Assembly: GCA_027311945.1 (NCBI GenBank)
Contig: DAICXZ010000032.1
Location: forward strand, 62,001-126,000
Direction of reading: 5' to 3'
From: Erythrobacter sp.
GTDB lineage: Bacteria > Pseudomonadota > Alphaproteobacteria > Sphingomonadales > Sphingomonadaceae
DNA: 64,000 nucleotides
The notes under the pieces were generated by a model. It was not told where the DNA came from, searched no databases, and saw only the letters and a program-made list of their open reading frames with translations. How positions within the stretch are numbered: the first letter of the stretch is position 1; each line of letters starts with the position of its first letter. Position numbers and translations under genes: made by a program. Shown here piece by piece: positions 1 to 64,000 of the stretch.

Positions 1-2
1 CC

Positions 3-620
3 AAGTGGCTGGGCGTTCCTGGCGAGCAGGAGCTTGGCGGCAAGGGTGTTTCGGCCTGTGCCACCTGCGACGGTTTCTTCTATCGCGGCAAGAAGGTGGC
101 CGTGATCGGCGGCGGCAACACGGCGGTTGAAGAGGCGCTGTACCTCACCAACCACTCCGACGACGTGACGCTGATTCACCGCCGTGACGAGCTGCGCAGC
201 GAGAAGATCCTGCAGGACCGCCTGTTCGCCTCCGACAAGATCACGCCGCTTTGGAACAAGGCGGTCGAGAGCTTCGAGGCGGGCGAGGATGGCAAGCTGC
301 ATCACCTCAACCTCGTCGATACCGTGACCGGCGAGAAATCCACGCTGGAGGTCGACGGGGCCTTCGTCGCCATCGGCCATGCGCCGTCGACCGAGCTGTT
401 CAAGGGCAAGCTGGAGACCGACGCGGGCGGCTATCTTATCACCGAGCCGGGCACCCCCAAGACCGCGATCCCCGGCGTGTTCGCTGCCGGAGACGTGATG
501 GACCACACCTATCGTCAGGCGGTGACGGCGGCAGGCACCGGCTGCATGGCCGCACTCGATGCCGAGCGCTTCCTCGCCACGCTGGAACACGCTGCCAAGG
601 AAGCGCAGGCGGCGGAGTAG
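3..620 (+). CDS. trxB: Thioredoxin-disulfide reductase, 3' part (5' end outside window)
   Basis: FAD- and NADPH-dependent flavoenzyme that reduces thioredoxin in the cytoplasm. The frame is open from base 3, and its redox-active pair CATC (codons at 57-68, context ACATCDGFFY) is the signature of TrxB. It is followed at once by the NADPH-binding Rossmann motif VIGGGNTAVEEA and near the end by the FAD-contacting FAAGDVMDHTYRQA segment. The gene ends normally at a TAG. Only the amino-terminal FAD half is missing, cut off by the window edge. It is convergent with tyrA, from which it is separated by a palindromic repeat. Confidence 0.95.
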   Translation, partial: KWLGVPGEQELGGKGVSACATCDGFFYRGKKVAVIGGGNTAVEEALYLTNHSDDVTLIHRRDELRSEKILQDRLFASDKITPLWNKAVESFEAGEDGKLHHLNLVDTVTGEKSTLEVDGAFVAIGHAPSTELFKGKLETDAGGYLITEPGTPKTAIPGVFAAGDVMDHTYRQAVTAAGTGCMAALDAERFLATLEHAAKEAQAAE

Positions 621-648
621 GCGAAAGCCTGTTTCACCCTCCATAAAG

Positions 649-739
649 CCCTTCCCCTTGGGGAAGGGTTGGGATGGGGGTTCCACACGCCGGCCAGCGT
701 CGATCCCCCACCCCCAGCCCCTCCCCAAGGGGAGGGGAG
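649..739. repeat. Palindromic intergenic repeat between trxB and tyrA
   Basis: Two GC-rich palindromes, CCCTTCCCCTTGGGGAAGGG at 649-668 and a CCCCTCCCCAAGGGGAGGGG-like element near 720-737, also face each other as a larger inverted repeat. This type of C/G-run repeat is common between genes of alphaproteobacteria. It sits between two convergent genes, so it may help end transcription on both strands, although no clear T-tract is present. Confidence 0.6.
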
Positions 740-769
740 CAAGCGGGATAAGACTAATGTCATCCCGCG

Positions 770-1678
770 CTAATCGTGATCCTTGCGCCCGAAGTCGGGG
801 CGCGCATCGTCTTGCCCGATGGCGACGATCCCGCGCCGGATCGCGCGGGTGCGGGTGAACCAGTCGAACATGGTCTCGCCGTCTTCCGCGCGGATCGCCT
901 CGCGCATCAGCGCCAGATCGGTGAGGAAACGGTCGAGCATTTCCAGCACCGCCTCGCGGTTGTTGAGGAACACGTCGCGCCACATGGTCGGGTCGGAGGC
1001 GGCGATGCGGGTGAAATCGCGGAAGCCACCGGCGGAGAACTTGATCACCTCGCTGCGGGTCACCTGCTCGAGGTCGCTCGCGGTGCCGACGATGGTGTAG
1101 GCGATGAGGTGGGGGATATGGCTGGTGACGGCCAGCACGCGGTCGTGGTGGCTGGCGTCCATCGTTTCGACCAGCGCGCCGAGATCCTCCCAGAAGGTAA
1201 CCAGCGCGGCGACCTTGGCCGGGTCAGCGTCTTGGGGCGGGGTGACGATGCACCAGCGGCGATGGAACAGCGAGGCGAAGCCCGCGTCCGGACCCGATTC
1301 CTCGGTCCCGGCCACCGGGTGCGCGGGGATCACGTGATGGTGCGGCAAGGCTTCGCTCAGTGAAGCGTAGGTCGATTCCTTGGACGAGCCGACATCGCTG
1401 ACGATGGTGCTCTCGCCCAGCGCCGGGGCGATGGCGCGCGCGGCCTCGCCCATCGCGCCCACGGGTACGCACAGGATCACCAGATCGGCTCCCGCTACGG
1501 CCTCCTGCGGATCGTCGGCAACCACCGCGGTGAGGCCCCGCTCGCGGGCTCTCGCACGCACTGCGGGATCGATGTCGTAGCCGGTGGTGGCGACATTGGG
1601 CAGATGTTCCTGCACCGCCAGCCCGATCGAACCGCCGAGCAGGCCGAGGCCGATGATGGCAACGCGCTCGATCATCAT
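770..1678 (-). CDS. tyrA: Prephenate/arogenate dehydrogenase
   Basis: NAD(P)-dependent oxidative decarboxylation of prephenate or arogenate in tyrosine synthesis. The 302-aa product starts [10 protein letters not shown] and has the dinucleotide-binding [10 protein letters not shown] loop near residues 10-19. The [14 protein letters not shown] segment near the middle carries the catalytic-site His of the family, and [12 protein letters not shown] lies further on. The ATG overlaps the hisC stop by four bases (ATGA), so the two genes are one operon and probably translationally coupled. Two adjacent ATG codons make the exact start ambiguous by one codon. Choice between prephenate and arogenate as substrate cannot be made from sequence alone; sphingomonads often use a cyclohexadienyl dehydrogenase. 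Confidence 0.92.
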
Positions 1679-2757
1679 GTCGCCCCCTCTGCCGCTTGCC
1701 GCAGCGTCGCGGCGATGGCCTGCATCTGATCGGCGGTGCCGATGGTGATGCGCAGCGCCTGCGGCAGGCCCTGCCCCGGCAAGTGGCGCACGGTGAAGCC
1801 GGCTGCGTCGATGGCGGCCATGGCGTCCACCGCCGTCAGCGCCCCCTCGAACAGCACGAGCACGAAGTTGGCCTCGCTCGGCACGACGCGCAGGCCCGCA
1901 TTGCCGAGCGCGGCCAGCTCATCGCAGAAAGCGGCGCGCACGGCGGCGTTATGCTCGCGCGCGGCGGTGATGAAGGCCTGATCGTCAAGCGCGGCCAGAA
2001 CCACCGCCTGCGCGCCCGAATTGACGTTGAACGGCCCGCGAATGCGGTTGAGCGCCGCGATGATCCCGGGCGCGCCATAGCCCCAGCCGACCCGCTCGCC
2101 CGCGAGGCCATAGGCCTTGGCAAAAGTGCGCGTTACCAGCACGTTGCTGGCGCTGGTGGCCAGCGCGATGCCGCCATCGTCGTTCTCCGGCGCGACATAT
2201 TCGGCATAGGCCTGATCGAGCACCAGCAACACATGGGGCGGCAGCCCTTCGTGCAGGCGTTCCAGCTCATCGCGGCTCAGATAGGTGCCGGTCGGGTTGT
2301 TCGGATTGGCGATGAACACCACCTTCGTGCGCGGCGTGACGGCGGCAAGCAACGTATCGATGTCGGTGCCAAAGTCGGCGTCGGGCGCTTCGATCGGTTC
2401 GGCACCGCAGCGCCTTGCGGCGATTTCGTAAAGCGCAAAGCCATAGCGCACATAAAGCACCTCGTCGCCCGGCCCGGCAAAGGCGCTGGCGGCGATGGTG
2501 AGCAGCTCGCCCGAGCCGGTGCCGCAGACGATCCGGCCTGCGTCGATCCCGTGCAGCTCGCCCAGCTTTGTGCGCAGCGCGGTGCTGTCCGGGTCGGGGT
2601 AAAGCGAGGGGATCTGCGCGGAGGCGCGGGCGGCGAGCGCCGCCGGGCTGGTGCCGAGCGGGTTCTCGTTCGCGGAGAGTTTCACGCGCGGCTTGCCATC
2701 CGCCCCGCCGGACTTGCCGGGGACATAGGCGTGAATGGCGGCAATGTTCGGCTTCAT
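1675..2757 (-). CDS. hisC: Histidinol-phosphate aminotransferase
   Basis: PLP-dependent class I/II aminotransferase; in organisms that keep hisC beside tyrA it often also transaminates aromatic precursors. From the ATG at 2757 it is 360 aa. It shows [12 protein letters not shown] near residue 26, the [11 protein letters not shown] motif near 151, DQAYAEY near 181, and the PLP lysine K214 in [16 protein letters not shown]. The frame extends upstream to an ATG at 2802 and beyond, but homologs begin at the [15 protein letters not shown] segment, which decided the start; neither start has a strong ribosome binding site. It is divergent from metX and overlaps tyrA by four bases. Confidence 0.92.
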
Positions 2758-2873
2758 CTGCGGCCGATCGGGGGTAGCTTCCTGAGTCACGCCATGGCGC
2801 ATAGCCGCAGCGCCGCGCGAATGACAGCCGATGATTGACAGCAGCGGGGCGCTTCGACAGGGATCGGCGCACG

Positions 2874-3977
2874 ATGGCCACACTGTCTGACCTGAACCTC
2901 AACCGGCGGGCGCTGCCAGCCCCGCTGCCGCTCGACAGCGGGCGCGAGCTGCCGGGTGTGGAACTCGCCTACGAGACCTATGGCGAGCTGGCGGCGGATG
3001 GCGGCAACGCGATCCTCCTGTTTCATGCGCTGACCGGCGACCAGTTCGTCGCCTCGGACCAGCCGCTGACCGGCAAGCCCGGCTGGTGGGTGCGCATGGT
3101 CGGGCCGGGCAAGGTGATCGACACCGACCGCTTCTTCGTGATCTGCGCCAATGTGATCGGCGGCTGCATGGGTTCGACCGGACCTTCGAGCATTGGGCCG
3201 GAAGGCAAGCCATGGGGCATGGAGTTTCCGGTCATCACCATCTCCGACATGGTCCGCGCGCAGGTGGCCCTGCTCGATCAGCTCGGGATCGGGCGCCTGC
3301 ATGCCGTGGTCGGCGGGTCGATGGGCGGGATGCAGGCGCTGAGCTTCGCCGCCAATTACCCCGACCGGGCCGAGCGCGTGCTGGCGATTGCTACTACCGC
3401 GCGCCACTCGGCGCAGAACATCGCTTTTCACGAGGTCGGGCGGCAGGCGATCATGGCCGATCCCGAGTGGCAGGCTGGTGCTTACTACGAGAGTGGGAAA
3501 GGCCCGGAGAAAGGTCTCTCGGTGGCGCGCATGGCCGCGCACATCACGTACCTTTCCGAGGCGGGGCTGACCGAGAAATTCGGCCGCCGCCTGCAGGATC
3601 GCGACAGCAAGACGTTCGGCTTCGATGCCGATTTCCAGATCGAGAGCTATCTGCGCTATCAGGGGTTGAGCTTCACCAACCGGTTCGATGCCAACTCCTA
3701 CCTCTACATCACCCGCGCGATGGACTATTTCGACCTGGCCGAGGAGCACGGCGGGATGCTCGCCGACGCCTTCCGCAAGAGCGACGCGCGCTTCTGCCTG
3801 ATCAGCTTCGACACCGACTGGCTCTACACCACTTCCGACATGCGCGAGGTGGTCCATGCGCTCAACGCCGTGGCAGCGCCGGTCAGCTTCGTGGAGCTTT
3901 CGGCGCCGTTCGGGCATGACAGCTTCCTGCTCGACGTACCCGCGCTTGACCGGGTGATGAAGGGGTTTCTCGAATGA
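2874..3977 (+). CDS. metX: Homoserine O-acyltransferase (MetX)
   Basis: Alpha/beta-hydrolase-fold enzyme that acylates homoserine, usually from acetyl-CoA, in methionine synthesis. The 367-aa protein has the nucleophile elbow [12 protein letters not shown] with Ser149, an Asp in FDTDWLYTT near residue 315, and His348 in [11 protein letters not shown], completing the triad. The oxyanion-side segment [16 protein letters not shown] near residue 91 is typical of the family. The MATLSDLN start was chosen over an upstream in-frame ATG because the additional 13 residues are not family-like. The stop overlaps the next gene by ATGA. Acetyl versus succinyl donor is not decided here. Confidence 0.93.
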
Positions 3978-4423
3978 CTGCGCTGCCCGAAGGTTACGAG
4001 CTGACCGCCGATCAGGCGCGGATCGACGCCAAGGCGGCCCATGCCTATCTGGCGCGCTCTTACTGGTCGCCGGGCATCGCGCTGGAAATGGTTGAGCGTG
4101 CTATCGCCAACAGCCTGTGTTTGGCGGTGTTCCACCAAGGCGAGCAGGTCGCCTTCGCGCGCGCAATCAGCGACAAGACGACCTTCGCCTGGCTGGCCGA
4201 TGTCTACGTACTGGAAGGCCATCGCGGCAAAGGCTTGTCGAAGGCCATGGTCGCGGCGCTCCTGGCCCATCCCGAGTTGCAGGGCCTGCGCCGCTGGGCG
4301 CTGAGTACGCTCGACGCGCACGAGCTTTATCGTGGGTTCGGCTGGGACACGCCCGCCTATCCCGAGCGGCTGATGGAGCGCATGGCCGCCGGTGCCCATG
4401 CTCCGCCGGTGGTGCAGGAATGA
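3974..4423 (+). CDS. GNAT-family N-acetyltransferase
   Basis: The 149-aa protein carries the acetyl-CoA pyrophosphate-binding motif of GNAT enzymes, [15 protein letters not shown] (residues about 78-92), and the late [16 protein letters not shown] segment usual in small GNATs. Substrate unknown. It lies between metX and metW with a four-base ATGA overlap on both sides, so it is translated as part of the methionine operon. It may be a passenger gene or may act on a small amine or amino acid. Confidence 0.88.
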
Positions 4424-5007
4424 CCCTGCGCGCCGACCTCGCCAAGATCGCCGAGCTGGTTCCGGCGGGCGTGCGTGTGCTTGACGTTGGCTGCGGCAGT
4501 GGCGAACTGATGGCCGAGCTGCGCGATGCCAAGGGCGTCGATGCGCGCGGGATGGAGATCGACGCTGCCGAGGTCGAACGGGCCGTGGCGCGCGGGCTCA
4601 GCGTGGTGCAGGGCGATGCCAACCGCGACCTTGCCGACTATCCCGATCAGGCGTTCGATGTGGCCATCCTCAGCCAGACGCTGCAAACCGCCGAGCGGCC
4701 CGACTGGTTGCTCGAACAGTTGCTGCGGGTGGGCAAGGTGGCCTTCGTCAGCTTTCCCAACTTCGCTTACTGGCGGATGCGGTTGAGTCTATTGTGGACC
4801 GGCAAGATGCCCAATTCGCGCCACCTTCCGGCCAACTGGTACGAGACTGCGAACATCCACCACACCACAATCTTCGACTTTCTCGAGCTGGCTGGCGAAC
4901 GGGGCATCCGCGTGGAAGGCAGCTGGTTCTTCGCCGCCGGGCGCGAGATCGGTGGGGCCAATGCCAACTGGCGCGCCGAACATGCGGTTTTCCAGCTGAG
5001 CCGCTAA
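4420..5007 (+). CDS. metW: Methionine biosynthesis protein MetW (methyltransferase-like)
   Basis: The 195-aa protein has the SAM-binding LDVGCGSGELMAEL motif (residues 21-34) and the long MetW-specific middle SFPNFAYWRMRLSLLWTGKM near residue 111, followed by WYETANIHHTTIFDF. MetW is known as the partner of MetX and is thought to be needed for its full activity. The start ATG overlaps the stop of the GNAT gene by four bases. It ends eight bases before the convergent fdhD stop. Confidence 0.93.
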   Translation: MTLRADLAKIAELVPAGVRVLDVGCGSGELMAELRDAKGVDARGMEIDAAEVERAVARGLSVVQGDANRDLADYPDQAFDVAILSQTLQTAERPDWLLEQLLRVGKVAFVSFPNFAYWRMRLSLLWTGKMPNSRHLPANWYETANIHHTTIFDFLELAGERGIRVEGSWFFAAGREIGGANANWRAEHAVFQLSR

Positions 5008-5015
5008 GCCGCCGC

Positions 5016-5783
5016 TCAAGAGACCTTCAGCACCGAATCGTCGCGGGCGAGGCACCACAGGCTGAGCCCGGCGGCCTCGGCGCGGGATACCGCCATCGAA
5101 GTCGGCAGCGAGATGGTGACGAGGCTGGTCGCCCCCGCGCGCACCGCCTTCTCCACGATCTCGTAGGAGCAACGCGCGCTGGAGAGGATGAACCCCTCGG
5201 CCGGGCTCTGCCCCGCGACGGCGAGCGCGCCGATCAGCTTGTCCATCGCATTGTGACGGCCCACGTCCTCGCGGGCGTGAAGGATCGTGCCGTCAGGCGC
5301 GCAGAAGGCGGCGGCATGGGCTGCGCCGGTTGCCTTGGTGAGCGGCTGATAGTCGCGCAATTTCGCCAGGGCGCGGAAGATCGCAGGGCTTTCGAGCGGC
5401 GCGTGTTGCGCCACCTTCGGCAGGGGCTTGGCAACGGCTTCGAGGTTCTCGATCCCGCACAGCCCGCACGAGCTTTCCGCCACCCGCGTGCGCACACGTT
5501 CGGTCAGCTTCTCGATGCCGAGGCCGCTGAGCTGCGCACGTGCGATCCAGCCCTTCTCGACCTCAACCACGGCAAGATCGGCAATGTCGGCAACCGAACG
5601 CGCCAGCCCTTCAGTAAGCGCAAAGCCGCGTGCGAAGTCTTCCAGATCGCACGGCGTCGCCATCATTACCGCATAGGCAAGGCCGTTGAACTCGAGCGCC
5701 ACCGGCACTTCGGGCACGAACTCGCGGCTCAGCAGGATGGTGCCGCCCGAAAGCCCGAATTGGGTTACCTGCCTTGTTGTCAT
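5016..5783 (-). CDS. fdhD: Formate dehydrogenase accessory sulfurtransferase FdhD
   Basis: FdhD passes sulfur to the bis-MGD molybdenum cofactor so that formate dehydrogenase becomes active. The 255-aa product has the conserved CxxC pair C106/C109 in ESSCGLCGIENLE. It also has a family-typical SSARCSYEIVEKAVRAGA segment in the last third. The ATG at 5783 was chosen; an in-frame TTG at 5804 lies upstream within the edge of a repeat. It is the last gene of the formaldehyde/formate gene series, separated from fdsD by an inverted repeat. Confidence 0.93.
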   Translation of the reverse strand: MTTRQVTQFGLSGGTILLSREFVPEVPVALEFNGLAYAVMMATPCDLEDFARGFALTEGLARSVADIADLAVVEVEKGWIARAQLSGLGIEKLTERVRTRVAESSCGLCGIENLEAVAKPLPKVAQHAPLESPAIFRALAKLRDYQPLTKATGAAHAAAFCAPDGTILHAREDVGRHNAMDKLIGALAVAGQSPAEGFILSSARCSYEIVEKAVRAGATSLVTISLPTSMAVSRAEAAGLSLWCLARDDSVLKVS

Positions 5784-5816
5784 ATCAGAACAAATGCCCG
5801 CCAAATTCCCGCTCGT

Positions 5817-5890
5817 CCTGAGCTTGTCGAAGGACTGCTTTTCTTCGAGTGTGGCACCAGAAGTAAGGGCAGCCCTTCGACAAGCTCAGG
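5817..5890. repeat. Dispersed inverted repeat (CCTGAGCTTGTCGAAGG type), copy 1
   Basis: Perfect 17-base arms, CCTGAGCTTGTCGAAGG at 5817-5833 and its complement at 5874-5890, enclose 40 bases. Near-identical arms recur at 9595-9669, and a degenerate copy occurs at 28755-28835. This element is widespread in sphingomonad genomes. Here it lies between fdsD and fdhD and would form a strong hairpin in the mRNA. Confidence 0.85.
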
Positions 5891-5926
5891 GCGAGCGGGT
5901 GGTTTTGGGAGTTCGGGTGGGCCCCC

Positions 5927-6202
5927 TCAACCCGCGTCGCTGTGCCCGACTTCGTCGACCTTGTTGAACTCGGTCGCTCCGGTCTGCGGGGCGGGGTTGG
6001 CGCCCTTGGCCAGCTTCTCGATCGCAGCGGCCGCGATCGGCGACAGTTGCGACCAGTCATCACCGAAGATCCCCGCCTTCATGCGGGGATCCCAGAACTT
6101 GTTGATGTGGTCGGCGGTGGCCAGCACGGCGTTGTCGTGCCCGATCGCCTGGAAATTGAGGGCGATCTGGTTGGCCATCCGGCGCAGCTTGTCGGTGCTC
6201 AT
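5927..6202 (-). CDS. fdsD: NAD-dependent formate dehydrogenase delta subunit
   Basis: Small 91-aa subunit or assembly factor found with the soluble NAD-dependent molybdenum formate dehydrogenase. It begins MSTDKLRRMANQIALNF and contains the family-typical HINKFWDPRMKAGI segment (residues about 33-46). The ATG overlaps the fdsA stop by one base (TAATG), so it is translationally linked. The acidic, variable tail after residue 70 is not conserved in the family. Confidence 0.92.
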   Translation of the reverse strand: MSTDKLRRMANQIALNFQAIGHDNAVLATADHINKFWDPRMKAGIFGDDWSQLSPIAAAAIEKLAKGANPAPQTGATEFNKVDEVGHSDAG

Positions 6203-9048
6203 TATTCGGCAGGCTCCACGGTTTCGATCCGGCGTGCCATGGCGGCAAGATCGGCATAGTCTTCCTGCCACTCGGTCGGCCCATTGCTGGGCATGACCTG
6301 CACCGCGGTCACCTTGTATTCGGGGCAGTTGGTGGCCCAGTCCGAATTGTCGGTGGTGACGACGTTGGCTTGCGTATTGGGGTGGTGGAAGGTGGTGTAA
6401 ACCACGCCCGGAGCCACCCGGTCGGTGACCAGCACCCGCAGCGTGGTTTCGCCCGAACGGCTGGCCAGCTTCGCGAAATCGCCCGTTTTCAGCATGCGGT
6501 TTTCGGCATCGGTCGGATGAATTTCGAGGATGTCCTCCTCGTGCCAGATGTTGTTGCCGGTGCGCCGCGTCTGCGCGCCGACGTTGTACTGGCTGAGGAT
6601 GCGCCCGGTGGTCAGCAGCAGCGGATAGCGCGGGCCGGTCTTCTCGTCGGTGGGCACATATTCGGTGACCACGAACTTGCCCTTGCCGCGCACGAAGCCA
6701 TCGACGTGCATGATCGGCGAGCCTTGCGGGGCCTTGTCGTTGACCGGCCACTGCAGCTGCTCGTTGGCATCGACGCGCGCCCAGTTCAGCCCGGCAAATC
6801 CGGGGGTGAGGCGCGCGATTTCGTCGAGGATCTCGGAAGCGTGGCTATAGGTCCAGTTACAGCCGATGGCATTGGCGAGCAGCTGGGTAACCTGCCAGTC
6901 CTCATAGCCGTTGGCCGGCTCCATCACCTTGCGCACGGCCTGCACGCGGCGTTCGGCATTGGTGAAGGTGCCGTTCTTCTCGAGGAAGGTGCTGCCCGGC
7001 AGGAACACGTGGGCATAGTGCGCGGTCTCGTTGAGGAAGATATCATGCACGATCACGCAGTCCATCGCGGCAAGCCCGGCCGAGACGTGCTTGGTGTCGG
7101 GGTCGGACTGGAGGATGTCCTCGCCCTGGATGTAGATCGCCTTGAAGCTGCCATCGACGGCGGCATCGAGCATGTTGGGGATGCGCAGGCCCGGTTCCGG
7201 GTCAAGCTTCACGCCCCAGTCGTTCTCGAACAATTCGCGCACCTCGGGGTTCGAGATGTGGCGATAGCCCGGCAGTTCGTGCGGGAAGGAGCCCATGTCG
7301 CAAGCGCCCTGCACATTGTTCTGCCCACGCAGCGGGTTCACGCCCACGCCCTCGCGGCCGATATTGCCGGTCGCCATGGCGAGGTTGGCGATCGCCATCA
7401 CGGTCGACGAACCCTGCGAGTGCTCGGTCACGCCGAGGCCGTAGTAGATCGCGCCGTTGCCGCCGGTGGCGAACAGGCGCGCGGCTTCGCGCACGGTTTC
7501 AGCAGGTACGCGGGTGACGGCTTCGAGGAATTCAGGCGAGTGCTTCTCGTCGGAGACGAAGCGCGCCCAGTCCTGATATTCGTCCCAGTCGCAGCGCTCG
7601 CGGATGAAATCCTCGTCGGCGAGGCCCTCGGTGACGATCACGTGGGCGATGCTGGTCAGCACGGCGACATTGGTGCCGGGCTGCAAGGGCAGGTGATGCG
7701 CAGCCTCGATGTGCGGCGAGCGCACGAGGTCGATCCGGCGCGGGTCGACCACGATGATCTTGCCGCCTTCGCGCAGGCGCTTCTTCATGCGGCTGCCGAA
7801 CACGGGGTGCGCATCGGTCGGGTTGGCGCCGATCAGCAGGAACACGTCGGTCTTCTCGGCCGAATCGAAGTTCTGCGTGCCGGCGCTGGTGCCAAAGGTG
7901 GTGGAAAGGCCAAAGCCGGTCGGCGAATGGCAGACGCGGGCGCAAGTGTCGGTGTTGTTCGAGCCGAACCCGGCACGGATCAGCTTCTGCACGAGGAAGG
8001 TTTCCTCGTTGGTGCAACGGCTGGATGTAATGCCGCCCAGCGCGCGGGCGCCGTGCTCGGCCTTGATCTTGTTGATCTTGCCAGCGGCGAACCCGATGGC
8101 CTCGTCCCAGCTCACTTCGCGCCAGGGATCGGTGATCTTCTCGCGCACCATCGGCTTGGTGATGCGGTCCTGGTGGTTGGCATAGCCCCAGGCGAAGCGG
8201 CCCTTCACGCAGGAATGGCCGTGGTTGGCCTTGCCATCCTTCCACGGCACCATGCGGACGAGCTGCTCGCCCTTCATCTCGGCGCGGAAGGCACAGCCCA
8301 CGCCGCAATAGGCGCAGGTGGTGACCACGGCGCGCTCGGGCTTGCCGATCGCGGTGACGCTCTTTTCCATCAGCGCCGAGGTCGGGCAGGCCTGCACACA
8401 GGCACCGCAGCTCACGCATTCGGAGGAGAGGAAGTTGTCCTCGCTCTGACCCGCCGAGATGACCGAGGCAAAGCCGCGGCCATCGACGGTCAGCGCGAAG
8501 GTGCCCTGCACCTCGCCGCAGGCGCGCACGCAGCGCGAGCAGACGATGCACTTGTCGGCGGCGAAGGAGAAATAGGGGTTCGACTTGTCGGGCGCGGTGC
8601 CGAGGTGGTTCTTGCCTTCATAGCCATAGCGCACATCGCGCAGACCCACGGCGGCGGCTTCGTCCTGCAATTCGCAGTCGTTGTTGGCGGAGCACGTGAG
8701 GCAATCGAGCGGGTGATCGGAGATATAGAGCTCCATCACGCCCTTGCGCAGCTTTTCGAGACGCGGGGTCTGGGTCTTGACCTTCATGCCCTCGGCGGCG
8801 GGGGTGGTGCACGAGGCAGGGGTGCCGCGCGCGCCCTCGATCTCGACCAGGCACAGGCGGCACGAGCCGAAGGCCTTCACGTTGTCGGTGGCGCAGAGCT
8901 TGGGGATATGCCCGCCCGCCATGGAGGCGGCGCGCATCACGCTGGTGCCAGCGGGCACGGTGACGTCGCGACCATCGATGGTCAGCGTGACCTGCTGTTC
9001 GGACTGCACTTCCGGCGTGCCGAAATCCTGTTGCGGTTCGTAACCCAT
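6202..9048 (-). CDS. fdsA: NAD-dependent formate dehydrogenase, molybdenum-containing alpha subunit
   Basis: Catalytic subunit that oxidises formate to CO2 in the cytoplasm. From the ATG at 9048 it is 948 aa. An N-terminal plant-type [2Fe-2S] domain has C52, C63, C66, C80; a NuoG-like cluster region follows (H112, C116, C119, C125). Two ferredoxin-type [4Fe-4S] sets are C167/170/173/177 and C211/214/217/221, and another cluster uses C245, C248, C252, C280. The molybdopterin domain has the molybdenum ligand C373 followed by H374 (ARVCHSPTGFG), so it uses cysteine and not selenocysteine. The start was placed one base after the mobA stop; further upstream the frame reads through mobA in a non-homologous way. 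Confidence 0.96.
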   Translation of the reverse strand: MGYEPQQDFGTPEVQSEQQVTLTIDGRDVTVPAGTSVMRAASMAGGHIPKLCATDNVKAFGSCRLCLVEIEGARGTPASCTTPAAEGMKVKTQTPRLEKLRKGVMELYISDHPLDCLTCSANNDCELQDEAAAVGLRDVRYGYEGKNHLGTAPDKSNPYFSFAADKCIVCSRCVRACGEVQGTFALTVDGRGFASVISAGQSEDNFLSSECVSCGACVQACPTSALMEKSVTAIGKPERAVVTTCAYCGVGCAFRAEMKGEQLVRMVPWKDGKANHGHSCVKGRFAWGYANHQDRITKPMVREKITDPWREVSWDEAIGFAAGKINKIKAEHGARALGGITSSRCTNEETFLVQKLIRAGFGSNNTDTCARVCHSPTGFGLSTTFGTSAGTQNFDSAEKTDVFLLIGANPTDAHPVFGSRMKKRLREGGKIIVVDPRRIDLVRSPHIEAAHHLPLQPGTNVAVLTSIAHVIVTEGLADEDFIRERCDWDEYQDWARFVSDEKHSPEFLEAVTRVPAETVREAARLFATGGNGAIYYGLGVTEHSQGSSTVMAIANLAMATGNIGREGVGVNPLRGQNNVQGACDMGSFPHELPGYRHISNPEVRELFENDWGVKLDPEPGLRIPNMLDAAVDGSFKAIYIQGEDILQSDPDTKHVSAGLAAMDCVIVHDIFLNETAHYAHVFLPGSTFLEKNGTFTNAERRVQAVRKVMEPANGYEDWQVTQLLANAIGCNWTYSHASEILDEIARLTPGFAGLNWARVDANEQLQWPVNDKAPQGSPIMHVDGFVRGKGKFVVTEYVPTDEKTGPRYPLLLTTGRILSQYNVGAQTRRTGNNIWHEEDILEIHPTDAENRMLKTGDFAKLASRSGETTLRVLVTDRVAPGVVYTTFHHPNTQANVVTTDNSDWATNCPEYKVTAVQVMPSNGPTEWQEDYADLAAMARRIETVEPAE

Positions 9049-9049
9049 G

Positions 9050-9568
9050 CTAATGCTCCAGTGCCGCGAGATCCGCGGGCGTATTGATGTTCGCAGGCGT
9101 CGAGGCACTTTGCACACCGCGCGCATTGGCGGCTTTGGCAAAGGCGATCATCGAGTGGCGTCCTTCACTCTGGAGGATGCGCTCAGCAATCGATGCGGCG
9201 TCTATATTCCAATGCCCTATAACGGGCTGTTTTTCAAGATAGGCGCTGGCGGGTGACAGCAATTCGAGCAGGTTCTCCGGCAGCCCGACGCTGTCGACCG
9301 ACGTGGTGAGCACCGAAGCGAATTGTTGATCTCGCGCATGATTGAGCGCGCCAGCCACCCCGCCCAATGGGCCCATGCCGGGGCGCGGGGCATCGGGCAC
9401 ACACTCAGCCGGCCCATCGGTGCGGCCCACGATCACCACCTTGGCGCAGATATGCGCCAGCGCTTCGACCGCGCGTTCCAGCAGGGTGCGCCCATCCAGC
9501 ACGGCTAGCGCCTTGTCGCTGCCGAACCGGGTGGACATGCCGCCTGCAAGGACCGCGCCGAGGATCAC
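9050..9568 (-). CDS. mobA: Molybdenum cofactor guanylyltransferase (MobA)
   Basis: Adds GMP to molybdopterin to make the MGD cofactor used by FdsA. The 172-aa protein has the nucleotide-binding signature LAGGMSTRFGSDKAL (residues 7-21) and the GMGPLGGVAGAL segment near residue 64. The usual D-x-P metal-binding stretch is altered to TSVDSVGLPENL, and the protein is somewhat shorter than typical MobA (about 190-200 aa), so it is a diverged member. It is embedded in the formate dehydrogenase operon between fdsB and fdsA, with only one base to fdsA. Confidence 0.88.
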   Translation of the reverse strand: MILGAVLAGGMSTRFGSDKALAVLDGRTLLERAVEALAHICAKVVIVGRTDGPAECVPDAPRPGMGPLGGVAGALNHARDQQFASVLTTSVDSVGLPENLLELLSPASAYLEKQPVIGHWNIDAASIAERILQSEGRHSMIAFAKAANARGVQSASTPANINTPADLAALEH

Positions 9569-9594
9569 TGTCCCATGCCTCCAAGTCCGTTCAT

Positions 9595-9669
9595 CCTGAG
9601 CTTGTCGAAGGATTGCACTTTCTTCAGGCGCAACGCATCAAGGAAGGACAGCCCTTCGACAAGCTCAGG
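9595..9669. repeat. Dispersed inverted repeat (CCTGAGCTTGTCGAAGG type), copy 2
   Basis: Arms at 9595-9611 and 9653-9669 are perfect 17-base complements and match the arms of the copy at 5817-5890. The repeat fills the gap between fdsB and mobA inside what should be one transcript. It could act as an mRNA processing or stability element. Confidence 0.85.
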
Positions 9670-9698
9670 GCGAGCGGAGGAGGGATGGGTGAACAAGT

Positions 9699-11246
9699 TC
9701 ACTCCGCCGCTTCCGCCGGAACTTCGCTTTCGCCGAAGAAGTCCTGCGGCCAGTGCTTGAGCGCGCTCATCACCGGGTAGGGGGTGAAGCCGCCCAGCGC
9801 GCAGAGCGAGCCGAACTTCATCGTTTCGCACAGGTCGGTCAGCAGGCCGACTTCCTCGGCAGCCTCGCGGCCCTTGTCCTTGGTGGTGTTGTGCATCTGC
9901 GGGCGCAGTTCGAGCACGTCGCGCTGCCGGCCCCCGGTGCGGATACGGTCGATCACCTCGACCCCGCGCACCGCGCCGATCCGGCACGGCGTGCACTTGC
10001 CGCAGCTTTCCGCCGCGCAGAACTCCATCGCGAAACGGGCCATCTCGCCCATGTCGGCGCTGTCGTCGAACACGGTGACACCAGCATGGCCGATCAGCGC
10101 GTCCTCGCCCGCAAACTCTTCGTAGCCGAAGGCGAGGTTGAACTGGTCGGGGTGGATATAGGCGCCCAGCGGGCCGCCCACCTGCACAGCCTTCACCGGC
10201 TTGCCGGTGAAGGTGCCGCCGCCGATGTCGTTGACGAGTTCACCCAGTGTCAGCCCGAAGGGTGCTTCATAAAGCCCGCCATACTTGATGTTGCCGGCAA
10301 GCTGGATCGGCATGGTGCCCTTCGAGCGGCCAATCCCCTTGGCAGCATAGTCAGCCGCGCCGCCTTCCTGCAGGATATGCGGGACGGCCATCAGAGTGAG
10401 CACATTGTTGACCACGGTCGGCTTACCCATGAAGCCTTCGAGCGCTGGCAGCGGCGGCTTGGCGCGCACTTCGCCGCGCTTGCCTTCGAGCGAATTGAGC
10501 AAAGAGGTTTCCTCGCCGCAGACATAGGCCCCGGCGCCCACGCGCACTTCGCACTTGAACGGCGCGATTTTGTCTTCGCAAAGCTCAAGCGCTGCATTGA
10601 GCTTGCGGATCGCATCGGGATATTCGCTGCGGACGTAGATATAGCCCTGGTCCGCGCCCACTGCGGCACCGGCAATCGCCATGCCTTCGATCAGCTGGAA
10701 CGGATCGCCTTCCATCGCCATGCGGTCGGCAAAGGTGCCGCTGTCGCCTTCGTCGGCGTTGCAGACGATATACTTCTTGGGGCCTGCCGCCTTGCGCACG
10801 GTCTCCCACTTGATGCCGGTAGGAAAGCCCGCTCCGCCGCGTCCGCGCAGGCCTGAATCGAGCACTTCCTTGCACACCTGTTCGCCATCCATTGAGCGGG
10901 CGCGTTCGAGGCCCTTCCAGCCCCCGTTGGCGGCATAGTCTTCGAGGCTCAGCGGACGGGTCTTGCCGGCGCGGGCGAAGGTCAGGCGGGTCTGGCTGGC
11001 GATCCACGCAAAGTCCTCGATCACGCCGATCCCCTTGTCGCTCGACCCATCGAGGATCGCATCGACATCGTCGAGCGTGGCCGGGCCGAAACCCTTGCCA
11101 TCGATCTCGACCATGGGTTCGAGCCAGTGCATGCCCCAGCTGGATGTGCGGTGCACCTCGCAGCCCTTGGCTTCGAAGGCCTTGGCGAGCTTGTCGGCAC
11201 CGCCAGCGCGGGCGAGGGCGTCGTCAGAGATTTTTACGATAGTCAT
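9699..11246 (-). CDS. fdsB: NAD-dependent formate dehydrogenase beta subunit (NuoF-like)
   Basis: Flavin subunit that passes electrons from formate oxidation to NAD+. The 515-aa protein has the NADH/FMN-binding stretch GLRGRGGAGFPTGIKW and KYIVCNADEGDSGTFADR near residues 145-185, and the [4Fe-4S] motif ESCGKCTPCRIG near residue 415. The N-terminal 120 residues form a thioredoxin-like NuoE-type region as in other FdsB. The ATG overlaps the fdsG stop by four bases (ATGA). Confidence 0.95.
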   Translation of the reverse strand: MTIVKISDDALARAGGADKLAKAFEAKGCEVHRTSSWGMHWLEPMVEIDGKGFGPATLDDVDAILDGSSDKGIGVIEDFAWIASQTRLTFARAGKTRPLSLEDYAANGGWKGLERARSMDGEQVCKEVLDSGLRGRGGAGFPTGIKWETVRKAAGPKKYIVCNADEGDSGTFADRMAMEGDPFQLIEGMAIAGAAVGADQGYIYVRSEYPDAIRKLNAALELCEDKIAPFKCEVRVGAGAYVCGEETSLLNSLEGKRGEVRAKPPLPALEGFMGKPTVVNNVLTLMAVPHILQEGGAADYAAKGIGRSKGTMPIQLAGNIKYGGLYEAPFGLTLGELVNDIGGGTFTGKPVKAVQVGGPLGAYIHPDQFNLAFGYEEFAGEDALIGHAGVTVFDDSADMGEMARFAMEFCAAESCGKCTPCRIGAVRGVEVIDRIRTGGRQRDVLELRPQMHNTTKDKGREAAEEVGLLTDLCETMKFGSLCALGGFTPYPVMSALKHWPQDFFGESEVPAEAAE

Positions 11247-11671
11247 GCGTTTTCGATCAGCTTGGTGATCGCCTTCTCGTCGAGGCGGATGTGGAGGTCG
11301 TCGCCGGTGCGCGCGGCGGGCCCGGCGCTGCACAGGCCGAGGCAATAGACGGTCGAAATTTTCACGCGCTTGCCCGCCGCAGCCTCGGCGGCACCGATCA
11401 GGCGTTCGACACCGTTGGCCTTGCACGCTTCGGCGCGGCAGATCTGCACCACGGGGCGCGGATCGGCCTCGGGGGTGTAGTCGTGATAGAAGCTGACCAC
11501 GCCGTGGATGTCAGCACGGGTGAGGTTGAGGCCCTTGGCCAGCAGCACCTCGGTTTCGGCATCGACGCAGCCGAACTCGTGCTGGATATCATGCAGGATC
11601 GGCAGCAGCGGACCCTCCCGGTGCGCGTGCGCGGCGATTATCTCGCCGATGCGCTGGCTCTTGTCACTCAT
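11243..11671 (-). CDS. fdsG: NAD-dependent formate dehydrogenase gamma subunit (NuoE-like)
   Basis: The 142-aa protein carries a thioredoxin-like [2Fe-2S] cluster with C78, C83, C110 and C114 (QICRAEACKANG and VYCLGLCSAGP). It begins MSDKSQRIGEIIAAH and contains IQHEFGCVDAE and GVVSFYHDY, typical of NuoE/FdsG. Four-base overlaps join it to fghA upstream and fdsB downstream, which ties formaldehyde and formate oxidation into one transcription unit. Confidence 0.95.
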   Translation of the reverse strand: MSDKSQRIGEIIAAHAHREGPLLPILHDIQHEFGCVDAETEVLLAKGLNLTRADIHGVVSFYHDYTPEADPRPVVQICRAEACKANGVERLIGAAEAAAGKRVKISTVYCLGLCSAGPAARTGDDLHIRLDEKAITKLIENA

Positions 11672-12507
11672 GCTTTCAACCTCTTGGCATGCCACGCAAC
11701 ATGGTCGGCCATGAAGGTGGAGATGAAGTAATAGGAGTGGTCGTACCCCTCCTGCATCCGGATCGTGGCGGGCATTCCTGCCGCGGCCGCCGCCTCTTCG
11801 AGCAGGTGCGTTTTCAACTGCTCTTCGAGGAAATTGTCGGAGGTGCCCTGATCGACCAGCAGGTCGGGCAGGCGCGCGCCGTCGGCGATCAGCGCGCAGG
11901 CATCGTATTCGCGCCATGCGGCCTTGTCGGTGCCGATATAGCCGGTCAGCGCCTTCTCGCCCCAGGGGCAATTGAGCGGCGAGACAATCGGCGCAAAGGC
12001 CGAGGTGGACTTGTAGCGGCCCGGATTGCGCAAGCTGATGGTTAGCGCGCCGTGCCCGCCCATCGAGTGACCGGTGATGCCCTGCCGGTCCATGTCGGCG
12101 GGGAAGTTCTCGGCGATCAACGCGGGCAGTTCGTTCTCGACATAGTCGCGCATGTGGAAATGCGTCGCCCACGGGTCTTGCGTGGCGTTCACATAGAAGC
12201 CTGCGCCCTTGCCGAAGTCGTAGCCGTCATCGTCGGGCACGTCATCACCGCGTGGGCTTGTGTCGGGGCAGACAAAGATCACGCCATGCTCGGCGCAGGC
12301 GGCGCGGTATTCGCCCTTTTCCATGACATTGGCATGGGTGCAGGTGAGCCCCGAAAGGTAGAACAGCACTGGCAGCTTCGCGCCTTCTGCGTGGTCCGGC
12401 ACATAGACCGCGAAGGTCATCCCGGTGCCGGTGGCGCTGCTGGCGTGCTTGTAAACGCCCTGCGTGCCGCCGAAGGCGCGGTTGGTGCTGACTGTTTCAA
12501 GGCTCAC
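11668..12507 (-). CDS. fghA: S-formylglutathione hydrolase
   Basis: Esterase-D-type serine hydrolase that splits S-formylglutathione into formate and glutathione. The 279-aa product has the oxyanion segment YLSGLTCTHANVMEKG (near residue 50), the nucleophile Ser148 in GITGHSMGGHGALT, an Asp in VDQGTSDNFL near 224, and His257 in GYDHSYYFIS. The start is a GTG at 12507; a strong Shine-Dalgarno (TGAGGAG, about eight bases upstream) decides it. It follows adhC and three VOC genes and overlaps fdsG by four bases. Confidence 0.95.
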   Translation of the reverse strand: MSLETVSTNRAFGGTQGVYKHASSATGTGMTFAVYVPDHAEGAKLPVLFYLSGLTCTHANVMEKGEYRAACAEHGVIFVCPDTSPRGDDVPDDDGYDFGKGAGFYVNATQDPWATHFHMRDYVENELPALIAENFPADMDRQGITGHSMGGHGALTISLRNPGRYKSTSAFAPIVSPLNCPWGEKALTGYIGTDKAAWREYDACALIADGARLPDLLVDQGTSDNFLEEQLKTHLLEEAAAAAGMPATIRMQEGYDHSYYFISTFMADHVAWHAKRLKA

Positions 12508-12517
12508 GAGATGCTCC

Positions 12518-12898
12518 TCAGTCCATCCGATGGAGGGCGCACAGCTTGTGGCCATCGGGATCGCGCAGATAGGCGAGATAGAGCTTGGTTCCGTTCATAT
12601 CGCGCACACCCGGTGCGTCCTCGATTTCGGTGCCGCCAGCGGCCGCGCCGGCGGCGTGCCAGGCGTCGGCCTGCTCTGGGCTGTCCATGGCAAAGCCGAT
12701 GGTGCTGCCGTTGGAGATGCAGGCCGGTTCGCCGTTGATCGGCTTCGTCACCAGGAAGGCACTGCCCTTGTGCACGTACATAAGCCGCCCCTTGGGATCA
12801 TAGGTGCCGGGCTCGCCACCGATGGCGGCGAAAACAGCATCATAGAATGCCTTGGACTTTTCGAGGTCGTTCGAGCCGACCATCATGTGGCTGTACAT
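12518..12898 (-). CDS. VOC-superfamily (glyoxalase-fold) protein, copy 1 of 3
   Basis: A 126-aa single-module VOC protein starting MYSHMMVGSNDLEKSKAFYDA. It shares DAWHAAGAAAGGT and YLAYLRDPDGHKLCA with the next two genes, which shows tandem duplication. A ribosome binding site GAAGGAG precedes the ATG. Proteins of this fold bind a metal and often act on glutathione adducts or aromatic diols; the exact reaction is unknown. Its place between adhC and fghA suggests a role with glutathione-bound aldehydes, which is inference. Confidence 0.85.
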   Translation of the reverse strand: MYSHMMVGSNDLEKSKAFYDAVFAAIGGEPGTYDPKGRLMYVHKGSAFLVTKPINGEPACISNGSTIGFAMDSPEQADAWHAAGAAAGGTEIEDAPGVRDMNGTKLYLAYLRDPDGHKLCALHRMD

Positions 12899-12916
12899 TC
12901 TTGGATGCTCCTTCGC

Positions 12917-13297
12917 TCAGCGCGGGCCGGTGTTGACCGCAAAGGCGCACAGCTTGTGGCCATCGGGATCGCGCAGATAGGCACCATACATATTGCCGGG
13001 CGAATTCTCACGGAAACCTGGCGCGCCAGCATCGGTGCCGCCATTGGCAAGGCCAGCAGCGTGCCAGGCATCGACATGATCGTAGTCCGCCGCGCGGAAG
13101 CCGAAGGTAAACCCGTTCATGCAAGTCGCTTCCTCGCCGTTGGCGGGCGTGGCGACGATGAAGGAGCCATTTTCGCTCGGATAAGCGGTGCCATGCGGCA
13201 TGTCGTGACCGGCATGCCCGAGCACGTCCATAGTAGCGTTGTAGAACTTGCGGGCGGCGGCGACATCGTTGGTGCCGACGAAGACGTGGTTGAACAT
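12917..13297 (-). CDS. VOC-superfamily (glyoxalase-fold) protein, copy 2 of 3
   Basis: A 126-aa paralog of its neighbours, starting MFNHVFVGTNDVAAARKFYNA, with HVDAWHAAGLANGGT and GAYLRDPDGHKLCAF. The frame stays open for 88 codons upstream, but the ATG at 13297 follows a good ribosome binding site (GAGGAGAA) and matches the start of the other two copies. Function unknown; it probably descends from the same duplication. The 143 bases upstream, up to the stop of copy 3, hold no gene and might carry an internal promoter. Confidence 0.85.
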   Translation of the reverse strand: MFNHVFVGTNDVAAARKFYNATMDVLGHAGHDMPHGTAYPSENGSFIVATPANGEEATCMNGFTFGFRAADYDHVDAWHAAGLANGGTDAGAPGFRENSPGNMYGAYLRDPDGHKLCAFAVNTGPR

Positions 13298-13440
13298 GGC
13301 TTGGGTTCTCCTCTCGGGCCGCACGCATCGAGCGCGCGTGACTCGCTTTATCGCATAGCCGAAGTTTTCGGCCTTGTGAAAGAATGAATGCGCGTCCGGG
13401 CAAATTCGGCTGGCACAACAGGACTGGCTCTCGTGCGGGC

Positions 13441-13842
13441 CTATGCCTGATCCTGCTCGTATACTACGCAGAGCTTGTTGCCGGTGGGGTCGCGTAGATA
13501 GGCGACGGTTACCGGCTGGCCCGTTGCGGGGGAGATGCGTTCCTTCGGATTGCCCTCGCAAGCCGTGCCGCCATGGGCGAGCCCGGCAGCGTGCCAGGCG
13601 TGAACCGCCTCGGCGCTCGGCGCGAAGAAGCCGAGCGTGCCGCCGTTGGCATGGGTGGCCTTCTCCCCGTTGATCGGCCGCCCGATGATGAACAGCTGAC
13701 CTGCGTGGCGGTAGAGAAGGCGCCCGCTCTGGTCAGTCGTACCGGGGCCGACCCCGATGGCGGCGAAGGTCGCGTCATAGAAGATGCGCGCCGCCTCGGG
13801 ATCGTCGGCCCCCAGCACCATATGGCGAAACAGGCCGGTCAT
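13441..13842 (-). CDS. VOC-superfamily (glyoxalase-fold) protein, copy 3 of 3
   Basis: A 133-aa VOC protein starting MTGLFRHMVLGADDPEAARIF. It keeps the shared core VHAWHAAGLAHGGT and VAYLRDPTGNKLCVV but is the most diverged of the three, with a seven-residue insertion (KERISPATGQP). It starts 13 bases after the adhC stop, so it is co-transcribed with the formaldehyde dehydrogenase. Function unknown. Confidence 0.85.
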   Translation of the reverse strand: MTGLFRHMVLGADDPEAARIFYDATFAAIGVGPGTTDQSGRLLYRHAGQLFIIGRPINGEKATHANGGTLGFFAPSAEAVHAWHAAGLAHGGTACEGNPKERISPATGQPVTVAYLRDPTGNKLCVVYEQDQA

Positions 13843-13855
13843 CGGATGATCTTGC

Positions 13856-14968
13856 TCAGAACACCACGACAGAGCGGATCGACTTGCCTTCGTGCATCAG
13901 GTCGAAGGCGGTGTTGATCTCTTCGAGGCCCATGACGTGGGTGATCATCGGGTCGATCTCGATCTTGCCCTGCATGTACATGTCGACGATCTTGGGCACA
14001 TCGGTGCGGCCCTTGGCCCCGCCGAAGGCCGTGCCGCGCCAGTTGCGCCCCGTCACCAGCTGGAACGGGCGGGTGGAGATTTCCTTGCCCGCTTCGGCCA
14101 CGCCGATGATGATCGAGGTGCCCCAGCCGCGGTGGCAGGCTTCGAGCGCCGTGCGCATCACCTCGGTGTTGCCGGTGGCATCGAAGGTGTAGTCCGCGCC
14201 GCCGTCGGTCATCTCGACGATCTTGGCGATGGTGTCTTCGCGGCTCATGCCCCTGGTGTTGAGGAAGTGGGTCATGCCGAACTTGCGGCCCCATTCCTCG
14301 CGATCAGGGTTGATGTCGACACCGATAATCATGTTGGCACCGGCCAGCCGTGCGCCCTGGATCACGTTAAGGCCGATCCCGCCGAGGCCGAACACCACCA
14401 CATTGTCGCCCACCTGCACCTTGGCGGTGTTGGTCACTGCGCCAACACCCGTGGTCACGCCGCAGCCGACATAGCAGGCCGACTGGAACGGCGCGTCTTC
14501 GCGGATCTTGGCGACGGCGATCTCGGGCAGCACGGTGAAGTTCGAGAACGTCGAACAGCCCATGTAGTGGAAGATCGGCTCACCCTTGTACGAGAAGCGC
14601 GTGGTGCCGTCGGGCATCAGGCCCTTGCCTTGCGTGGCGCGGATCGCGGTGCACAGGTTGGTCTTGCCGCTGAGGCACGACTTACATTGACGGCATTCCG
14701 GCGTGTAAAGCGGGATCACATGGTCGCCCGGCGCCACCGAAGTAACGCCCGCGCCCACTTCGCGCACGATGCCCGCACCCTCGTGGCCGAGGATCGAGGG
14801 AAAGATGCCCTCGCTGTCGAACCCGTCGAGCGTATAGGCGTCGGTGTGGCAGATGCCGGTCGCCATGATCTCGACCAGCACTTCGCCAGCTTTGGGGCCT
14901 TCGAGGTCGACTTCGACGATTTCGAGCGGCTTCTTGGCTTCAAAGGCTACGGCTGCGCGCGTCTTCAT
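13856..14968 (-). CDS. adhC: S-(hydroxymethyl)glutathione dehydrogenase / class III alcohol dehydrogenase
   Basis: Zinc enzyme that oxidises S-hydroxymethylglutathione, formed from formaldehyde and glutathione, to S-formylglutathione with NAD+. The 370-aa protein has the catalytic zinc site ([12 protein letters not shown] and LGHEGAGIV), the structural zinc cysteines in [17 protein letters not shown] near residues 95-110, and the Rossmann motif [15 protein letters not shown] near residue 195. A TAGGAGAT ribosome binding site precedes the ATG. It lies 19 bases after the MFS gene and heads the chain adhC-VOC-fghA-fds. The symbol frmA is also used. Confidence 0.96.
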
Positions 14969-14987
14969 GCGGATGATCTCCTAGATT

Positions 14988-16358
14988 TCAGTCGAGCGGT
15001 GTACCGGCGGGAAGGTCGGCGGCGCCGACCAGCTCGTCGCCCTCGCGCTCGGGCAGCATCAGGAACAGCACCAGCGAGATCAACGAACCCATCGCCATGA
15101 TGATCGAGACGGTGAGCAGTTCCGAATTGCCCAGCAGTGTGAACAGCGTACCCGCGAGCAGCGGGCTGCCCGCTGCCCCGAGCCGGCCGACCCCGAGCAC
15201 AAAGCCCGTACCGGTGGCGCGGGCATAGGCGGGGAAGCCGCGCGCGAAGGCTGCGTAGTAGCCCGAGATCGCGGCATTGGTGAAGAAGCCGGTGATGACG
15301 GTCGCCCACTGCCAGGCGTCAAGCGAATCGCGTCCCATGCCGAAGCTGGCAACGGCAACCGAGCCGATCAGCAACATGAACGCAGTCGGCCAGCGGATGC
15401 CCAGGCGTGCCATCACGAAGCCGAACAGCGCCGAACCGAAGAACCCGCCGACATTGGCATAGGTGAGAACGGTGGCAGCTTCCGAAGGCGGATAACCCGG
15501 CGGGTAGTCGGCCACGATCTGCACCGCGAACTTGAGGATGTAGTAGAAGGTGATGGTGTGGAACATATAGCCGAAGGCCAGCAGCAGCGTGACCGGGCGC
15601 AGCTTGGGGTTCGACAGGATATCGGTAACCTTGGGCCGTGTTGCGGAAAGGTCGAGCGCCGGCAGTTCGGCGATTGGCGGCTTGCCGAAAGTGGCCAGTG
15701 TCTTGTTGACGCCTGCGACATTGCCCTTGCCAGCGTTGTAGGCGGCCGTTTCCGGCACCAGGGCATAAAGAACGGGGATCAGGGCAACGGTAACGATGGC
15801 GCCGAAGTCAAACACGCCGCGCCAGCCATAGGCATCGAGCAGCCATTCCGATGCGGCGATGCCGCCCACGATCGCGCCGAGCGGATAGCCCGCCACATAG
15901 ACCGCGATGGCGGCCTTGCGCCACTTGCTGTTGGTGCTTTCGGCTGTCACCGCGTTGGTCGCGGCGAGCATGCCGCCAATGCCGATGCCGGTAATGAAGC
16001 GGAAGATCACCAGCGGCGTCACCGCATTGGCGTGCCCCGCGGCCCACATGCCGGCAGCCATGAAAACCAGACACACCAGCATCGTGTTCTTGCGGCCATA
16101 CTTGTCAGCCGCGCCGCCCAGCAGCACCGAGCCGAAGCCCATGCCGACCAGCTCGGCCGAGAGCACGACGCCCAGCGCCGCGCGCTCAATGCCCCACTCG
16201 GCCGAAATACCCGGCGCGGCAAAAGCGCTCGACAGCACGTCGAATCCGTCAAGCGCGTTGAGCATAACCATCAGGACGACAACGACCCACTGGCGCACCC
16301 CCATCGGCGTATCGTTAATGATCGTGATGGGGTTCGTGCCCCCGCCCGGTGCAGCCAT
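14988..16358 (-). CDS. MFS transporter, aromatic acid:H+ symporter (AAHS) type
   Basis: A 456-aa, 12-helix inner-membrane transporter. TM1 carries the AAHS motif in NALDGFDVLSSAFAAPGI, as in PcaK and VanK, followed by the MFS loop GGAADKYGRKNTML near residue 85. This family imports 4-hydroxybenzoate, protocatechuate, vanillate and related acids; the precise substrate is not readable. A strong ribosome binding site (GAGGAGAGG) precedes the ATG. It lies 31 bases after marR and 19 bases before adhC, so import of an aromatic acid and formaldehyde oxidation are probably expressed together. Confidence 0.9.
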   Translation of the reverse strand: MAAPGGGTNPITIINDTPMGVRQWVVVVLMVMLNALDGFDVLSSAFAAPGISAEWGIERAALGVVLSAELVGMGFGSVLLGGAADKYGRKNTMLVCLVFMAAGMWAAGHANAVTPLVIFRFITGIGIGGMLAATNAVTAESTNSKWRKAAIAVYVAGYPLGAIVGGIAASEWLLDAYGWRGVFDFGAIVTVALIPVLYALVPETAAYNAGKGNVAGVNKTLATFGKPPIAELPALDLSATRPKVTDILSNPKLRPVTLLLAFGYMFHTITFYYILKFAVQIVADYPPGYPPSEAATVLTYANVGGFFGSALFGFVMARLGIRWPTAFMLLIGSVAVASFGMGRDSLDAWQWATVITGFFTNAAISGYYAAFARGFPAYARATGTGFVLGVGRLGAAGSPLLAGTLFTLLGNSELLTVSIIMAMGSLISLVLFLMLPEREGDELVGAADLPAGTPLD

Positions 16359-16389
16359 GGTTTGCTTACCTCTCCTCAGTTCGCGCGGA

Positions 16390-16851
16390 CTATTCGTGGA
16401 TTCGCGCGAGCATTTCCACCAATTTCTTGACTTCGTCCGAAGTGAACCGGCTCTTCAGCCAGCGCTCGTGTTCTTTGATGCAGGCTTTCGCCTCTTCCAG
16501 TGCCTTCTTGCCCGCATCGGTCAGGTGGAGCAACTGCTTGCGGCCATCGGAAGGGCAGCGTTCGCGCCACAGATAGTCTCGTTCCTGCATTCGGCTGACG
16601 ATCGACATCGCGGTCGCCCGGTCCATGCGCAGGCGATTGCCCAGCTCGCTCTGCGCTATTCCGGGCATTTCGGCCACCAGCCACAGGGTGCTGACCTGCT
16701 TCTGCGTCAGCCCGAGCGTGGCGAAGGTTTCGGTGAAATGGCGATAGACGGCCCCGTGCGCGAGGCGGATATGGAAGCCCAGCACAGAGTCGAGCGAAGC
16801 CGGGCCATGCCCCGCTCCGTCTTTGCTCTCGATCAATGCAGACTGTGCCAC
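16390..16851 (-). CDS. MarR-family transcriptional regulator
   Basis: A 153-aa winged-helix regulator. The DNA-binding region runs through LGLTQKQVSTLWLVAEMPGIAQSELG and RMDRATAMSIVSRMQERDYLWRER (residues about 55-105), and flanking helices form the dimer. Members of this group sense phenolic ligands. It is divergent from the lignostilbene dioxygenase gene and first in line before the AAHS transporter and formaldehyde genes, so it is the likely local repressor. A candidate operator lies at 16879-16897. Confidence 0.9.
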   Translation of the reverse strand: MAQSALIESKDGAGHGPASLDSVLGFHIRLAHGAVYRHFTETFATLGLTQKQVSTLWLVAEMPGIAQSELGNRLRMDRATAMSIVSRMQERDYLWRERCPSDGRKQLLHLTDAGKKALEEAKACIKEHERWLKSRFTSDEVKKLVEMLARIHE

Positions 16852-16878
16852 TGTTCCTATCCCGTCGACCTTGCCTAT

Positions 16879-16897
16879 TTGTTAGTGAAGCATACAA
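16879..16897. promoter_or_regulatory. Candidate MarR operator between marR and lignostilbene dioxygenase gene
   Basis: Imperfect inverted repeat TTGTTAG-TGAAG-CATACAA (7-5-7 architecture) in the divergent promoter region. The same architecture with the same right half-site CATAC(G/A)A occurs at 29621-29639 in front of an NTF2-like gene. It sits 30 bases upstream of the dioxygenase start and 28 upstream of marR, a position that would block both promoters. Binding is inferred only. Confidence 0.5.
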
Positions 16898-16926
16898 TCG
16901 AGCGCAAGGAGAGGAGTCGAAAGACA

Positions 16927-18414
16927 ATGGCGCAGTTTCCAGACACACCGAGTTTTACCGGGTTCAACACCCCCAGCCGGGTCGAGGCCGATATCGAGGA
17001 TCTCGATGTTGACGGGACCATTCCGCCCGAGATCGACGGCGCGTTTTTCCGTGTGCAGCCCGATCCGCAGTTCCCGCCACTGCTCGGCGACGATATCGCC
17101 TTCAACGGCGACGGGATGATCACCCGCTTCCACATCCACGATGGCCAGGTCGACTTCAAGCAGCGTTGGGCGAAGACCGACAAGTGGCACGCCGAGCGCG
17201 AAGCGGGCCGCGGGCTGTTCGGCAAGTATCGCAACCCTGTCACCGACGATCCCAGCGTGAAGGGCATGATTCGCTCCACCGCCAACACCAACGCCTGGAT
17301 CTATGCCGGCAAGCTGTGGGCGATGAAGGAAGATAGCCCGGCGCTGATCATGGACCCGGCCACGATGGAGACCGACGCCTTCCAGACCTGGGAAGGGGCG
17401 ATGAAGTCGCAGACCTTCACTGCGCACCCGAAGATCGACCCGGCCACCGGCAACATGGTCGCCATCGGCTATGCCGCCTCCGGTCTGTGCACCGAGGATG
17501 TCTCCTACATGGAGGTCGCGCCCGATGGATCGCTGGTACGCGAGAAATGGTTCAAGGTGCCCTACTACTGCATGATGCATGATTTCGGCATCACCGAGGA
17601 TTATCTCGTGCTGCACATCGTGCCTTCGACCTCCAGCTGGGAGCGACTGAATGCGGGCGAGGTCCACTTCGGGTTCGACACCACCATGCCGGTCTATCTC
17701 GGCATCATCCCGCGCCGCGACGACCTGAAGGACGAGGACATCCGCTGGTTCAAGCGCGACAACTGCTTTGCCAGCCACGTCGTCAACGCGTGGCAGGAAG
17801 GCTCGAAGGTTCACTTCGTGGTTCCCGAGGCGAAGAACAACATGTTCCCGTTCTTCCCCGACATCCACGGCGCCCCCTTCAACGGCCCCGAGGCAATGAG
17901 CAAGCTCACCCGCTGGACCGTCGACATGGCGAGCAACGGCGAAGACTTCGCCGAGATCGAGCAGCTGACCGACACCGCCAGCGAGTTCCCGCGGATCGAC
18001 GACCGCTTCACTGGTGTGAAGAACCGCTACACATGGGGGCTGGAGATGGACATGCGCCGCCCCAACGAGCTGAAGGGGGGCAGCGCCGGCGGGTTCCTGA
18101 TGAACTGCCTGTTCCTGAAGGATCTGGAAGCCGGTGCCGAGCAACACTGGTGGTGCGGCCCGGTCTCCTCGCTGCAGGAGCCGTGCTTCATCCCGCGTTC
18201 GAAGGATGCGCCCGAGGGCGACGGCTGGATCGTGATGCTGTGCAACCGGCTGGCCGATCACAACACCGACCTGCTGATCTTCGATGCGCTCGATATCGAG
18301 AAGGGCCCGGTGGCGACGGTCCACGTGCCGATCCGCCTGCGCTTCGGCCTGCACGGCAACTTTGCCCTTAGCGAAGACATCGGGCTCAAGGCGAAGCAGC
18401 CCGAGCCTGCTTGA
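16927..18414 (+). CDS. Lignostilbene alpha,beta-dioxygenase (carotenoid cleavage oxygenase family), paralog 1
   Basis: Iron(II) dioxygenase that cleaves the central double bond of 4-hydroxystilbenes, giving two aldehydes such as vanillin. The 495-aa protein has the four iron-binding histidines of the family at H167 (TAHPKID), H218 (MMHDFG), H284 (SHVVNAW) and H476 (LHGNF). It also keeps F59, Y101 and K134, the residues reported in LsdA to bind the phenolic stilbene, at the same numbers. The ATG follows AAGGAGAGGAG. It is divergent from marR and heads a probable five-gene operon. Cleavage of a true carotenoid is unlikely given K134 and Y101. Confidence 0.92.
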   Translation: MAQFPDTPSFTGFNTPSRVEADIEDLDVDGTIPPEIDGAFFRVQPDPQFPPLLGDDIAFNGDGMITRFHIHDGQVDFKQRWAKTDKWHAEREAGRGLFGKYRNPVTDDPSVKGMIRSTANTNAWIYAGKLWAMKEDSPALIMDPATMETDAFQTWEGAMKSQTFTAHPKIDPATGNMVAIGYAASGLCTEDVSYMEVAPDGSLVREKWFKVPYYCMMHDFGITEDYLVLHIVPSTSSWERLNAGEVHFGFDTTMPVYLGIIPRRDDLKDEDIRWFKRDNCFASHVVNAWQEGSKVHFVVPEAKNNMFPFFPDIHGAPFNGPEAMSKLTRWTVDMASNGEDFAEIEQLTDTASEFPRIDDRFTGVKNRYTWGLEMDMRRPNELKGGSAGGFLMNCLFLKDLEAGAEQHWWCGPVSSLQEPCFIPRSKDAPEGDGWIVMLCNRLADHNTDLLIFDALDIEKGPVATVHVPIRLRFGLHGNFALSEDIGLKAKQPEPA

Positions 18415-18420
18415 TCTTTG

Positions 18421-18456
18421 GTTCTCTCCCCGGCACATGTTGCCGAGGGAGAGAAC
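18421..18456 (+). promoter_or_regulatory. Hairpin that covers the ribosome binding site of the serine hydrolase gene
   Basis: Arms GTTCTCTCCC (18421-18430) and GGGAGAGAAC (18447-18456) pair perfectly over ten bases. An inner CGGCA/TGCCG stem closes a five-base loop, with one bulged A. The right arm contains the Shine-Dalgarno AGGGAGAG and ends three bases before the ATG at 18460. The structure follows the dioxygenase stop by six bases and lacks a T-tract, so it looks more like a translation control or mRNA-stability element than a terminator. Confidence 0.65.
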
Positions 18457-18459
18457 ACA

Positions 18460-19716
18460 ATGATCAAACCGATGCCTATATTGTTGCGGGGTGCTGTTGC
18501 TGCTCTGCTGATCGGGTCTGCGCCCGTTCTGGCGCAGGCGGATGATACCGTCACCGAAGCCGAAGTCGTCGGCAGCCAACCACCATCGCCAGCCACCATT
18601 TCGATGCGGTGGCAATTGCTCAACCCCGAGGTCAACGCCTTCACCTTCCGCAATACGCAGGAGGTTTTCGCCTTTCGCATGGTGACCGCGCCCGACGAAG
18701 CGCGCGCGATACCCCGCGGCGGCGAAATGGTGCTGCCGCAAGCCACGCTGGCGGGGCAGCCGGTAAGCTATGACGAATGGGCCGAGGGCACCTTCACCAA
18801 TGCCCTGCTGGTACTGCGCGACGGCAAGATCGTGTTCGAAAGCTATCGCAACCGGTTGGACGGGGCGACTCCGCACATCGGTTTCTCGATGACCAAGACG
18901 ATCACCGCCATGCTGATCGGGCAAGCGCTGGATCGCGGCGAGATTGCCAGTCTCGATGATCCGGTCAGCCGCTACGTCCCGGCTCTGGCCGATGGGGCCT
19001 ATGGCAAGGCCAGCCTGCGCGACGTGCTCGAAATGCGCAGCGGCGCGGCAATCGAGGAGCGCTACGATTTCGGCGAGAACCCCAGCCTGGCCGCGCGCAT
19101 CCACGAGACCGCGATCATCCGCAACGAAGCGCGCTTCGCCGACTTCGCCGTCGGCATTGGCCAGCGCAGCGAACCGGGTTCGCAGTTCAACTATGCCACG
19201 CTCGACACCGCCGTGCTCGGCTGGGTGCTCGAAGAGGCTACTGGGCGCACAATCGAAGACCTGATGGAAGAGCGCATCTGGCAGCCGCTTGGAGCCGAGG
19301 CTGGGGGCCATTTCCTCGCCGACGGCCCGGTCGGCGAGGGCCGCGCGCTGAACGGGATGGGGTTCAATGCGGTCCTGCGCGACTGGGGGCGGCTCGGGCA
19401 GATGCTGCTCGATGAGGGCAAGGTCGGCAACGAACAGCTCCTGCCCGCTGGCTGGGTCACGCAGATGAGCACGATGAAGCCCACCGGCATGCCCGAGGGC
19501 GCGGGCTTCCCCGGCTACGGGTTCCAGACCTGGCAGGTGGACAACGAGCCTGGCGCCTATGCGGCGGTCGGGCTGGCGGGCCAGTTCGTCTATATCCATC
19601 CCGAGACGCATACGGTCATAGTCAAGCTCAGTTACTATCCGCCCGTCGCGCCTGAGGGCGTCGACGCCGACGTCCTGTCCTACTTTGCCGCAATCGCGAA
19701 AGAGCCGCTGCCATGA
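18460..19716 (+). CDS. Secreted serine hydrolase, class C beta-lactamase family
   Basis: A 418-aa protein with a signal peptide (MIKPMPILLRGAVAALLIGSAPVLAQ, cut expected near residue 26). It carries the SxxK motif S143-M-T-K146 in GFSMTKTITAML and a catalytic-type Tyr245 in QFNYATLDT, so it is a periplasmic penicillin-binding-fold esterase or amidase, not necessarily a beta-lactamase. Between a lignostilbene dioxygenase and transport genes, an aryl-ester hydrolase role is possible but unproven. It overlaps the next gene by ATGA. Confidence 0.85.
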   Translation: MIKPMPILLRGAVAALLIGSAPVLAQADDTVTEAEVVGSQPPSPATISMRWQLLNPEVNAFTFRNTQEVFAFRMVTAPDEARAIPRGGEMVLPQATLAGQPVSYDEWAEGTFTNALLVLRDGKIVFESYRNRLDGATPHIGFSMTKTITAMLIGQALDRGEIASLDDPVSRYVPALADGAYGKASLRDVLEMRSGAAIEERYDFGENPSLAARIHETAIIRNEARFADFAVGIGQRSEPGSQFNYATLDTAVLGWVLEEATGRTIEDLMEERIWQPLGAEAGGHFLADGPVGEGRALNGMGFNAVLRDWGRLGQMLLDEGKVGNEQLLPAGWVTQMSTMKPTGMPEGAGFPGYGFQTWQVDNEPGAYAAVGLAGQFVYIHPETHTVIVKLSYYPPVAPEGVDADVLSYFAAIAKEPLP

Positions 19717-20195
19717 GTGAACCCGACTTCGAGAAATACAAGCCCGGCCTTGAGTTCGTTTACGAGGCGGGCGGCGCGCTGGAGGCTCCGCGCGAGATCG
19801 GGCCGGTGGTGGATGGCACGCGCCGCATCATTCCGATCTGCGATGGCGGCTATGTCAAAGGCCCGAAGATCAGCGGCAAGCTGATGGGCAATTCGGCCGA
19901 CTGGCAGCTCACCCGCCCCGACGGCGTGACCGTGGCCGACGCCATGTATGCCATCGAGACCGACGACGGCGCGATCATCCAGATCCGCAACAAGGGCCTG
20001 CGCCACGGCCCGCCCGAGGTGATGGACCGCCTGCGCCGCGGCGACGAGGTCGATCCGGGCGAATACTATTTCCGCACCGTGCCCGAATTCATCGCGCCCA
20101 CCGGCCCCTACGAGTGGATGAACCGTTCGATCTTCATCTGTACCGGCGCGCGGTTTGCTTCGTCGATCAAGCTGTGGGTCTGGCGCGTGACCTGA
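19713..20195 (+). CDS. DUF3237 family protein
   Basis: A 160-aa protein whose beta-rich pattern matches the DUF3237 family: FVYEAGGALEAPREIGPVVDGTRRIIPI at the start, KLMGNSADWQLTRPDGV in the middle, and EYYFRTVPEF near the end. No enzymatic role is established for the family. It overlaps the serine hydrolase gene by four bases and precedes the MFS gene by 22 bases, so it belongs to the same operon and probably the same aromatic pathway. Confidence 0.85.
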   Translation: MSEPDFEKYKPGLEFVYEAGGALEAPREIGPVVDGTRRIIPICDGGYVKGPKISGKLMGNSADWQLTRPDGVTVADAMYAIETDDGAIIQIRNKGLRHGPPEVMDRLRRGDEVDPGEYYFRTVPEFIAPTGPYEWMNRSIFICTGARFASSIKLWVWRVT

Positions 20196-20217
20196 CCTGC
20201 GCCCTGAGGGAGAGGAT

Positions 20218-21465
20218 ATGGGCGCAACTGACGCCACCGCATCGTCAAGCCGCAGGTATCAGATCCTGCTGGTAAGCCTGCTGTGCCTGAACTTCGGCAT
20301 CCTGTTCTTCGACCGGAACGCGCTCAATTTCCTGATGCCTTTCATCCAGCCCGAGCTGGGGCTTAGCTACACCGAGGTCGGCCTGCTCGGTTCGGCGCTG
20401 TCGCTGACCTGGGCGCTGGCGGCGATCTTCGTCGGCTGGCTTTCCGACAAAACCGGCAAGCGCAAGATTCTGATCCTCGTCTCCACGTTGACCTTCTCGG
20501 TCTGCTCGGTCGTGTCGGGCCTCGCCACGGGCTTCCTCATGTTGCTCGGCGCGCGGCTGCTGATGGGGCTGAGCGAGGGCGGGGTCATGCCGATAAGCCA
20601 CGCGATGGTCGCCCACGAGGTGGAGCCGAAACATCGCGGGCTGGCCATGGGCGTGACCCAGAACCTGGGCTCGAGCATCCTCGGCTCCTCGGTCGCGCCG
20701 CTGGTGCTGGTGCCGGTGGCGCTCGCCTATGGCTGGCGTAACGCGTTCTTCCTTGCCGCGGTGCCGGGGCTGATCTCGGCGCTGCTGATCTGGCTGTTCG
20801 TGATCGAGCGCAAGCTGCCGCCGCGCCCGGTTCCAGCGCCCGGATCAAAGCCGCCGCTGCTCGAAGTGGCGAGCGAGCGCAACGTGATCGTCTGTGCGCT
20901 GCTGGCGATCCTGCTGGTGGCCTATCTCGTCGTCACCTGGGCCTTTATGCCGCTCGTGCTGGTGCAACTGCGCGGATATTCCGAGAGCGATGCGGCCTGG
21001 CTGATGGCGGTGCTGGGCATCGCGAGCGCGGTCTGCGGCTTTCTCGTGCCTGCCCTGTCCGACCGGCTCGGGCGGCGGCCGGTGATGGTCGGCTTCACGC
21101 TGTCGGGCGTGATCCTGCCGCTCGGCGCGCTGCTGTTCGATGGAGCTTTTGCGGCCATGGCGCTGATCTTCTTTGCCGGCTGGGCCTTCAACGGCATCTT
21201 CCCGATGTTCATGGCGACCGTGCCCGCCGAAAGCGTCGACCCGGCCCGCGCGGCGACGGCCATGGGTATCGTGATGGGCGTGGGTGAGGTGCTGGGCGGC
21301 GTGCTCGCGCCGACCATCGCCGGGAGCCTTTCCGACGCTTACGGCTTGCAAGCGGTGTGCTGGCTGCTGGTGGTGCTCGCGCTTGGTGGCACGCTTGTCG
21401 GGCTGGCCTTGCGCGAAACGGCGCCCGCTGTGATCGCCCGCCGCGCCGCCCTATCCCCCGCCTGA
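20218..21465 (+). CDS. MFS transporter (ACS-like, organic anion)
   Basis: A 415-aa, 12-helix permease. TM1 contains FGILFFDRNALNFLMPFI and the loop 2-3 motif is GWLSDKTGKRKILI. The central cytoplasmic loop IERKLPPRPVPAPGSKPP separates the two six-helix halves. The DR-N-N pattern in TM1 is like the anion:cation symporter group that takes up organic acids. Substrate unknown. It lies within the operon that starts with lignostilbene dioxygenase 1. Confidence 0.85.
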   Translation: MGATDATASSSRRYQILLVSLLCLNFGILFFDRNALNFLMPFIQPELGLSYTEVGLLGSALSLTWALAAIFVGWLSDKTGKRKILILVSTLTFSVCSVVSGLATGFLMLLGARLLMGLSEGGVMPISHAMVAHEVEPKHRGLAMGVTQNLGSSILGSSVAPLVLVPVALAYGWRNAFFLAAVPGLISALLIWLFVIERKLPPRPVPAPGSKPPLLEVASERNVIVCALLAILLVAYLVVTWAFMPLVLVQLRGYSESDAAWLMAVLGIASAVCGFLVPALSDRLGRRPVMVGFTLSGVILPLGALLFDGAFAAMALIFFAGWAFNGIFPMFMATVPAESVDPARAATAMGIVMGVGEVLGGVLAPTIAGSLSDAYGLQAVCWLLVVLALGGTLVGLALRETAPAVIARRAALSPA

Positions 21466-21479
21466 CCGGAGACCTGCCC

Positions 21480-21938
21480 ATGACCTTGCCCACGCCCGCC
21501 GATGACCTTGCCATCCGCCAGTTGTTTGCGCGCTACTACCGCGCGCTCGATGTGGGGGACACCGAGGGCTATCTCGATTGCTACACCGCCGATGCCCGCG
21601 CCTACGAAGAGGGGGCCAATGGGATCGAGATTCGCGAGGGCCGCGAGGAAATCCGCAAACTGGTGCTGCGCTTTCACGAACGGCCCGATTTCCCCGGCCA
21701 CCAGCACCATTTCGGCAACATGATCTACGAGCCCGATCCCGAGGGCCGCAACGACTGCTGGGTGGTGCTCAGCTATGCCATGAGCACGATCACCCGCCCC
21801 GGCGAGGGCACGATCATGCACTGGAGCGGCCATGTGCGCGATGTAGTGGTGAAGCAGGGCGACCAGTACCTCCTCGCCTCCAAGCAGATCATGGCATGGG
21901 GAGGCGAGGTGCTCGAAAGGTTTTCACAGCGGGGGTGA
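21480..21938 (+). CDS. SnoaL/NTF2-like protein
   Basis: A 152-aa cone-fold (NTF2-like) protein: DDLAIRQLFARYYRALDVGDTEGYLDCYTADA near the start, EIREGREEIRKLV, then strands with HQHHFGNMIYEP and WVVLSYAMST. This fold is used by isomerases, dehydratases and, in sphingomonads, by lyases that release formaldehyde from lignin dimers. Last gene of the dioxygenase operon, 14 bases after the MFS gene. Catalytic residues cannot be assigned with certainty. Confidence 0.82.
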   Translation: MTLPTPADDLAIRQLFARYYRALDVGDTEGYLDCYTADARAYEEGANGIEIREGREEIRKLVLRFHERPDFPGHQHHFGNMIYEPDPEGRNDCWVVLSYAMSTITRPGEGTIMHWSGHVRDVVVKQGDQYLLASKQIMAWGGEVLERFSQRG

Positions 21939-22020
21939 CATCTGGTCTCATTGCCCTAGTTTCGGAACCTGAGCCCGCAAACCTGTTTAATCAGGTGTAA
22001 CCGCAAAAAAGGAGTCCCTC

Positions 22021-22587
22021 ATGCGTAAATTCGCTTTACCCTTGCTCGCCCTCGGCGCTGTATCCCTAGCCGCCTGCGGCGGAAACGAACCCGCCGAAGA
22101 ACCCGTGGCTGACGACATGGCCATGGAAGGCGCAGCCCCCGGAGCCGGCGAGGCCGCTACCGCTACGCTGATGACGGCAGAAGGTGAAGAAGTCGGCACC
22201 GTCACGGCCACCGGTTCCGCCGGAGGGATTACCATCGACGTGTCGGCGATGAACATGCCCGAAGGTCCGCATGGCGTGCATATCCATACGGTCGGTTCTT
22301 GCGAGGATGGCTTCGCTGCTGCTGAAGGGCACTGGAATCCCGACGATTCGATGCACGGACTCGAAGGCGACGATGGCCAGCACGCGGGCGACATGCCCAA
22401 TCTCGAAATCGGCGCCGATGGCACCGGTTCGCTTACCTACATGCTCTCCATGTCGGCTACGTTCGATGGCCTGCTGGATGAAGATGGCTCAGCCTTCATT
22501 GTCCACGCTGGCGAAGACGACCAGACCACCGATCCTTCCGGTGACAGCGGCGATCGCATCGCCTGCGGCGTGTTTACCGCAGGCTGA
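22021..22587 (+). CDS. sodC: Superoxide dismutase [Cu-Zn], lipoprotein form
   Basis: Periplasmic enzyme that converts superoxide to hydrogen peroxide and oxygen. The 188-aa product starts with a lipoprotein signal (MRKFALPLLALGAVSLAAC, lipidated Cys19), then an acidic linker to about residue 45. Copper ligands H87, H89, H104 and H162 and zinc ligands H104, H112, H121 and D124 are all present, as is the disulfide pair C94/C182. An AAGGAG ribosome binding site precedes the ATG. The 3' end is convergent with the helicase gene. Confidence 0.95.
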   Translation: MRKFALPLLALGAVSLAACGGNEPAEEPVADDMAMEGAAPGAGEAATATLMTAEGEEVGTVTATGSAGGITIDVSAMNMPEGPHGVHIHTVGSCEDGFAAAEGHWNPDDSMHGLEGDDGQHAGDMPNLEIGADGTGSLTYMLSMSATFDGLLDEDGSAFIVHAGEDDQTTDPSGDSGDRIACGVFTAG

Positions 22588-22593
22588 TACCGT

Positions 22594-22620
22594 CCGCGCG
22601 GCCTAGTCGCGCGGCTTCTT
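22594..22620. terminator. Hairpin between convergent sodC and helicase genes
   Basis: CCGCGCG at 22594-22600 pairs with CGCGCGG at 22608-22614 around a seven-base loop that includes the helicase stop, followed by CTTCTT on the plus strand. A second stem, GCCTGCGG with CCGCAGGC, lies just upstream at 22561-22584 within the end of sodC. They probably act as a terminator pair, though the T-tract is weak. Confidence 0.45.
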
Positions 22621-24483
22621 ATTGAACGGCTTGCCCGGCTTCGCGCCGGGCTTGCCGAAGCGCTTCCCCGGTTTGGCGCCCTGCGCCTTGCCGGGGCCGC
22701 CGCCCTTGCCGGGCTTGAACCCGCCTGAGCGGAAGGCCCGCGGCTTGACCGGGGCAGAGCCGCCATCGCGATCGCCGCGACCCATGCGCCGGTTCTGGCG
22801 CGCCATGTCACGCGGGGCATGATCGGACAATTCGATCCCGATCGATTCCTCGCCCGCTTCGCGCTCGGTTTCGCCGGTCCGGCGGGCGGCGTCGGCGAAC
22901 TTGTCAGCCACCGCGCGCGGGATTTCGACGAAGGTCTCCTGCGGGCCGATGCGGATCGCCCCGATTTCGTTCTTCGAAATGTGGCCGCGGCGGCACACCA
23001 CCGGCAGGATCCACTTCGGATCGGCCCCGTTGCTGCGGCCGACATCGAGCCGGAACCACACGGTATCCTCAAAGCCCGGGCGGTGACGCTGCGCACGGGC
23101 AGTCTCGCGCGCCTCGGGGGTGTTGGCGGTCAGCTCTTCGGGCTGCGGCTGGCGCGCGCGGTGTGCCTGCACCAGCATGGCGGCCAGTTCTTCAGGGCTG
23201 CGGTGATCGAGCAGCTCGCGGGCGAGAGCGCGGTCGTCGTCCTCGATTTCCACGGGCGCGAGCAGCTTTTCCATCAGCCGTACATGATCTTGCTGGCGGA
23301 TCATCTGCGCGCTCGGCGGATCGATCCATTCGGCTTCGATCTTCGCCCCGCGCAGCATCATCTCGACACGGCGACGGCGCGGCCATGGCACGAGCAGGGC
23401 GGCAATGCCCTTCTTGCCCGCGCGGCCGGTGCGGCCAGAGCGGTGTTGCAGTGCCTCCGCATCGCGCGGAATCTCCACGTGAACCACCAGCGAGACGCCA
23501 GGAAGGTCGATCCCGCGCGCGGCCACGTCGGTCGCCACGCAGACGCGGGCGCGGCGGTCGCGCAGCGCCTGCATCGCCTGGTTGCGCTCGGACTGGGTGT
23601 GTTCGCCTGAGAGGGCGACAACGGCAAAGCCGCGCTCCTGCAAAATCGCGGTGAGGTGGCGCACCTTTTCGCGCGTGGCGCAGAACAGGATCGCGGTCTC
23701 GGCCTCGTGGAAGCGCAGCAGGTTGACCACCGCGTTTTCCACCTCGGGCGGGGCAACGGTAATGGCTTGATAGGCGATGTCGCCGTGCCCGCGCGTTTCG
23801 CCCACGGTCGAGATGCGCAGGGCGTTGCGCTGGTAACGGGTCGCGAGGTTGACGATCGTGCGCGGCAAGGTGGCCGAGAACAGCAGCGAACGGCGGCCTT
23901 CGGGCGTGGCGTCGAGGATCTCTTCCAGTTCCTCGCGGAAGCCCATGTCGAGCATTTCGTCTGCCTCGTCGAGCACGGCTGTGCGCAAGGCCGAAAGGTC
24001 AAGCGCGCCGCGTTCGAGGTGGTCGCGCAGGCGGCCCGGAGTGCCGACCACAATCTGCGCTCCGTTCGCGAGGTTGCGGCGTTCCTTGCTGGCGTCCATC
24101 CCGCCGACGCAGGTGGCGATATGGGCACCGGCATCGCGGAACAGCCAGGTGAGCTCGCGGCTGACCTGCAAGGCCAGTTCGCGGGTCGGCGCGATCACCA
24201 GCGCCATTGGCTTGCCATCGCGCGGCACCCTGCCATCAGGGCCGAGCAGGTCGCTGGCGAGCGCCAGGCCGAAGGCGACGGTCTTGCCCGAACCGGTCTG
24301 GGCGGAAACCAGCAGGTCACGCCCTATGGCTTCGGGAACGAGCACCTGCGACTGGACGGGCGTAAGCTCGGTGTAGCCCTTTTCTTCGAGCGCGGAGGTA
24401 ATGACGGACGGCAGTTCGGGGAAGGACAAACAGGGAGACTTTCGTTCGAGGTGGCCAGCAGATTGTGGCGGGTGCGGCATCAA
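22603..24483 (-). CDS. DEAD-box RNA helicase with DbpA-like RNA-binding domain
   Basis: ATP-dependent RNA helicase, probably in ribosome assembly or RNA decay. The 626-aa protein has the Q-motif region (FPELPSVITSALEEKGYTELTPVQ), Walker A AQTGSGKT with K67, APTRELA, the DEAD box at residues 172-175 (LDEADEMLD), SAT (LFSATLP), and HRSGRTGRAG in the second RecA domain. A DbpA-type domain follows (TVWFRLDVGRSNGADPKWILPVVCRRG, near residue 480), then a basic tail rich in G, K and P. The true start is uncertain: the first 18 residues are not family-like, and a start nearer SFPELPS is possible. Confidence 0.93.
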   Translation of the reverse strand: MMPHPPQSAGHLERKSPCLSFPELPSVITSALEEKGYTELTPVQSQVLVPEAIGRDLLVSAQTGSGKTVAFGLALASDLLGPDGRVPRDGKPMALVIAPTRELALQVSRELTWLFRDAGAHIATCVGGMDASKERRNLANGAQIVVGTPGRLRDHLERGALDLSALRTAVLDEADEMLDMGFREELEEILDATPEGRRSLLFSATLPRTIVNLATRYQRNALRISTVGETRGHGDIAYQAITVAPPEVENAVVNLLRFHEAETAILFCATREKVRHLTAILQERGFAVVALSGEHTQSERNQAMQALRDRRARVCVATDVAARGIDLPGVSLVVHVEIPRDAEALQHRSGRTGRAGKKGIAALLVPWPRRRRVEMMLRGAKIEAEWIDPPSAQMIRQQDHVRLMEKLLAPVEIEDDDRALARELLDHRSPEELAAMLVQAHRARQPQPEELTANTPEARETARAQRHRPGFEDTVWFRLDVGRSNGADPKWILPVVCRRGHISKNEIGAIRIGPQETFVEIPRAVADKFADAARRTGETEREAGEESIGIELSDHAPRDMARQNRRMGRGDRDGGSAPVKPRAFRSGGFKPGKGGGPGKAQGAKPGKRFGKPGAKPGKPFNKKPRD

Positions 24484-24574
24484 GGCGCGCGAATCATCGG
24501 CGCGCGCAGCTGCTCAGACCGCGCGCCTTACACGCAAAATCCCGTTTCGCTCAGCGCGAAATTTATTGCGGGGT

Positions 24575-26113
24575 CTATTTGATCCGCACGTCGAGCAAGC
24601 TCGGCCCGCTTTCCGCCATGCTCCAGCCCAGCGCTTCGTCGAGCGCATCGACACTGTCGACCCGCCGGGAAGGCACGCCAAGCCCTTCTGCAAGCTTGGC
24701 AAAATCGAGCCCGGTAAGATCGCAGCCGGGCACGTGGTTCATCCCGAACTCGCTCGAAAAACCGGTCAGCGCTGCATAGGCCGAATTGTTGAGCACCACG
24801 AAACTGACGTTCGCTTTCTCCTGAAACGCGGTGAACAGGCCTTGGATCGTGTACATGGCAGAGCCATCGCCGAGCACGGCCACGACCTTGTCCTGCTGCC
24901 CCAAGGCCACGCCGATGGCGGCGGGCAACGAATGGCCGAGGCCGCCGCTGGCGCAGGTGTAGAAACCGCCCTTGCGGGTGATCGGCAGCGTGACATGTTC
25001 CGGCCCGCGCGCGGTGGGCGCCTCTTCCACGATCACGGCATTATCGGGGCGCAGCGCGGCGATGCGCTTGAGGACATAGGGTGCCTTCATCTCTGGCTCG
25101 GGGTCGATCAGCTGGTGGCTGGTGCCGGAGAACGGGCGTGCCTTCACGGTTTCGGTCAGCATGGAAAGCGCCGCTGCCGGATCGCCCAGCACGCCGCCGC
25201 CGCCGGGCAGGTTGGAAAGGTGGTTCGGATCGTCGCTCAGCGCCATCAGCGCTGCGCCCTCGGGCCAGTGCGGGCCGGAGCCTTCGACATGGTAGGTAAA
25301 CACCGGCGCGCCGAGCACGAGGATTGCGTCATGGGGGCTGAGCGCATCGCGGATCTGGTCGCGCCAGGCGTTGAGGAAGCCTGCAAACTGCGGGTGCGTT
25401 TCGGGAAAGGTTTCGCGCGCGGCATAAGGCGCGGCCCAGACGCTGACCCCGGTCTTTTCAGCCAAAGCAATCGCCGCATCCCAGCCGCCCGCATTGGCGA
25501 CCCCGGTGCCGAGCACCAGCGCAGGGTTCTTCGCGCCATCGAGCATGGCGGCGATTTTGGCGATGCCGGCCGGGTCCGGGAAGGTGTGCAGGGTGAGGTC
25601 GGGCAGGGCGGGCATTTCGCATTCCCGCTCCCAATCGTCGACCGGGATGGACACGAACACCGGGCCCATCGGCGGGGTCAGCGCCACGGCGAACGCGCGC
25701 GCGAGTGCGAGCGGCACGTCTTCCGCGCGCGCGGGTTCGATGGCGAATTTCACATAAGGGCGCGGGAATTCGGTGGGGCGCTCGGCACCGAGGAACGGGT
25801 CGAACGGCAGGATCGAGCGGGCCTGCTGGCCTGCCGTCACCACGATCGGCGCGTTGTTCTTCCAGGCGGTGAACAGGTTGCCAAGCGAATGGCCGGTGCC
25901 CGCCGAGGAGTGCAGGTTGACCAGCGCGGGTTTGCCGCTGGCGCGGGCGAAGCCATCGGCCATGCCCATCACCACCGCTTCGTTGAGGCCCATGACATAG
26001 GGGAAGGGCATGCCCTTGAGCATCGGCAGTTCGGTGCTGCCGGGGTTGCCGAACAGCCGGTCCACCCCGAAGTGTTCGAACACCCGATAGGCCGCTTCGC
26101 GTACATTGGTCAT
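24575..26113 (-). CDS. mdlC: Benzoylformate decarboxylase-type thiamine diphosphate enzyme
   Basis: ThDP-dependent 2-oxo acid decarboxylase that turns benzoylformate-type acids into aromatic aldehydes. The 512-aa product keeps the catalytic residues known from Pseudomonas putida benzoylformate decarboxylase: S26 (GNPGSTELP), E45 (GLNEAVVMG), H68 (NLHSSAGTGHS) and H275 (APVFTYHVEGSG). The cofactor motif GDGSAMYTIQG...LNNSAY lies near residue 425. The ATG at 26113 has the ribosome binding site CAGGAGAT. It neighbours a LigW-like decarboxylase and an aldehyde dehydrogenase, so the natural substrate may be a hydroxylated or methoxylated phenylglyoxylate; that is inference. Confidence 0.88.
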   Translation of the reverse strand: MTNVREAAYRVFEHFGVDRLFGNPGSTELPMLKGMPFPYVMGLNEAVVMGMADGFARASGKPALVNLHSSAGTGHSLGNLFTAWKNNAPIVVTAGQQARSILPFDPFLGAERPTEFPRPYVKFAIEPARAEDVPLALARAFAVALTPPMGPVFVSIPVDDWERECEMPALPDLTLHTFPDPAGIAKIAAMLDGAKNPALVLGTGVANAGGWDAAIALAEKTGVSVWAAPYAARETFPETHPQFAGFLNAWRDQIRDALSPHDAILVLGAPVFTYHVEGSGPHWPEGAALMALSDDPNHLSNLPGGGGVLGDPAAALSMLTETVKARPFSGTSHQLIDPEPEMKAPYVLKRIAALRPDNAVIVEEAPTARGPEHVTLPITRKGGFYTCASGGLGHSLPAAIGVALGQQDKVVAVLGDGSAMYTIQGLFTAFQEKANVSFVVLNNSAYAALTGFSSEFGMNHVPGCDLTGLDFAKLAEGLGVPSRRVDSVDALDEALGWSMAESGPSLLDVRIK

Positions 26114-26177
26114 GGTCGTCAAATCTCCTGTCCCCCGGCCTGCGCGCGGGTGCAGACCATCGTTGTCGTGGCGGCGT

Positions 26178-26204
26178 GGGAGCGGGCCGCAACAGCCCGC
26201 TCCC
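26178..26204. other. Strong hairpin between the LigW-like and benzoylformate decarboxylase genes
   Basis: GGGAGCGGGC (26178-26187) and GCCCGCTCCC (26195-26204) form a perfect ten-base stem with a seven-base loop. There is no T-tract on the minus strand. It lies in a 104-base gap between two genes of the same direction and may tune expression or mRNA decay between them. Confidence 0.6.
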
Positions 26205-26217
26205 GGTGCAAGCCCGG

Positions 26218-27276
26218 CTAGATGCCGAACAGCGCCTCCGCATTGGTCTGGTAGAACTTCTTCATCGTCTCGCGCGGCAGGTCCATCGCATCGAGCAGGC
26301 GGACCTCGTCGGGCACGTACTGGTAAGGATAGTCCATCGCGTACATCACCCGGTCCTCGCCCATCACTTCCATCATCAGCTTGATCGAGGCAGGGCTCGG
26401 CAGGCCGGAATTGGTGCCCCACACGTTGTTGCGCAGATAATAGTGCAGCTCGTGGTTCTGCGGCTTCATCCGCTCATAACGGCCCGAGCGGATGCCCGCC
26501 TGGTGCATGTAGTTCAAGCGGTCGATCCAGAACGGCAGGCCTTCGCAGCCATGACCGAGCACCAGCTTGAGCGAGGGATAGCGGTCGAACGCACCCGAGG
26601 TGAGCAGGCGCAGCGCGTGGAAGCTCGTCTCCACCGCGAAGCCGAACACTGCGCCTTCGAGGCCGACCTCGGCCATGGTTCCGATCATGTCATCGGGCGG
26701 GCCTTGCGGGTGGATGTAGAGCGGCATGTCAAGCTCGGCGCAGGCGCGCAGGATCGGGGCGAACTGCGGCTCGTCGAGATAGTGGCCGTGGGTGTGCGAG
26801 TTGATCTGCACGCCGACGAAGCCCAGCTCCTCCTTCGCACGCTTCAGCTCCTGGGCAGACCATTCGGCATCCTGCGGGCACACCGCCGCCATGCCGATGA
26901 AGCGATCGGGATAGCGTTCGCAGGCGGCCTTGAGGTGGTCGTTGGCGCGCGAAGCAATGCCGCGCGCCTCGTCGAGGTCGAACAGCGACTGCACGCCGGG
27001 GCTGGTCAGCGCGAGCACGGCCTTGTCGATTCCGGCATCGTCCATCGCCTGGATGCGCAATTCGCCAAGATCGAGCAGCCGCTCGCGGATGAAGGTGGTG
27101 CGTTCGCTCGGCGAGGTGCCGTAGAAGCCCCAGAGGTTCATCGTGCCCTTGTCGGCGCGGCCTTCCTTCACCAACCGCAGGATCGCGTCCATCTGCTCCT
27201 GCGTGGCGAAAGCTTCCTCGGTGGCGATGCGCAGGTAGCCCTTCTGGCCCCCTGTCAGCAGTGGTTCGGTCGTCAT
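26218..27276 (-). CDS. Amidohydrolase-superfamily decarboxylase, LigW-like (5-carboxyvanillate decarboxylase family)
   Basis: Metal-dependent non-oxidative aromatic decarboxylase. The 352-aa protein begins near LRIATEEAFAT and keeps the metal and active-site residues of Sphingobium LigW shifted by one: E20 (ATEEAF), H189 (LYIHPQG), H242 (LGHGCEG) and D315 (YAMDYPYQY). Shared stretches include DKAVLALTSPGVQ and VGVQINSHTHGHYLDEP. LigW removes the 5-carboxyl of 5-carboxyvanillate to give vanillate; a resorcylate-type substrate is also possible. It lies 11 bases after the aldehyde dehydrogenase gene. The ATG at 27276 was chosen at the point where family similarity begins. Confidence 0.87.
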   Translation of the reverse strand: MTTEPLLTGGQKGYLRIATEEAFATQEQMDAILRLVKEGRADKGTMNLWGFYGTSPSERTTFIRERLLDLGELRIQAMDDAGIDKAVLALTSPGVQSLFDLDEARGIASRANDHLKAACERYPDRFIGMAAVCPQDAEWSAQELKRAKEELGFVGVQINSHTHGHYLDEPQFAPILRACAELDMPLYIHPQGPPDDMIGTMAEVGLEGAVFGFAVETSFHALRLLTSGAFDRYPSLKLVLGHGCEGLPFWIDRLNYMHQAGIRSGRYERMKPQNHELHYYLRNNVWGTNSGLPSPASIKLMMEVMGEDRVMYAMDYPYQYVPDEVRLLDAMDLPRETMKKFYQTNAEALFGI

Positions 27277-27287
27277 GTCTGTTCCTC

Positions 27288-28718
27288 TCAAGCTTCGTGA
27301 ACGGTCTTGGTGACCATGCAGGCGAGCACGCCCTCGGGGCCGTCCTCGCTGCCGTGGCCTGACCACTGCACCCCGCCGAACGGCGCATCGGCGCCGCCGA
27401 TCATGTGCGTGTTGATGCCGACCATCCCGGCCTCGATTGCATCGCCAAGGCGGCGCTGGCGCGCAGCATTGGTGGTCCAGTTGTAGGCGGCAAGGCCATA
27501 GGGCAGTCGGTTGGCCTCGGCGATCATCTCCTCCTCGGTGCGATAAGGGTTGATCAGCGCCAGCGGGCCAAACGGCTCTTCGTTCATCACATCGGCATCG
27601 AGCGGGATTTCGCTGAGCACGGTGGGCTGGAAGAAGAAGCCCTGATTGCCGATCCGCTCGCCGCCGGTGTTGAGCCGCGCGCCCTTCTCCACCGCATTGG
27701 CGATGAACTTCTCCATCGCTTCGGGACGGCGGGGGTTGGCCATTGGGCCCATCTGCACGCCATCCTCAAGCCCGTTGCCGACTTTGGTCGCAGCCAGCCG
27801 TTCGGCCATGCCGTCGCGGAACTTCTCGAACACGTTTTCCTGCACGATGAAGCGGGTGGGCGAAACGCAGACTTGCCCGGCATTGCGTGTCTTGCCCGGC
27901 GCGGCGGTGGCGAGCGCGGCATCGACATCGGCATCGTCGAAGATCAGCACCGGGCCGTGGCCGCCCAGTTCCATCGTGGTGCGGATCATGTTGTCGGCGG
28001 CCAGCTTCACGAGGTGCTTGCCGACCACGGTCGAGCCGGTGAACGAGAGCTTGCGGATGATCGGCGAGGCGAGCAGGTGGCTCGAAACCTCGTCGGGCAC
28101 GCCGAACACGGCCTGCGCGACCTGCTTGGGCAGCCCGGCATCAAGCAGGCATTGCAGCACGCCGAGCGCGGAGGCGGGGGCCTCTTCGGCGCTTTTGAGG
28201 ATCACCGAGCAGCCCGCCGCAATCGGCGCGCCGAGCTTGCGGCCCGGATTGCCGAGCGGGAAGTTCCACGGCGCAAAGGCCGCGACCGGGCCGATCGGCT
28301 CGTGACGCACGACCGAGCGCTGGCCCACCGGGCGCACCAATTCGCGGCCATAAAGGCGGAAGCACTCGCCAGCGTAGAACTTGAACAGCCCGACGTTCAT
28401 CATCACTTCGATTTTCGCCTCGGCGACGGGCTTGCCCTCTTCCATCGTGGCGATCCGGGCGAGGTCGTCGGCGCGTTCGACCATCAGGCGGGCTGCGCCT
28501 TCAAGCACGGCGGCGCGTTCCTGCGGGGTGGACTTGCGCCAGAGCTTGAAGCCTTCGTCGGCCACTTCGAGCGCGCGGTCGAGGTCGGCCTTGTCGGCCA
28601 GCGGCAGCTCGGCCAGCGTCTCGCCGGTGACGGGGTTCACCACGTCGAAGGTGCGGCGACCACCGCCGGAAATCTTCTCGCCGTTGATGATCATGTGGAG
28701 GGAGGGATAGTCGGTCAT
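27288..28718 (-). CDS. NAD(P)-dependent aldehyde dehydrogenase (probable aromatic aldehyde)
   Basis: A 476-aa ALDH-superfamily enzyme. Catalytic C284 (NAGQVCVSP), general base E250 (MELGGHGP), N152 (APWNFP) and K175 (ILKSAEEAP) are in place, with NEEPFGPLALI near residue 375. It resembles succinate-semialdehyde and vanillin/benzaldehyde dehydrogenases. Its neighbours make aromatic aldehydes (stilbene cleavage, phenylglyoxylate decarboxylation), so oxidation of vanillin or a benzaldehyde to the acid is the favoured role. It is followed after 11 bases by the LigW-like gene. Confidence 0.88.
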   Translation of the reverse strand: MTDYPSLHMIINGEKISGGGRRTFDVVNPVTGETLAELPLADKADLDRALEVADEGFKLWRKSTPQERAAVLEGAARLMVERADDLARIATMEEGKPVAEAKIEVMMNVGLFKFYAGECFRLYGRELVRPVGQRSVVRHEPIGPVAAFAPWNFPLGNPGRKLGAPIAAGCSVILKSAEEAPASALGVLQCLLDAGLPKQVAQAVFGVPDEVSSHLLASPIIRKLSFTGSTVVGKHLVKLAADNMIRTTMELGGHGPVLIFDDADVDAALATAAPGKTRNAGQVCVSPTRFIVQENVFEKFRDGMAERLAATKVGNGLEDGVQMGPMANPRRPEAMEKFIANAVEKGARLNTGGERIGNQGFFFQPTVLSEIPLDADVMNEEPFGPLALINPYRTEEEMIAEANRLPYGLAAYNWTTNAARQRRLGDAIEAGMVGINTHMIGGADAPFGGVQWSGHGSEDGPEGVLACMVTKTVHEA

Positions 28719-28754
28719 TTGTCAGATCTCCAATCACGCCTCTCGACCGCTCAC

Positions 28755-28835
28755 CCTGAGCCTGTCGAATGGCCGTTATGTCTTTCGCGTTGCGCTCTCG
28801 GCGTCGGGGTAGAGCAGTCCTTAGTCAGGCTCAGG
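28755..28835. repeat. Degenerate copy of the CCTGAGC...TCGAA inverted repeat, copy 3
   Basis: Arms CCTGAGCCTG (28755-28764) and CAGGCTCAGG (28826-28835) pair over ten bases, and the left arm continues TCGAA as in the other copies. The interior differs. It lies in the 137-base gap between the NTF2-like gene and the aldehyde dehydrogenase gene. Confidence 0.7.
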
Positions 28836-28855
28836 ACACTCGGTGTCGGTTCAGG

Positions 28856-29605
28856 TCAATCGTTCGCCGCCAGTTTGGCATCGTGTTCGCGGTCGCCTTC
28901 CCAGCGCTCGGCCAGCATTTCCTCGCCGGTGATCGGGTGTTTCATGTGGAAGGGCAGCAGCTTGTGCGTCGGCCACAGCCAGTGGTCGTCGATCAGCGCG
29001 TCGGGCCCAGCTGGATCTTCGGGATAGAGCACCTTGGGGAAGGGTACATATTCGGCCTCGGTCTTGCTCCAGCCCTTGTCGAAATCCGCATGCCAGTGCG
29101 GGAAGTAGTTGAGCACATGGATGCGCCACTTGCCATCCTCGCCCTTCCTGTAGGTGTTCTCGTAGAGCCCGCCTTCCCACCACTGGCGCTCGTTCAGGCC
29201 CAGCTCGGGGTGGGTGAAATCGCGGTGGCGGCCCGCTTGCATGGTGGAGCGGCCGCGCAACCACGCCATCTGGCCGTCGTCGGAAACGGTGATGATCGTC
29301 TGGATCTGCGGGTGGTCGAGCAGGAAGCCGTTGACCGGGCCGTTGGTGTCATGCGTGAAGCGCTTGCGGAAGCGGTCGACATAGAGGCGGCGCACGCCTT
29401 CTTTGCCCTTCCACACCCCGCCGAAGAAACGCACCTCGCCATCGTCGGCAAACAAATCGACCACCTGATCGTACATGCATTTGTCGATCAGGTAGCCGTA
29501 GAGATACTGCAGCGAGCGCACATCAAGCTCGTCCTCGCGGCGGGCCAGGCGCCTCTCCATGTCGGCCAGCTTCGCCTCCAACGCGGCGATGCGATCTTCG
29601 GACAT
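28856..29605 (-). CDS. NTF2/SnoaL-like protein with N-terminal coiled coil (possible lignin-dimer lyase)
   Basis: A 249-aa protein. Residues 2-28 (EDRIAALEAKLADMERRLARRE) form a short coiled coil, followed by a SnoaL/NTF2 domain: LQYLYGYLIDKCMYDQVVDLFADDGEVRFFGGVWKG, and later QWWEGGLYENTYRKGEDGKWRIHVLNYFPHW. Sphingomonad gamma-formaldehyde lyases acting on diarylpropane and phenylcoumaran dimers (LdpA, PcfL/LsdE) are NTF2-like; this gene is a candidate, but residue-level proof is lacking. The ATG at 29605 has a GGGAG ribosome binding site. A perfect inverted repeat lies just upstream. Confidence 0.8.
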   Translation of the reverse strand: MSEDRIAALEAKLADMERRLARREDELDVRSLQYLYGYLIDKCMYDQVVDLFADDGEVRFFGGVWKGKEGVRRLYVDRFRKRFTHDTNGPVNGFLLDHPQIQTIITVSDDGQMAWLRGRSTMQAGRHRDFTHPELGLNERQWWEGGLYENTYRKGEDGKWRIHVLNYFPHWHADFDKGWSKTEAEYVPFPKVLYPEDPAGPDALIDDHWLWPTHKLLPFHMKHPITGEEMLAERWEGDREHDAKLAAND

Positions 29606-29620
29606 CACGAGTCTCCCAAT

Positions 29621-29639
29621 TCGTATGCTGCACATACGA
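29621..29639. promoter_or_regulatory. Candidate operator upstream of the NTF2-like gene
   Basis: TCGTATG-CTGCA-CATACGA is a perfect 7-5-7 inverted repeat, 16 bases upstream of the ATG at 29605. Its architecture and the CATACRA half-site match the site at 16879-16897 between marR and lignostilbene dioxygenase 1. It probably binds the same or a related MarR-type repressor. Confidence 0.55.
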
Positions 29640-29726
29640 TTGTGGGAGGCGATTGATCAAGTCAACGGGAATAGCGCCCCGGCAACGAAACGGACCCCTT
29701 TGCCCCCGCGCTCGCGCCGCTTCGGC

Positions 29727-31142
29727 TCAGAGCCCGCGCTCCTGCAGCCGGGCGACTTCCTCGCCATAGGGCTTGATCGCGCGCCACATGAAGATCGTCG
29801 CCAGCGGCATGAACACGCCTGCCACGATCAGCAGCGCTTCCCACAGCTTGGCCGGATCGCCTACGATCAGATCGCTCACCGTGCCGATCACGAAGCTGCC
29901 CATCGCGCCGAAGAAGGTGAACATGAACAGGTAGAACGCGGTCACCTGCCCGCGCATTTCGTTGGGGGCGATGCGCTGGATCGCGGCGTTCTGCGCCGGA
30001 GCCCCGGCGAGCCCGCAGAACGAGGTGAGCGCCATGCAGGTCAGCGCCAGTTCGCCGGTCGGCATCAGCGGGGCCGAAATGGCGAAGATCGTGGTGCAGG
30101 TGAAGATGATCGCGCAGGCGCGGATATTGCCGTCGATGTATTTGCGGTTCATCCAGCTCACGAACACGCCGCCCGCCAGAATGCCGCAGATCGAGGCGAC
30201 GAAGATGAGCGGGCCGAGCAGGTTGCCGATCTCGTCGGCGCTCCAGCCATAGGTGCGGGTGATGAACGGAACGCGCCAGGCGGGCAGCCCCTGGCTCTCG
30301 ATAGCCGACATCGCCAGCGCGAAGAATAGCGGCCAGTAAACCGCGCCGCGCGCGTTGATCGCCTTCAAAGCATCAAGCCCAGTGAAGGCGAGCAGCTTGC
30401 GGCCGAGCGGCGCATCGGGGGGCACCAGCCGGCTGGTGCCGGGCGGCAGGCGGCGGGGCGGCTCGCGCACGATCAGGAACAGGATCGCGGCAATGAGGCC
30501 CGGCGCGCCGATGATGAGCAGGATCAGCTGCCAGGAGAAGATTTCGAGCCCGAGAAAGGCGATCCGCTCGGGCATCGTATCGGTCCAGGCGATCAGCTGT
30601 CCGCCGCCCCATGTCCCAAGTGAAGAGCCGAACACGAAGCCCACCTGCACCAGCGCGAAGACCAGCGGCAGGCGGATCGGGCGGAACGCGTCGGCCAGCA
30701 GTGAATAGGAACCCGGCCCATGCGCCGCGCCGCCTGCGCCGACGAACAGCCGTGTGCCGATCAGCTGCGAGAAGCTCTGCGCCAGGCCGCCCAGCGCGGT
30801 GATCACGCCGACCACGGCGATCCCGCCCGCCAGCACCAGCTTGCGCGGATAGATATCGACGAGGCGCGACAATGGAATGCCCACGAACACGAAAGCGACT
30901 ACGCTGGCGGGGCCAAGCAGGAAGCCGAGCGCCGTATCGGACAGGCCGAAGCTGCCCTTCATCTTCTCGGCCAGCATCGCGAACACGGTGGAATCGAAAA
31001 AGGTGATGAACATCGTGAGCACGATCACGAACAGCGCGAACCAGCCCTTGCCCTCGCTCGGCCACGGCATCGGCGCCGCGCCACTGGCCTCGTCGGCAGT
31101 CGCAGTTTCAGAACTGACCGGCGCGCCGGGAGTAATGGCCAT
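29727..31142 (-). CDS. MFS transporter
   Basis: A 471-aa permease with a 30-residue hydrophilic N-terminus and 12 predicted helices. TM1 reads FALFVIVLTMFITFFDSTVFAML, loop 2-3 has GIPLSRLVDIYPRKLVL, and the central loop REPPRRLPPGTSRLVPP is charged. The overall pattern is spinster-like. The ATG at 31142 follows GAGAGAGGA. It heads the minus-strand aromatic cluster and diverges from a SnoaL-like gene, so import of an aromatic substrate is likely; the substrate is unknown. Confidence 0.84.
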   Translation of the reverse strand: MAITPGAPVSSETATADEASGAAPMPWPSEGKGWFALFVIVLTMFITFFDSTVFAMLAEKMKGSFGLSDTALGFLLGPASVVAFVFVGIPLSRLVDIYPRKLVLAGGIAVVGVITALGGLAQSFSQLIGTRLFVGAGGAAHGPGSYSLLADAFRPIRLPLVFALVQVGFVFGSSLGTWGGGQLIAWTDTMPERIAFLGLEIFSWQLILLIIGAPGLIAAILFLIVREPPRRLPPGTSRLVPPDAPLGRKLLAFTGLDALKAINARGAVYWPLFFALAMSAIESQGLPAWRVPFITRTYGWSADEIGNLLGPLIFVASICGILAGGVFVSWMNRKYIDGNIRACAIIFTCTTIFAISAPLMPTGELALTCMALTSFCGLAGAPAQNAAIQRIAPNEMRGQVTAFYLFMFTFFGAMGSFVIGTVSDLIVGDPAKLWEALLIVAGVFMPLATIFMWRAIKPYGEEVARLQERGL

Positions 31143-31265
31143 CGATGATCCTCTCTCACGGTCTTGTTGACCTTTTCCAGAGTGCCCATCAAGCAGTTTC
31201 CACGAGATGATGCAGGTCAAGGCTGTGTCGCAATTTGTCGCAGACCGAAACGGGAGAGAGAGCCG

Positions 31266-31781
31266 ATGACGAAGTATTCCGCCACCTACGCGCAGGACCG
31301 GGCCGAGATCGAGGATTTGATGGCGCGCTATCTGTTCGCCATGGATTACAACGACTTCGACACCTATGCAGAGACCTTCGCCGAGGATGGCACGCTCGAA
31401 TATGCGCGCGGCTCGGTGACCGGGCGCGAGAACATCCGTGCCTCGGCCAAGGCGTTCAAGGAGGCGGTCGGTTCGCTCTATCAGGACGTTGACGGCAACC
31501 CGGCGATCCTGCGCCACGTGCTGTGCCAGTCGGTGATCCGGGTGGAAGGCGACAAGGCCTGGCATACCGGCTTCTGGTTCGAAGCCGCCAACGACGGCCC
31601 GCGCGTGCCCGATGGCAGCCGCGTGACCCCTACTCTCGGCACCTTCGGTATCTACGAGGACGTGCTGGTGCGCGTCGATGGGGAATGGAAGTTCCAGTAC
31701 CGCAACATCAAGAACGAGTTTCTCGCCGGGCGCGATTCGGGGCAGGTGAACCCGGTGCTGGCCATGGACAAGCTTGCGTAA
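31266..31781 (+). CDS. SnoaL/NTF2-like protein
   Basis: A 171-aa cone-fold protein: AEIEDLMARYLFAMDYNDFDTYAETFAEDGTLEYARG at the start, TGRENIRASAKAFKE, then strands ending WKFQYRNIKNEFLAGR. The ATG at 31266 is preceded by GGGAGAGAGAG. It is divergent from the MFS gene across 123 bases that hold no other gene. Function is unknown; polyketide-cyclase, isomerase and lyase members share the fold. Confidence 0.82.
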   Translation: MTKYSATYAQDRAEIEDLMARYLFAMDYNDFDTYAETFAEDGTLEYARGSVTGRENIRASAKAFKEAVGSLYQDVDGNPAILRHVLCQSVIRVEGDKAWHTGFWFEAANDGPRVPDGSRVTPTLGTFGIYEDVLVRVDGEWKFQYRNIKNEFLAGRDSGQVNPVLAMDKLA

Positions 31782-31827
31782 CCGGCAAGACAGTCTTCAT
31801 TCACACAGACTTGGCAAAGGGGCAGGC

Positions 31828-32196
31828 ATGATCCGCATCGTGCCTGTCCTCGCCCTGCTCGGCGCTTCCGCCGCGCTGCACGCCCAGCAACCCGTTCCGC
31901 TCAGCCTGGAGCACCGGATGACCCTGCGCTGCTCGGCGGCCTTCGCGCTGGTCGCGCATGGGCAGGAGGCAGGCGATGCGAAGGCGCTCACCTATCCGCG
32001 GCTGGGAGGCGAGGCACGCGAATTTTTCGTGCGCGCGGCTGCTCAGGTGATGGATGAGGCTGGTCTCGACGAGGAGGGCATCCGCGCCGCGCTGGCCGCC
32101 GAAGCGCAGGACCTGGTCGACCACGACAGCCTCGCGCCGGTAATGGCGGCCTGCCTGCCGCAACTCGGCCAGTTGGATGGCGCCTCGCGCCGCTGA
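31828..32196 (+). CDS. Hypothetical secreted protein
   Basis: A 122-aa product with a clear signal peptide (MIRIVPVLALLGASAALHA, cut before QQPVPL). The mature part is helical and acidic: MTLRCSAAFALVAHGQEAGDAK and REFFVRAAAQVMDEAGLDEEGIRAALAAEAQDLV. Two cysteines (in LRCSAA and AACLPQ) may form a disulfide. I do not recognise the family. It starts 46 bases after the SnoaL-like gene. Confidence 0.65.
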   Translation: MIRIVPVLALLGASAALHAQQPVPLSLEHRMTLRCSAAFALVAHGQEAGDAKALTYPRLGGEAREFFVRAAAQVMDEAGLDEEGIRAALAAEAQDLVDHDSLAPVMAACLPQLGQLDGASRR

Positions 32197-32264
32197 ATTA
32201 TCCGCACTTGCAGCCCGCCCGTGCTGGACCCAAATGCACGCCTCGGGCATTGTGAACTATTACC

Positions 32265-32936
32265 ATGTGGCAACTCTATCATTTCCCGCTCTGTCCCTTC
32301 AGCCGCAAGGTGCGCCTCGCGCTCAGCGAGAAGGGCGTGGCTTACGAGCTCAAGCGCGAAAATCCGTGGGACGCGAGCGACAACTTCTATGCGCTCAACC
32401 CGGCAGGGCGCACCCCCGTGCTGCACGATTCGGAACGCAACCGCACGCTGGTCGATAGCCAGGCAATCTGCGAATATCTCGAAGAGACGGTCGACAAGAC
32501 CCCGCTGATCCTCGGTACGGCGCTGGCGCGCGCCGAGATCCGTCGGCTGGTGGCGCTGTTCGACGAGAGCTTCTTTCACGATGTCACCGGCCCGCTGATG
32601 CACGAGAAGATGAAAAAGCGGATCGTGCTGCGCGCTGCGCCCGATAGCGGCGTGCTGCGCTCTGCGATGCGGCTGGCGCACGAGCATCTCGACTATGTCG
32701 ACTGGTTGATCGACAACCACCGCTGGCTGGCTGGCGCGCAGATGAGCCTCGCGGATTTCGCCGCTGCAGCGCAGATTTCGGTGGCCGACTATCTGGGCGG
32801 GATCGACTGGACCGGGCACGATACGGCGCATGGCTGGTATCGCGTGATCAAGAGCCGCCCGAGTTTCCGCAGCCTGCTAACCGACAAGATGGAGGGCATT
32901 CCGCCGCCCAGTCATTATGCGGATGTAAATGCGTGA
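32265..32936 (+). CDS. Glutathione S-transferase family protein
   Basis: A 223-aa GST with an N-terminal thioredoxin-like domain (MWQLYHFPLCPFSRKVRLAL; the CPFS motif has C10 and S13), the GSH gamma-glutamyl-binding LVDSQAICEYLEE near residue 64, and an all-helical C-terminal domain. CPFS-type GSTs include glutaredoxin-like, beta-etherase-like and stress forms. The substrate is not known; a lignin beta-etherase role is possible in a sphingomonad but not supported by a specific motif. No clear ribosome binding site is seen. Confidence 0.88.
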   Translation: MWQLYHFPLCPFSRKVRLALSEKGVAYELKRENPWDASDNFYALNPAGRTPVLHDSERNRTLVDSQAICEYLEETVDKTPLILGTALARAEIRRLVALFDESFFHDVTGPLMHEKMKKRIVLRAAPDSGVLRSAMRLAHEHLDYVDWLIDNHRWLAGAQMSLADFAAAAQISVADYLGGIDWTGHDTAHGWYRVIKSRPSFRSLLTDKMEGIPPPSHYADVNA

Positions 32937-32943
32937 TTGTTTT

Positions 32944-33052
32944 GCGCTCGCCCGTCCGGACGAGCGTCTTCGCGGCTATTCCCTTCACTGCGTTGCGGGG
33001 CCGCTGCGGGCGGGCGCTCGCCTTTGCGGTTTGCTGGTCGCAAACCGATATC
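32944..33052. repeat. Structured intergenic repeat region
   Basis: The 184-base gap between the GST and msrB genes holds two hairpins: CGCTCG and CGAGCG flanking a CCCGTCCGGA loop near 32947-32966, and a perfect eight-base stem CGGTTTGC/GCAAACCG at 33027-33047. The GC-rich text between resembles repeats seen between genes of related genomes. No T-tract marks a classic terminator. Confidence 0.5.
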
Positions 33053-33120
33053 GGCAACATTGCAAAGCTTTAATGGACCGATAGGTTGGCAAGCGCGACC
33101 GCGCTCTTGAGGAGACAATA

Positions 33121-33522
33121 ATGCCAGATAAGCTCAATCTCACCGAAGCCGAATGGCGCGAACGCCTGTCGCCCGAACAGTATCACGTCCTGCGCGAAGG
33201 AGGGACCGAGCGGGCCTTCACCGGGCAATACGAGAAGAACAAGATGGCGGGCGAATACGTCTGCGCGGCTTGCGGCCTGCCGCTGTTCGAGAGTTCGGAA
33301 AAGTACGACAGCGGGTCGGGCTGGCCCAGCTTTACCGCGCCCGCAAGCACCGATGCGGTGGAAGAACACCGCGACGTGTCGCACGGCATGATCCGCACCG
33401 AGGTCACCTGCGCGCGCTGTTCAGGCCATCTTGGCCATGTCTTCCCCGATGGCCCGGGCCCTGATGGCCTGCGCTATTGCATCAATTCGGCCTCACTGGA
33501 CTTCAAGCCGGAGGAAAACTGA
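33121..33522 (+). CDS. msrB: Peptide-methionine (R)-S-oxide reductase
   Basis: Repairs the R epimer of methionine sulfoxide in proteins. The 133-aa protein has zinc-binding cysteines C48/C51 (VCAACG) and C97/C100 (TCARCSGH) and the catalytic C120 in [18 protein letters not shown] and [10 protein letters not shown] are family signatures. It lacks a signal peptide, so it is cytoplasmic. msrA is about 13 kb away at 46046. Confidence 0.96.
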
Positions 33523-33604
33523 ATTCTGGCGGCAGCTTGGCCGTTCACGCGCCATTAGCTTTGCCCTATGCATGCTGATCAGGTGACGCAGGAAGTGACG
33601 GTAG

Positions 33605-35770
33605 ATGGCCAGCGGGCGGGGTTCACGCTCCAGAAAAGTGAGTAAGGGCCGCAGCCCCAAGCAGTCCGGGGCCTTTTGGCGCTGGACCAAGCGGCTTATG
33701 GTCGTCGGCTTTATCGCGGCCGGGCTCGGGGCCGTGGCCCTGTTTACGGCCGTCTATTTCGCGGCGCAGGAAATGCCCGGCTTCGACCAGCTCAAGTCGA
33801 GCCAGAACGGCCAGACCATCGTGGTGCGCGCGCGCGACGGGACCGAGATCGTCGAGCTTGGCCCGTCCTACGGCGAATGGCTCGATGCCGGCGAAATCCC
33901 CGAAGTTATGAAGCATGCGATGGTTTCGGTGGAAGACCACCGGTTCTATTCGCACATCGGGATCGACCCGATGGGGCTGGCCCGCGCGGTCTATAACGCG
34001 GTGCAGCAGGATCGCGGGGTTTCCGCCACCTCGACGATCACCCAGCAGCTGGCGCGCAACGTGTTCCTCAACTCCAACCGCACGCTCGACCGCAAGGCGC
34101 GCGAGGCGGTGCTGGCCCTCGCGCTCGAATGGAATTTCTCGAAGGAGCAGATCCTCGAGCTGTATCTCAACAAGGTCTATTTCGGCGGGGGCGCCTATGG
34201 GATCGACAGCGCCAGCCGCAAGTTCTTCAGCCACTCGGCGCGCGAGCTGAGCCTTGAGGAAGCCGCGATCATCGCCGGGCTGGTCAAGGCGCCCAGCCGC
34301 TATTCGCCCACCGCCGATGCGCAGGCTGCGGTTGACCGTGCGCGCGTGGTGATCGGGCAGATGGTTGCCTATGGCGATCTCGATCCGGCCCGTGTGCCGC
34401 AGTTCGACACCTCGATTGTTCACGTGCGCGAAGAGGCGGGGCAGAACTCGATCCGCTATTTCACCGACTGGGCGCTGCCGCAGCTCGACCTGCTGCTGCC
34501 GAACGGTTCGAACGAGCCGATCGATGTCTGGACCACCATAGACATCGGCATGCAGCAGGCCGCCACCGCTGCGGTGAAATCGAGCGTGCCCGATGGCGCA
34601 CAGGGAGCTCTCGTCAGCCTTGATCGCGACGGCGCGATCCTCGCCATGGTCGGCGGTACTGACTATGTGACCAGCAACTACAACCGCGCCACCGAAGCGC
34701 TGCGCCAGCCCGGCTCGGCCTGGAAGCTGTTTGTCTATCTAACCGCGCTGGAGGGTGGCTACCGCCCCGACGATACCGTGCACGACCAGCCCGTCACCAT
34801 TGATGGGTGGAGCCCGCGTAACTCGGGCGGCACCTATGCCGGCGCGATCGACGTTCGCAGCGCCTTTGCCTATTCGAAGAACACCGTCGCAGCCTCGCTC
34901 GGCTACGAGTTCGGCTTCTCGAACGTCGCCTCGATGGCGCGCCGGTTCGGCATCACCACGCCCATCTCCACGCTTCCCGCCATGGTGCTTGGGTCCAGCG
35001 AGGTGCGCGTGATCGACCTCACCCGCGCCTTTGCCGCCGTCGCCGCGAAGGGGCAGTCGGTCGAACCCTATGGCATTGTCCGCGTGACCGGCGCCGACGG
35101 GCGCGAACTCTATCGCCACGAGGAGCCGAGGGCTTATCAGCTCGTGCCCGACTATGTCGCCGCCGGGATCACCGACCTGTTGCAGACGGCGGTCGCCACC
35201 GGCACAGGCCGTGCTGCGCAGATCGGCCGACCGGTCGCAGGCAAGACCGGCACCACGTCGAGCAACAAGGATGGCTGGTTCGTGGGCTTCTCCTCCGGCA
35301 TCACCACCGGCGTGTGGATGGGCCGCGACGATGCCAAGCAGGTGGCGGGCCTTTCTGGCGGCCGCGCACCTGCTTCAGCCTTTGCGGCCTACATGCGCTA
35401 TGCGGTGAAGGATCGCCCGGTCGAGCCGTTCGAGACCGATCTGCAACTACCCGAATGGCAGCTGGAACCCGATGACGAGTACTACTACGGCGAGGATTCG
35501 GACTACTATTACTTCATCGACGAGAACGGCAATCTGGTTGAACCGGAACGCCCTGGCGCGGCGCGTCAGGAGGCTCCATCCTACGACCAGCTTGACCCCG
35601 CAGGGATGGACCGTGATCCACCGCCTGCCGCCAATGACGGCTTCCTCGATCGCGCGATCAATGGCCTGCGTCCCGGCCGCGAGCGGCCCGAAGCGCCTGC
35701 CGGGCCTGATCAGCCGGCCGCGCCCCCGACGCAGCCCGCCGACCGGCGCTATCAACAGCCGACCAATTGA
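33605..35770 (+). CDS. Class A penicillin-binding protein (PBP1A family)
   Basis: Bifunctional peptidoglycan glycosyltransferase and transpeptidase. The 721-aa protein has a basic cytoplasmic tail, one membrane segment (residues about 31-53), a GT51 domain with E110 (VSVEDHRFYSH) and TITQQLARNVFL, and a transpeptidase domain with S371-A-W-K374, S424-K-N, and GKTGTTSSNKD. The C-terminal 100 residues are acidic, then proline-rich and low in complexity. It ends just before a strong terminator. Pbp1C-like assignment is less likely because the SxN and KTG spacing fits PBP1A. Confidence 0.93.
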   Translation: MASGRGSRSRKVSKGRSPKQSGAFWRWTKRLMVVGFIAAGLGAVALFTAVYFAAQEMPGFDQLKSSQNGQTIVVRARDGTEIVELGPSYGEWLDAGEIPEVMKHAMVSVEDHRFYSHIGIDPMGLARAVYNAVQQDRGVSATSTITQQLARNVFLNSNRTLDRKAREAVLALALEWNFSKEQILELYLNKVYFGGGAYGIDSASRKFFSHSARELSLEEAAIIAGLVKAPSRYSPTADAQAAVDRARVVIGQMVAYGDLDPARVPQFDTSIVHVREEAGQNSIRYFTDWALPQLDLLLPNGSNEPIDVWTTIDIGMQQAATAAVKSSVPDGAQGALVSLDRDGAILAMVGGTDYVTSNYNRATEALRQPGSAWKLFVYLTALEGGYRPDDTVHDQPVTIDGWSPRNSGGTYAGAIDVRSAFAYSKNTVAASLGYEFGFSNVASMARRFGITTPISTLPAMVLGSSEVRVIDLTRAFAAVAAKGQSVEPYGIVRVTGADGRELYRHEEPRAYQLVPDYVAAGITDLLQTAVATGTGRAAQIGRPVAGKTGTTSSNKDGWFVGFSSGITTGVWMGRDDAKQVAGLSGGRAPASAFAAYMRYAVKDRPVEPFETDLQLPEWQLEPDDEYYYGEDSDYYYFIDENGNLVEPERPGAARQEAPSYDQLDPAGMDRDPPPAANDGFLDRAINGLRPGRERPEAPAGPDQPAAPPTQPADRRYQQPTN

Positions 35771-35787
35771 GGGCTGACACGGGTGCG

Positions 35788-35825
35788 AAAAAGCCCCGCT
35801 CGGCGTGTGCCGGGCGGGGCTTTTT
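35788..35825. terminator. Bidirectional intrinsic terminator between PBP and degP genes
   Basis: AAAAAGCCCCGC and GCGGGGCTTTTT pair around a 14-base apical part that itself pairs (CGGC/GCCG). With A-runs on one side and T-runs on the other it serves both the plus-strand penicillin-binding protein gene (ending 35770) and the minus-strand degP gene (ending 35858). Confidence 0.9.
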
Positions 35826-35857
35826 CTTGGGCGTTTGCCGCTGCTGCTGCTGCGGAC

Positions 35858-37402
<1,545 letters not shown>

Positions 37403-37555
37403 GTCCTTATGTTCCTCTCTAACTGCAACATGCAGGAGCTGTTGGTCCTGCCGGTAGATTGGGCTTGTCCCGCGCCTTTTCCAGCGTACTGCGGCTGAAT
37501 GCGGCTTTAACGACAAGTGTAGTCGTAAATACCCGTCTGCCGCCATCCGGCTGCA

Positions 37556-38398
37556 TCAACGGCCGCGGAACTGGCGCAGATACTCGTTATTACCGTCCAT
37601 GATGATCGAGCTTTCGCCGTTGCCGGTCTCGAAAGTGCGGCGGTAAGACTGCATGGCGCGCCAGAAATCGTAGAACTCCGGGTCCTTGTTAAAGGCATCG
37701 GCGTAGATCTTGGCCGCCCGTGCCTCGGCTTCGGCGCGGATGATTTGCGCGTCACGACGGCTGCCGGCGCGGATCGTCTCGGCCTCTTCCTGCCGGTCTG
37801 ACTGCATCCGGGTAAAGGCGGCCTGGAGCGGCGTGCCCTGAGGCAGGTCGGCGCGTTTGATGCGCACATCAAGGATCTGCGCGCCATAGCGCCGCGCCTG
37901 AGCGTCGAGCACCTCACGGATCCGGGTCATCGCGTTGCCGCGCTCAGCAGTCAGGAGGCTGGCGAAGGTGCGCCGTCCCAGTTCCTGCCGCAGCACCGAG
38001 AGAAGAATTGGCGAGAGCTGGTTGCGCAGGTTTTCCTCGGTCCCTGCGCTCTGCACCATCAGCACGGGGTCGATAATGCGGAAGCGGGCATAGGCATCGA
38101 CTTCAAGCCGCTGCTGGTCCCGCGAAAGCACGGTTTCGCGCTCCATGTCCAAATCGAGCACACGGCGATCGACCATCTGCACCCGTTCGAGGACCGGAAT
38201 CCGCGGCACGATACCGGCCCCGGTCTTTCCGTAAGGCTGGTTCGGATTGAACGCGTTGATCTTGCGCACCGGTTCACCGGTGCGGACCACCACTGCCTGC
38301 TGGGTTTCGGGCACGATCACGAAGGAACTAGCCGCTACCACGAGCAGTCCGATCAGCGCCATGATGGCGAGCTTATGCTGTTGCCAGATCGCTTCCAT
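37556..38398 (-). CDS. hflC: Protease modulator HflC
   Basis: Band-7/SPFH membrane protein that forms a complex with HflK and restrains FtsH. The 280-aa product has one N-terminal membrane segment (LAIMALIGLLVVAASSFVIVP), then the SPFH domain with VVVRTGEPVRKI and FRIIDPVLMVQSAG, and a coiled coil with RSDRQEEAETIRAGSRRDAQIIRAEAEARA near residue 200. It starts one base from the hflK stop. Confidence 0.95.
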   Translation of the reverse strand: MEAIWQQHKLAIMALIGLLVVAASSFVIVPETQQAVVVRTGEPVRKINAFNPNQPYGKTGAGIVPRIPVLERVQMVDRRVLDLDMERETVLSRDQQRLEVDAYARFRIIDPVLMVQSAGTEENLRNQLSPILLSVLRQELGRRTFASLLTAERGNAMTRIREVLDAQARRYGAQILDVRIKRADLPQGTPLQAAFTRMQSDRQEEAETIRAGSRRDAQIIRAEAEARAAKIYADAFNKDPEFYDFWRAMQSYRRTFETGNGESSIIMDGNNEYLRQFRGR

Positions 38399-38399
38399 T

Positions 38400-39533
38400 T
38401 TACTGGCCCTCCGGCTTCGATGGCGGGGACGTGACTGTCACGCTGTTGCCCTGCGCCTCTTGCGAACGTCGGCGCACTTCGGGCAGCGGCAGATAGGGCG
38501 TTACGCCTGCGCCATCCTCGATGATGGTCTTGTCGGTCTCGGCCAGCACGCTTTCCATGGTCTCGTAATAGAGGCGCTGGCGCGTCACCTGCGGGGCGAG
38601 GCGATACTGCTCGTAGATTTCGTTGAACTCGGCCGCGCCGCCCTGCGCCTGTGCGAGCAGCTGCTGCTCGTAGCGGCGCGCCTCGTTGAGATTGCGCTCG
38701 GCGTCCTGCCTTGCGGCGAGCACGTCGTTGAAGGCCTCGATTACCTGTTGCGGAGCCTCGGTCTTGTCGATCGCGATACCCTGGATCGCGACGCCTGCGC
38801 CATAGCCGTCGAGGATCGTCTGCATACGCGTGCGCACGCGGAATTCTACCTGCTCGCGCCCCGCGCCCGACAGCACCGTGTCGAGATCGGTCTCGGCCAC
38901 CGAGGCGCGCATCGCGGCTTCGGCCACTTCGCGCACGGTTTCGGCCGGCTCGGCGAGCTGGAACCTGAACTGGGCCAGATCCTTGATGTTCCAGCGGATG
39001 ATATAGGACAGATCGACGAGATTCTGATCGCCGGTGAGGATCAGGTTTTCATCGCCGCCGCCAATGGTTTCGAGGCGGATCTGGCTGACATTCTCGACCT
39101 CGACCATCTGGATAGGCCACGGCCAGGAAATGTTGGTGCCGGGCTGCATGGGGCCTGCATACTGGCCGCCGAACCATGTCTTGATGCCCGCTTCGCGCGG
39201 CTGCACGAAGTGGACCGAGGTGGTCCCGATCCACAGCAGCACGATCGCGCCGATGGCGAGCGGGAACCAGCTCTTGCCGCCAGGCCGTTCGGGCAAGCGG
39301 AAGTTCGGACCGCGCGGGCCGCCGGTGCGGCGCGGGCCTTCTGGGCCGCGGTTCTTGAACAGATCCTCGATGCTGGCCGAACCGCGCGAGCCATCCTTGC
39401 CGCCGGGCAACCATGGGTTGCGCGGGCCCTCGTCGCCCGAAGGCGTGGGAGTAGGCGTGCCATCTCCATTGCCGCCAGAGTTATCGCCATTGTTGCCCGA
39501 GGGCTTGCCCCAAGGGCTTCCTTTGCCGGCCAT
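38400..39533 (-). CDS. hflK: FtsH protease modulator HflK
   Basis: The 377-aa partner of HflC. It has a Gly/Pro/Asn-rich cytoplasmic N-terminus (KPSGNNGDNSGGNGDG), a membrane segment near residues 90-112 (WFPLAIGAIVLLWIGTTSVHFV), and an SPFH domain (GIKTWFGGQYAGPMQPGTN) followed by a coiled coil rich in E, R, A and Q. The start at 39533 has GAAAGGA about eleven bases upstream; in-frame ATGs at 39575 and 39581 are alternatives. Divergent from mrp. Confidence 0.93.
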   Translation of the reverse strand: MAGKGSPWGKPSGNNGDNSGGNGDGTPTPTPSGDEGPRNPWLPGGKDGSRGSASIEDLFKNRGPEGPRRTGGPRGPNFRLPERPGGKSWFPLAIGAIVLLWIGTTSVHFVQPREAGIKTWFGGQYAGPMQPGTNISWPWPIQMVEVENVSQIRLETIGGGDENLILTGDQNLVDLSYIIRWNIKDLAQFRFQLAEPAETVREVAEAAMRASVAETDLDTVLSGAGREQVEFRVRTRMQTILDGYGAGVAIQGIAIDKTEAPQQVIEAFNDVLAARQDAERNLNEARRYEQQLLAQAQGGAAEFNEIYEQYRLAPQVTRQRLYYETMESVLAETDKTIIEDGAGVTPYLPLPEVRRRSQEAQGNSVTVTSPPSKPEGQ

Positions 39534-39669
39534 TGCCAGTGCGATCCTTTCGATCTTCCCGCCCAATCGTTCCATAGCCATACTGTATAGGGCCGCTTGT
39601 CACGAAAAACAGGGGCGAAGGGCAAGTTTTCGGTGCGCGGGGCCAGCCAAACCGGCTAGGGGCAGCGCC

Positions 39670-40635
<966 letters not shown>

Positions 40636-40678
40636 GCCGGGCACAGTGGCCTGAGTTCGGCCTAGGAGACCGCTTCCG

Positions 40679-42973
40679 GTGCAGCTGACACGGCGAGGAA
40701 TACTGGCAGGGGCCGCGCTTGGCGGCGGTTTGCTCGTCGCCTGGACGCTGCTGCCGCGCCAGTTCGACAACCCGTTGTCGCCTTCGACGAACGAGGTTGC
40801 TTTCGATGCCTGGGTGAAGATTGCGGCTGACGGCGTCGTCACCGTGGCGGTGCCGCAACTCGAAATGGGGCAGGGCGTCACCACGCTCCTGCCGCAGATC
40901 GTGGCGATGGAGCTGGGCGCGGACTGGCGGCAGGTCGCCGTCGAGCCTGCGCCGGTTAGCGGAGCCTATGCCAATCTCCCGCTGGCGGCGCGCTGGGCGC
41001 CCCTGTGGATGCCGATGTTCCCCGATCTCGCCAGCGAGCCGGGTGACATATTCGTCGAGCGGTTTGCAGAAGGGTCCAACTTCACCGTCACCGCGCAGGG
41101 CGCGACCCTCGCTGCATACGAGCTGGCCTGCCGCGATGCGGGGGCTTCGGCGCGCGCGCTGCTGGCCATGGTCGCGGCGGACAAGTGGGGCGTCGCGTGG
41201 GAGGAATGCGAGGCTGGGGGCGGCTTTATCCGCCATGGCGAGAGAGCGGCGAGCTTTGCCGAACTGGCGCTCGATGCGGCGCGCTACGATCCGCCCGAGG
41301 TGCCGCCGCTAAGGGCGCAGCCGCCCGCCGAGCCGGTGGGTGACATCGGCCTCGGCGAGCAGCCGCGCACGGCCTTCCCCCGGCTCGACCTGCCGAGCAA
41401 GGTCGACGGTAGCTACACCTTCGCCGCCGACGTGCGCCTGCCCGACATGGTCTATGCCGCGATCCGCCGTGCCCCGCTCGACAAGGGCAGGCTGGCCGAT
41501 TTCGATCCCTTGCTCGCAAGCGGGCAACGGGGACTGATCCAGCTCGTGCAGGGCAAGGGCTGGCTGGCAGCGCTCGGCGAAACATGGTGGGCGGCGGAGG
41601 AGGCGCTGAAAAAGATCGCGCCGCAGTTCTCCAATGTCCGCACCGTGCGCAGCGAGACCATCGCCGATCAGCTCGACGAGGCAGTGCTGCGCGGCGAATC
41701 GACCGTAATTGCTTCGCGCGGCGATGGCGCGGAAGGCCTGCAATCGAACGAGGCGCGCCGCTATGAGGTTGCCCCGGCGGTTCACGCCACGCTCGAAACG
41801 AGCTGCGCCACCGCGCGTCTGAGCGACGGTACGCTCGAACTGTGGCTGGCGACGCAGGCACCCCAGGCGGCCCGCGTGGCAGCGGCGCGTGCGCTCGGCA
41901 TCTCCACCAGCAATGTCGTGCTCTATCCGGTGTCGGCGGGCGGCAGCTTCGACCGCCGGCTCGACAATGCAATCGCCATCGAGGTGGCACTGCTGGCGCG
42001 CGAGGCGGGGCGTCCGGTGCAGCTGACATGGTCGCGCTGGCAGGAACATGTCGCGAGCTATCCGCGCATGCCTGCCACGGGGATACTCGGCGCGCAGGTG
42101 GGCGCCGACGGCACCATCGCCACCCTGCGCGCTAGGCTCGCCTCACCACCGACGATGCGCGAATTCGGCCGTCGCCTGTTCGACAACAAGACCAGCTGGG
42201 CGGCGATCGAGGAAGTGGCGGGAGAAGCCGATCCCTTCGCGGTGGAAGGCATGGACTCGCCCTATGCGATCCCGAACATTGCGGTCGAACATGTGCCGGC
42301 TTCCATCGCGTTGCCCTCGGCGCCGATGCGGGGGCGCGCCGATGCGATCACCTGCTTCATGCGTGAAAGCTTCATCGACGAAATCGCGCACAAGTACGAG
42401 CGCGAGCCGCTTTCGTATCGTATATCGATGCTCGGCGGAGACGCGCGGTTGGCGGCCTGCCTGCAACAGGTCGCGCGGATGGCCGAATGGGACGGCGGCG
42501 CGCCCGGCACCGGGCAGGGGCTTGCCTGCCATGTCATGCGTGACGGCGTGACCGGGATCGGCGAGCAAGGTCCCGCCAGCGGTAGGATCGCGGTGATCGC
42601 CACGGCCAGCGCAGGTGCGGGCGGAGTGCGCGTGAGCCGCATCGCCGCCTGTGTCGATATCGGCCGGGTGGTCAACCGCGACCTGGCCCTGCAGCAGATC
42701 GAAGGCGGGCTGATCTTCGGCCTCAGCCTCGCGCTCGGCTCGGCCACTGACTATGCCGATGGCCTGCCCACCCACGGGCGCTTGGCGGCGCTCGGCCTGC
42801 CAACGCTGGCCGATTGCCCCGAGATCGTGGTCGAGTTCGTCAGCAGCTATTTGCCGCCGTTCGACCCGGGCGAAATCGGGGTGGCCGCGATTGCCCCTGC
42901 CGTTGCCAACGCCTTTTTTGCCGCAACCGGGCTGCGTCTGCGCCGTCTTCCGCTTATATCGGCGCTCACATGA
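40679..42973 (+). CDS. Xanthine dehydrogenase family molybdopterin-binding subunit (IorB/aldehyde oxidase-like), orphan
   Basis: A 764-aa molybdenum hydroxylase large subunit. It begins at a GTG with a TAGGAG ribosome binding site and a twin-arginine-type leader (TRRGILAGAALGGGLLVAW), so it is likely exported. VAVPQLEMGQGVTTLLPQIVAMEL and the terminal GEIGVAAIAPAVANAFFAATG follow the IorB/AdhB pattern, including the late glutamate used in catalysis. Normally such subunits need a small [2Fe-2S] partner; none is found nearby. It overlaps hemH by four bases (ATGA). The substrate (aldehyde or N-heterocycle) is unknown. Confidence 0.86.
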   Translation: MQLTRRGILAGAALGGGLLVAWTLLPRQFDNPLSPSTNEVAFDAWVKIAADGVVTVAVPQLEMGQGVTTLLPQIVAMELGADWRQVAVEPAPVSGAYANLPLAARWAPLWMPMFPDLASEPGDIFVERFAEGSNFTVTAQGATLAAYELACRDAGASARALLAMVAADKWGVAWEECEAGGGFIRHGERAASFAELALDAARYDPPEVPPLRAQPPAEPVGDIGLGEQPRTAFPRLDLPSKVDGSYTFAADVRLPDMVYAAIRRAPLDKGRLADFDPLLASGQRGLIQLVQGKGWLAALGETWWAAEEALKKIAPQFSNVRTVRSETIADQLDEAVLRGESTVIASRGDGAEGLQSNEARRYEVAPAVHATLETSCATARLSDGTLELWLATQAPQAARVAAARALGISTSNVVLYPVSAGGSFDRRLDNAIAIEVALLAREAGRPVQLTWSRWQEHVASYPRMPATGILGAQVGADGTIATLRARLASPPTMREFGRRLFDNKTSWAAIEEVAGEADPFAVEGMDSPYAIPNIAVEHVPASIALPSAPMRGRADAITCFMRESFIDEIAHKYEREPLSYRISMLGGDARLAACLQQVARMAEWDGGAPGTGQGLACHVMRDGVTGIGEQGPASGRIAVIATASAGAGGVRVSRIAACVDIGRVVNRDLALQQIEGGLIFGLSLALGSATDYADGLPTHGRLAALGLPTLADCPEIVVEFVSSYLPPFDPGEIGVAAIAPAVANAFFAATGLRLRRLPLISALT

Positions 42974-43992
42974 CCTGGACCGAACAGAAACTTCCCGCCG
43001 ATCATCCCCCCGTCGCCAGCGGCAAGGTGGGGGTGCTGGTCGTGAACCTCGGCACACCCGAAGCGCCTGATGCGCCCTCGGTGAAGCGCTATCTGGGCGA
43101 ATTCCTGTCCGACCGCCGGGTGATCGAAATTCCGTCGCTGGTGTGGCAGCCGATCCTGCGCGGGATCATCCTGAACACCCGCCCGAAGAAGAGCGCCCAT
43201 GCCTACAGCCAGGTGTGGACCGACGAGGGCTCGCCGCTCGCCGCAATCACCGCGCAGCAGGCGCGCGGGCTTCAGGAGCGGTTGGGCGCCAGCGTGATGG
43301 TCGACTGGGCGATGCGCTACGGCGCGCCGTCGATTCCCAACCAGCTCGAAAAGCTGATGCAGGCCGGGTGCGAGCGCATTCTGCTTGCGCCGCTCTATCC
43401 GCAGTATTGCGCCGCCACCACCGCAACGGTTGTGGACAAGGCTGGGGATTGGCTGCGGGAAAAGCGTTGGCAACCCTCGCTGCGCACGCTCCCGCCTTAT
43501 CACGACAACCCGGCCTATATCGCTGCGCTGGCGCAGGATCTGTGCGCACAGCTCGATGCGCTGGCCTTCGTGCCCGAGGTGCTGCTGCTAAGCTTCCACG
43601 GCATGCCTGCGCGCACGCTCCAACTGGGCGATCCTTATCACTGCCACTGCATGAAGACGGCGCGCCTGCTCGAAGCGGCGCTCGCGCGGCCCTCGCTGCG
43701 CATGGTGACGACCTTCCAGAGCCGCTTCGGCCGCGCCAAGTGGCTTGAACCCGCTACCGACACCGTGCTTGAAGCGGAGGCGAGAAAGGGGACCAAACGG
43801 CTCGCCATCGCCGCGCCGGGTTTTTCGGCCGATTGCCTCGAAACGCTGGAAGAGCTCGCGATCCGCGGGCGCGAGCAGTTCACCGAGGCGGGCGGCGAAC
43901 AGTTTGCCGCGCTTAGCTGTCTCAACGCAGGCGATGCGGGCATGGCCATGCTCGAAGCGCTGATGCGGCGCGAACTGGCGGGCTGGCTCTGA
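42970..43992 (+). CDS. hemH: Ferrochelatase
   Basis: Inserts Fe(II) into protoporphyrin IX, the last step of heme synthesis. The 340-aa product has VLVVNLGTPEAPDAPSVKRYL at the start, LAPLYPQYCAATT near residue 140, the catalytic H210 in LLSFHGMP and the GDPYHCHCMKTARLL stretch. The ATG overlaps the stop of the molybdoprotein gene by four bases. Together with hemN at 52243 it supplies heme for the cbb3 oxidase encoded further right. Confidence 0.95.
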   Translation: MTWTEQKLPADHPPVASGKVGVLVVNLGTPEAPDAPSVKRYLGEFLSDRRVIEIPSLVWQPILRGIILNTRPKKSAHAYSQVWTDEGSPLAAITAQQARGLQERLGASVMVDWAMRYGAPSIPNQLEKLMQAGCERILLAPLYPQYCAATTATVVDKAGDWLREKRWQPSLRTLPPYHDNPAYIAALAQDLCAQLDALAFVPEVLLLSFHGMPARTLQLGDPYHCHCMKTARLLEAALARPSLRMVTTFQSRFGRAKWLEPATDTVLEAEARKGTKRLAIAAPGFSADCLETLEELAIRGREQFTEAGGEQFAALSCLNAGDAGMAMLEALMRRELAGWL

Positions 43993-44011
43993 GCCGGTCC
44001 GGGCCGCCATC

Positions 44012-44608
44012 GTGAACGAGTATGTCCTGCTGTTCCTGGTGGTGTTCGCCGTCAATCTGCTGCCAGCGTTCGGGCCGCCGACCTGGTCGGTGATCCTGCT
44101 GTTCGGACTGCGTTCGCAGCTACCCTTGCCGGCCTTGGTACTCACCGCCGCGCTTGCTTCGTCGAGCGGGCGATATGTGCTCGCACACCTGTTCCGCCTG
44201 TTCGCCTCGCGCCTGTCGGAGAAAACCAAGGCCAACCTCGCCGCCGCCCGCGCCGCCTTCGAGGGCAAGCGCCACAGCGGCTTGATGGCGCTGGTGTTCT
44301 TCGCGGTGTCGCCATTGCCCTCGGCGCAGATGTTTGGCGCGATCGGGCTGGCGGGCGTGCGGATTGCTCCCTTTGTGGGGGCCTTTTTCCTCGGGCGGCT
44401 GGTGTCTTACAGCTTTTATGCCGGTTCGGCGCAATTGGTGGCCGAGCATACCAGCTTGGGTGAGACCTTTCAGGAAACGCTGACCAGTCCGCTGTCGATT
44501 GCGCTACAGCTGGTGCTGCTGGCGGGACTGGTCGCGATGACGAAGATCGACTGGGCGCGTTGGCTTGGCAAGCCGGACGAGAAGCCGCCGGAGCAACCGC
44601 GCGACTAG
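44012..44608 (+). CDS. Small multi-pass membrane protein, VTT/YqaA-like
   Basis: A 198-aa protein with about four hydrophobic segments (residues 5-30, 38-60, 88-130 and 160-180). The pattern FFAVSPLPSAQMFGAIGLAG followed by FLGRLVSYSFYAGSAQ resembles the SNARE-associated (VTT/DedA-like) membrane family. It starts with GTG, 19 bases after hemH. Function unknown. Its stop overlaps the stop of the convergent small gene on the minus strand. Confidence 0.75.
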   Translation: MNEYVLLFLVVFAVNLLPAFGPPTWSVILLFGLRSQLPLPALVLTAALASSSGRYVLAHLFRLFASRLSEKTKANLAAARAAFEGKRHSGLMALVFFAVSPLPSAQMFGAIGLAGVRIAPFVGAFFLGRLVSYSFYAGSAQLVAEHTSLGETFQETLTSPLSIALQLVLLAGLVAMTKIDWARWLGKPDEKPPEQPRD

Positions 44609-44760
44609 AAGTCTATCGCGATGCCGTCCTTCACCCAGTCGCCGTAGCGGGTGGGGCTCAGCTCTTCCTTGTCGGCACCCTTCTGCGGCGCGGGCAGCGG
44701 ATCGTTGGTCCAGTGCGCGGGCTTGGTGAAGGTTGTGGGGCGTTTGGTGGCTCGTTCCAT
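44605..44760 (-). CDS. DUF1674 protein, succinate dehydrogenase assembly factor 4 (SDHAF4) type
   Basis: A 51-aa product starting MERATKRPTTFTKPAHW and ending PTRYGDWVKDGIAIDF. The terminal P-T-R-Y-G-D-W-x-x-x-G-x-x-x-D-F is the conserved signature of DUF1674/SDHAF4, which binds the flavoprotein SdhA during assembly. An in-frame TAG 18 bases upstream of the ATG fixes the start. Its stop overlaps the end of the convergent membrane protein gene by four bases, and it is divergent from rsmB. Confidence 0.85.
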   Translation of the reverse strand: MERATKRPTTFTKPAHWTNDPLPAPQKGADKEELSPTRYGDWVKDGIAIDF

Positions 44761-44818
44761 GGCCTTGCCGATATGGGCCTACTGGCGCTGCGGCGCAACC
44801 GTCGCTAGGGCGAAGCGG

Positions 44819-46036
44819 ATGGCGACAATTCCTGGACATGGCGCGCGCAAGGCGGCGCTGAAGATGCTCGATGCGGTGCTGCGGCGTGGCGAGACGATGG
44901 AGCAGGCGGGCGGCGCGGCCAATGGCCTGCCCGACTTCGCCGATCGCGCGCTCGCCCGCGCAATCGCCGCCGAGAGCTTGCGCTGGCTCGTCGATCTCGA
45001 TGCGCTGATCGACAGCGCCACCAAGAAGCCGCTGCCTGCAGATGCCAAGGCGCGCGCGGTGCTGCGCATGATGCTGGCCCAGTGGCTGCGGCTCGATACC
45101 CCGCCGCATGCGGTGGTGGCGACCTGCCTGCCGCTGCTCGATGGCGGGCCGAAGCGGCTGGCGCACGGCGTGTTCGCCACACTCACCCGCGCCGAGGCGA
45201 CGCTGCCGGCCGTGCCGAGTTTGCCCGAAGCCGTGGCTGCGCGCTGGGGTGAACGGGCCGATGCGATTGCCGCCGGACTGGCCGCACCGCCGCCGCTCGA
45301 CCTGACGCTGCGCACCGATGATGCGGGCGAGGGGCTGCAGGGTGAAAGCCTCGCGCCGCGCCATATGCGACTTCTGCGCGGAACCTCTGTTGAACAGTTG
45401 CCCGGCTTTGCCGAGGGCGCTTGGTGGGTGCAGGATTTTGCGGCTTCGCTACCGGCGCGGCTGCTCGGCAAGGGCGAGGGGCGCCGTGTGCTCGACCTCT
45501 GCGCCGCGCCCGGTGGCAAGACATTGCAACTGGCGAGCATGGGCTGGCAGGTCACCGCGCTCGACAATTCGTCGCGCCGGTTGGAGCGCCTGCGCCAGAA
45601 CTGCGAACGCACCGGCCTTGCCGCCGAGGTGATCGAGGCTGACGCCATGGGCTGGCACCCCGATGCCCAGTACGATGCGATCCTGCTCGACGCGCCGTGC
45701 ACCGCCACCGGCACCTGCCGCCGCAATCCCGATGTGCTGCACCGGATAGGCGAGCGCCAGATCGAGGCCATGGCCGATTTGCAGCGTCAGTTGCTCGACC
45801 GCGCGCGCAACTGGCTCGTGCCGGGTGGGAAGCTGGTCTACGCCACCTGCTCGCTTGAACGCGCCGAGGGCGAGGACATCGCCGCCGCCTGCGAATTGAC
45901 GCCCCACCCCGTTCGCGCCGAGGAGTTGCCCGCCGGTCTCGCCCCCACACCCGAAGGCTGGGTGCGCACTGATCCAGGGATGCTGGGCGACAAGGGCGGG
46001 CTTGATGGCTTCTTCATCGCCCGCTTTACCGCCTGA
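44819..46036 (+). CDS. rsmB: 16S rRNA (cytosine-5)-methyltransferase, RsmB/NOL1/NOP2/Sun family
   Basis: Makes 5-methylcytosine in 16S rRNA using SAM. The 405-aa product has an N-terminal NusB-like helical domain (residues 8-135) and a SAM-binding domain with LDLCAAPGGKTLQLA (226-240), DAPCTATGTC with C294, and YATCSLERAEGE with the catalytic C344. The ATG at 44819 was chosen; the open frame upstream overlaps the DUF1674 gene and has no homology. Confidence 0.93.
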   Translation: MATIPGHGARKAALKMLDAVLRRGETMEQAGGAANGLPDFADRALARAIAAESLRWLVDLDALIDSATKKPLPADAKARAVLRMMLAQWLRLDTPPHAVVATCLPLLDGGPKRLAHGVFATLTRAEATLPAVPSLPEAVAARWGERADAIAAGLAAPPPLDLTLRTDDAGEGLQGESLAPRHMRLLRGTSVEQLPGFAEGAWWVQDFAASLPARLLGKGEGRRVLDLCAAPGGKTLQLASMGWQVTALDNSSRRLERLRQNCERTGLAAEVIEADAMGWHPDAQYDAILLDAPCTATGTCRRNPDVLHRIGERQIEAMADLQRQLLDRARNWLVPGGKLVYATCSLERAEGEDIAAACELTPHPVRAEELPAGLAPTPEGWVRTDPGMLGDKGGLDGFFIARFTA

Positions 46037-46045
46037 GCGAGGGCT

Positions 46046-46576
46046 TCAGTCCTTCACGTATTTCGCAAAGCTCTTGCGCAGCTTCATCAGCTTGGGCGGG
46101 ATCACCGCGAGGCAGTAGGGATTGCGCTGGCCTTCACCCTCCCAGTATTCCTGATGATAGTCTTCTGCCGGATACCATGTGGCGGGCCCCTCGATGGTCG
46201 TCACCGCCATTGCGCCGTTCTGCGCATTCCAGCGCCCGATGGCCGCCTCGGCCTCGGTGCGTTGATCGTCGTCCAGCGGAAAGATCGCGCTGCGGTACTG
46301 GGTGCCCACATCGTTGCCCTGCCGGTTAAGCTGGGTCGGGTCATGTGTGCCGAGGAACATGTCATAGATCTCGGCGAGGCTCACCACCTCGGGATCGAAG
46401 GTCACGCGGATAGCTTCGGCATGGCCGGTGTTGCCTGAGCACACCTGCTTGTAGGTCGGCGCCTCGACAGTCCCGCCGATATAGCCGCTCTCGACGTGGG
46501 TCACGCCGATCACGTCTTTGAACACCGCCTCGGTGCACCAGAAACAGCCGCCCGCGATAATCGCCTGCATGGTCAT
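46046..46576 (-). CDS. msrA: Peptide-methionine (S)-S-oxide reductase
   Basis: Repairs the S epimer of methionine sulfoxide. The 176-aa product has the [11 protein letters not shown] motif with catalytic C11, followed by VESGYIGG and the family-typical [10 protein letters not shown] near residue 150. The ATG at 46576 follows AAAGGAG; a second ATG lies two codons on. It is convergent with rsmB. Confidence 0.96.
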
Positions 46577-46679
46577 GGTCACAAATCTCCTTTCGCAAAC
46601 AGATGGGAAGCGCGAGCGCACTTGTCATCCTCTGGCCCGGCCCTAGACTTGACCAGCCCCTTATTCAGGAGACCCCACG

Positions 46680-47516
46680 ATGCGCCTTCCTGCCCTCCTT
46701 GCCACCACCCTCGCTCTCACCTGCACTGCCCCCGCACTGGCCGAGACGCCCGCCACGCCCGGTATCGAAGCGGCCCTCGCCGCTGATATCCGCGCCGACG
46801 ACCGCGCGCGCGACCAGTATCGCCATCCGGCTGAGACGCTCGCCTTCTTCGGTGTCGAACCGGGGATGACCGTGGTTGACTTCATGCCCTCGGGCGGCTG
46901 GTATTCGCGCGTGCTGATCCCCTACCTCGGGGCGGACGGCAGCTATATCGGCCTCAACCCCGATGTCGGGACCGAGGGCGGGCCGGGCTTCTTTGCCGGG
47001 ATGCGCGAGACCGCCAGTCGATTCCCCGCTCAGGCGCAGGGCTGGGTGGGCGATCGCGGCGCGCCGGTGACCGGCGCGAATATCGGCGACGAGAGCATCG
47101 GCGCCATGGCCGGCACGGTCGACCGCTTCCTGATCTTCCGCGAGATCCACAATATCCGCCGCCTCGGCTGGTTCCACGATGTTGCCGTTGCCGCGCGCAC
47201 CCTGCTCAAGGATGATGGGATGCTCGGCGTGGTCCAGCACCGTGCCAAGCCCGATGCGCCTGCGGATTATGTCCTCGGCGACAAGGGCTATCAGCGTGAG
47301 GAAGATGTGATCGCGCTGTTCTCCGCCTACGGTTTCGAGCTGGTCGGCAAGAGCGAGGTGAACGCCAACCCGGCTGACCCAGCCGACTGGGAGGGCGGAG
47401 TGTGGAGCCTTCCGCCCAGCTTCGGCGGCGCGCCCGAGGGCAGCGAAGAACGCGCCCGCCGCGCCGAAATCGGCGAGAGCGACCGCATGACGCTGCTGTT
47501 CCGCAAGCGGCCCTGA
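46680..47516 (+). CDS. Secreted class I SAM-dependent methyltransferase-fold protein
   Basis: A 278-aa protein with a signal peptide (MRLPALLATTLALTCTAPALA, cut before ETPATPG). The mature part has a Rossmann-like motif TVVDFMPSGGWYSRVLIPYL (residues 64-83) similar to a SAM-binding loop, and HNIRRLGWFHDVAVAARTLLKDDGMLGVVQH later. An exported SAM enzyme is odd because SAM is cytoplasmic, so it may bind another ligand. Function unknown. Confidence 0.8.
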   Translation: MRLPALLATTLALTCTAPALAETPATPGIEAALAADIRADDRARDQYRHPAETLAFFGVEPGMTVVDFMPSGGWYSRVLIPYLGADGSYIGLNPDVGTEGGPGFFAGMRETASRFPAQAQGWVGDRGAPVTGANIGDESIGAMAGTVDRFLIFREIHNIRRLGWFHDVAVAARTLLKDDGMLGVVQHRAKPDAPADYVLGDKGYQREEDVIALFSAYGFELVGKSEVNANPADPADWEGGVWSLPPSFGGAPEGSEERARRAEIGESDRMTLLFRKRP

Positions 47517-47562
47517 CGCCGTTTTCGTGGACTTGGCGGCCAAGGCTCAGTAATCGCAAGGC

Positions 47563-48438
47563 ATGAGAAAGCTCACTGTCGCGGCGCTCCAGCTCGAACT
47601 CGGGCTGGCTGACGAGGCCGCCAACATCGCCGCCGTTTCGGATCTGGTCGCAGAGGCCGCAGGCAAGGGCGCGCAGGTGATCCTGCCGCCCGAACTCTTC
47701 TCCGGCGCCTATTTCTGCCGTGAAGAGAAGGACATGTTCTTCGCGCTCGCCCGCCCGACGCTCGAACATCCGAGCGTGGTGGCAATGCGTAAGCTAGCGA
47801 AACAACTTGGCGTGGCGATCCCAACCAGCTTCTTCGAGCGTGACGGGCACCACTATTACAACACGCTCGCCATGATCGGCCCCGACGGCGAGATCATGGG
47901 CACCTACCGCAAGAGCCACATCCCCGACGGGCCGGGCTATGAGGAAAAATTCTATTTCCGCCCCGGCAACGACGGGTTCAAGGTCTGGGACGTGCCCTGC
48001 ACCGGTGGCACCGCGCGGATCGGGATCGGGGTGTGCTGGGACCAGTGGTACCCCGAAACCGCCCGCTGCCTCGCGCTGCTGGGGGCCGAGGTGCTGTTCT
48101 ATCCCACCGCGATCGGCTCCGAGCCAAAGGATTCGGAGATGGACACCAGCCGCATGTGGCGCCGCGCGATGATCGGCCATGCGGTGAGCAACTGCATGCC
48201 GGTGATCGCCGCCAACCGCATCGGCCACGAAGGCTCGCAGGAGAGCGGCAACGCCTTCTACGGCCACAGCTTCATCTGCGACGAATGGGGGGATTACCTC
48301 AGCGAATTCGGCCGGGAGGAGACCGGCGTGCTGGCCGCCACGCTCGACCTCGATCAGGCGCGTGAGCACCGCGCCAGCTGGGGCTTCTTCCGCGACCGCC
48401 GCCCGCAGCTTTATGGCCGGATTGCCGAGGATATCTGA
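47563..48438 (+). CDS. aguB: N-carbamoylputrescine amidase
   Basis: Nitrilase-superfamily enzyme that turns N-carbamoylputrescine into putrescine, CO2 and ammonia in the agmatine route to polyamines. The 291-aa product has the Glu-Lys-Cys triad E44 (LPPELFSGAYFC), K117 (TYRKSHIPDG) and C158 (GIGVCWDQWYPE). Length and GPGYEEKFYFRPGN match AguB. No agmatine deiminase gene is in the window. Confidence 0.93.
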   Translation: MRKLTVAALQLELGLADEAANIAAVSDLVAEAAGKGAQVILPPELFSGAYFCREEKDMFFALARPTLEHPSVVAMRKLAKQLGVAIPTSFFERDGHHYYNTLAMIGPDGEIMGTYRKSHIPDGPGYEEKFYFRPGNDGFKVWDVPCTGGTARIGIGVCWDQWYPETARCLALLGAEVLFYPTAIGSEPKDSEMDTSRMWRRAMIGHAVSNCMPVIAANRIGHEGSQESGNAFYGHSFICDEWGDYLSEFGREETGVLAATLDLDQAREHRASWGFFRDRRPQLYGRIAEDI

Positions 48439-48439
48439 G

Positions 48440-48946
48440 GTGGGGCACGCGAGCGAACAGTTCTATCTTGTCGCGCTCGGTTCGAACCAGCGCCATCACC
48501 GCTATGGCGCACCGCGGCAGGTGGTTGAGCGGGCGATTGCGCGGATCGACGACAAGATCGGCGAGGTCGTGATCCGCTCGCGCCTGATCGAGACCGCACC
48601 GGTCGGCCCGTCGCAGCGGCGCTATGTGAATGGCGCGCTGGTGCTGGCCTGCGCAATGAAGCCGGCCAAGCTGCTGCGCAAGCTGCAGAAGATCGAGCGC
48701 AAGTTCGGCCGGGTGCGGCGCGGGCAGCGCTGGCGTTCGCGGCCGCTCGATCTCGATATCGTGCTGTGGTCGGGCGGAATTTTCGCCCGGCCCGATCTGG
48801 CAATCCCGCATCCGCTGTTCCGCGAACGCGGCTTCGTGCTCGGCCCGGCAGCCGAGATTGCAGGCGACTGGTGCGACCCTGTAACCGGATTGACACTAAG
48901 ACAGTTGCATGGACGCTTGACCCGCCGCCGCCCGCTGCCTAGGTGA
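48440..48946 (+). CDS. folK: 2-amino-4-hydroxy-6-hydroxymethyldihydropteridine diphosphokinase
   Basis: Pyrophosphorylates the pterin precursor in folate synthesis. The 168-aa product has YLVALGSNQ at the start, ETAPVGPSQRRYVNGALVL near residue 52, and the metal-binding RPLDLDIVLW signature near 103. A GTG start at 48440, one base after the aguB stop and preceded by GAGG, fits the homologous start; an upstream in-frame ATG at 48413 would add nine residues inside aguB. Confidence 0.92.
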   Translation: MGHASEQFYLVALGSNQRHHRYGAPRQVVERAIARIDDKIGEVVIRSRLIETAPVGPSQRRYVNGALVLACAMKPAKLLRKLQKIERKFGRVRRGQRWRSRPLDLDIVLWSGGIFARPDLAIPHPLFRERGFVLGPAAEIAGDWCDPVTGLTLRQLHGRLTRRRPLPR

Positions 48947-48981
48947 CGCGCCGCAGGCCATTCGCGCCCTGCCCCCATATC

Positions 48982-49057
48982 GGGCCCTTAGCTCAGTCGG
49001 TAGAGCAACTGACTTTTAATCAGTAGGTCGCTGGTTCGAACCCAGCAGGGCTCACCA
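48982..49057 (+). tRNA. tRNA-Lys (anticodon UUU)
   Basis: Full cloverleaf with a seven-pair acceptor stem (GGGCCCT with AGGGCTC, one G-U pair), a D-arm AGCTCAGTCGGTAGAGCA, an anticodon stem ACTGA/TCAGT with loop CTTTTAA (anticodon TTT), a T-arm GCTGGTTCGAACCCAGC, discriminator A, and an encoded CCA at 49055-49057. It follows folK by 35 bases. Confidence 0.97.
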
Positions 49058-49174
49058 ATTTTCCAGAAAACTTGTGACGCGGTTGGACACCGTGGCGAGC
49101 CAAGGTCGCAGCTGTGTGCCGTTCGGCGAAGCTTGCTCGCAACGCCCTCACTCAACACTCTGAAAACTTCACAT

Positions 49175-49191
49175 ATGCGATTAGTTCGCAT
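49175..49191. promoter_or_regulatory. Candidate operator upstream of ligA
   Basis: ATGCGA-TTAGT-TCGCAT is a perfect six-base inverted repeat with a five-base spacer, 77 bases upstream of the ligA ATG and inside the 211-base gap after tRNA-Lys. It is likely a binding site for a dimeric regulator of ring-cleavage genes, which is not encoded next to it. The rest of the gap shows no gene. Confidence 0.45.
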
Positions 49192-49268
49192 GTTTGATGC
49201 AGGACAAGGAAGGTCACCTCCGCTGGGGGCAGTTATGCTGCCACGAACCTACTGCGGAGAGATCAACC

Positions 49269-49670
49269 ATGCTTCCCATCAGCGATACCACCAAGGGCAA
49301 GCGCACCATTCCCGGCACGCCCGTGTTCGATGGCGAACAGGCGCGCTCGGGCTATGCGCTCAATGCCATGTGCTATGCCTTCAACAGCGCCGAAATGCGC
49401 GAGGCCTTCGTCAAGGACGAAGAGGCCGTGATGGAGCGTTTCAACCTTACCGAGCAGCAGCGCGATGCGGTGCGTAAGCGCGACATTCTCGCCATGCTCG
49501 AAGCTGGCGGCAACGTTTACTACCTCGCCAAGCTGGCCGGTATTCTCGGCCTTAACGTGCAGCAGCTCGGTGCGCTGCAGACCGGCATGGAGCTGGAGGA
49601 CTTCAAGGCGGCCCTCCTCGCCCACGGCCTCACCGAAACCCGCAACTTCCTGACGGAGAAGGCAGCATGA
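49269..49670 (+). CDS. ligA: Protocatechuate 4,5-dioxygenase alpha (small) subunit
   Basis: Small all-helical subunit of the class II extradiol dioxygenase that opens protocatechuate between C4 and C5. The 133-aa protein has IPGTPVFDGEQARSGYALN near the start and RDILAMLEAGGNVYYLAKLAGILG (residues about 72-95), the LigA signature. The ATG overlaps nothing upstream; its stop overlaps the ligB ATG (ATGA). Other substrates of the family, such as 3-O-methylgallate or gallate, are possible. Confidence 0.9.
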   Translation: MLPISDTTKGKRTIPGTPVFDGEQARSGYALNAMCYAFNSAEMREAFVKDEEAVMERFNLTEQQRDAVRKRDILAMLEAGGNVYYLAKLAGILGLNVQQLGALQTGMELEDFKAALLAHGLTETRNFLTEKAA

Positions 49671-50521
49671 GCAAGATCGCAGGTGGCATCTTCACCAGCC
49701 ACGTCCCCGGCATTGGCGGCGCGATCGCCAAGGGCCTTCAACAAGATCCGTACTGGAAGCCCTTCTTCGATGGCTTTGACCCGGTCCACCAGTGGCTGGC
49801 GGACGAAAAGCCCGATGTCGCGGTGGTGTTCTACAACGACCACGGACTGAACTTCTTCCTCGACAAGATGCCGACCTTCGCCATCGGCGCGGCGGCCGAA
49901 TATCGCCACGAGGATGAGGGCTGGGGCATTGCTTTCCAGCGGCCGTTCGAGGGCCACCAGGATCTTTCCTGGCACATCATCGAGCAGGTCGTGGCGAGCG
50001 AGTTCGATCCCGTCACTTGCCAGTCGATGCTGGTCGACCATGCCGTGGCCGTGCCGTTCGAGCTGTGCTGGCCGGGCAAGGAGGCCTTTCCGCTCAAGCT
50101 GATCCCGATTGCGATCAACACCGTGCAGCACCCGCTTCCCAGCCCCAAGCGTTGCTATAACCTCGGCCAGGCCGTGGGCCGCGCGATCGAAAGCTGGGGC
50201 GGTGACGAGAAGGTCGTGATCTTCGGCACCGGTGGCCTCTCGCACCAGCTCGAAGGTGGCCGCGCCGGGCACATCAACGTTGATTACGACAAGTTCTGCC
50301 TGCGCAACCTCGCGCCCGATCCCGAAGCGCTGTTGCAGCACGACACGCTCGATATCGTCGAGCTGGCGGGCAGCCAGGGCGTGGAAATTCTCAACTGGAT
50401 TGCCGCTCGCGGGGCCATGCGCGGTTCGGTGCGCGAGCTGGCCAGCAACTATCACATTCCGATCAGCAACACGGCGGCTGCAACCGTCCTGCTGGAGAAC
50501 AGCGACAAGGTTCACGCCTAA
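49667..50521 (+). CDS. ligB: Protocatechuate 4,5-dioxygenase beta (catalytic) subunit
   Basis: Catalytic subunit with a non-heme Fe(II). The 284-aa protein keeps H12 (FTSHVPGI), H59 (YNDHGLNFF) and E240 (GVEILNW) as iron ligands and H193 (GGLSHQLEG) as the acid-base residue, matching H12, H61, E242 and H195 of Sphingobium LigB. It produces 4-carboxy-2-hydroxymuconate semialdehyde from protocatechuate. LigC, LigI and LigJ for the later steps are not in the window. Confidence 0.93.
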   Translation: MSKIAGGIFTSHVPGIGGAIAKGLQQDPYWKPFFDGFDPVHQWLADEKPDVAVVFYNDHGLNFFLDKMPTFAIGAAAEYRHEDEGWGIAFQRPFEGHQDLSWHIIEQVVASEFDPVTCQSMLVDHAVAVPFELCWPGKEAFPLKLIPIAINTVQHPLPSPKRCYNLGQAVGRAIESWGGDEKVVIFGTGGLSHQLEGGRAGHINVDYDKFCLRNLAPDPEALLQHDTLDIVELAGSQGVEILNWIAARGAMRGSVRELASNYHIPISNTAAATVLLENSDKVHA

Positions 50522-50551
50522 CTCTCCCCCCGAAAGGCTGAACCGCATGGG

Positions 50552-50585
50552 GAGGCCGGACAGGACGCAGGTCTTGTCCGGCCTC
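50552..50585. other. Hairpin after ligB
   Basis: GAGGCCGGACA (50552-50562) pairs perfectly with TGTCCGGCCTC (50575-50585) over 11 bases. No T-run follows on the plus strand, so it may be a weak or Rho-assisted terminator, or an mRNA-end protector, between ligB and the second lignostilbene dioxygenase gene. Confidence 0.6.
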
Positions 50586-50616
50586 TCGCGTTCAGGCCGG
50601 CACGAGTTTGGGCGGT

Positions 50617-50630
50617 TTGATCGAAGTCAA
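50617..50630 (+). promoter_or_regulatory. FixK/Fnr-type box upstream of lignostilbene dioxygenase 2
   Basis: TTGATCGAAGTCAA fits TTGAT-N4-ATCAA at nine of ten positions and the FixK form TTG(A/C)-N6-(T/G)CAA fully. Its centre is 72 bases upstream of the ATG at 50696. Similar boxes precede ccoN, hemN and the fixK-like gene in this window. A separate small palindrome TAACG-CT-CGTTA lies at 50657-50668. Confidence 0.45.
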
Positions 50631-50695
50631 GGCGAGCCCGGTTGGGCCTCCTATTCTAACGCTCGTTACTAAAAAAGTGGCCAAGGAGAGGCGCA

Positions 50696-52156
50696 ATGGT
50701 TCATTTCCCACAAGAAGGCTTGTATCAGGACGTGTTGCGCCTCGGGCGCATGGAAGGCGACATTGCCGACATCGAGATCGAGGGCGAGATCCCCGCCGAG
50801 ATGGAAGGCGCCTTCTATCGCGTCCATCCCGATCCGCAGTTCGCGCCCAAGGCTGGCGGCGGCGACCAGTTCTTCAACGGTGACGGCATGGTCACCATGT
50901 TCCGCTTCCACGATGGCCGCGTTTCGATGAAACAACGCTATGCCAAGACTGACAAGTGGAAGCTGGAAAATGCGGCTGGCAAGGCGCTGTTCGGCTCCTA
51001 CCGCAATTCGCGCACCGACGATCCCAGCGTGATCGGCCAGCACCGCGGCACGGCCAACACCAATGTCCTCATCCACGGCAAGCAATTGCTGGCGATGAAG
51101 GAGGACAGCCCCTGCCTGGTGATGGACAAGGCGAGCCTTGAAACCGACGGTTACACCGACTGGGACGGCCAGCTCAAGCTGCGCACCTTCGGCGCTCATC
51201 CCAAGCTCGATCCGGCGACGGGCAACCTCTGCAACATCTCTTATGCCGCGAACGGCGATCTCCAGCGCGATGCGCATTATTTCGAGATCGACGAGGAGGG
51301 CAACGTGGTGACCCGCGCCGAATTCGAAGTGCCATACTACACCATGCTGCACGACTTCGCGATCGCGGGTGATTACATCGTGATCCCCGTCTCGCCCTAC
51401 AGCTCGGACCCGAGCGTGCTCGAACAGGATCGTCCGCACTTCTACTATGACCGTAGCCTGCCGACCTGGCTCGGCGTGATGCGGCGCGACAGCGATGGTT
51501 CGGACATGCGCTGGTTCAAGCACGAGGCAGGGCTATGCTCGTGCCACGTGATGAATGCCTTTGCCGAAGGGACCAAGGTCCACCTCGACACGCCGGCCTC
51601 GAAGATCGGCAGCCTGCCGTTCTTCCCCGACAAGGACGGCGCGCCGTTCGATCCCGAGCTGGCGATGACCGAACTGGTACGCATCACCGTCGATCTCGCC
51701 AGCAACGAGGATCTGGTCGAAAGCGTCACCCCGATCGGCAAGGCACCGGGCGAGTTCCCGCGCATCGACGACCGCATGGCGGGCAAGGACTACACCCACG
51801 GCTGGATGATCACCTATGATCTTGAAAAGCCCTACAACGGCCCTCCCGGACCCTTTGCCGGGGTGATCAACACGCTCACCCATTTCAACACCAAGACTGG
51901 CCGGGAGGAAAGCTGGTGGTGCGGGCCCGATGGCTCGTTGCAGGAGCCGTGCTTCGTGCCGCGCTCGGCCGATGCGCCCGAAGGCGATGGCTGGCTGGTG
52001 GCGCTGGTGGATGACCATGTGCGCAACTACTCGGACCTGTGCGTGTTCGACGCCTGCGACGTGGCCAAGGGGCCGATTGCGCGGGCCAAGCTGCCGATTC
52101 GTTTGCGGCAGGGGCTGCACGGCAACTGGGCTGACGCGGGCAAACTTGCCGCCTGA
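50696..52156 (+). CDS. Lignostilbene alpha,beta-dioxygenase (carotenoid cleavage oxygenase family), paralog 2
   Basis: A 486-aa iron dioxygenase closely related to paralog 1. The four histidines are H168 (AHPKLD), H219 (MLHDFA), H284 (SCHVMNAF) and H475 (LHGNWA). F60, Y102 and K135 correspond to the stilbene-binding F59, Y101 and K134 of LsdA. The gene is 174 bases after ligB; AAGGAGAGG precedes its ATG. Paralogs of this kind differ in which 4-hydroxystilbene they prefer. Confidence 0.92.
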   Translation: MVHFPQEGLYQDVLRLGRMEGDIADIEIEGEIPAEMEGAFYRVHPDPQFAPKAGGGDQFFNGDGMVTMFRFHDGRVSMKQRYAKTDKWKLENAAGKALFGSYRNSRTDDPSVIGQHRGTANTNVLIHGKQLLAMKEDSPCLVMDKASLETDGYTDWDGQLKLRTFGAHPKLDPATGNLCNISYAANGDLQRDAHYFEIDEEGNVVTRAEFEVPYYTMLHDFAIAGDYIVIPVSPYSSDPSVLEQDRPHFYYDRSLPTWLGVMRRDSDGSDMRWFKHEAGLCSCHVMNAFAEGTKVHLDTPASKIGSLPFFPDKDGAPFDPELAMTELVRITVDLASNEDLVESVTPIGKAPGEFPRIDDRMAGKDYTHGWMITYDLEKPYNGPPGPFAGVINTLTHFNTKTGREESWWCGPDGSLQEPCFVPRSADAPEGDGWLVALVDDHVRNYSDLCVFDACDVAKGPIARAKLPIRLRQGLHGNWADAGKLAA

Positions 52157-52186
52157 CCGGGCGGACGAACGATTTCTCCCAAACTG

Positions 52187-52220
52187 GGGCGGCGCGCTTT
52201 TGGTGTGCCGCCCTATTTTT
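52187..52220 (+). terminator. Intrinsic terminator after lignostilbene dioxygenase 2
   Basis: GGGCGGC (52187-52193) pairs with GCCGCCC (52207-52213), followed by TATTTTT. It lies 30 bases after the stop codon and is convergent with the hemN stop at 52243. Confidence 0.85.
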
Positions 52221-52242
52221 GTGTTCACGGTAGGTTGGGCGG

Positions 52243-53592
52243 TCAAACCGCCGAACTGAACCGCCGCGCGCTCTCTTGCCGGTAAGGATCGAAAGCCGCG
52301 GCGATGCTGCGCGAATAGGGCAGGGCGTGGCTGCCGATCACCAGCATCGAGTTCTCGATCGTGGCAAGGCCCGCTTCAAGGAACGGCTTCAGCCGGGGAT
52401 AGGCAGCGTCCAGCGCGGCCCGGTCGCAGCGGGCGCGGCCGTGGCACAGCAGTTCGGAGATGATCGCCCCGCGCCGCCGGTCTTCCACGCTGCGCACGAT
52501 GCCGCGCTCGGCCGTGAGGTGCCCTTGCGACAGCGCCATGCGATAGCGGCCCGAGTTCTTCTCGTTCTGCACCAGCAGGCTCGGGAAGCTGCTGATAGCC
52601 GATGCACCCAGCCCGATCAGGATCGGCGCATTGTCCTCGGTATAGCCCTGGAAGTTGCGGTGCAGTTGCAGGCGCGTCGCCGCCTGCGCCAGCGGATCGC
52701 CCGGCAACGCGAAGTGATCAAAGCCGACCTGCTGGTAGCCCGCCTCGATCAGCTGGTCATGCCCCAGCGCAGCCATGCGGAAGCGCGCCTCCTGATCGGG
52801 CAGCCGCGAGCCGTCGATGCGCTTCTGGCGCGCGATCAGGTGCGGCACGTGGGCATAGCCGAACAACGCGATGCGATCCGCGCCGTACTCGATTGCGAGG
52901 TCGAGCGACTTGGTAAGGTCGTCCTCGGTCTGGCCCGGCAGGCCATACATCAGATCCATATTGAGCGAGGTGATACCGGCATCGCGCAGCAGCTTTACCG
53001 CATTGTCGATCATGGCCAGCGGCTGCACCCGACCGATGGCCTCCTGCAGGTGGTCCGCGAAGGTCTGCACCCCGAGGCTGGCATGGCGCGCACCGACTCC
53101 GCCAAGCACCTGTGCCCAGGCCTCGTCAAAGGTGCGCGGGTCCAGCTCGATCGAGACCAGCGGATCGTGCAGCGGGAAGCTCAATGTCAGCTGGTCGAAC
53201 AGGCGCAGGAAATCCACCGGAGCGATCGCATTGGGGCTGCCGCCACCGAAGGCGATCCGGCGAATGCGCGCCGAGGCGGGCAGTTGCGCTGCAACCAGCT
53301 CGATCTCACGGTGCAGCGCATCGAGATAGCTATCGAGTCGCGAGGCGCGGTTGGCAGCGGCGGTGTTGCAACCGCAGTACCAGCAGATCTTCTCGCAGAA
53401 CGGGATGTGGACGTAGAGCGAAATATCGCCGGTCGCGCCGCGCAGCGCCTCGACATAGTCTTGCGGGCCGACCGATTCAGTGAATTCGGCAGCGGTGGGG
53501 AAGCTGGTGTAACGGGGCACCGGCGTAGCGAGCAGTTGGGGATGATAGGGCCACATGCGAAGCGTAATGCCGTCGCTGTGGCAGCGTTTCAT
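52243..53592 (-). CDS. hemN: Oxygen-independent coproporphyrinogen III dehydrogenase
   Basis: Radical-SAM enzyme for anaerobic or low-oxygen heme synthesis. The 449-aa product has the cluster motif C66-x3-C70-x2-C73 (FCEKICWYCGCN), preceded by YVHIPF, plus AFGGGSPNAI and DLMYGLPGQTEDDL later. The ATG at 53592 overlaps the stop of the upstream 76-aa ORF by ATGA, which supports it; an ATG 12 codons on (53556, MWPYHPQLL) is where family similarity begins and is an alternative. It is the last gene of the cco cluster. Confidence 0.93.
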   Translation of the reverse strand: MKRCHSDGITLRMWPYHPQLLATPVPRYTSFPTAAEFTESVGPQDYVEALRGATGDISLYVHIPFCEKICWYCGCNTAAANRASRLDSYLDALHREIELVAAQLPASARIRRIAFGGGSPNAIAPVDFLRLFDQLTLSFPLHDPLVSIELDPRTFDEAWAQVLGGVGARHASLGVQTFADHLQEAIGRVQPLAMIDNAVKLLRDAGITSLNMDLMYGLPGQTEDDLTKSLDLAIEYGADRIALFGYAHVPHLIARQKRIDGSRLPDQEARFRMAALGHDQLIEAGYQQVGFDHFALPGDPLAQAATRLQLHRNFQGYTEDNAPILIGLGASAISSFPSLLVQNEKNSGRYRMALSQGHLTAERGIVRSVEDRRRGAIISELLCHGRARCDRAALDAAYPRLKPFLEAGLATIENSMLVIGSHALPYSRSIAAAFDPYRQESARRFSSAV

Positions 53593-53819
53593 TGCGTCCG
53601 ATCAAGTTTCCCGCGGCGCTTGTCGGAACGGCAGCCCTTGGCGCAGCACGGCGACACGCCTTGCGGCAGCGGTGCACCTTTGCCGGTGTCGATGGCGAGG
53701 TGCCCGCCCTGGCAAAGCGACAGCACGATCTGGCCAGCTTCACCGGCGCGGGGCACGGGCGCGTTGGCCAGCGCGGGGAGCATGGCGATCATCGCGAAAG
53801 CTTCGGTCAGATGGCTCAC
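53589..53819 (-). CDS. Hypothetical Cys-rich small protein in the cco operon
   Basis: A 76-aa product with a GTG start that overlaps the ccoS stop (GTGA) and a stop that overlaps the hemN ATG (ATGA). The N-terminus (AFAMIAMLPALANA) looks like a signal peptide; the rest has LSLCQGG and PCCAKGCRS, four cysteines that could bind metal. The pattern is loosely like DUF2946 proteins, which are linked with copper. Function unknown; context suggests cbb3 oxidase or heme/copper supply. Confidence 0.6.
   Translation of the reverse strand: MSHLTEAFAMIAMLPALANAPVPRAGEAGQIVLSLCQGGHLAIDTGKGAPLPQGVSPCCAKGCRSDKRRGKLDRTQ
53592..53605 (-). promoter_or_regulatory. FixK/Fnr-type box at hemN
   Basis: On the minus strand TTGATCGGACGCAA fits TTG(A/C)-N6-(T/G)CAA and eight of ten positions of TTGAT-N4-ATCAA. 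It overlaps the 53592 start codon of hemN, so if functional it would drive a shorter transcript starting at the internal ATG 53556 or beyond. It differs from the ccoN box by one base. Confidence 0.45.
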
Positions 53820-53980
53820 TTGCGTTTCTCCAGTGGTTCATCGTCATCGTCGGACAGGATGCGTGCTGAATCGCCCTCCGGATCGGAGAACTGGCCGTTC
53901 TTCAGCGCCCAGAAAAAGGCCACCAGCCCGGAAAGACCCAGCAGCAGCGCCACCGGGATAAGGAACAAGAGCCCCGTCAT
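53816..53980 (-). CDS. ccoS: cbb3 oxidase maturation protein CcoS
   Basis: A 54-aa single-span membrane protein (LLFLIPVALLLGLSGLVAFFWALKNGQFSDPEGDSARIL) with the family-typical F-W-x-x-x-x-G-Q-F-x-D and D-P-E-G-D-x-x-R-I-L. Needed for maturation of the cbb3 oxidase. Its ATG overlaps the ccoI stop by four bases. Confidence 0.92.
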   Translation of the reverse strand: MTGLLFLIPVALLLGLSGLVAFFWALKNGQFSDPEGDSARILSDDDDEPLEKRK

Positions 53981-56100
53981 TTCGCCGCTCTTGCAAGCCG
54001 TAGCGAGTTGGCGACCACCAGCAGCGAGCTGCCGGACATCGCCAGTGCGGCGATCAGCGGCGTGACCAGCCCGGCAATGGCGAGCGGCACGGCAACCACG
54101 TTGTAAACGATCGCCAAGGTGAAGTTTTGCTGCACCACGGCCATCGTCTTGCGTGCGGTGGTCAGCGCCCGAGGCAGGGCGAGCAGCGAATCCTGCACGA
54201 ACACGAAGTCCGCCGCCTGTAGGCCGACGTCGCTGGCCGAGCCGGGCGCCATTGAGGCGTCGGCGGCGGCCAGCGCCGGTCCGTCGTTGAGGCCGTCGCC
54301 GACCATCAGCACCTTGTGTCCGGCGTTGCGCAGGCGGGTTACCATCGCCTGCTTGTCCGCCGGGAGCACGCCGCCAATTCCGGTAAGGCCCGTGCTGCGG
54401 GCCACTTCGCCCACGGCTTCGACCCGGTCGCCCGACAGAATCGAGGCGGTGACGCCGCTCGCCGCCAAACGGGTGAGCGCTTCGCTGGTATCGGGGCGGA
54501 GCTGGTCGGCGAAGGGGAGCAGCCGCACCGGCGCATCGCCAATCACCAGCGCCACCGCACTGGTGCCCGCGCTTTCGGGCCGCCGCAGCGCCACGTCGAC
54601 CCCGCGACACTTGGCGAACACACCTTCGCCAGCGCGCTCGGTGACCGTTTCGAGCGGTGCGGGGACGATCCCGCGCCGGCTCAGCGCTGCCTGCAAGCCG
54701 CGCGACATCGGGTGGCGGCTGTGCGAGGCGAGCGCGAGGGCAATGGCGGCGTCCTCATTCTCCAGCGCATCGAGCGCCACGGCATCGGGCACCGGCCGCC
54801 CGAGCGTGAGCGTGCCCGTCTTGTCGAGCAGCGCGCGGTCGACCCCGGCGAGACGTTCGAGCGCGCTGCCATCCTTGACCATGATCCCGGCGCGCATCAG
54901 CGCTCCTGAGGCCACCACCTGCGCCACCGGCACTGCGAGGCCGAGCGCACAGGGGCAGGTAATGATAAGCACCGCAACGCCGATCACCAGCGCCTGATAG
55001 ACGCTTGCGCCCGCCACCAGCCAGCCGATCACGGTCAGCGCCGCCAGCGAGTGCACCGCAGGGGCATAGAGCCGCGCGGCACGGTCGGCGATGCGGACGT
55101 AGCGGCTGCGGTTCTGCGTGCTCGCTTCCATCAGCCGCGCGATTTCGGCGAGTGTCGTGTCATGCCCGACCTGCGACACGCGTACGTCCACCGGCGATCC
55201 GAGGTTGAGCGTGCCTGCGAGCACCCCATCGCCCTCGGCGCGCACGACTGGCTCGCTTTCGCCGGTCAGCAGCGACTGGTCGAACCGGCTCTCGCCCTTG
55301 GCAATCGTGCCGTCAGCGGCAAGGCGTTCGCCGCTCGCCACGCGCATCGTCATGCCGGGTGCGAGATCGCCAGCGGCGTGCCATTGCGTCGTTCCATCAT
55401 CGGCCACCACCAGCGCACCCTGTGCCGCCTGGCTGAGCAGCGCGTCGACCCCGGCCCGCGCCCGGTCGCGCATCATCGCATCGAGCACGCGCCCGGCGAG
55501 CAGGAAGGTCAGCAGCATCAGCGCGCCATCGAACCAGGCGTGCTTGCCGTGGGTGGCGGTCTCGTAAAGGCTGAGGCCGGTGGCAATGAGCACGCCGAGG
55601 CTGATCGGCACGTCCATGTTGGTTTGCCACTTTCGCAGCGCCTTCCAGGCCGATGCGAAGAAGGGCCGTCCGGCAAAAGCGATGGCGGGCACCGCGATCA
55701 GCGCCGACAGCCAGTGGAACATCTCGCGCGTGGTGCCCTCTGCGCCCGACCAGACGCTGACCGAAAGCAGCATCACGTTCATCGCCGCAAAGCCCGCCAC
55801 CGCCAGCGGGGCGAGCAGCGGACGCACGGCGGAGACGCGCTGGAAGGCCTTATCGGTGCGGTCCTGCGCCTCGAAGCCGATGTCTTCCAGCGCCTCGACC
55901 AGCGAGCGCACCGGCAGGGCTTGTTCGTGGCGGACCGTGACCATGCGCGCGGAGAGGTTCACGCGCGCCGCCTCGACGCCGGGCAGGGTGCCGAGCTTGC
56001 GCTCGACCTTGCTCATGCAGCCAGCGCAATGCATGCCCGGCACCGCGAGCACGGTGTCGCGCTCCTCCGGCGTGGGGGCTTGCTGGCGCAGTGTGCTCAC
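53977..56100 (-). CDS. ccoI: Copper-translocating P1B-type ATPase CcoI
   Basis: Moves copper across the inner membrane for cbb3 oxidase assembly. The 707-aa product has an N-terminal heavy-metal domain (GMHCAGC, C25 and C28), eight membrane helices, the TGES actuator loop (279-282), the membrane metal site C382-P-C384, the phosphorylated D426 (DKTGTLT), and GDGLNDGPAL near the end. It overlaps ccoH and ccoS by four bases each. The short cytoplasmic form with a single metal domain fits CcoI/CopA2 rather than an export CopA. Confidence 0.95.
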   Translation of the reverse strand: MSTLRQQAPTPEERDTVLAVPGMHCAGCMSKVERKLGTLPGVEAARVNLSARMVTVRHEQALPVRSLVEALEDIGFEAQDRTDKAFQRVSAVRPLLAPLAVAGFAAMNVMLLSVSVWSGAEGTTREMFHWLSALIAVPAIAFAGRPFFASAWKALRKWQTNMDVPISLGVLIATGLSLYETATHGKHAWFDGALMLLTFLLAGRVLDAMMRDRARAGVDALLSQAAQGALVVADDGTTQWHAAGDLAPGMTMRVASGERLAADGTIAKGESRFDQSLLTGESEPVVRAEGDGVLAGTLNLGSPVDVRVSQVGHDTTLAEIARLMEASTQNRSRYVRIADRAARLYAPAVHSLAALTVIGWLVAGASVYQALVIGVAVLIITCPCALGLAVPVAQVVASGALMRAGIMVKDGSALERLAGVDRALLDKTGTLTLGRPVPDAVALDALENEDAAIALALASHSRHPMSRGLQAALSRRGIVPAPLETVTERAGEGVFAKCRGVDVALRRPESAGTSAVALVIGDAPVRLLPFADQLRPDTSEALTRLAASGVTASILSGDRVEAVGEVARSTGLTGIGGVLPADKQAMVTRLRNAGHKVLMVGDGLNDGPALAAADASMAPGSASDVGLQAADFVFVQDSLLALPRALTTARKTMAVVQQNFTLAIVYNVVAVPLAIAGLVTPLIAALAMSGSSLLVVANSLRLARAAK

Positions 56101-56567
56101 AAACGGTCCTCGCGTTTCCAGACCTTGTCGCCGTCGGCCAGTTCAAGCCGGACGATCCAGCGATCGGGTTCAAGCGCTTCGTCGGACAGGAAGCTGCCAT
56201 CGGGCTGCCGGGTGAAGGTGAGGCTGGTGTCAGGCTTGCGGCCGACTGGATGGCGGGCATGGGCGATCACGCTCAGGTCCGCGCCGGGGCCTTGCGCCAC
56301 TACGCGCAGCTTGCCGCCTGCCGCCTGTTCGAGCGTTACATCCCAGCCGAGCTTCTCCTGCTCCGCTGCCGCGTCGAGCCATTCGTTGAAGTTCTGGCTC
56401 GCGACATAGGAGTTTTCGACCTGGATGCCGCCGAAGGTGGACAGGGCAAAGCCGGCCATGGTGAAGTTCACCGCCATCACCGTGCCGAAGAAGGCCACGA
56501 GAATGCCGGTCATGTGCCAGCCGGTGAACTTGCGGGGTGCGGCCTGCGTCTTCGTTGCGGTCATCAT
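56097..56567 (-). CDS. ccoH: FixH/CcoH family protein
   Basis: A 156-aa membrane-anchored protein: one helix near residues 20-42 (HMTGILVAFFGTVMAVNFTMAGFAL), then TFGGIQVENSYVASQNFNEWLD and a periplasmic beta domain. FixH/CcoH stays bound to the oxidase during assembly. Four-base overlaps link it with ccoG and ccoI. Confidence 0.92.
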   Translation of the reverse strand: MMTATKTQAAPRKFTGWHMTGILVAFFGTVMAVNFTMAGFALSTFGGIQVENSYVASQNFNEWLDAAAEQEKLGWDVTLEQAAGGKLRVVAQGPGADLSVIAHARHPVGRKPDTSLTFTRQPDGSFLSDEALEPDRWIVRLELADGDKVWKREDRL

Positions 56568-58027
56568 TCGGCTCCTGGGGCGTTGAAGCTGGTTTCAGTC
56601 CGGTCGCTTTCGCCTTGCTCGTCAAGCGCAGTGAGGGTGAAGGCGAAGTCGCCCGGCAGGGTGTCGGCGGGGGCTGACACATAGGCTCGCACGGTCAGCG
56701 TCTGGTCGGCGGGCACGGCGAAGGTCTGCGCCGGAGCGGCCTTTTCGGCGGCGATGGTGTCGCTCCACATGACCGCTCCGGGCAGATCCTCGATGGCGAC
56801 GCGCATGTCACGCGGGCGGCTTTCCATGTTGCGCAGCCGCAAGGTGTAGGCATTGCGGATCGAGCCGTCGCTCAGCAGCATGAAGGGCGGATTGCGGTCG
56901 GGCGAGACGGTGAGGTCGGTGTGGCTGCGGGTGCCGAGCGCGAACAGCAAGGCGAGCCCAATCGACGCCCAGATACCGAAATAGATCAGCGTGCGGGGTT
57001 GCAGGATCGCCTTCATCGGCGAGCGGGCAGGCTGGCCGGCGCGTTCGGCCTCGCAATCGTCGAGCGTGGCATAGTCGATCAGACCGCGCGGGCGGCCGAC
57101 TTCCTTCATCACCTTGTCGCAGGCATCGATGCACAGCGCGCAGGTGATGCACGAGATATCCGGCCCCTTGCGGATGTCCCACCCGGTCGGGCAGACGGCC
57201 ACACAGAGGTTACAATCGATGCAATCGCCGTAAGCTTCCGGGTTCTTCTCGGCCTTCTTGAGGCTGCCGCGCTTTTCACCGCGCCAGTCCTTGTAGGTGA
57301 CCAGCAGGCTCTTCTCGTCCATCAGCGCGGTCTGGATGCGCGGCCAGGGGCACATGTAGATGCACACCTGCTCGCGCATGAACCCGCCGAGCACGAAGGT
57401 GGTGAGCGTGAGCACGGCCACGGTGATATAGGCAGCAGGCGCTGCCTCGCCGGCCCAGAACTCGCGCACCAGTGTGGGCGCATCGGCGAAGTACATGATC
57501 CAGGCGCCGCCGGTCCAGAAGGCGATCACGAGGTAGATTGCCCACTTGGTGAGGCGGCGAGCGATCTTCTTCGGCCCCCACGGCGCCTTGTCGAGCCGCA
57601 TGCGGGCGTTGCGGTCGCCGTCGATGAAGCGGTCGATATGCTGGAACAGGTCGGTCCAGACCGTTTGCGGGCAGGAATAGCCGCACCAGGCCCGGCCCAC
57701 CGCGCTGGTGACGAGAAACAGCCCGATCCCCGCCATGATGAGCAGCCCGGCCACGAAGTAGAACTCGTGCGGCCAGATCTCGATGCCGAACATGTAGAAG
57801 CGGCGGTGGGCAAGGTCGATCAGCACCGCCTGGTCGGGCGCATAGGGGCCGCGGTCCCAGCGGACCCACGGGGTGATGTAATAGATCCCGAGGGTGAGGA
57901 TCATCACGGCCCACTTGAAGCGGCGGAATGGACCGTCGACCCGCTTGTTGTGGACCGTCTTGCTCTGCTCGTAGAGCTGCTTCGCCGGTTGCGGCGGGCG
58001 GCTCTGGAGGGGGGCGGGGCTATTCAT
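56564..58027 (-). CDS. ccoG: cbb3 oxidase accessory protein CcoG (FixG)
   Basis: A 487-aa membrane protein with about five helices, NapH-like cysteines (WCGYSCPQTVW, and CIYMCPWPRIQ near 222), and two [4Fe-4S] sets C269/272/275/279 (CIDCNLCVAVCP) and C293/296/299/303 (CITCALCIDAC). The C-terminal periplasmic Ig-like domain begins near residue 370. CcoG has been shown to reduce Cu(II) for cbb3 assembly in related bacteria. It starts 23 bases after ccoP. Confidence 0.95.
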   Translation of the reverse strand: MNSPAPLQSRPPQPAKQLYEQSKTVHNKRVDGPFRRFKWAVMILTLGIYYITPWVRWDRGPYAPDQAVLIDLAHRRFYMFGIEIWPHEFYFVAGLLIMAGIGLFLVTSAVGRAWCGYSCPQTVWTDLFQHIDRFIDGDRNARMRLDKAPWGPKKIARRLTKWAIYLVIAFWTGGAWIMYFADAPTLVREFWAGEAAPAAYITVAVLTLTTFVLGGFMREQVCIYMCPWPRIQTALMDEKSLLVTYKDWRGEKRGSLKKAEKNPEAYGDCIDCNLCVAVCPTGWDIRKGPDISCITCALCIDACDKVMKEVGRPRGLIDYATLDDCEAERAGQPARSPMKAILQPRTLIYFGIWASIGLALLFALGTRSHTDLTVSPDRNPPFMLLSDGSIRNAYTLRLRNMESRPRDMRVAIEDLPGAVMWSDTIAAEKAAPAQTFAVPADQTLTVRAYVSAPADTLPGDFAFTLTALDEQGESDRTETSFNAPGAE

Positions 58028-58050
58028 CGACCTTGCCTTTTTCCGGCCCT

Positions 58051-58986
58051 CTATTGGGCCGGGGTTTGTGCTTCCTGTTCAGGGGGGACGGTTTCCGCTT
58101 CCTCGGGCGCGACGGGGACGGGGGTATCCTCCCCGCCGCCCAGCGAGTGGACGTAAGCCGTCAGCATCTTGATCGTCACCGGATCGAGCCGCTCGCCCCA
58201 TGCGGGCATGGCGCCGAGCTTGGGGTTGGTGACCTGCGCGATGATGTCCTCGCGGGAACCGCCGCGCAGCCAGATCGCGTCGTTCAGGCGCGGCGCGCCG
58301 AGCGTGCGGTTACCCTCGCCGGTCGGCCCGTGGCACAGCGCGCAGTTCTCGGAAAAAATCTGCGCCCCGGCAGCATTGGGCTCGGCCTTGCCGCTGAGCG
58401 ACAGCACATAATTCGCCAGGTCATCGAGCTGTTCGCTGCTGAAGGCTCCTGCAAAGGCGGGCATGGCGCCGGTGCGGCTGCCCGGGTGATCGGCCTGGCG
58501 GATGCCGTTGGTGATCGTGTACTCGATTGACTGGAGGTCGCCGCCCCACAGCCAGTCATCGTCGTTGAGGTTGGCATAGCCCAGCGTTTGGCTGCCTGCC
58601 GCGCCCGAACCGTGGCACTGCACGCAGTTGACCTTGAAGGCCGCAGCGCCGCCGGACACGGCCTGCGACATCAGTTCAGGATCGGCGGGCAAGCGCTCGA
58701 TCGGCATCACCGCCAGCGCTTCGCGCACCGACAACCGCGACTGATCGGCCGCGCTCATTTCCTCGGCCAGCTGCCCGCGGCTGGACCAACCCAGCATGCC
58801 TTCGCTGGCCTGCTTGAGGCCGGGGAACGCGGGATAGGCGATGACGAAGCCGATCGCCCAGACGATGGTGGCATAGAAGGTGTAAACCCACCAGCGCGGC
58901 ATGGGGGTATCGAGTTCCTCGATGCCGTCCCATTCGTGGCCGACGGTTTCGGTGCCCGTCGGCTCGTCGATACGCTTTTCAGCCAT
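58051..58986 (-). CDS. ccoP: cbb3-type cytochrome c oxidase subunit III (diheme CcoP)
   Basis: Membrane-anchored diheme cytochrome c. The 311-aa product has one helix (residues 32-53, WWVYTFYATIVWAIGFVIAYP) and two heme motifs, C121-VQ-C124-H125 and C215-AL-C218-H219. Each is followed by a methionine ligand region (GAMPAFAG, GAMPAWG). An acidic proline-rich tail ends the protein. The ATG follows AAGGAAG and overlaps ccoQ by eight bases. Confidence 0.95.
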   Translation of the reverse strand: MAEKRIDEPTGTETVGHEWDGIEELDTPMPRWWVYTFYATIVWAIGFVIAYPAFPGLKQASEGMLGWSSRGQLAEEMSAADQSRLSVREALAVMPIERLPADPELMSQAVSGGAAAFKVNCVQCHGSGAAGSQTLGYANLNDDDWLWGGDLQSIEYTITNGIRQADHPGSRTGAMPAFAGAFSSEQLDDLANYVLSLSGKAEPNAAGAQIFSENCALCHGPTGEGNRTLGAPRLNDAIWLRGGSREDIIAQVTNPKLGAMPAWGERLDPVTIKMLTAYVHSLGGGEDTPVPVAPEEAETVPPEQEAQTPAQ

Positions 58987-59140
58987 CGTGATCTTCCTTG
59001 AAAATGGAGTTGCGAGCATCCTCGACGTGGGCTTTCGCGCCGGGCCGGAACGGCCACAGGCAGAAGGTCAGGAACACGAGGAACATGAAGACGAGGAAGT
59101 AGCTGTCGGCGAAGTGGCGCAGCTGTTCGTAGAAGGTCAT
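58979..59140 (-). CDS. ccoQ: cbb3-type cytochrome c oxidase subunit IV (CcoQ)
   Basis: A 53-aa protein: [20 protein letters not shown] continues as one membrane helix and ends at FKEDHDG. It has the usual CcoQ pattern, one helix followed by FRPGAK. It stabilises the oxidase complex. The ATG overlaps the ccoO stop by four bases and the stop overlaps the start of ccoP. Confidence 0.9.
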
Positions 59141-59883
59141 CGTCCCTTCTCCTTGGCCAGATCTTCCTGCGCCGCAGCGCTGTTCACATCGACCAGCGTG
59201 CCGAGCATCTGGAGATAGGCGATCAGCGCGTCCATCTCGGTCAGCCGGTTGGGGTTGCCGTCGAAATCGCGGATCTGCGCCTTGGGATAGCGCTCCGCGA
59301 GGTCACCCGGATCGACATTCGGGTTGCCCTGCGCGAGAATATCCTGCGTGGCCTTGGCGATGTCTTCTTCCGAGTAGGGCACGCCGACGCGGGTGAGCGC
59401 CTTCAGCGTCGCCTCGGGATCGCCGATCGCAAGGTCGGTCGTCGCGAGGAAGCCATATTGCGGCATCACGCTTTCGGGCACCACCGCCTGCGGGTTGGTG
59501 AGGTGCTGCACGTGCCATTCGTCCGAATAGCGGCCGCCGACGCGGGCAAGATCCGGCCCGGTGCGCTTCGATCCCCACTGGAACGGATGGTCGTACATCG
59601 ATTCCGCCGCCAGGCTGTAGTGGCCGTAGCGCTCCACCTCGTCGCGGAACGGGCGGATCATCTGGCTGTGACAGAGATAGCACCCTTCACGGACATAGAT
59701 GTCGCGTCCGGCCTGTTCGAGCGGGGTATAGGGCCGCATTCCCTCCACCTTCTCGATCGTGTTGTCGATCCAGAACAGCGGGGCGATTTCGACCAGGCCG
59801 CCGATGGCGACGGTGACGAGCACACCCACGCCCAGCAGGGTGACGTTGCGCTCGAGTTTCTTGTGACGCTCTGCGAGAGACAT
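59137..59883 (-). CDS. ccoO: cbb3-type cytochrome c oxidase subunit II (monoheme CcoO)
   Basis: A 248-aa membrane-anchored cytochrome c. One helix near residues 15-36 ([19 protein letters not shown]) is followed by the single heme motif C68-YL-C71-H72 ([17 protein letters not shown]) and SVMPQYGFL with the methionine ligand. It ends at KEKGR four bases into ccoQ. It starts 11 bases after ccoN. Confidence 0.96.
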
Positions 59884-59894
59884 TGGGCTCGCTC

Positions 59895-61565
59895 CTATTC
59901 AGCCGGAACGGCAGTGGTGGTGGTGATCGGACGGTCGGCCTCGGGATCGTAGGCCGCATCGGTCATCGGCTTCTCGTCGCGCAGCTTGCCCGCGATGGTC
60001 ATCCAGACGTTGTAGGTCATCACGATCGCACCCGAGATGTAGAGCAGGCCGCCAAAAGCACGGGCCACATACATCGGGAACATGGCGTCCACGGTGTCGG
60101 CGAACGACCAGACGAGGTAGCCGTCGGGGCTGTATTCGCGCCACATCAGGCCCTGCATCACGCCGGCCACCCACATCGAGGCCGCGTAGAACACGATGCC
60201 GATGGTCGCGAGCCAGAAGTGCGTGTTGATCAGGCGCAGCGAGTACATCCGCTCACGCTTCCACAGACGCGGGACGAGGTAGTAAACGCAGGCGAAGGTG
60301 ATCAGGCCGTTCCAGCCGAGCGCACCGGAGTGCACGTGGCCAATGGTCCAGTCGGTGTAGTGCGACAGCGAGTTGACCGCCTTGATCGACAGCATCGGAC
60401 CTTCGAAGGTGCTCATGCCGTAGAAGGCCAGCGCCATCACCATCATGCGGATGATCGGATCGGTGCGGATCTTGTCCCAGGCGCCGTTCAGCGTCATCAG
60501 GCCGTTGATCATGCCGCCCCAGCTGGGCATCCACAGGATGATCGAGAACACCATGCCGAGCGTCTGCGCCCAGTCGGGCAGCGCGGTATAGTGCAGGTGG
60601 TGAGGACCCGCCCAGATGTAGAGGAAGATCAGCGACCAGAAGTGGATGATCGACAGCCGGTAGCTGTAGACCGGACGTTCGGCCTGCTTCGGCACGAAGT
60701 AGTACATCATCGCGAGGAAGCCCGCGGTGAGGAAGAAGCCCACGGCGTTGTGGCCATACCACCACTGGGTCAGCGCATCCTGCACGCCGGCAAAGGCGCT
60801 GTAGCTCTTGGCGCCCAGCAGGCTCACCGGCATGGCCAGGTTGTTGACGATGTGCAGCATCGCGATGGTGATGATGAAGGCGAGGTAGAACCAGTTGGCC
60901 ACATAGATGTGCGGCTCGCTGCGCTTCAGGATCGTGCCGATGAACACCGCCGCATAGGCAACCCACACGATGGTCAGCCACAGGTCGACGTACCATTCGG
61001 GCTCGGCATATTCGCGGCTCTGGGTAACGCCCAGCAGATAGCCGGTGGCGGCGAGCACGATGAACAGCTGATAGCCCCAGAACACGAAGCGGGCGACGCC
61101 GGGCAGCGCGAGGCGCGCACGGCAGGTGCGCTGCACGACGTAGAAGCTGGTCGCGATCAGGGCGTTGCCGCCGAACGCGAAGATCACCGCGCTGGTGTGC
61201 AGCGGGCGCAGCCGTCCGAAGTTGAGGTAGGGCTCGAAGTTCAGCACCGGGAAGGCGAGCTGAAGCGCGATGAACAGGCCCGCGGCCAGCCCCGCAATTC
61301 CCCAGAACATCGTCGCGATGACGCCCCAGCGGACCGGGTCGTCGTCATAGCGCGAGGCCAGCTCGGGCATCTTGAGCGCCTTGCGCGCAGCCCCGACCGG
61401 GTCGAAGCGCGTCGCTCCGCTAATGGCAATGGCCAACCCTACGATGCCGACAATCACCGCGTGCGCGGCAAAGCCCGCATCCTTGGCGAATGCGGCGACG
61501 ACGAGGGCGAGGACGATCAGGCCGAAACCGGCTAGTGACCGGCCCAGTGCTGCTTCCGCGTGCAT
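59895..61565 (-). CDS. ccoN: cbb3-type cytochrome c oxidase subunit I (CcoN)
   Basis: Catalytic heme-copper subunit that reduces oxygen at high affinity in the inner membrane. The 556-aa product has at least 12 helices, heme and copper histidines in [42 protein letters not shown] and [17 protein letters not shown] FixK-type box lies about 57 bases upstream. First gene of ccoNOQP. Confidence 0.97.
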
Positions 61566-61621
61566 AGTCTTCTCCGTGTTGGAACTTGTTAGTGCCGTAG
61601 GGTCGGCACTAGGCCGTTACT

Positions 61622-61635
61622 TTGATCGAACGCAA
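61622..61635. promoter_or_regulatory. FixK/Fnr-type box upstream of ccoN
   Basis: TTGATCGAACGCAA on the plus strand fits TTG(A/C)-N6-(T/G)CAA; its centre is about 63 bases upstream of the ccoN ATG, a suitable distance for activation of the cco operon. The same sequence differing by one to three bases occurs at 53592 (hemN) and 62421 (fixK-like). Confidence 0.65.
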
Positions 61636-61649
61636 GTAACGAAAATTGA

Positions 61650-62369
61650 TCAGGCGGCGGGAGCGAAGGCCCCGGCCTGAGCGGCAAGACGAACGGGGTC
61701 GCTCAGCCGCACCTGGGTGCGCGAGGGGGTGGCGATAAGGCCAAGGTCGCGCAGTTTGGAAAACTGTCGACTCACCGTTTCGACAGTCAGGCCGAGGCAA
61801 TCGGCAATTTCCTTGCGCGTCATTTCCAGCGTGAGAGTCCGCCCGTCGGCCTGCGCCACCTGCTCGATTTCGCGCATCGAGAGCAGGAAGCTGGCGACCC
61901 GCTCGGTCGCGCTGCGGCGGCCCATCGCCACGAGATTGGCGCGGGTACGCTGGAGCGCGGCCAGAGTGCAGCGGGCAATCATTTCGTTCAGCACCGGCGC
62001 GCGCTGCTCAAGCGGGCGCAGTGCCTCGGCATCGAACACCAGCAGGCTGGCCGCGCGAATCGCCACCAGCCGATAGGCGTGCAGCCCCTCGCGCGGCAGG
62101 ATGAGGCAATCGCCGCCGAACTGGAAAGCGACAATCTGCTCGGACCCGGCCGCATCCAGCGCCACCAGCTTGGTCGGCCCGCTGGCGACGAAAACCAGAT
62201 GATCGCGTGTGACATCGAACCGTGACATCTGCCGGCGCGGCAGGCTGTGCAGGCTCGCAAGGGCGCGCAGCTGATGCACCAGCGCCGCAGGGGCACCGGC
62301 GGGCAGGTGCTGTCCGGCAAAGCGGTCGAAAGCCTCGTTCACTGTCACTGCTGCGCGCTCAAACCTCAT
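61650..62369 (-). CDS. Crp/Fnr-family regulator, FixK-like (no Fe-S cysteines)
   Basis: A 239-aa protein with an N-terminal cyclic-nucleotide-like domain (residues 15-125), a dimer helix (near 125-150), and a winged helix with the recognition helix ETVSRQFSKL; E197, S200 and R201 are the Fnr-type DNA contacts. It has no N-terminal cysteine cluster, so it does not sense oxygen itself, as in FixK. It lies directly upstream of ccoN and has its own box at 62421. The start ATG at 62369 has no clear ribosome binding site; an upstream frame exists but is unlike the family. Confidence 0.88.
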   Translation of the reverse strand: MRFERAAVTVNEAFDRFAGQHLPAGAPAALVHQLRALASLHSLPRRQMSRFDVTRDHLVFVASGPTKLVALDAAGSEQIVAFQFGGDCLILPREGLHAYRLVAIRAASLLVFDAEALRPLEQRAPVLNEMIARCTLAALQRTRANLVAMGRRSATERVASFLLSMREIEQVAQADGRTLTLEMTRKEIADCLGLTVETVSRQFSKLRDLGLIATPSRTQVRLSDPVRLAAQAGAFAPAA

Positions 62370-62420
62370 GAAGGGGTAAGTGTGGGAGCCTTGAACTGCG
62401 CGGCTTTTTCCATTGCAGCG

Positions 62421-62434
62421 TTGATCCAGCGCAA
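62421..62434. promoter_or_regulatory. FixK/Fnr-type box between fixK-like gene and ompW
   Basis: TTGATCCAGCGCAA fits TTG(A/C)-N6-(T/G)CAA. Its centre is about 58 bases from the fixK-like ATG (62369) and about 123 bases from the ompW ATG (62551), so it most likely controls the regulator gene, by FnrL or by itself. Confidence 0.6.
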
Positions 62435-62550
62435 ATTTGACCGCGGGCAAGGATAGCACCCCGCTGGCAGCGCATCTGGCGCTCCGTACCGCGGTTCAAT
62501 CCGGATCACACAGGGTGGTCGCCGCGGCGCAGCAACGGAAAGAAAGACCG

Positions 62551-63249
62551 ATGAAAAAAACTGCCTATCTCGGCGCGGCTGCGATCGCCGCATTTGCCGC
62601 AGCCCTAGCTACCCCGGCCGCAGCTCAGGATGCTGGCACGATCGAGGTCAAGGTTCTCGGCTCGGCGGTTCTGCCCAATGGCGAGATCGATTCGATTGAG
62701 GGCGGCACGCTTGCGACGACTGTCGAAGGGCTTGGCGTGCAAACCGAAGCGAGCGACAACTTCGTTCCTACCGTTGCGGTTGAGTACTTCTTCTCGCCCA
62801 ACGTTTCGGTGGAGACGATCTGCTGCGTGACCGCGCACCACGTCGATGCCACTGCGCCCGCCGCGCTTGCGGGTGGCAACCTGGTCGACAAGATCCACAT
62901 CATCCCGGCCACCTTCACGCTCAAGTATCACCTGGGCGCGGCAGGGGGCATCCGCCCCTATGTCGGCGCCGGGCCCACCTACTTCCTGTTCATCAAGGAC
63001 GAAGTCGGCGCCGGAGTCACCGCAGCGCTGGGTGCAACCGATGTGAAGCTCGACGACACCTTCGGCCTTGCTCTGCAGGCGGGTATCGATGTTCCGCTGA
63101 ACGAGGCTTTCCTGCTGACGCTCGACGCCAAGCGCTACTTCGTGAAGCCGAACGCGCACTTTTACGATACGGCAGGCACCGAGGTGCTGGAGACCCAGCA
63201 CAAGCTCGATCCCTGGGTGCTCAGCGCCGGCGTAGGCTTCCGTTTCTGA
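62551..63249 (+). CDS. OmpW-family outer membrane protein
   Basis: A 232-aa outer-membrane eight-strand barrel. It has a signal peptide (MKKTAYLGAAAIAAFAAAL...AAAQ, cut near residue 24), then VEYFFSPNVSVETICCVTAHHV, FTLKYHLGAAGGIRPYVGAGPTYF and the terminal SAGVGFRF with the barrel-end phenylalanine. OmpW is known to respond to oxygen and to small hydrophobic compounds in other bacteria. It is flanked by the two Crp/Fnr-type regulators. Confidence 0.92.
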   Translation: MKKTAYLGAAAIAAFAAALATPAAAQDAGTIEVKVLGSAVLPNGEIDSIEGGTLATTVEGLGVQTEASDNFVPTVAVEYFFSPNVSVETICCVTAHHVDATAPAALAGGNLVDKIHIIPATFTLKYHLGAAGGIRPYVGAGPTYFLFIKDEVGAGVTAALGATDVKLDDTFGLALQAGIDVPLNEAFLLTLDAKRYFVKPNAHFYDTAGTEVLETQHKLDPWVLSAGVGFRF

Positions 63250-63288
63250 CGGAACGCGATTGCGGGTTGGGAAGGCCGGTCGGCTCTC

Positions 63289-63990
63289 TCAGCCCGCGAC
63301 TGCCTCAAGCGCGCCGAGATCACGGATCGTGACCTCCCGCCGGGTTGGCAGATCGATGATCCCGTCGCGGCGCAGCTGGGTCATCTGGCGGCTCACGGTT
63401 TCGATGGTGAGGCCAAGAATATCGCCGATCTGCTGCCGGGTGAAGGGCAGTTCGAAATGCTCGGCAGTGTTCTTGCCGTCGCTGTGTTCGCAAGCGGTGT
63501 TTGCCAGACGCTCGGCCATTTCGAGCAGGAAGGTGGCGACCTTTTCTTCCGCTGTCTTGCGCGAGAGCAGCAGCATCCACTTGCGGGTACGGTCCAGCTC
63601 TTCAAGCGTGCGGGTCAGCAACTTGTGTTCGAGCGCCGGGTGCTCGGCAGCAAAACGGTCGAAATCGGCGCGCCCGAACACGCAGACATTAGCCGTGGTC
63701 AGCGCGGTGATCGAGTGGCTGGTGGTGGCGCCAAAGGGGCGCCCGATGAAGTCTGCCGGATAGACCACGCCAACGATCTGCTCGCGACCATCCTCGGTGC
63801 CGGTGGTGAGCTTGAGGATACCCTCGATGACATTGGCCACCAGCACAGACTGGTCGCCTTCCCATACCAGCGATTCGCCCGGTTCGAGCTGACGGCGGCG
63901 CCCGATGGAATTGAGAGCCTCGACCTCTTTCGAGTCGAGCGCCGCGCAGATCGCGCTATTTCGCACCAGGCATGTATCACAAAAGCTCAT
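63289..63990 (-). CDS. fnrL: Crp/Fnr-family oxygen-sensing regulator FnrL
   Basis: A 233-aa regulator with candidate [4Fe-4S] ligands C4, C7, C15 (SFCDTCLVRNSAIC) and C103 (TANVCVFG), the arrangement of alphaproteobacterial FnrL/FnrN. The recognition helix is IETVSRQMTQLRRDG, with the Glu, Ser and Arg of Fnr. It would switch on the cco and hemN genes and fixK at low oxygen. Only ten bases upstream of the ATG are in the window, so its promoter is not visible. Confidence 0.94.
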   Translation of the reverse strand: MSFCDTCLVRNSAICAALDSKEVEALNSIGRRRQLEPGESLVWEGDQSVLVANVIEGILKLTTGTEDGREQIVGVVYPADFIGRPFGATTSHSITALTTANVCVFGRADFDRFAAEHPALEHKLLTRTLEELDRTRKWMLLLSRKTAEEKVATFLLEMAERLANTACEHSDGKNTAEHFELPFTRQQIGDILGLTIETVSRQMTQLRRDGIIDLPTRREVTIRDLGALEAVAG

Positions 63991-64000
63991 GGTTTGCCGG

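Follow-up and report, generated by a model that had tools for sequence, protein, structure and literature searches.

The window, that is the whole 64-kb stretch of the Erythrobacter sp. genome that was analysed, had its gene content settled by gene calling and family searches, and the genes and features of the locus are the following:

5927..11671, minus strand: subunits of a NAD-type formate dehydrogenase, gamma-like (11243), beta-like (9699), alpha (6202) and FdsD (5927), on the basis of PF01257, PF01512/PF10589, TIGR01591 over its cut-off (6202) and PF11390 (5927)
9050-9568: a separate gene among the formate dehydrogenase subunits
11668..12507, minus strand: fghA, S-formylglutathione hydrolase (TIGR02821 over cut-off)
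12518..13842, minus strand: three small genes of the glyoxalase (VOC) fold in the adhC-fghA gap; 12518 and 12917 exceed the PF00903 cut-off, while 13441, with no Pfam match, resembles these two by eye
13856..14968, minus strand: adhC/fdhA, glutathione-dependent formaldehyde dehydrogenase (TIGR02818 over cut-off)
14988..16358, minus strand: MFS transporter (PF07690) between marR and adhC
16390..16851, minus strand: marR, regulator of the Saro_0803 family, divergent from lsdD (NF053777 equivalog, 236.9 bits against a cut-off of 200)
16879..16898, plus strand: operator-like / -10 region TTGTTAGTGAAGCATACAAT in the marR-lsdD gap, from alignment to N. aromaticivorans
16927..18414, plus strand: lsdD, lignostilbene dioxygenase of the LsdD/NOV1 type, 495 aa (NF053778, PDB matches)
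18460..19716, plus strand: PF00144 serine hydrolase (E 2.8e-37) with a signal-peptide-like N-terminus by eye; nearest PDB entries 8rlj and 6-aminohexanoate-dimer hydrolase
19713..20195, plus strand: DUF3237 protein of the PhcF/PhcG/PinX decarboxylase family (PF11578, E 3.9e-40)
20218..21465, plus strand: MFS transporter (PF07690)
21480..21938, plus strand: NTF2-like protein a, 152 aa (SnoaL_4), not PcfL/LdpA
24575..26113, minus strand: benzoylformate decarboxylase (BFD)-type ThDP enzyme (NF005485, 642 bits against a cut-off of 493)
26218..27276, minus strand: ligW, predicted 5-carboxyvanillate/5-carboxyferulate decarboxylase; best PDB sequence 4inf, 5-carboxyvanillate decarboxylase (E 7e-151)
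27288..28718, minus strand: ferD, predicted aldehyde dehydrogenase for 5-formylferulate (PF00171; 77% identity to the N. aromaticivorans counterpart)
28856..29605, minus strand: pcfL, predicted phenylcoumaran gamma-formaldehyde lyase, NTF2 fold, 249 aa (from identity, tree and catalytic-position His)
29727..31070, minus strand: MFS transporter (PF07690) beside pcfL
31266..31781, plus strand: NTF2-like protein c, 171 aa (SnoaL_4)

This content agrees to a large extent with an earlier note on the same DNA, which had listed a lignostilbene dioxygenase (LSD), three SnoaL_4/NTF2 proteins, a LigW-like and a benzoylformate-type decarboxylase, an aldehyde dehydrogenase and three MFS transporters, all recovered by family or PDB sequence matches. 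The dioxygenase belongs to the RPE65 family and its start was corrected to the ATG at 16927, in agreement with the start of PDB 5j53; an open reading frame from 15907, which would give an 835-aa dioxygenase fusion, was discarded as an upstream extension overlapping marR and the MFS gene on the opposite strand. The order adhC-fghA-fds directly behind marR was right as to the genes, but an MFS gene separates marR from adhC, and adhC is set apart from fghA by the three small genes, of which Pfam assigns two to the glyoxalase fold. The serine hydrolase and DUF3237 genes directly behind the dioxygenase had been absent from that note. Elsewhere in the window, at 49269-52156, ligAB and a second dioxygenase are found.

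LsdD scores 848 bits with NF053778 (cut-off 800) and matches PDB 5j53 (NOV1) with E 1.1e-279 and 6xm6 with E 1.1e-273. Its residues F59, Y101, N120, K134 and S283 are the same as in LSD4 of Sphingobium sp. SYK-6, whose numbering is that of PMC8191317 and in which S283 bonds the ferulyl hydroxyl. Upstream of the gene, TTGTTAGTGAAGCATACAAT aligns with TTGTTAGCAATACATACAATATTGC of the N. aromaticivorans lsdD promoter, which contains the published Saro_0803 repeat (PMC10046596). The predicted operator retains in the window the core TTGTTAG...CATACAAT, while in the alignment its lsdD promoter lacks the GCAATA/TATTGC outer arms that the published repeat has. GCATACAA occurs exactly in 31 of 64 upstream stretches against 2 of 1280 shuffles; CATACAA is exact in 56 of 67 and has one mismatch in the other 11, the shuffle control having been run for GCATACAA only. 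A relative of the MFS gene at 14988 adjoins marR in many related loci.

The protein coded at 28856 shows 71% identity with PcfL of N. aromaticivorans vs 43% with LdpA of the same strain; the genome used for the comparison has an LSD 100% identical to PDB 5j53 over 489 residues. In a quick tree, the forks uniting the window protein and N. aromaticivorans PcfL have SH-aLRT values of 90 and 91 and are not starred, whereas the LdpA clade (98) is starred and leaves 28856 outside. Residue H98, in the motif LLDHPQ, aligns with H97 of NaLdpA, the catalytic-position histidine mutated to Q in 8abu. The gene neighborhood is conserved as well: ferD adjoins pcfL in all 28 named relatives, ligW in 26 of them, the remaining two being short stretches, and an MFS relative (at least 50%) of 29727 occurs in 24 of the 28 named pcfL stretches. 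That 28856 is itself an LdpA, in a locus for beta-1 (diarylpropane) dimers, is highly improbable; LdpA (NaLdpA, SpLdpA; PDB 8abt-8abw) and PcfL are homologous NTF2-family proteins (42% identity here, with the histidine kept), and an LSD and formaldehyde release are common to both pathways, but the LdpA role was rejected on the tree position, the LSD of the window is of LsdD type, and this genome has its own distinct LdpA orthologue elsewhere (C19:58185, L036), 73% identical to that of N. aromaticivorans. The earlier note had joined the name LsdE to PcfL; LsdE is instead an earlier name of LdpA (PMC12997858).

The locus is very probably the orthologue of the beta-5 (phenylcoumaran) dimer locus pcfL-ferD-ligW-lsdD of N. 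aromaticivorans DSM 12444 (Saro_0796, 0797, 0799 and 0802, with Saro_0803 as regulator), as judged from sequence comparisons. The order MFS-pcfL-ferD-ligW-MFS-DUF3237-lsdD-marR-MFS is common to both and the operator core is kept; for the window, orthology, gene order, conserved key residues and the core of the predicted operator are shown. Unlike N. aromaticivorans, the window has the PF00144 hydrolase between lsdD and DUF3237; it also adds the BFD gene, further NTF2 genes and, linked to the locus, an adhC-fghA-formate dehydrogenase operon. The N. aromaticivorans genes for FdhA (Saro_0874) and for the hydrolase proposed there (Saro_2822) both lie away from the locus (PMC11323797). Since MarR, LsdD, FerD, LigW and DUF3237 are matched in the N. 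aromaticivorans locus, the conversion of a beta-5 dimer to vanillin and ferulate via a stilbene and formaldehyde is the pathway already known, of which the window carries a close relative. Thus, 28856 being a PcfL orthologue that adjoins the orthologues of FerD, LigW and LsdD, a formaldehyde-releasing beta-5 pathway appears to be the best reading of the locus. Points against it are that LSDs can also act on resveratrol-type stilbenes, that the window lacks the outer operator arms, that LigW has only 64% identity with its N. aromaticivorans counterpart, and that the beta-5 scheme gives no role to the DUF3237, PF00144 and BFD genes or to NTF2-like proteins a and c.

There is only a very slim chance that the locus serves plant stilbenoids, e.g. 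resveratrol, rather than lignin dimers: NOV1 does cleave resveratrol (PMC11323797), which also makes Saro_0803 leave the nov1 promoter (PMC10046596), but resveratrol breakdown has no known place for PcfL, FerD and LigW, and their joint conservation with lsdD indicates dimers of the dehydrodiconiferyl (DC) type.

On the beta-5 reading, whose reactions have been demonstrated in N. aromaticivorans (PMC11323797), the allylic side chain of dehydrodiconiferyl compounds would first be oxidised, and PcfL would then remove formaldehyde from the oxidised dimer, which would open to a stilbene. LsdD would cleave the stilbene to vanillin and 5-formylferulate, the latter being oxidised by FerD and decarboxylated by LigW to ferulate; ferulate and vanillin would both proceed to protocatechuate 4,5-cleavage (ligAB within the window). 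The stilbene would be sensed by the MarR repressor of Saro_0803 type at the lsdD promoter, and formaldehyde could be oxidised via AdhC, FghA and formate dehydrogenase. AdhC may also have a second role, the oxidation of the allylic alcohol of the dimer, as N. aromaticivorans FdhA does. Each reaction, as well as the inducer, would hold here by transfer from published work on the orthologues. In this way, the proven PcfL pathway can be placed, by orthology, in an Aurantiacibacter-like genome.

The comparative data come from 75 lsdD-locus stretches, 67 of them non-redundant, which are not a random sample: they comprise named relatives retrieved with PcfL, genomes of Novosphingobium type picked for their LsdD, and a family sample, in which mainly the higher-scoring of 147 RPE65 rows were tested for the LsdD type. 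Stretches represent 50 of the 59 Novosphingobium-type LsdD genomes, and the search for GMC oxidoreductases there covers these stretches rather than whole genomes. Eight of the labels in the module counts derive from genome-wide searches rather than from the stretch alone; seven rows labelled "other", five of which have a PcfL relative of 50-53%, were excluded from the tests. When 20 of these 59 genomes were searched genome-wide for PcfL, ten had it at 66-79% identity and seven had only a 50-53% relative. In two more (G286 and G297) the relative reached no more than about 40%, and G307 gave nothing at E<=1e-30; LsdD thus also exists without a recognised partner module.

The earlier note had proposed that the formaldehyde operon belongs to the pathway because the lyase, here PcfL, makes formaldehyde. 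The operon could indeed remove it: in five of nine PcfL genomes of the family sample, adhC and pcfL are less than 20 kb apart, and deletion of fdhA in N. aromaticivorans leaves more formaldehyde on DC-A (PMC11323797). In the other four of the nine, however, adhC is 43 or 83 kb from pcfL or on another contig, and adhC was seen as a neighbour of lsdD in 6 of 7 loci that have the GMC oxidase but no PcfL, as against 12 of 44 PcfL loci, a comparison not corrected for kinship, from whose counts the adhC positions of ten named genomes were left out; the gap may itself reflect kinship, because Novosphingobium contributes many of the 44. In N. aromaticivorans, where PcfL is proven, the 20-kb stretch with lsdD and pcfL gave no adhC match. 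A tie between the place of the operon in the locus and PcfL is not supported, and its membership of the pathway on this ground is unlikely; a neighbouring formaldehyde operon is no proof of a formaldehyde-releasing enzyme.

As regards the NTF2-like proteins, one or more of which had been proposed to be such a lyase, the proposal is supported for 28856 and not for the two small ones. Only 28856 was taken into the PcfL/LdpA tree, and the possibility that all three are lyases of the PcfL/LdpA kind was rejected, 21480 and 31266 being too distant by sequence. The best PDB sequence for 21480 is 6vw4, dioxygenase-beta-like (E 1.7e-6); it has no significant match to the window PcfL (E 0.11-0.18) and none to LdpA (8abt) at E<=0.001. 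Protein 31266 matches LdpA (8abt) only at E 6e-4; its structure model (pLDDT 93) retrieves Rv3472, a putative scytalone dehydratase and LdpA entries with Foldseek, and H84, invariant in 24 aligned relatives, aligns with the catalytic-position histidine of LdpA. Two further LSD-family genes of the same genome are each followed, after 35-42 bp, by a relative of 31266. In both pairs the LSD carries by eye a twin-arginine-type leader, and its NTF2 partner a signal-peptide-like one, so that the two would cleave dimers in the periplasm. A periplasmic LSD/NTF2 pair is not described among the matches listed in a limited literature search. It is a speculative idea, and a rather improbable one, that 31266 represents a third, unrecognised family of LSD partners making or rearranging the stilbene substrate.

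The DUF3237 gene has a counterpart, 75% identical, beside N. aromaticivorans lsdD. PinX carries a DUF3237 domain and is 42% identical to PhcG and 38% to PhcF (PMC12607616). A structure search with the window protein gave 17 matches at E<=0.001, all UPF0311/DUF3237-type entries or a Penicillium herquei enzyme; PadC, the phenolic acid decarboxylase compared with PinX in print, is absent among the best 50 matches listed. In the GMC-type lsdD loci without PcfL, a GMC oxidoreductase (PF00732/PF05199 in the two genes tested, L053 and L054) and DUF3237 occur in the same locus; they are divergent, and in 8 of 9 loci their BLAST ends leave a gap of 90-152 bp. DUF3237 was present in all 7 GMC loci with enough sequence, and none was seen in 14 of 51 PcfL loci; no GMC gene at 70% or above was found in 55 stretches (L027-L034, L071-L117). 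PhcC and PhcD of SYK-6 are GMC enzymes (PMC8191317). From families and context we infer that, in several relatives without PcfL, the stilbene would come from a GMC oxidase and a DUF3237 decarboxylase. Both families belong to the oxidation/decarboxylation route of SYK-6. The alternative that has been published at genome level would thus be a swap within one locus, which indicates that two published stilbene routes probably replace each other in a conserved locus that keeps its regulator site. In a tree test of PcfL/GMC mutual exclusion, the starred branches gave no more than 3 independent pairs (median p 0.25), and for this reason the test proves nothing alone. Related strains that carry either stilbene module, or the two together, offer a natural experiment.

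It is possible, though doubtful, that both routes are active here, with deformylation by PcfL and decarboxylation by DUF3237 of a gamma-oxidised phenylcoumaran whose oxidation is due to an unlinked enzyme. The DUF3237 gene adjoins lsdD and is of the appropriate family, another GMC of this genome (39% to that of the lsdD loci) has a further DUF3237 and LSD close by at C4:170-177 kb, the sampled genome G069 carries both PcfL and the GMC gene, and ten species have PcfL together with PhcC/D and PhcF/G homologues (PMC11323797). However, a genome-wide search with the GMC of the lsdD loci found nothing at E<=1e-120, the uneven distribution of DUF3237 looks as if it were dispensable beside PcfL, and N. 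aromaticivorans, which has the DUF3237 gene, accumulates DC-C one to one upon pcfL deletion (PMC11323797).

The beta-5 locus of the window shares with the DCA pathway of Sphingobium sp. SYK-6 (PhcC/PhcD GMC oxidases, PhcF/PhcG decarboxylases and LsdD) the LsdD-type enzyme and DUF3237, but has PcfL in place of GMC and decarboxylase, with no GMC in the locus, the likeness being by family and not by Phc sequences. The pinoresinol cluster of N. rhizosphaerae LY, from pinZ to pinU, is alike in its DUF3237 decarboxylase PinX and its LSD-family PinU, while substrate and genes differ from those of the window locus; a pin-like cassette is located about 45 kb beyond the window.

The product of the gene at 28856 (249 aa) matches three distinct PDB sequences, each at E 1.4e-49 or better, which Foldseek names NaLdpA, NaLdpA H97Q and SpLdpA, i.e., diarylpropane lyases of the NTF2 family. 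In N. aromaticivorans, whose genome was recognised by a lignostilbene dioxygenase (LSD) 100% identical to PDB 5j53 across 489 residues, two homologues are found at E<=1e-20. One, at C1:3029653 (43% identity), is NaLdpA, since it is 100% identical to the stretch in PDB 8abt over 224 residues; the other, at C1:845901 (71%), is flanked by an MFS gene and by ferD, ligW, MFS, DUF3237, lsdD and marR, an order that agrees with the published numbering PcfL Saro_0796, FerD Saro_0797, LigW Saro_0799 and LsdD Saro_0802 (text of PMC11323797). The 28856 protein groups with PcfL, the phenylcoumaran gamma-formaldehyde lyase, in a quick tree, where the forks uniting the window and N. aromaticivorans PcfL have SH-aLRT values of 90 and 91, not starred, and the LdpA clade, with the window protein outside, has 98. 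The LdpA of this genome is a separate gene (73% to NaLdpA), and the histidine mutated in 8abu is retained in the 28856 protein as H98. The system of the window belongs to an already known kind of pathway. The genes listed in the earlier note are confirmed; its proposal that one or more of three NTF2-like genes encode the lyase holds for 28856, identified by its 71% identity to PcfL and its place in the tree, and is not supported for the distant 21480 and 31266.

The genome measures 3.04 Mb, the window being part of its contig 4, and contains six RPE65-family (lignostilbene dioxygenase type) and four DUF3237 genes; by PcfL, the closest named relative is Aurantiacibacter suaedae (96%). The locus is arranged as follows.

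16390-16851, minus strand: marR
16927-18414: lsdD, right of marR
18460-19716: PF00144 hydrolase, right of marR, after lsdD
19713-20195: DUF3237 gene, right of marR, after the hydrolase
Between the DUF3237 gene and 21480: MFS gene
21480: small NTF2-like gene, last of the run right of marR
Left of marR: MFS gene, adhC, three small genes, fghA, formate dehydrogenase genes
29727-31070, minus strand: MFS gene, first in transcription order
28856-29605, minus strand: pcfL, followed in transcription order by ferD, ligW and a benzoylformate decarboxylase-type (BFD) gene, all on the minus strand
31266: NTF2-like gene, divergent from the MFS gene at 29727-31070

Two of the three small genes between adhC and fghA have a glyoxalase fold (Pfam). 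The PF00144 hydrolase, which has a leader-like N-terminus and overlaps the DUF3237 gene by 4 bp, has a relative in 10 of 51 PcfL loci; as a guess, it might release ester-bound dimers. The BFD-type gene (24575-26113) has no role in the known pathway; of 28 named stretches, 17 carry it close to pcfL, and none was found in seven Novosphingobium stretches (L027-L032 and L034). At 49269-52156 the window also carries ligA-ligB (protocatechuate 4,5-dioxygenase) and then a second LSD, 48% identical to the first, which scores 798 bits with NF053778 (cut-off 800) and has, by eye, a cysteine at the position of LsdD Ser283.

In some other genomes of the family this locus carries a different, putative stilbene-forming module. 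Six genomes devoid of PcfL (G008, G032, G066, G079, G102, G115; stretches L047, L049, L050, L052, L053, L054) have marR, lsdD, DUF3237, BFD, adhC and fghA in all six loci and ligW in four, the stretch ending before any is seen in the other two; a GMC oxidoreductase gene (552-559 aa) sits between lsdD and DUF3237. In L049 and L054 the MFS gene is directly followed by ferD, pcfL being gone from its usual place. The GMC gene of G076 is placed differently, 3.8 kb from DUF3237, and in G013 GMC, DUF3237, BFD and ligW are on one contig and lsdD, marR and adhC on another. In eight of nine loci GMC and DUF3237 are divergent neighbours, with a gap of 90-152 bp (BLAST ends). Among 119 sampled genomes of the family, GMC (at least 72% identity) and PcfL (E<=1e-75) occur in nine each, and together only in G069; the 18 genomes in which an lsdD locus was found comprise eight with PcfL only, eight with GMC only, one with both and one, the fragmented assembly G025, with neither (Fisher two-sided p 0.0034, ignoring kinship). 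In the LSD tree the window lsdD belongs to a starred group of eight, whose members include four GMC loci and the genome with both modules; at least four module changes are required, only three independent pairs being on starred branches.

Since PhcC/PhcD are GMC enzymes (PMC8191317) and PhcF/PhcG have a homologue with a DUF3237 domain in PinX (PMC12607616), the GMC loci fit the SYK-6 route, in which PhcC/PhcD oxidation and PhcF/PhcG decarboxylation lead to the stilbene. According to the mBio text, most of the species identified there carry homologues either of PcfL or of PhcC/D and/or PhcF/G; all of these occur together in 10 species, and other Erythrobacteraceae commonly have the oxidation route (PMC11323797). 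To this pattern the sequences appear to add that PcfL and GMC are exchanged within a single locus whose promoter element stays the same, a point not found stated in the text parts of PMC11323797 and PMC12997858. The swap is of interest as a natural experiment on two chemistries, and so are the DUF3237 and NTF2 partners, which have no place in the known scheme.

DUF3237 accompanies lsdD in all seven GMC loci that extend far enough and in 37 of 51 PcfL loci, which fits a gene that the GMC oxidase requires and PcfL can do without; most PcfL loci nevertheless retain it, among them that of N. aromaticivorans, whose pcfL mutant is described as accumulating the dehydrodiconiferyl dimer DC-C despite its DUF3237 gene (PMC11323797). 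Of the 105 DUF3237 genes in the family sample, 31 have an RPE65 gene no more than 5 kb away, against 1.4 expected from random placing, the genomes being related and not independent. About 45 kb right of the window end (C4:166000-185999, L064), there is a cassette of GMC oxidoreductase, SnoaL protein, SDR, DUF3237 and LSD that resembles a pinoresinol-type (pin) cluster; it also has a tannase-family gene and an FAD-linked oxidase gene that overlaps one for a cytochrome c.

The marR product is recognised by the NCBIfam model for Saro_0803, a regulator whose site in the nov1 (lsdD) promoter is near the -10 box and which reportedly dissociates from it in the presence of resveratrol (PMC10046596). 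The published inverted repeat GCAATA...TATTGC is found upstream of N. aromaticivorans lsdD, within TTGTTAGCAATACATACAATATTGC; at window 16879-16898, TTGTTAGTGAAGCATACAAT, the core is retained but not the outer arms. An exact GCATACAA occurs in 31 of 64 upstream stretches vs 2 of 1280 single-letter shuffles. For the shorter CATACAA (a raw count, the shuffles covering the longer word) 56 of 67 stretches match exactly and 11 with one mismatch; as it is exact in 8/8 GMC-type loci and in the one locus with both modules, the site does not depend on the stilbene-forming module.

The linkage of the formaldehyde operon, which the earlier note had tied to the lyase, does not follow PcfL. When the count is limited to lsdD loci that extend 4.5 kb or more on the side of marR, adhC (at least 80% identity) is seen in 12 of 44 PcfL loci and 6 of 7 GMC loci, in the single locus with both and in 0 of 5 others, counts that ignore kinship, many of the 44 being Novosphingobium. 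In the nine PcfL genomes adhC is within 20 kb of pcfL in five (G000, G014, G065, G103, G111), at 43 kb in G075 and 83 kb in G002, and on a different contig in G050 and G069. In the text of PMC11323797, deleting fdhA from N. aromaticivorans points to a role in formaldehyde removal, and FdhA also oxidises the allylic alcohol of the dimer; by analogy, AdhC could possibly remove PcfL-derived formaldehyde or, alternatively, oxidise that alcohol.

As to the remaining NTF2-like proteins, 21480 has no significant match to the window PcfL and 31266 is 25% identical (E about 1e-6). The latter is predicted to adopt an NTF2 fold (pLDDT 93), the closest structures to the model being cystatin-like proteins, Rv3472 among them (E from 8e-11), with LdpA entries at E from 3.6e-9; a shared fold by itself says little in this NTF2-like/cystatin-like superfamily. 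Elsewhere in the genome, two genes of the LSD family (C10:37000-56999, L065; C10:86000-105999, L066) encode what look by eye like twin-arginine-type leaders (MKRRDFM..., GRRDFLG...). Directly behind each comes an NTF2-like gene of the 31266 family, its product starting with a signal-peptide-like leader, and each pair has a gene for a PQQ alcohol dehydrogenase nearby. In Novosphingobium-type genomes (L075, L103, L104, L107, L112; G281, G240) the closest relative of PcfL reaches no more than 50-53% identity, and pcfL is absent at its usual place in the five L stretches; three of these relatives form their own clade, which perhaps acts on another substrate. Distant LdpA/PcfL paralogues (about 30-35% identity) occur in tandem at C10:103818-106062 (L037, L038, L040) and C25:45582-53447 (L041, L042), several with leader-like N-termini; those of C25 contain repeated NTF2 domains fused in frame, with an ORF call up to 694 aa.
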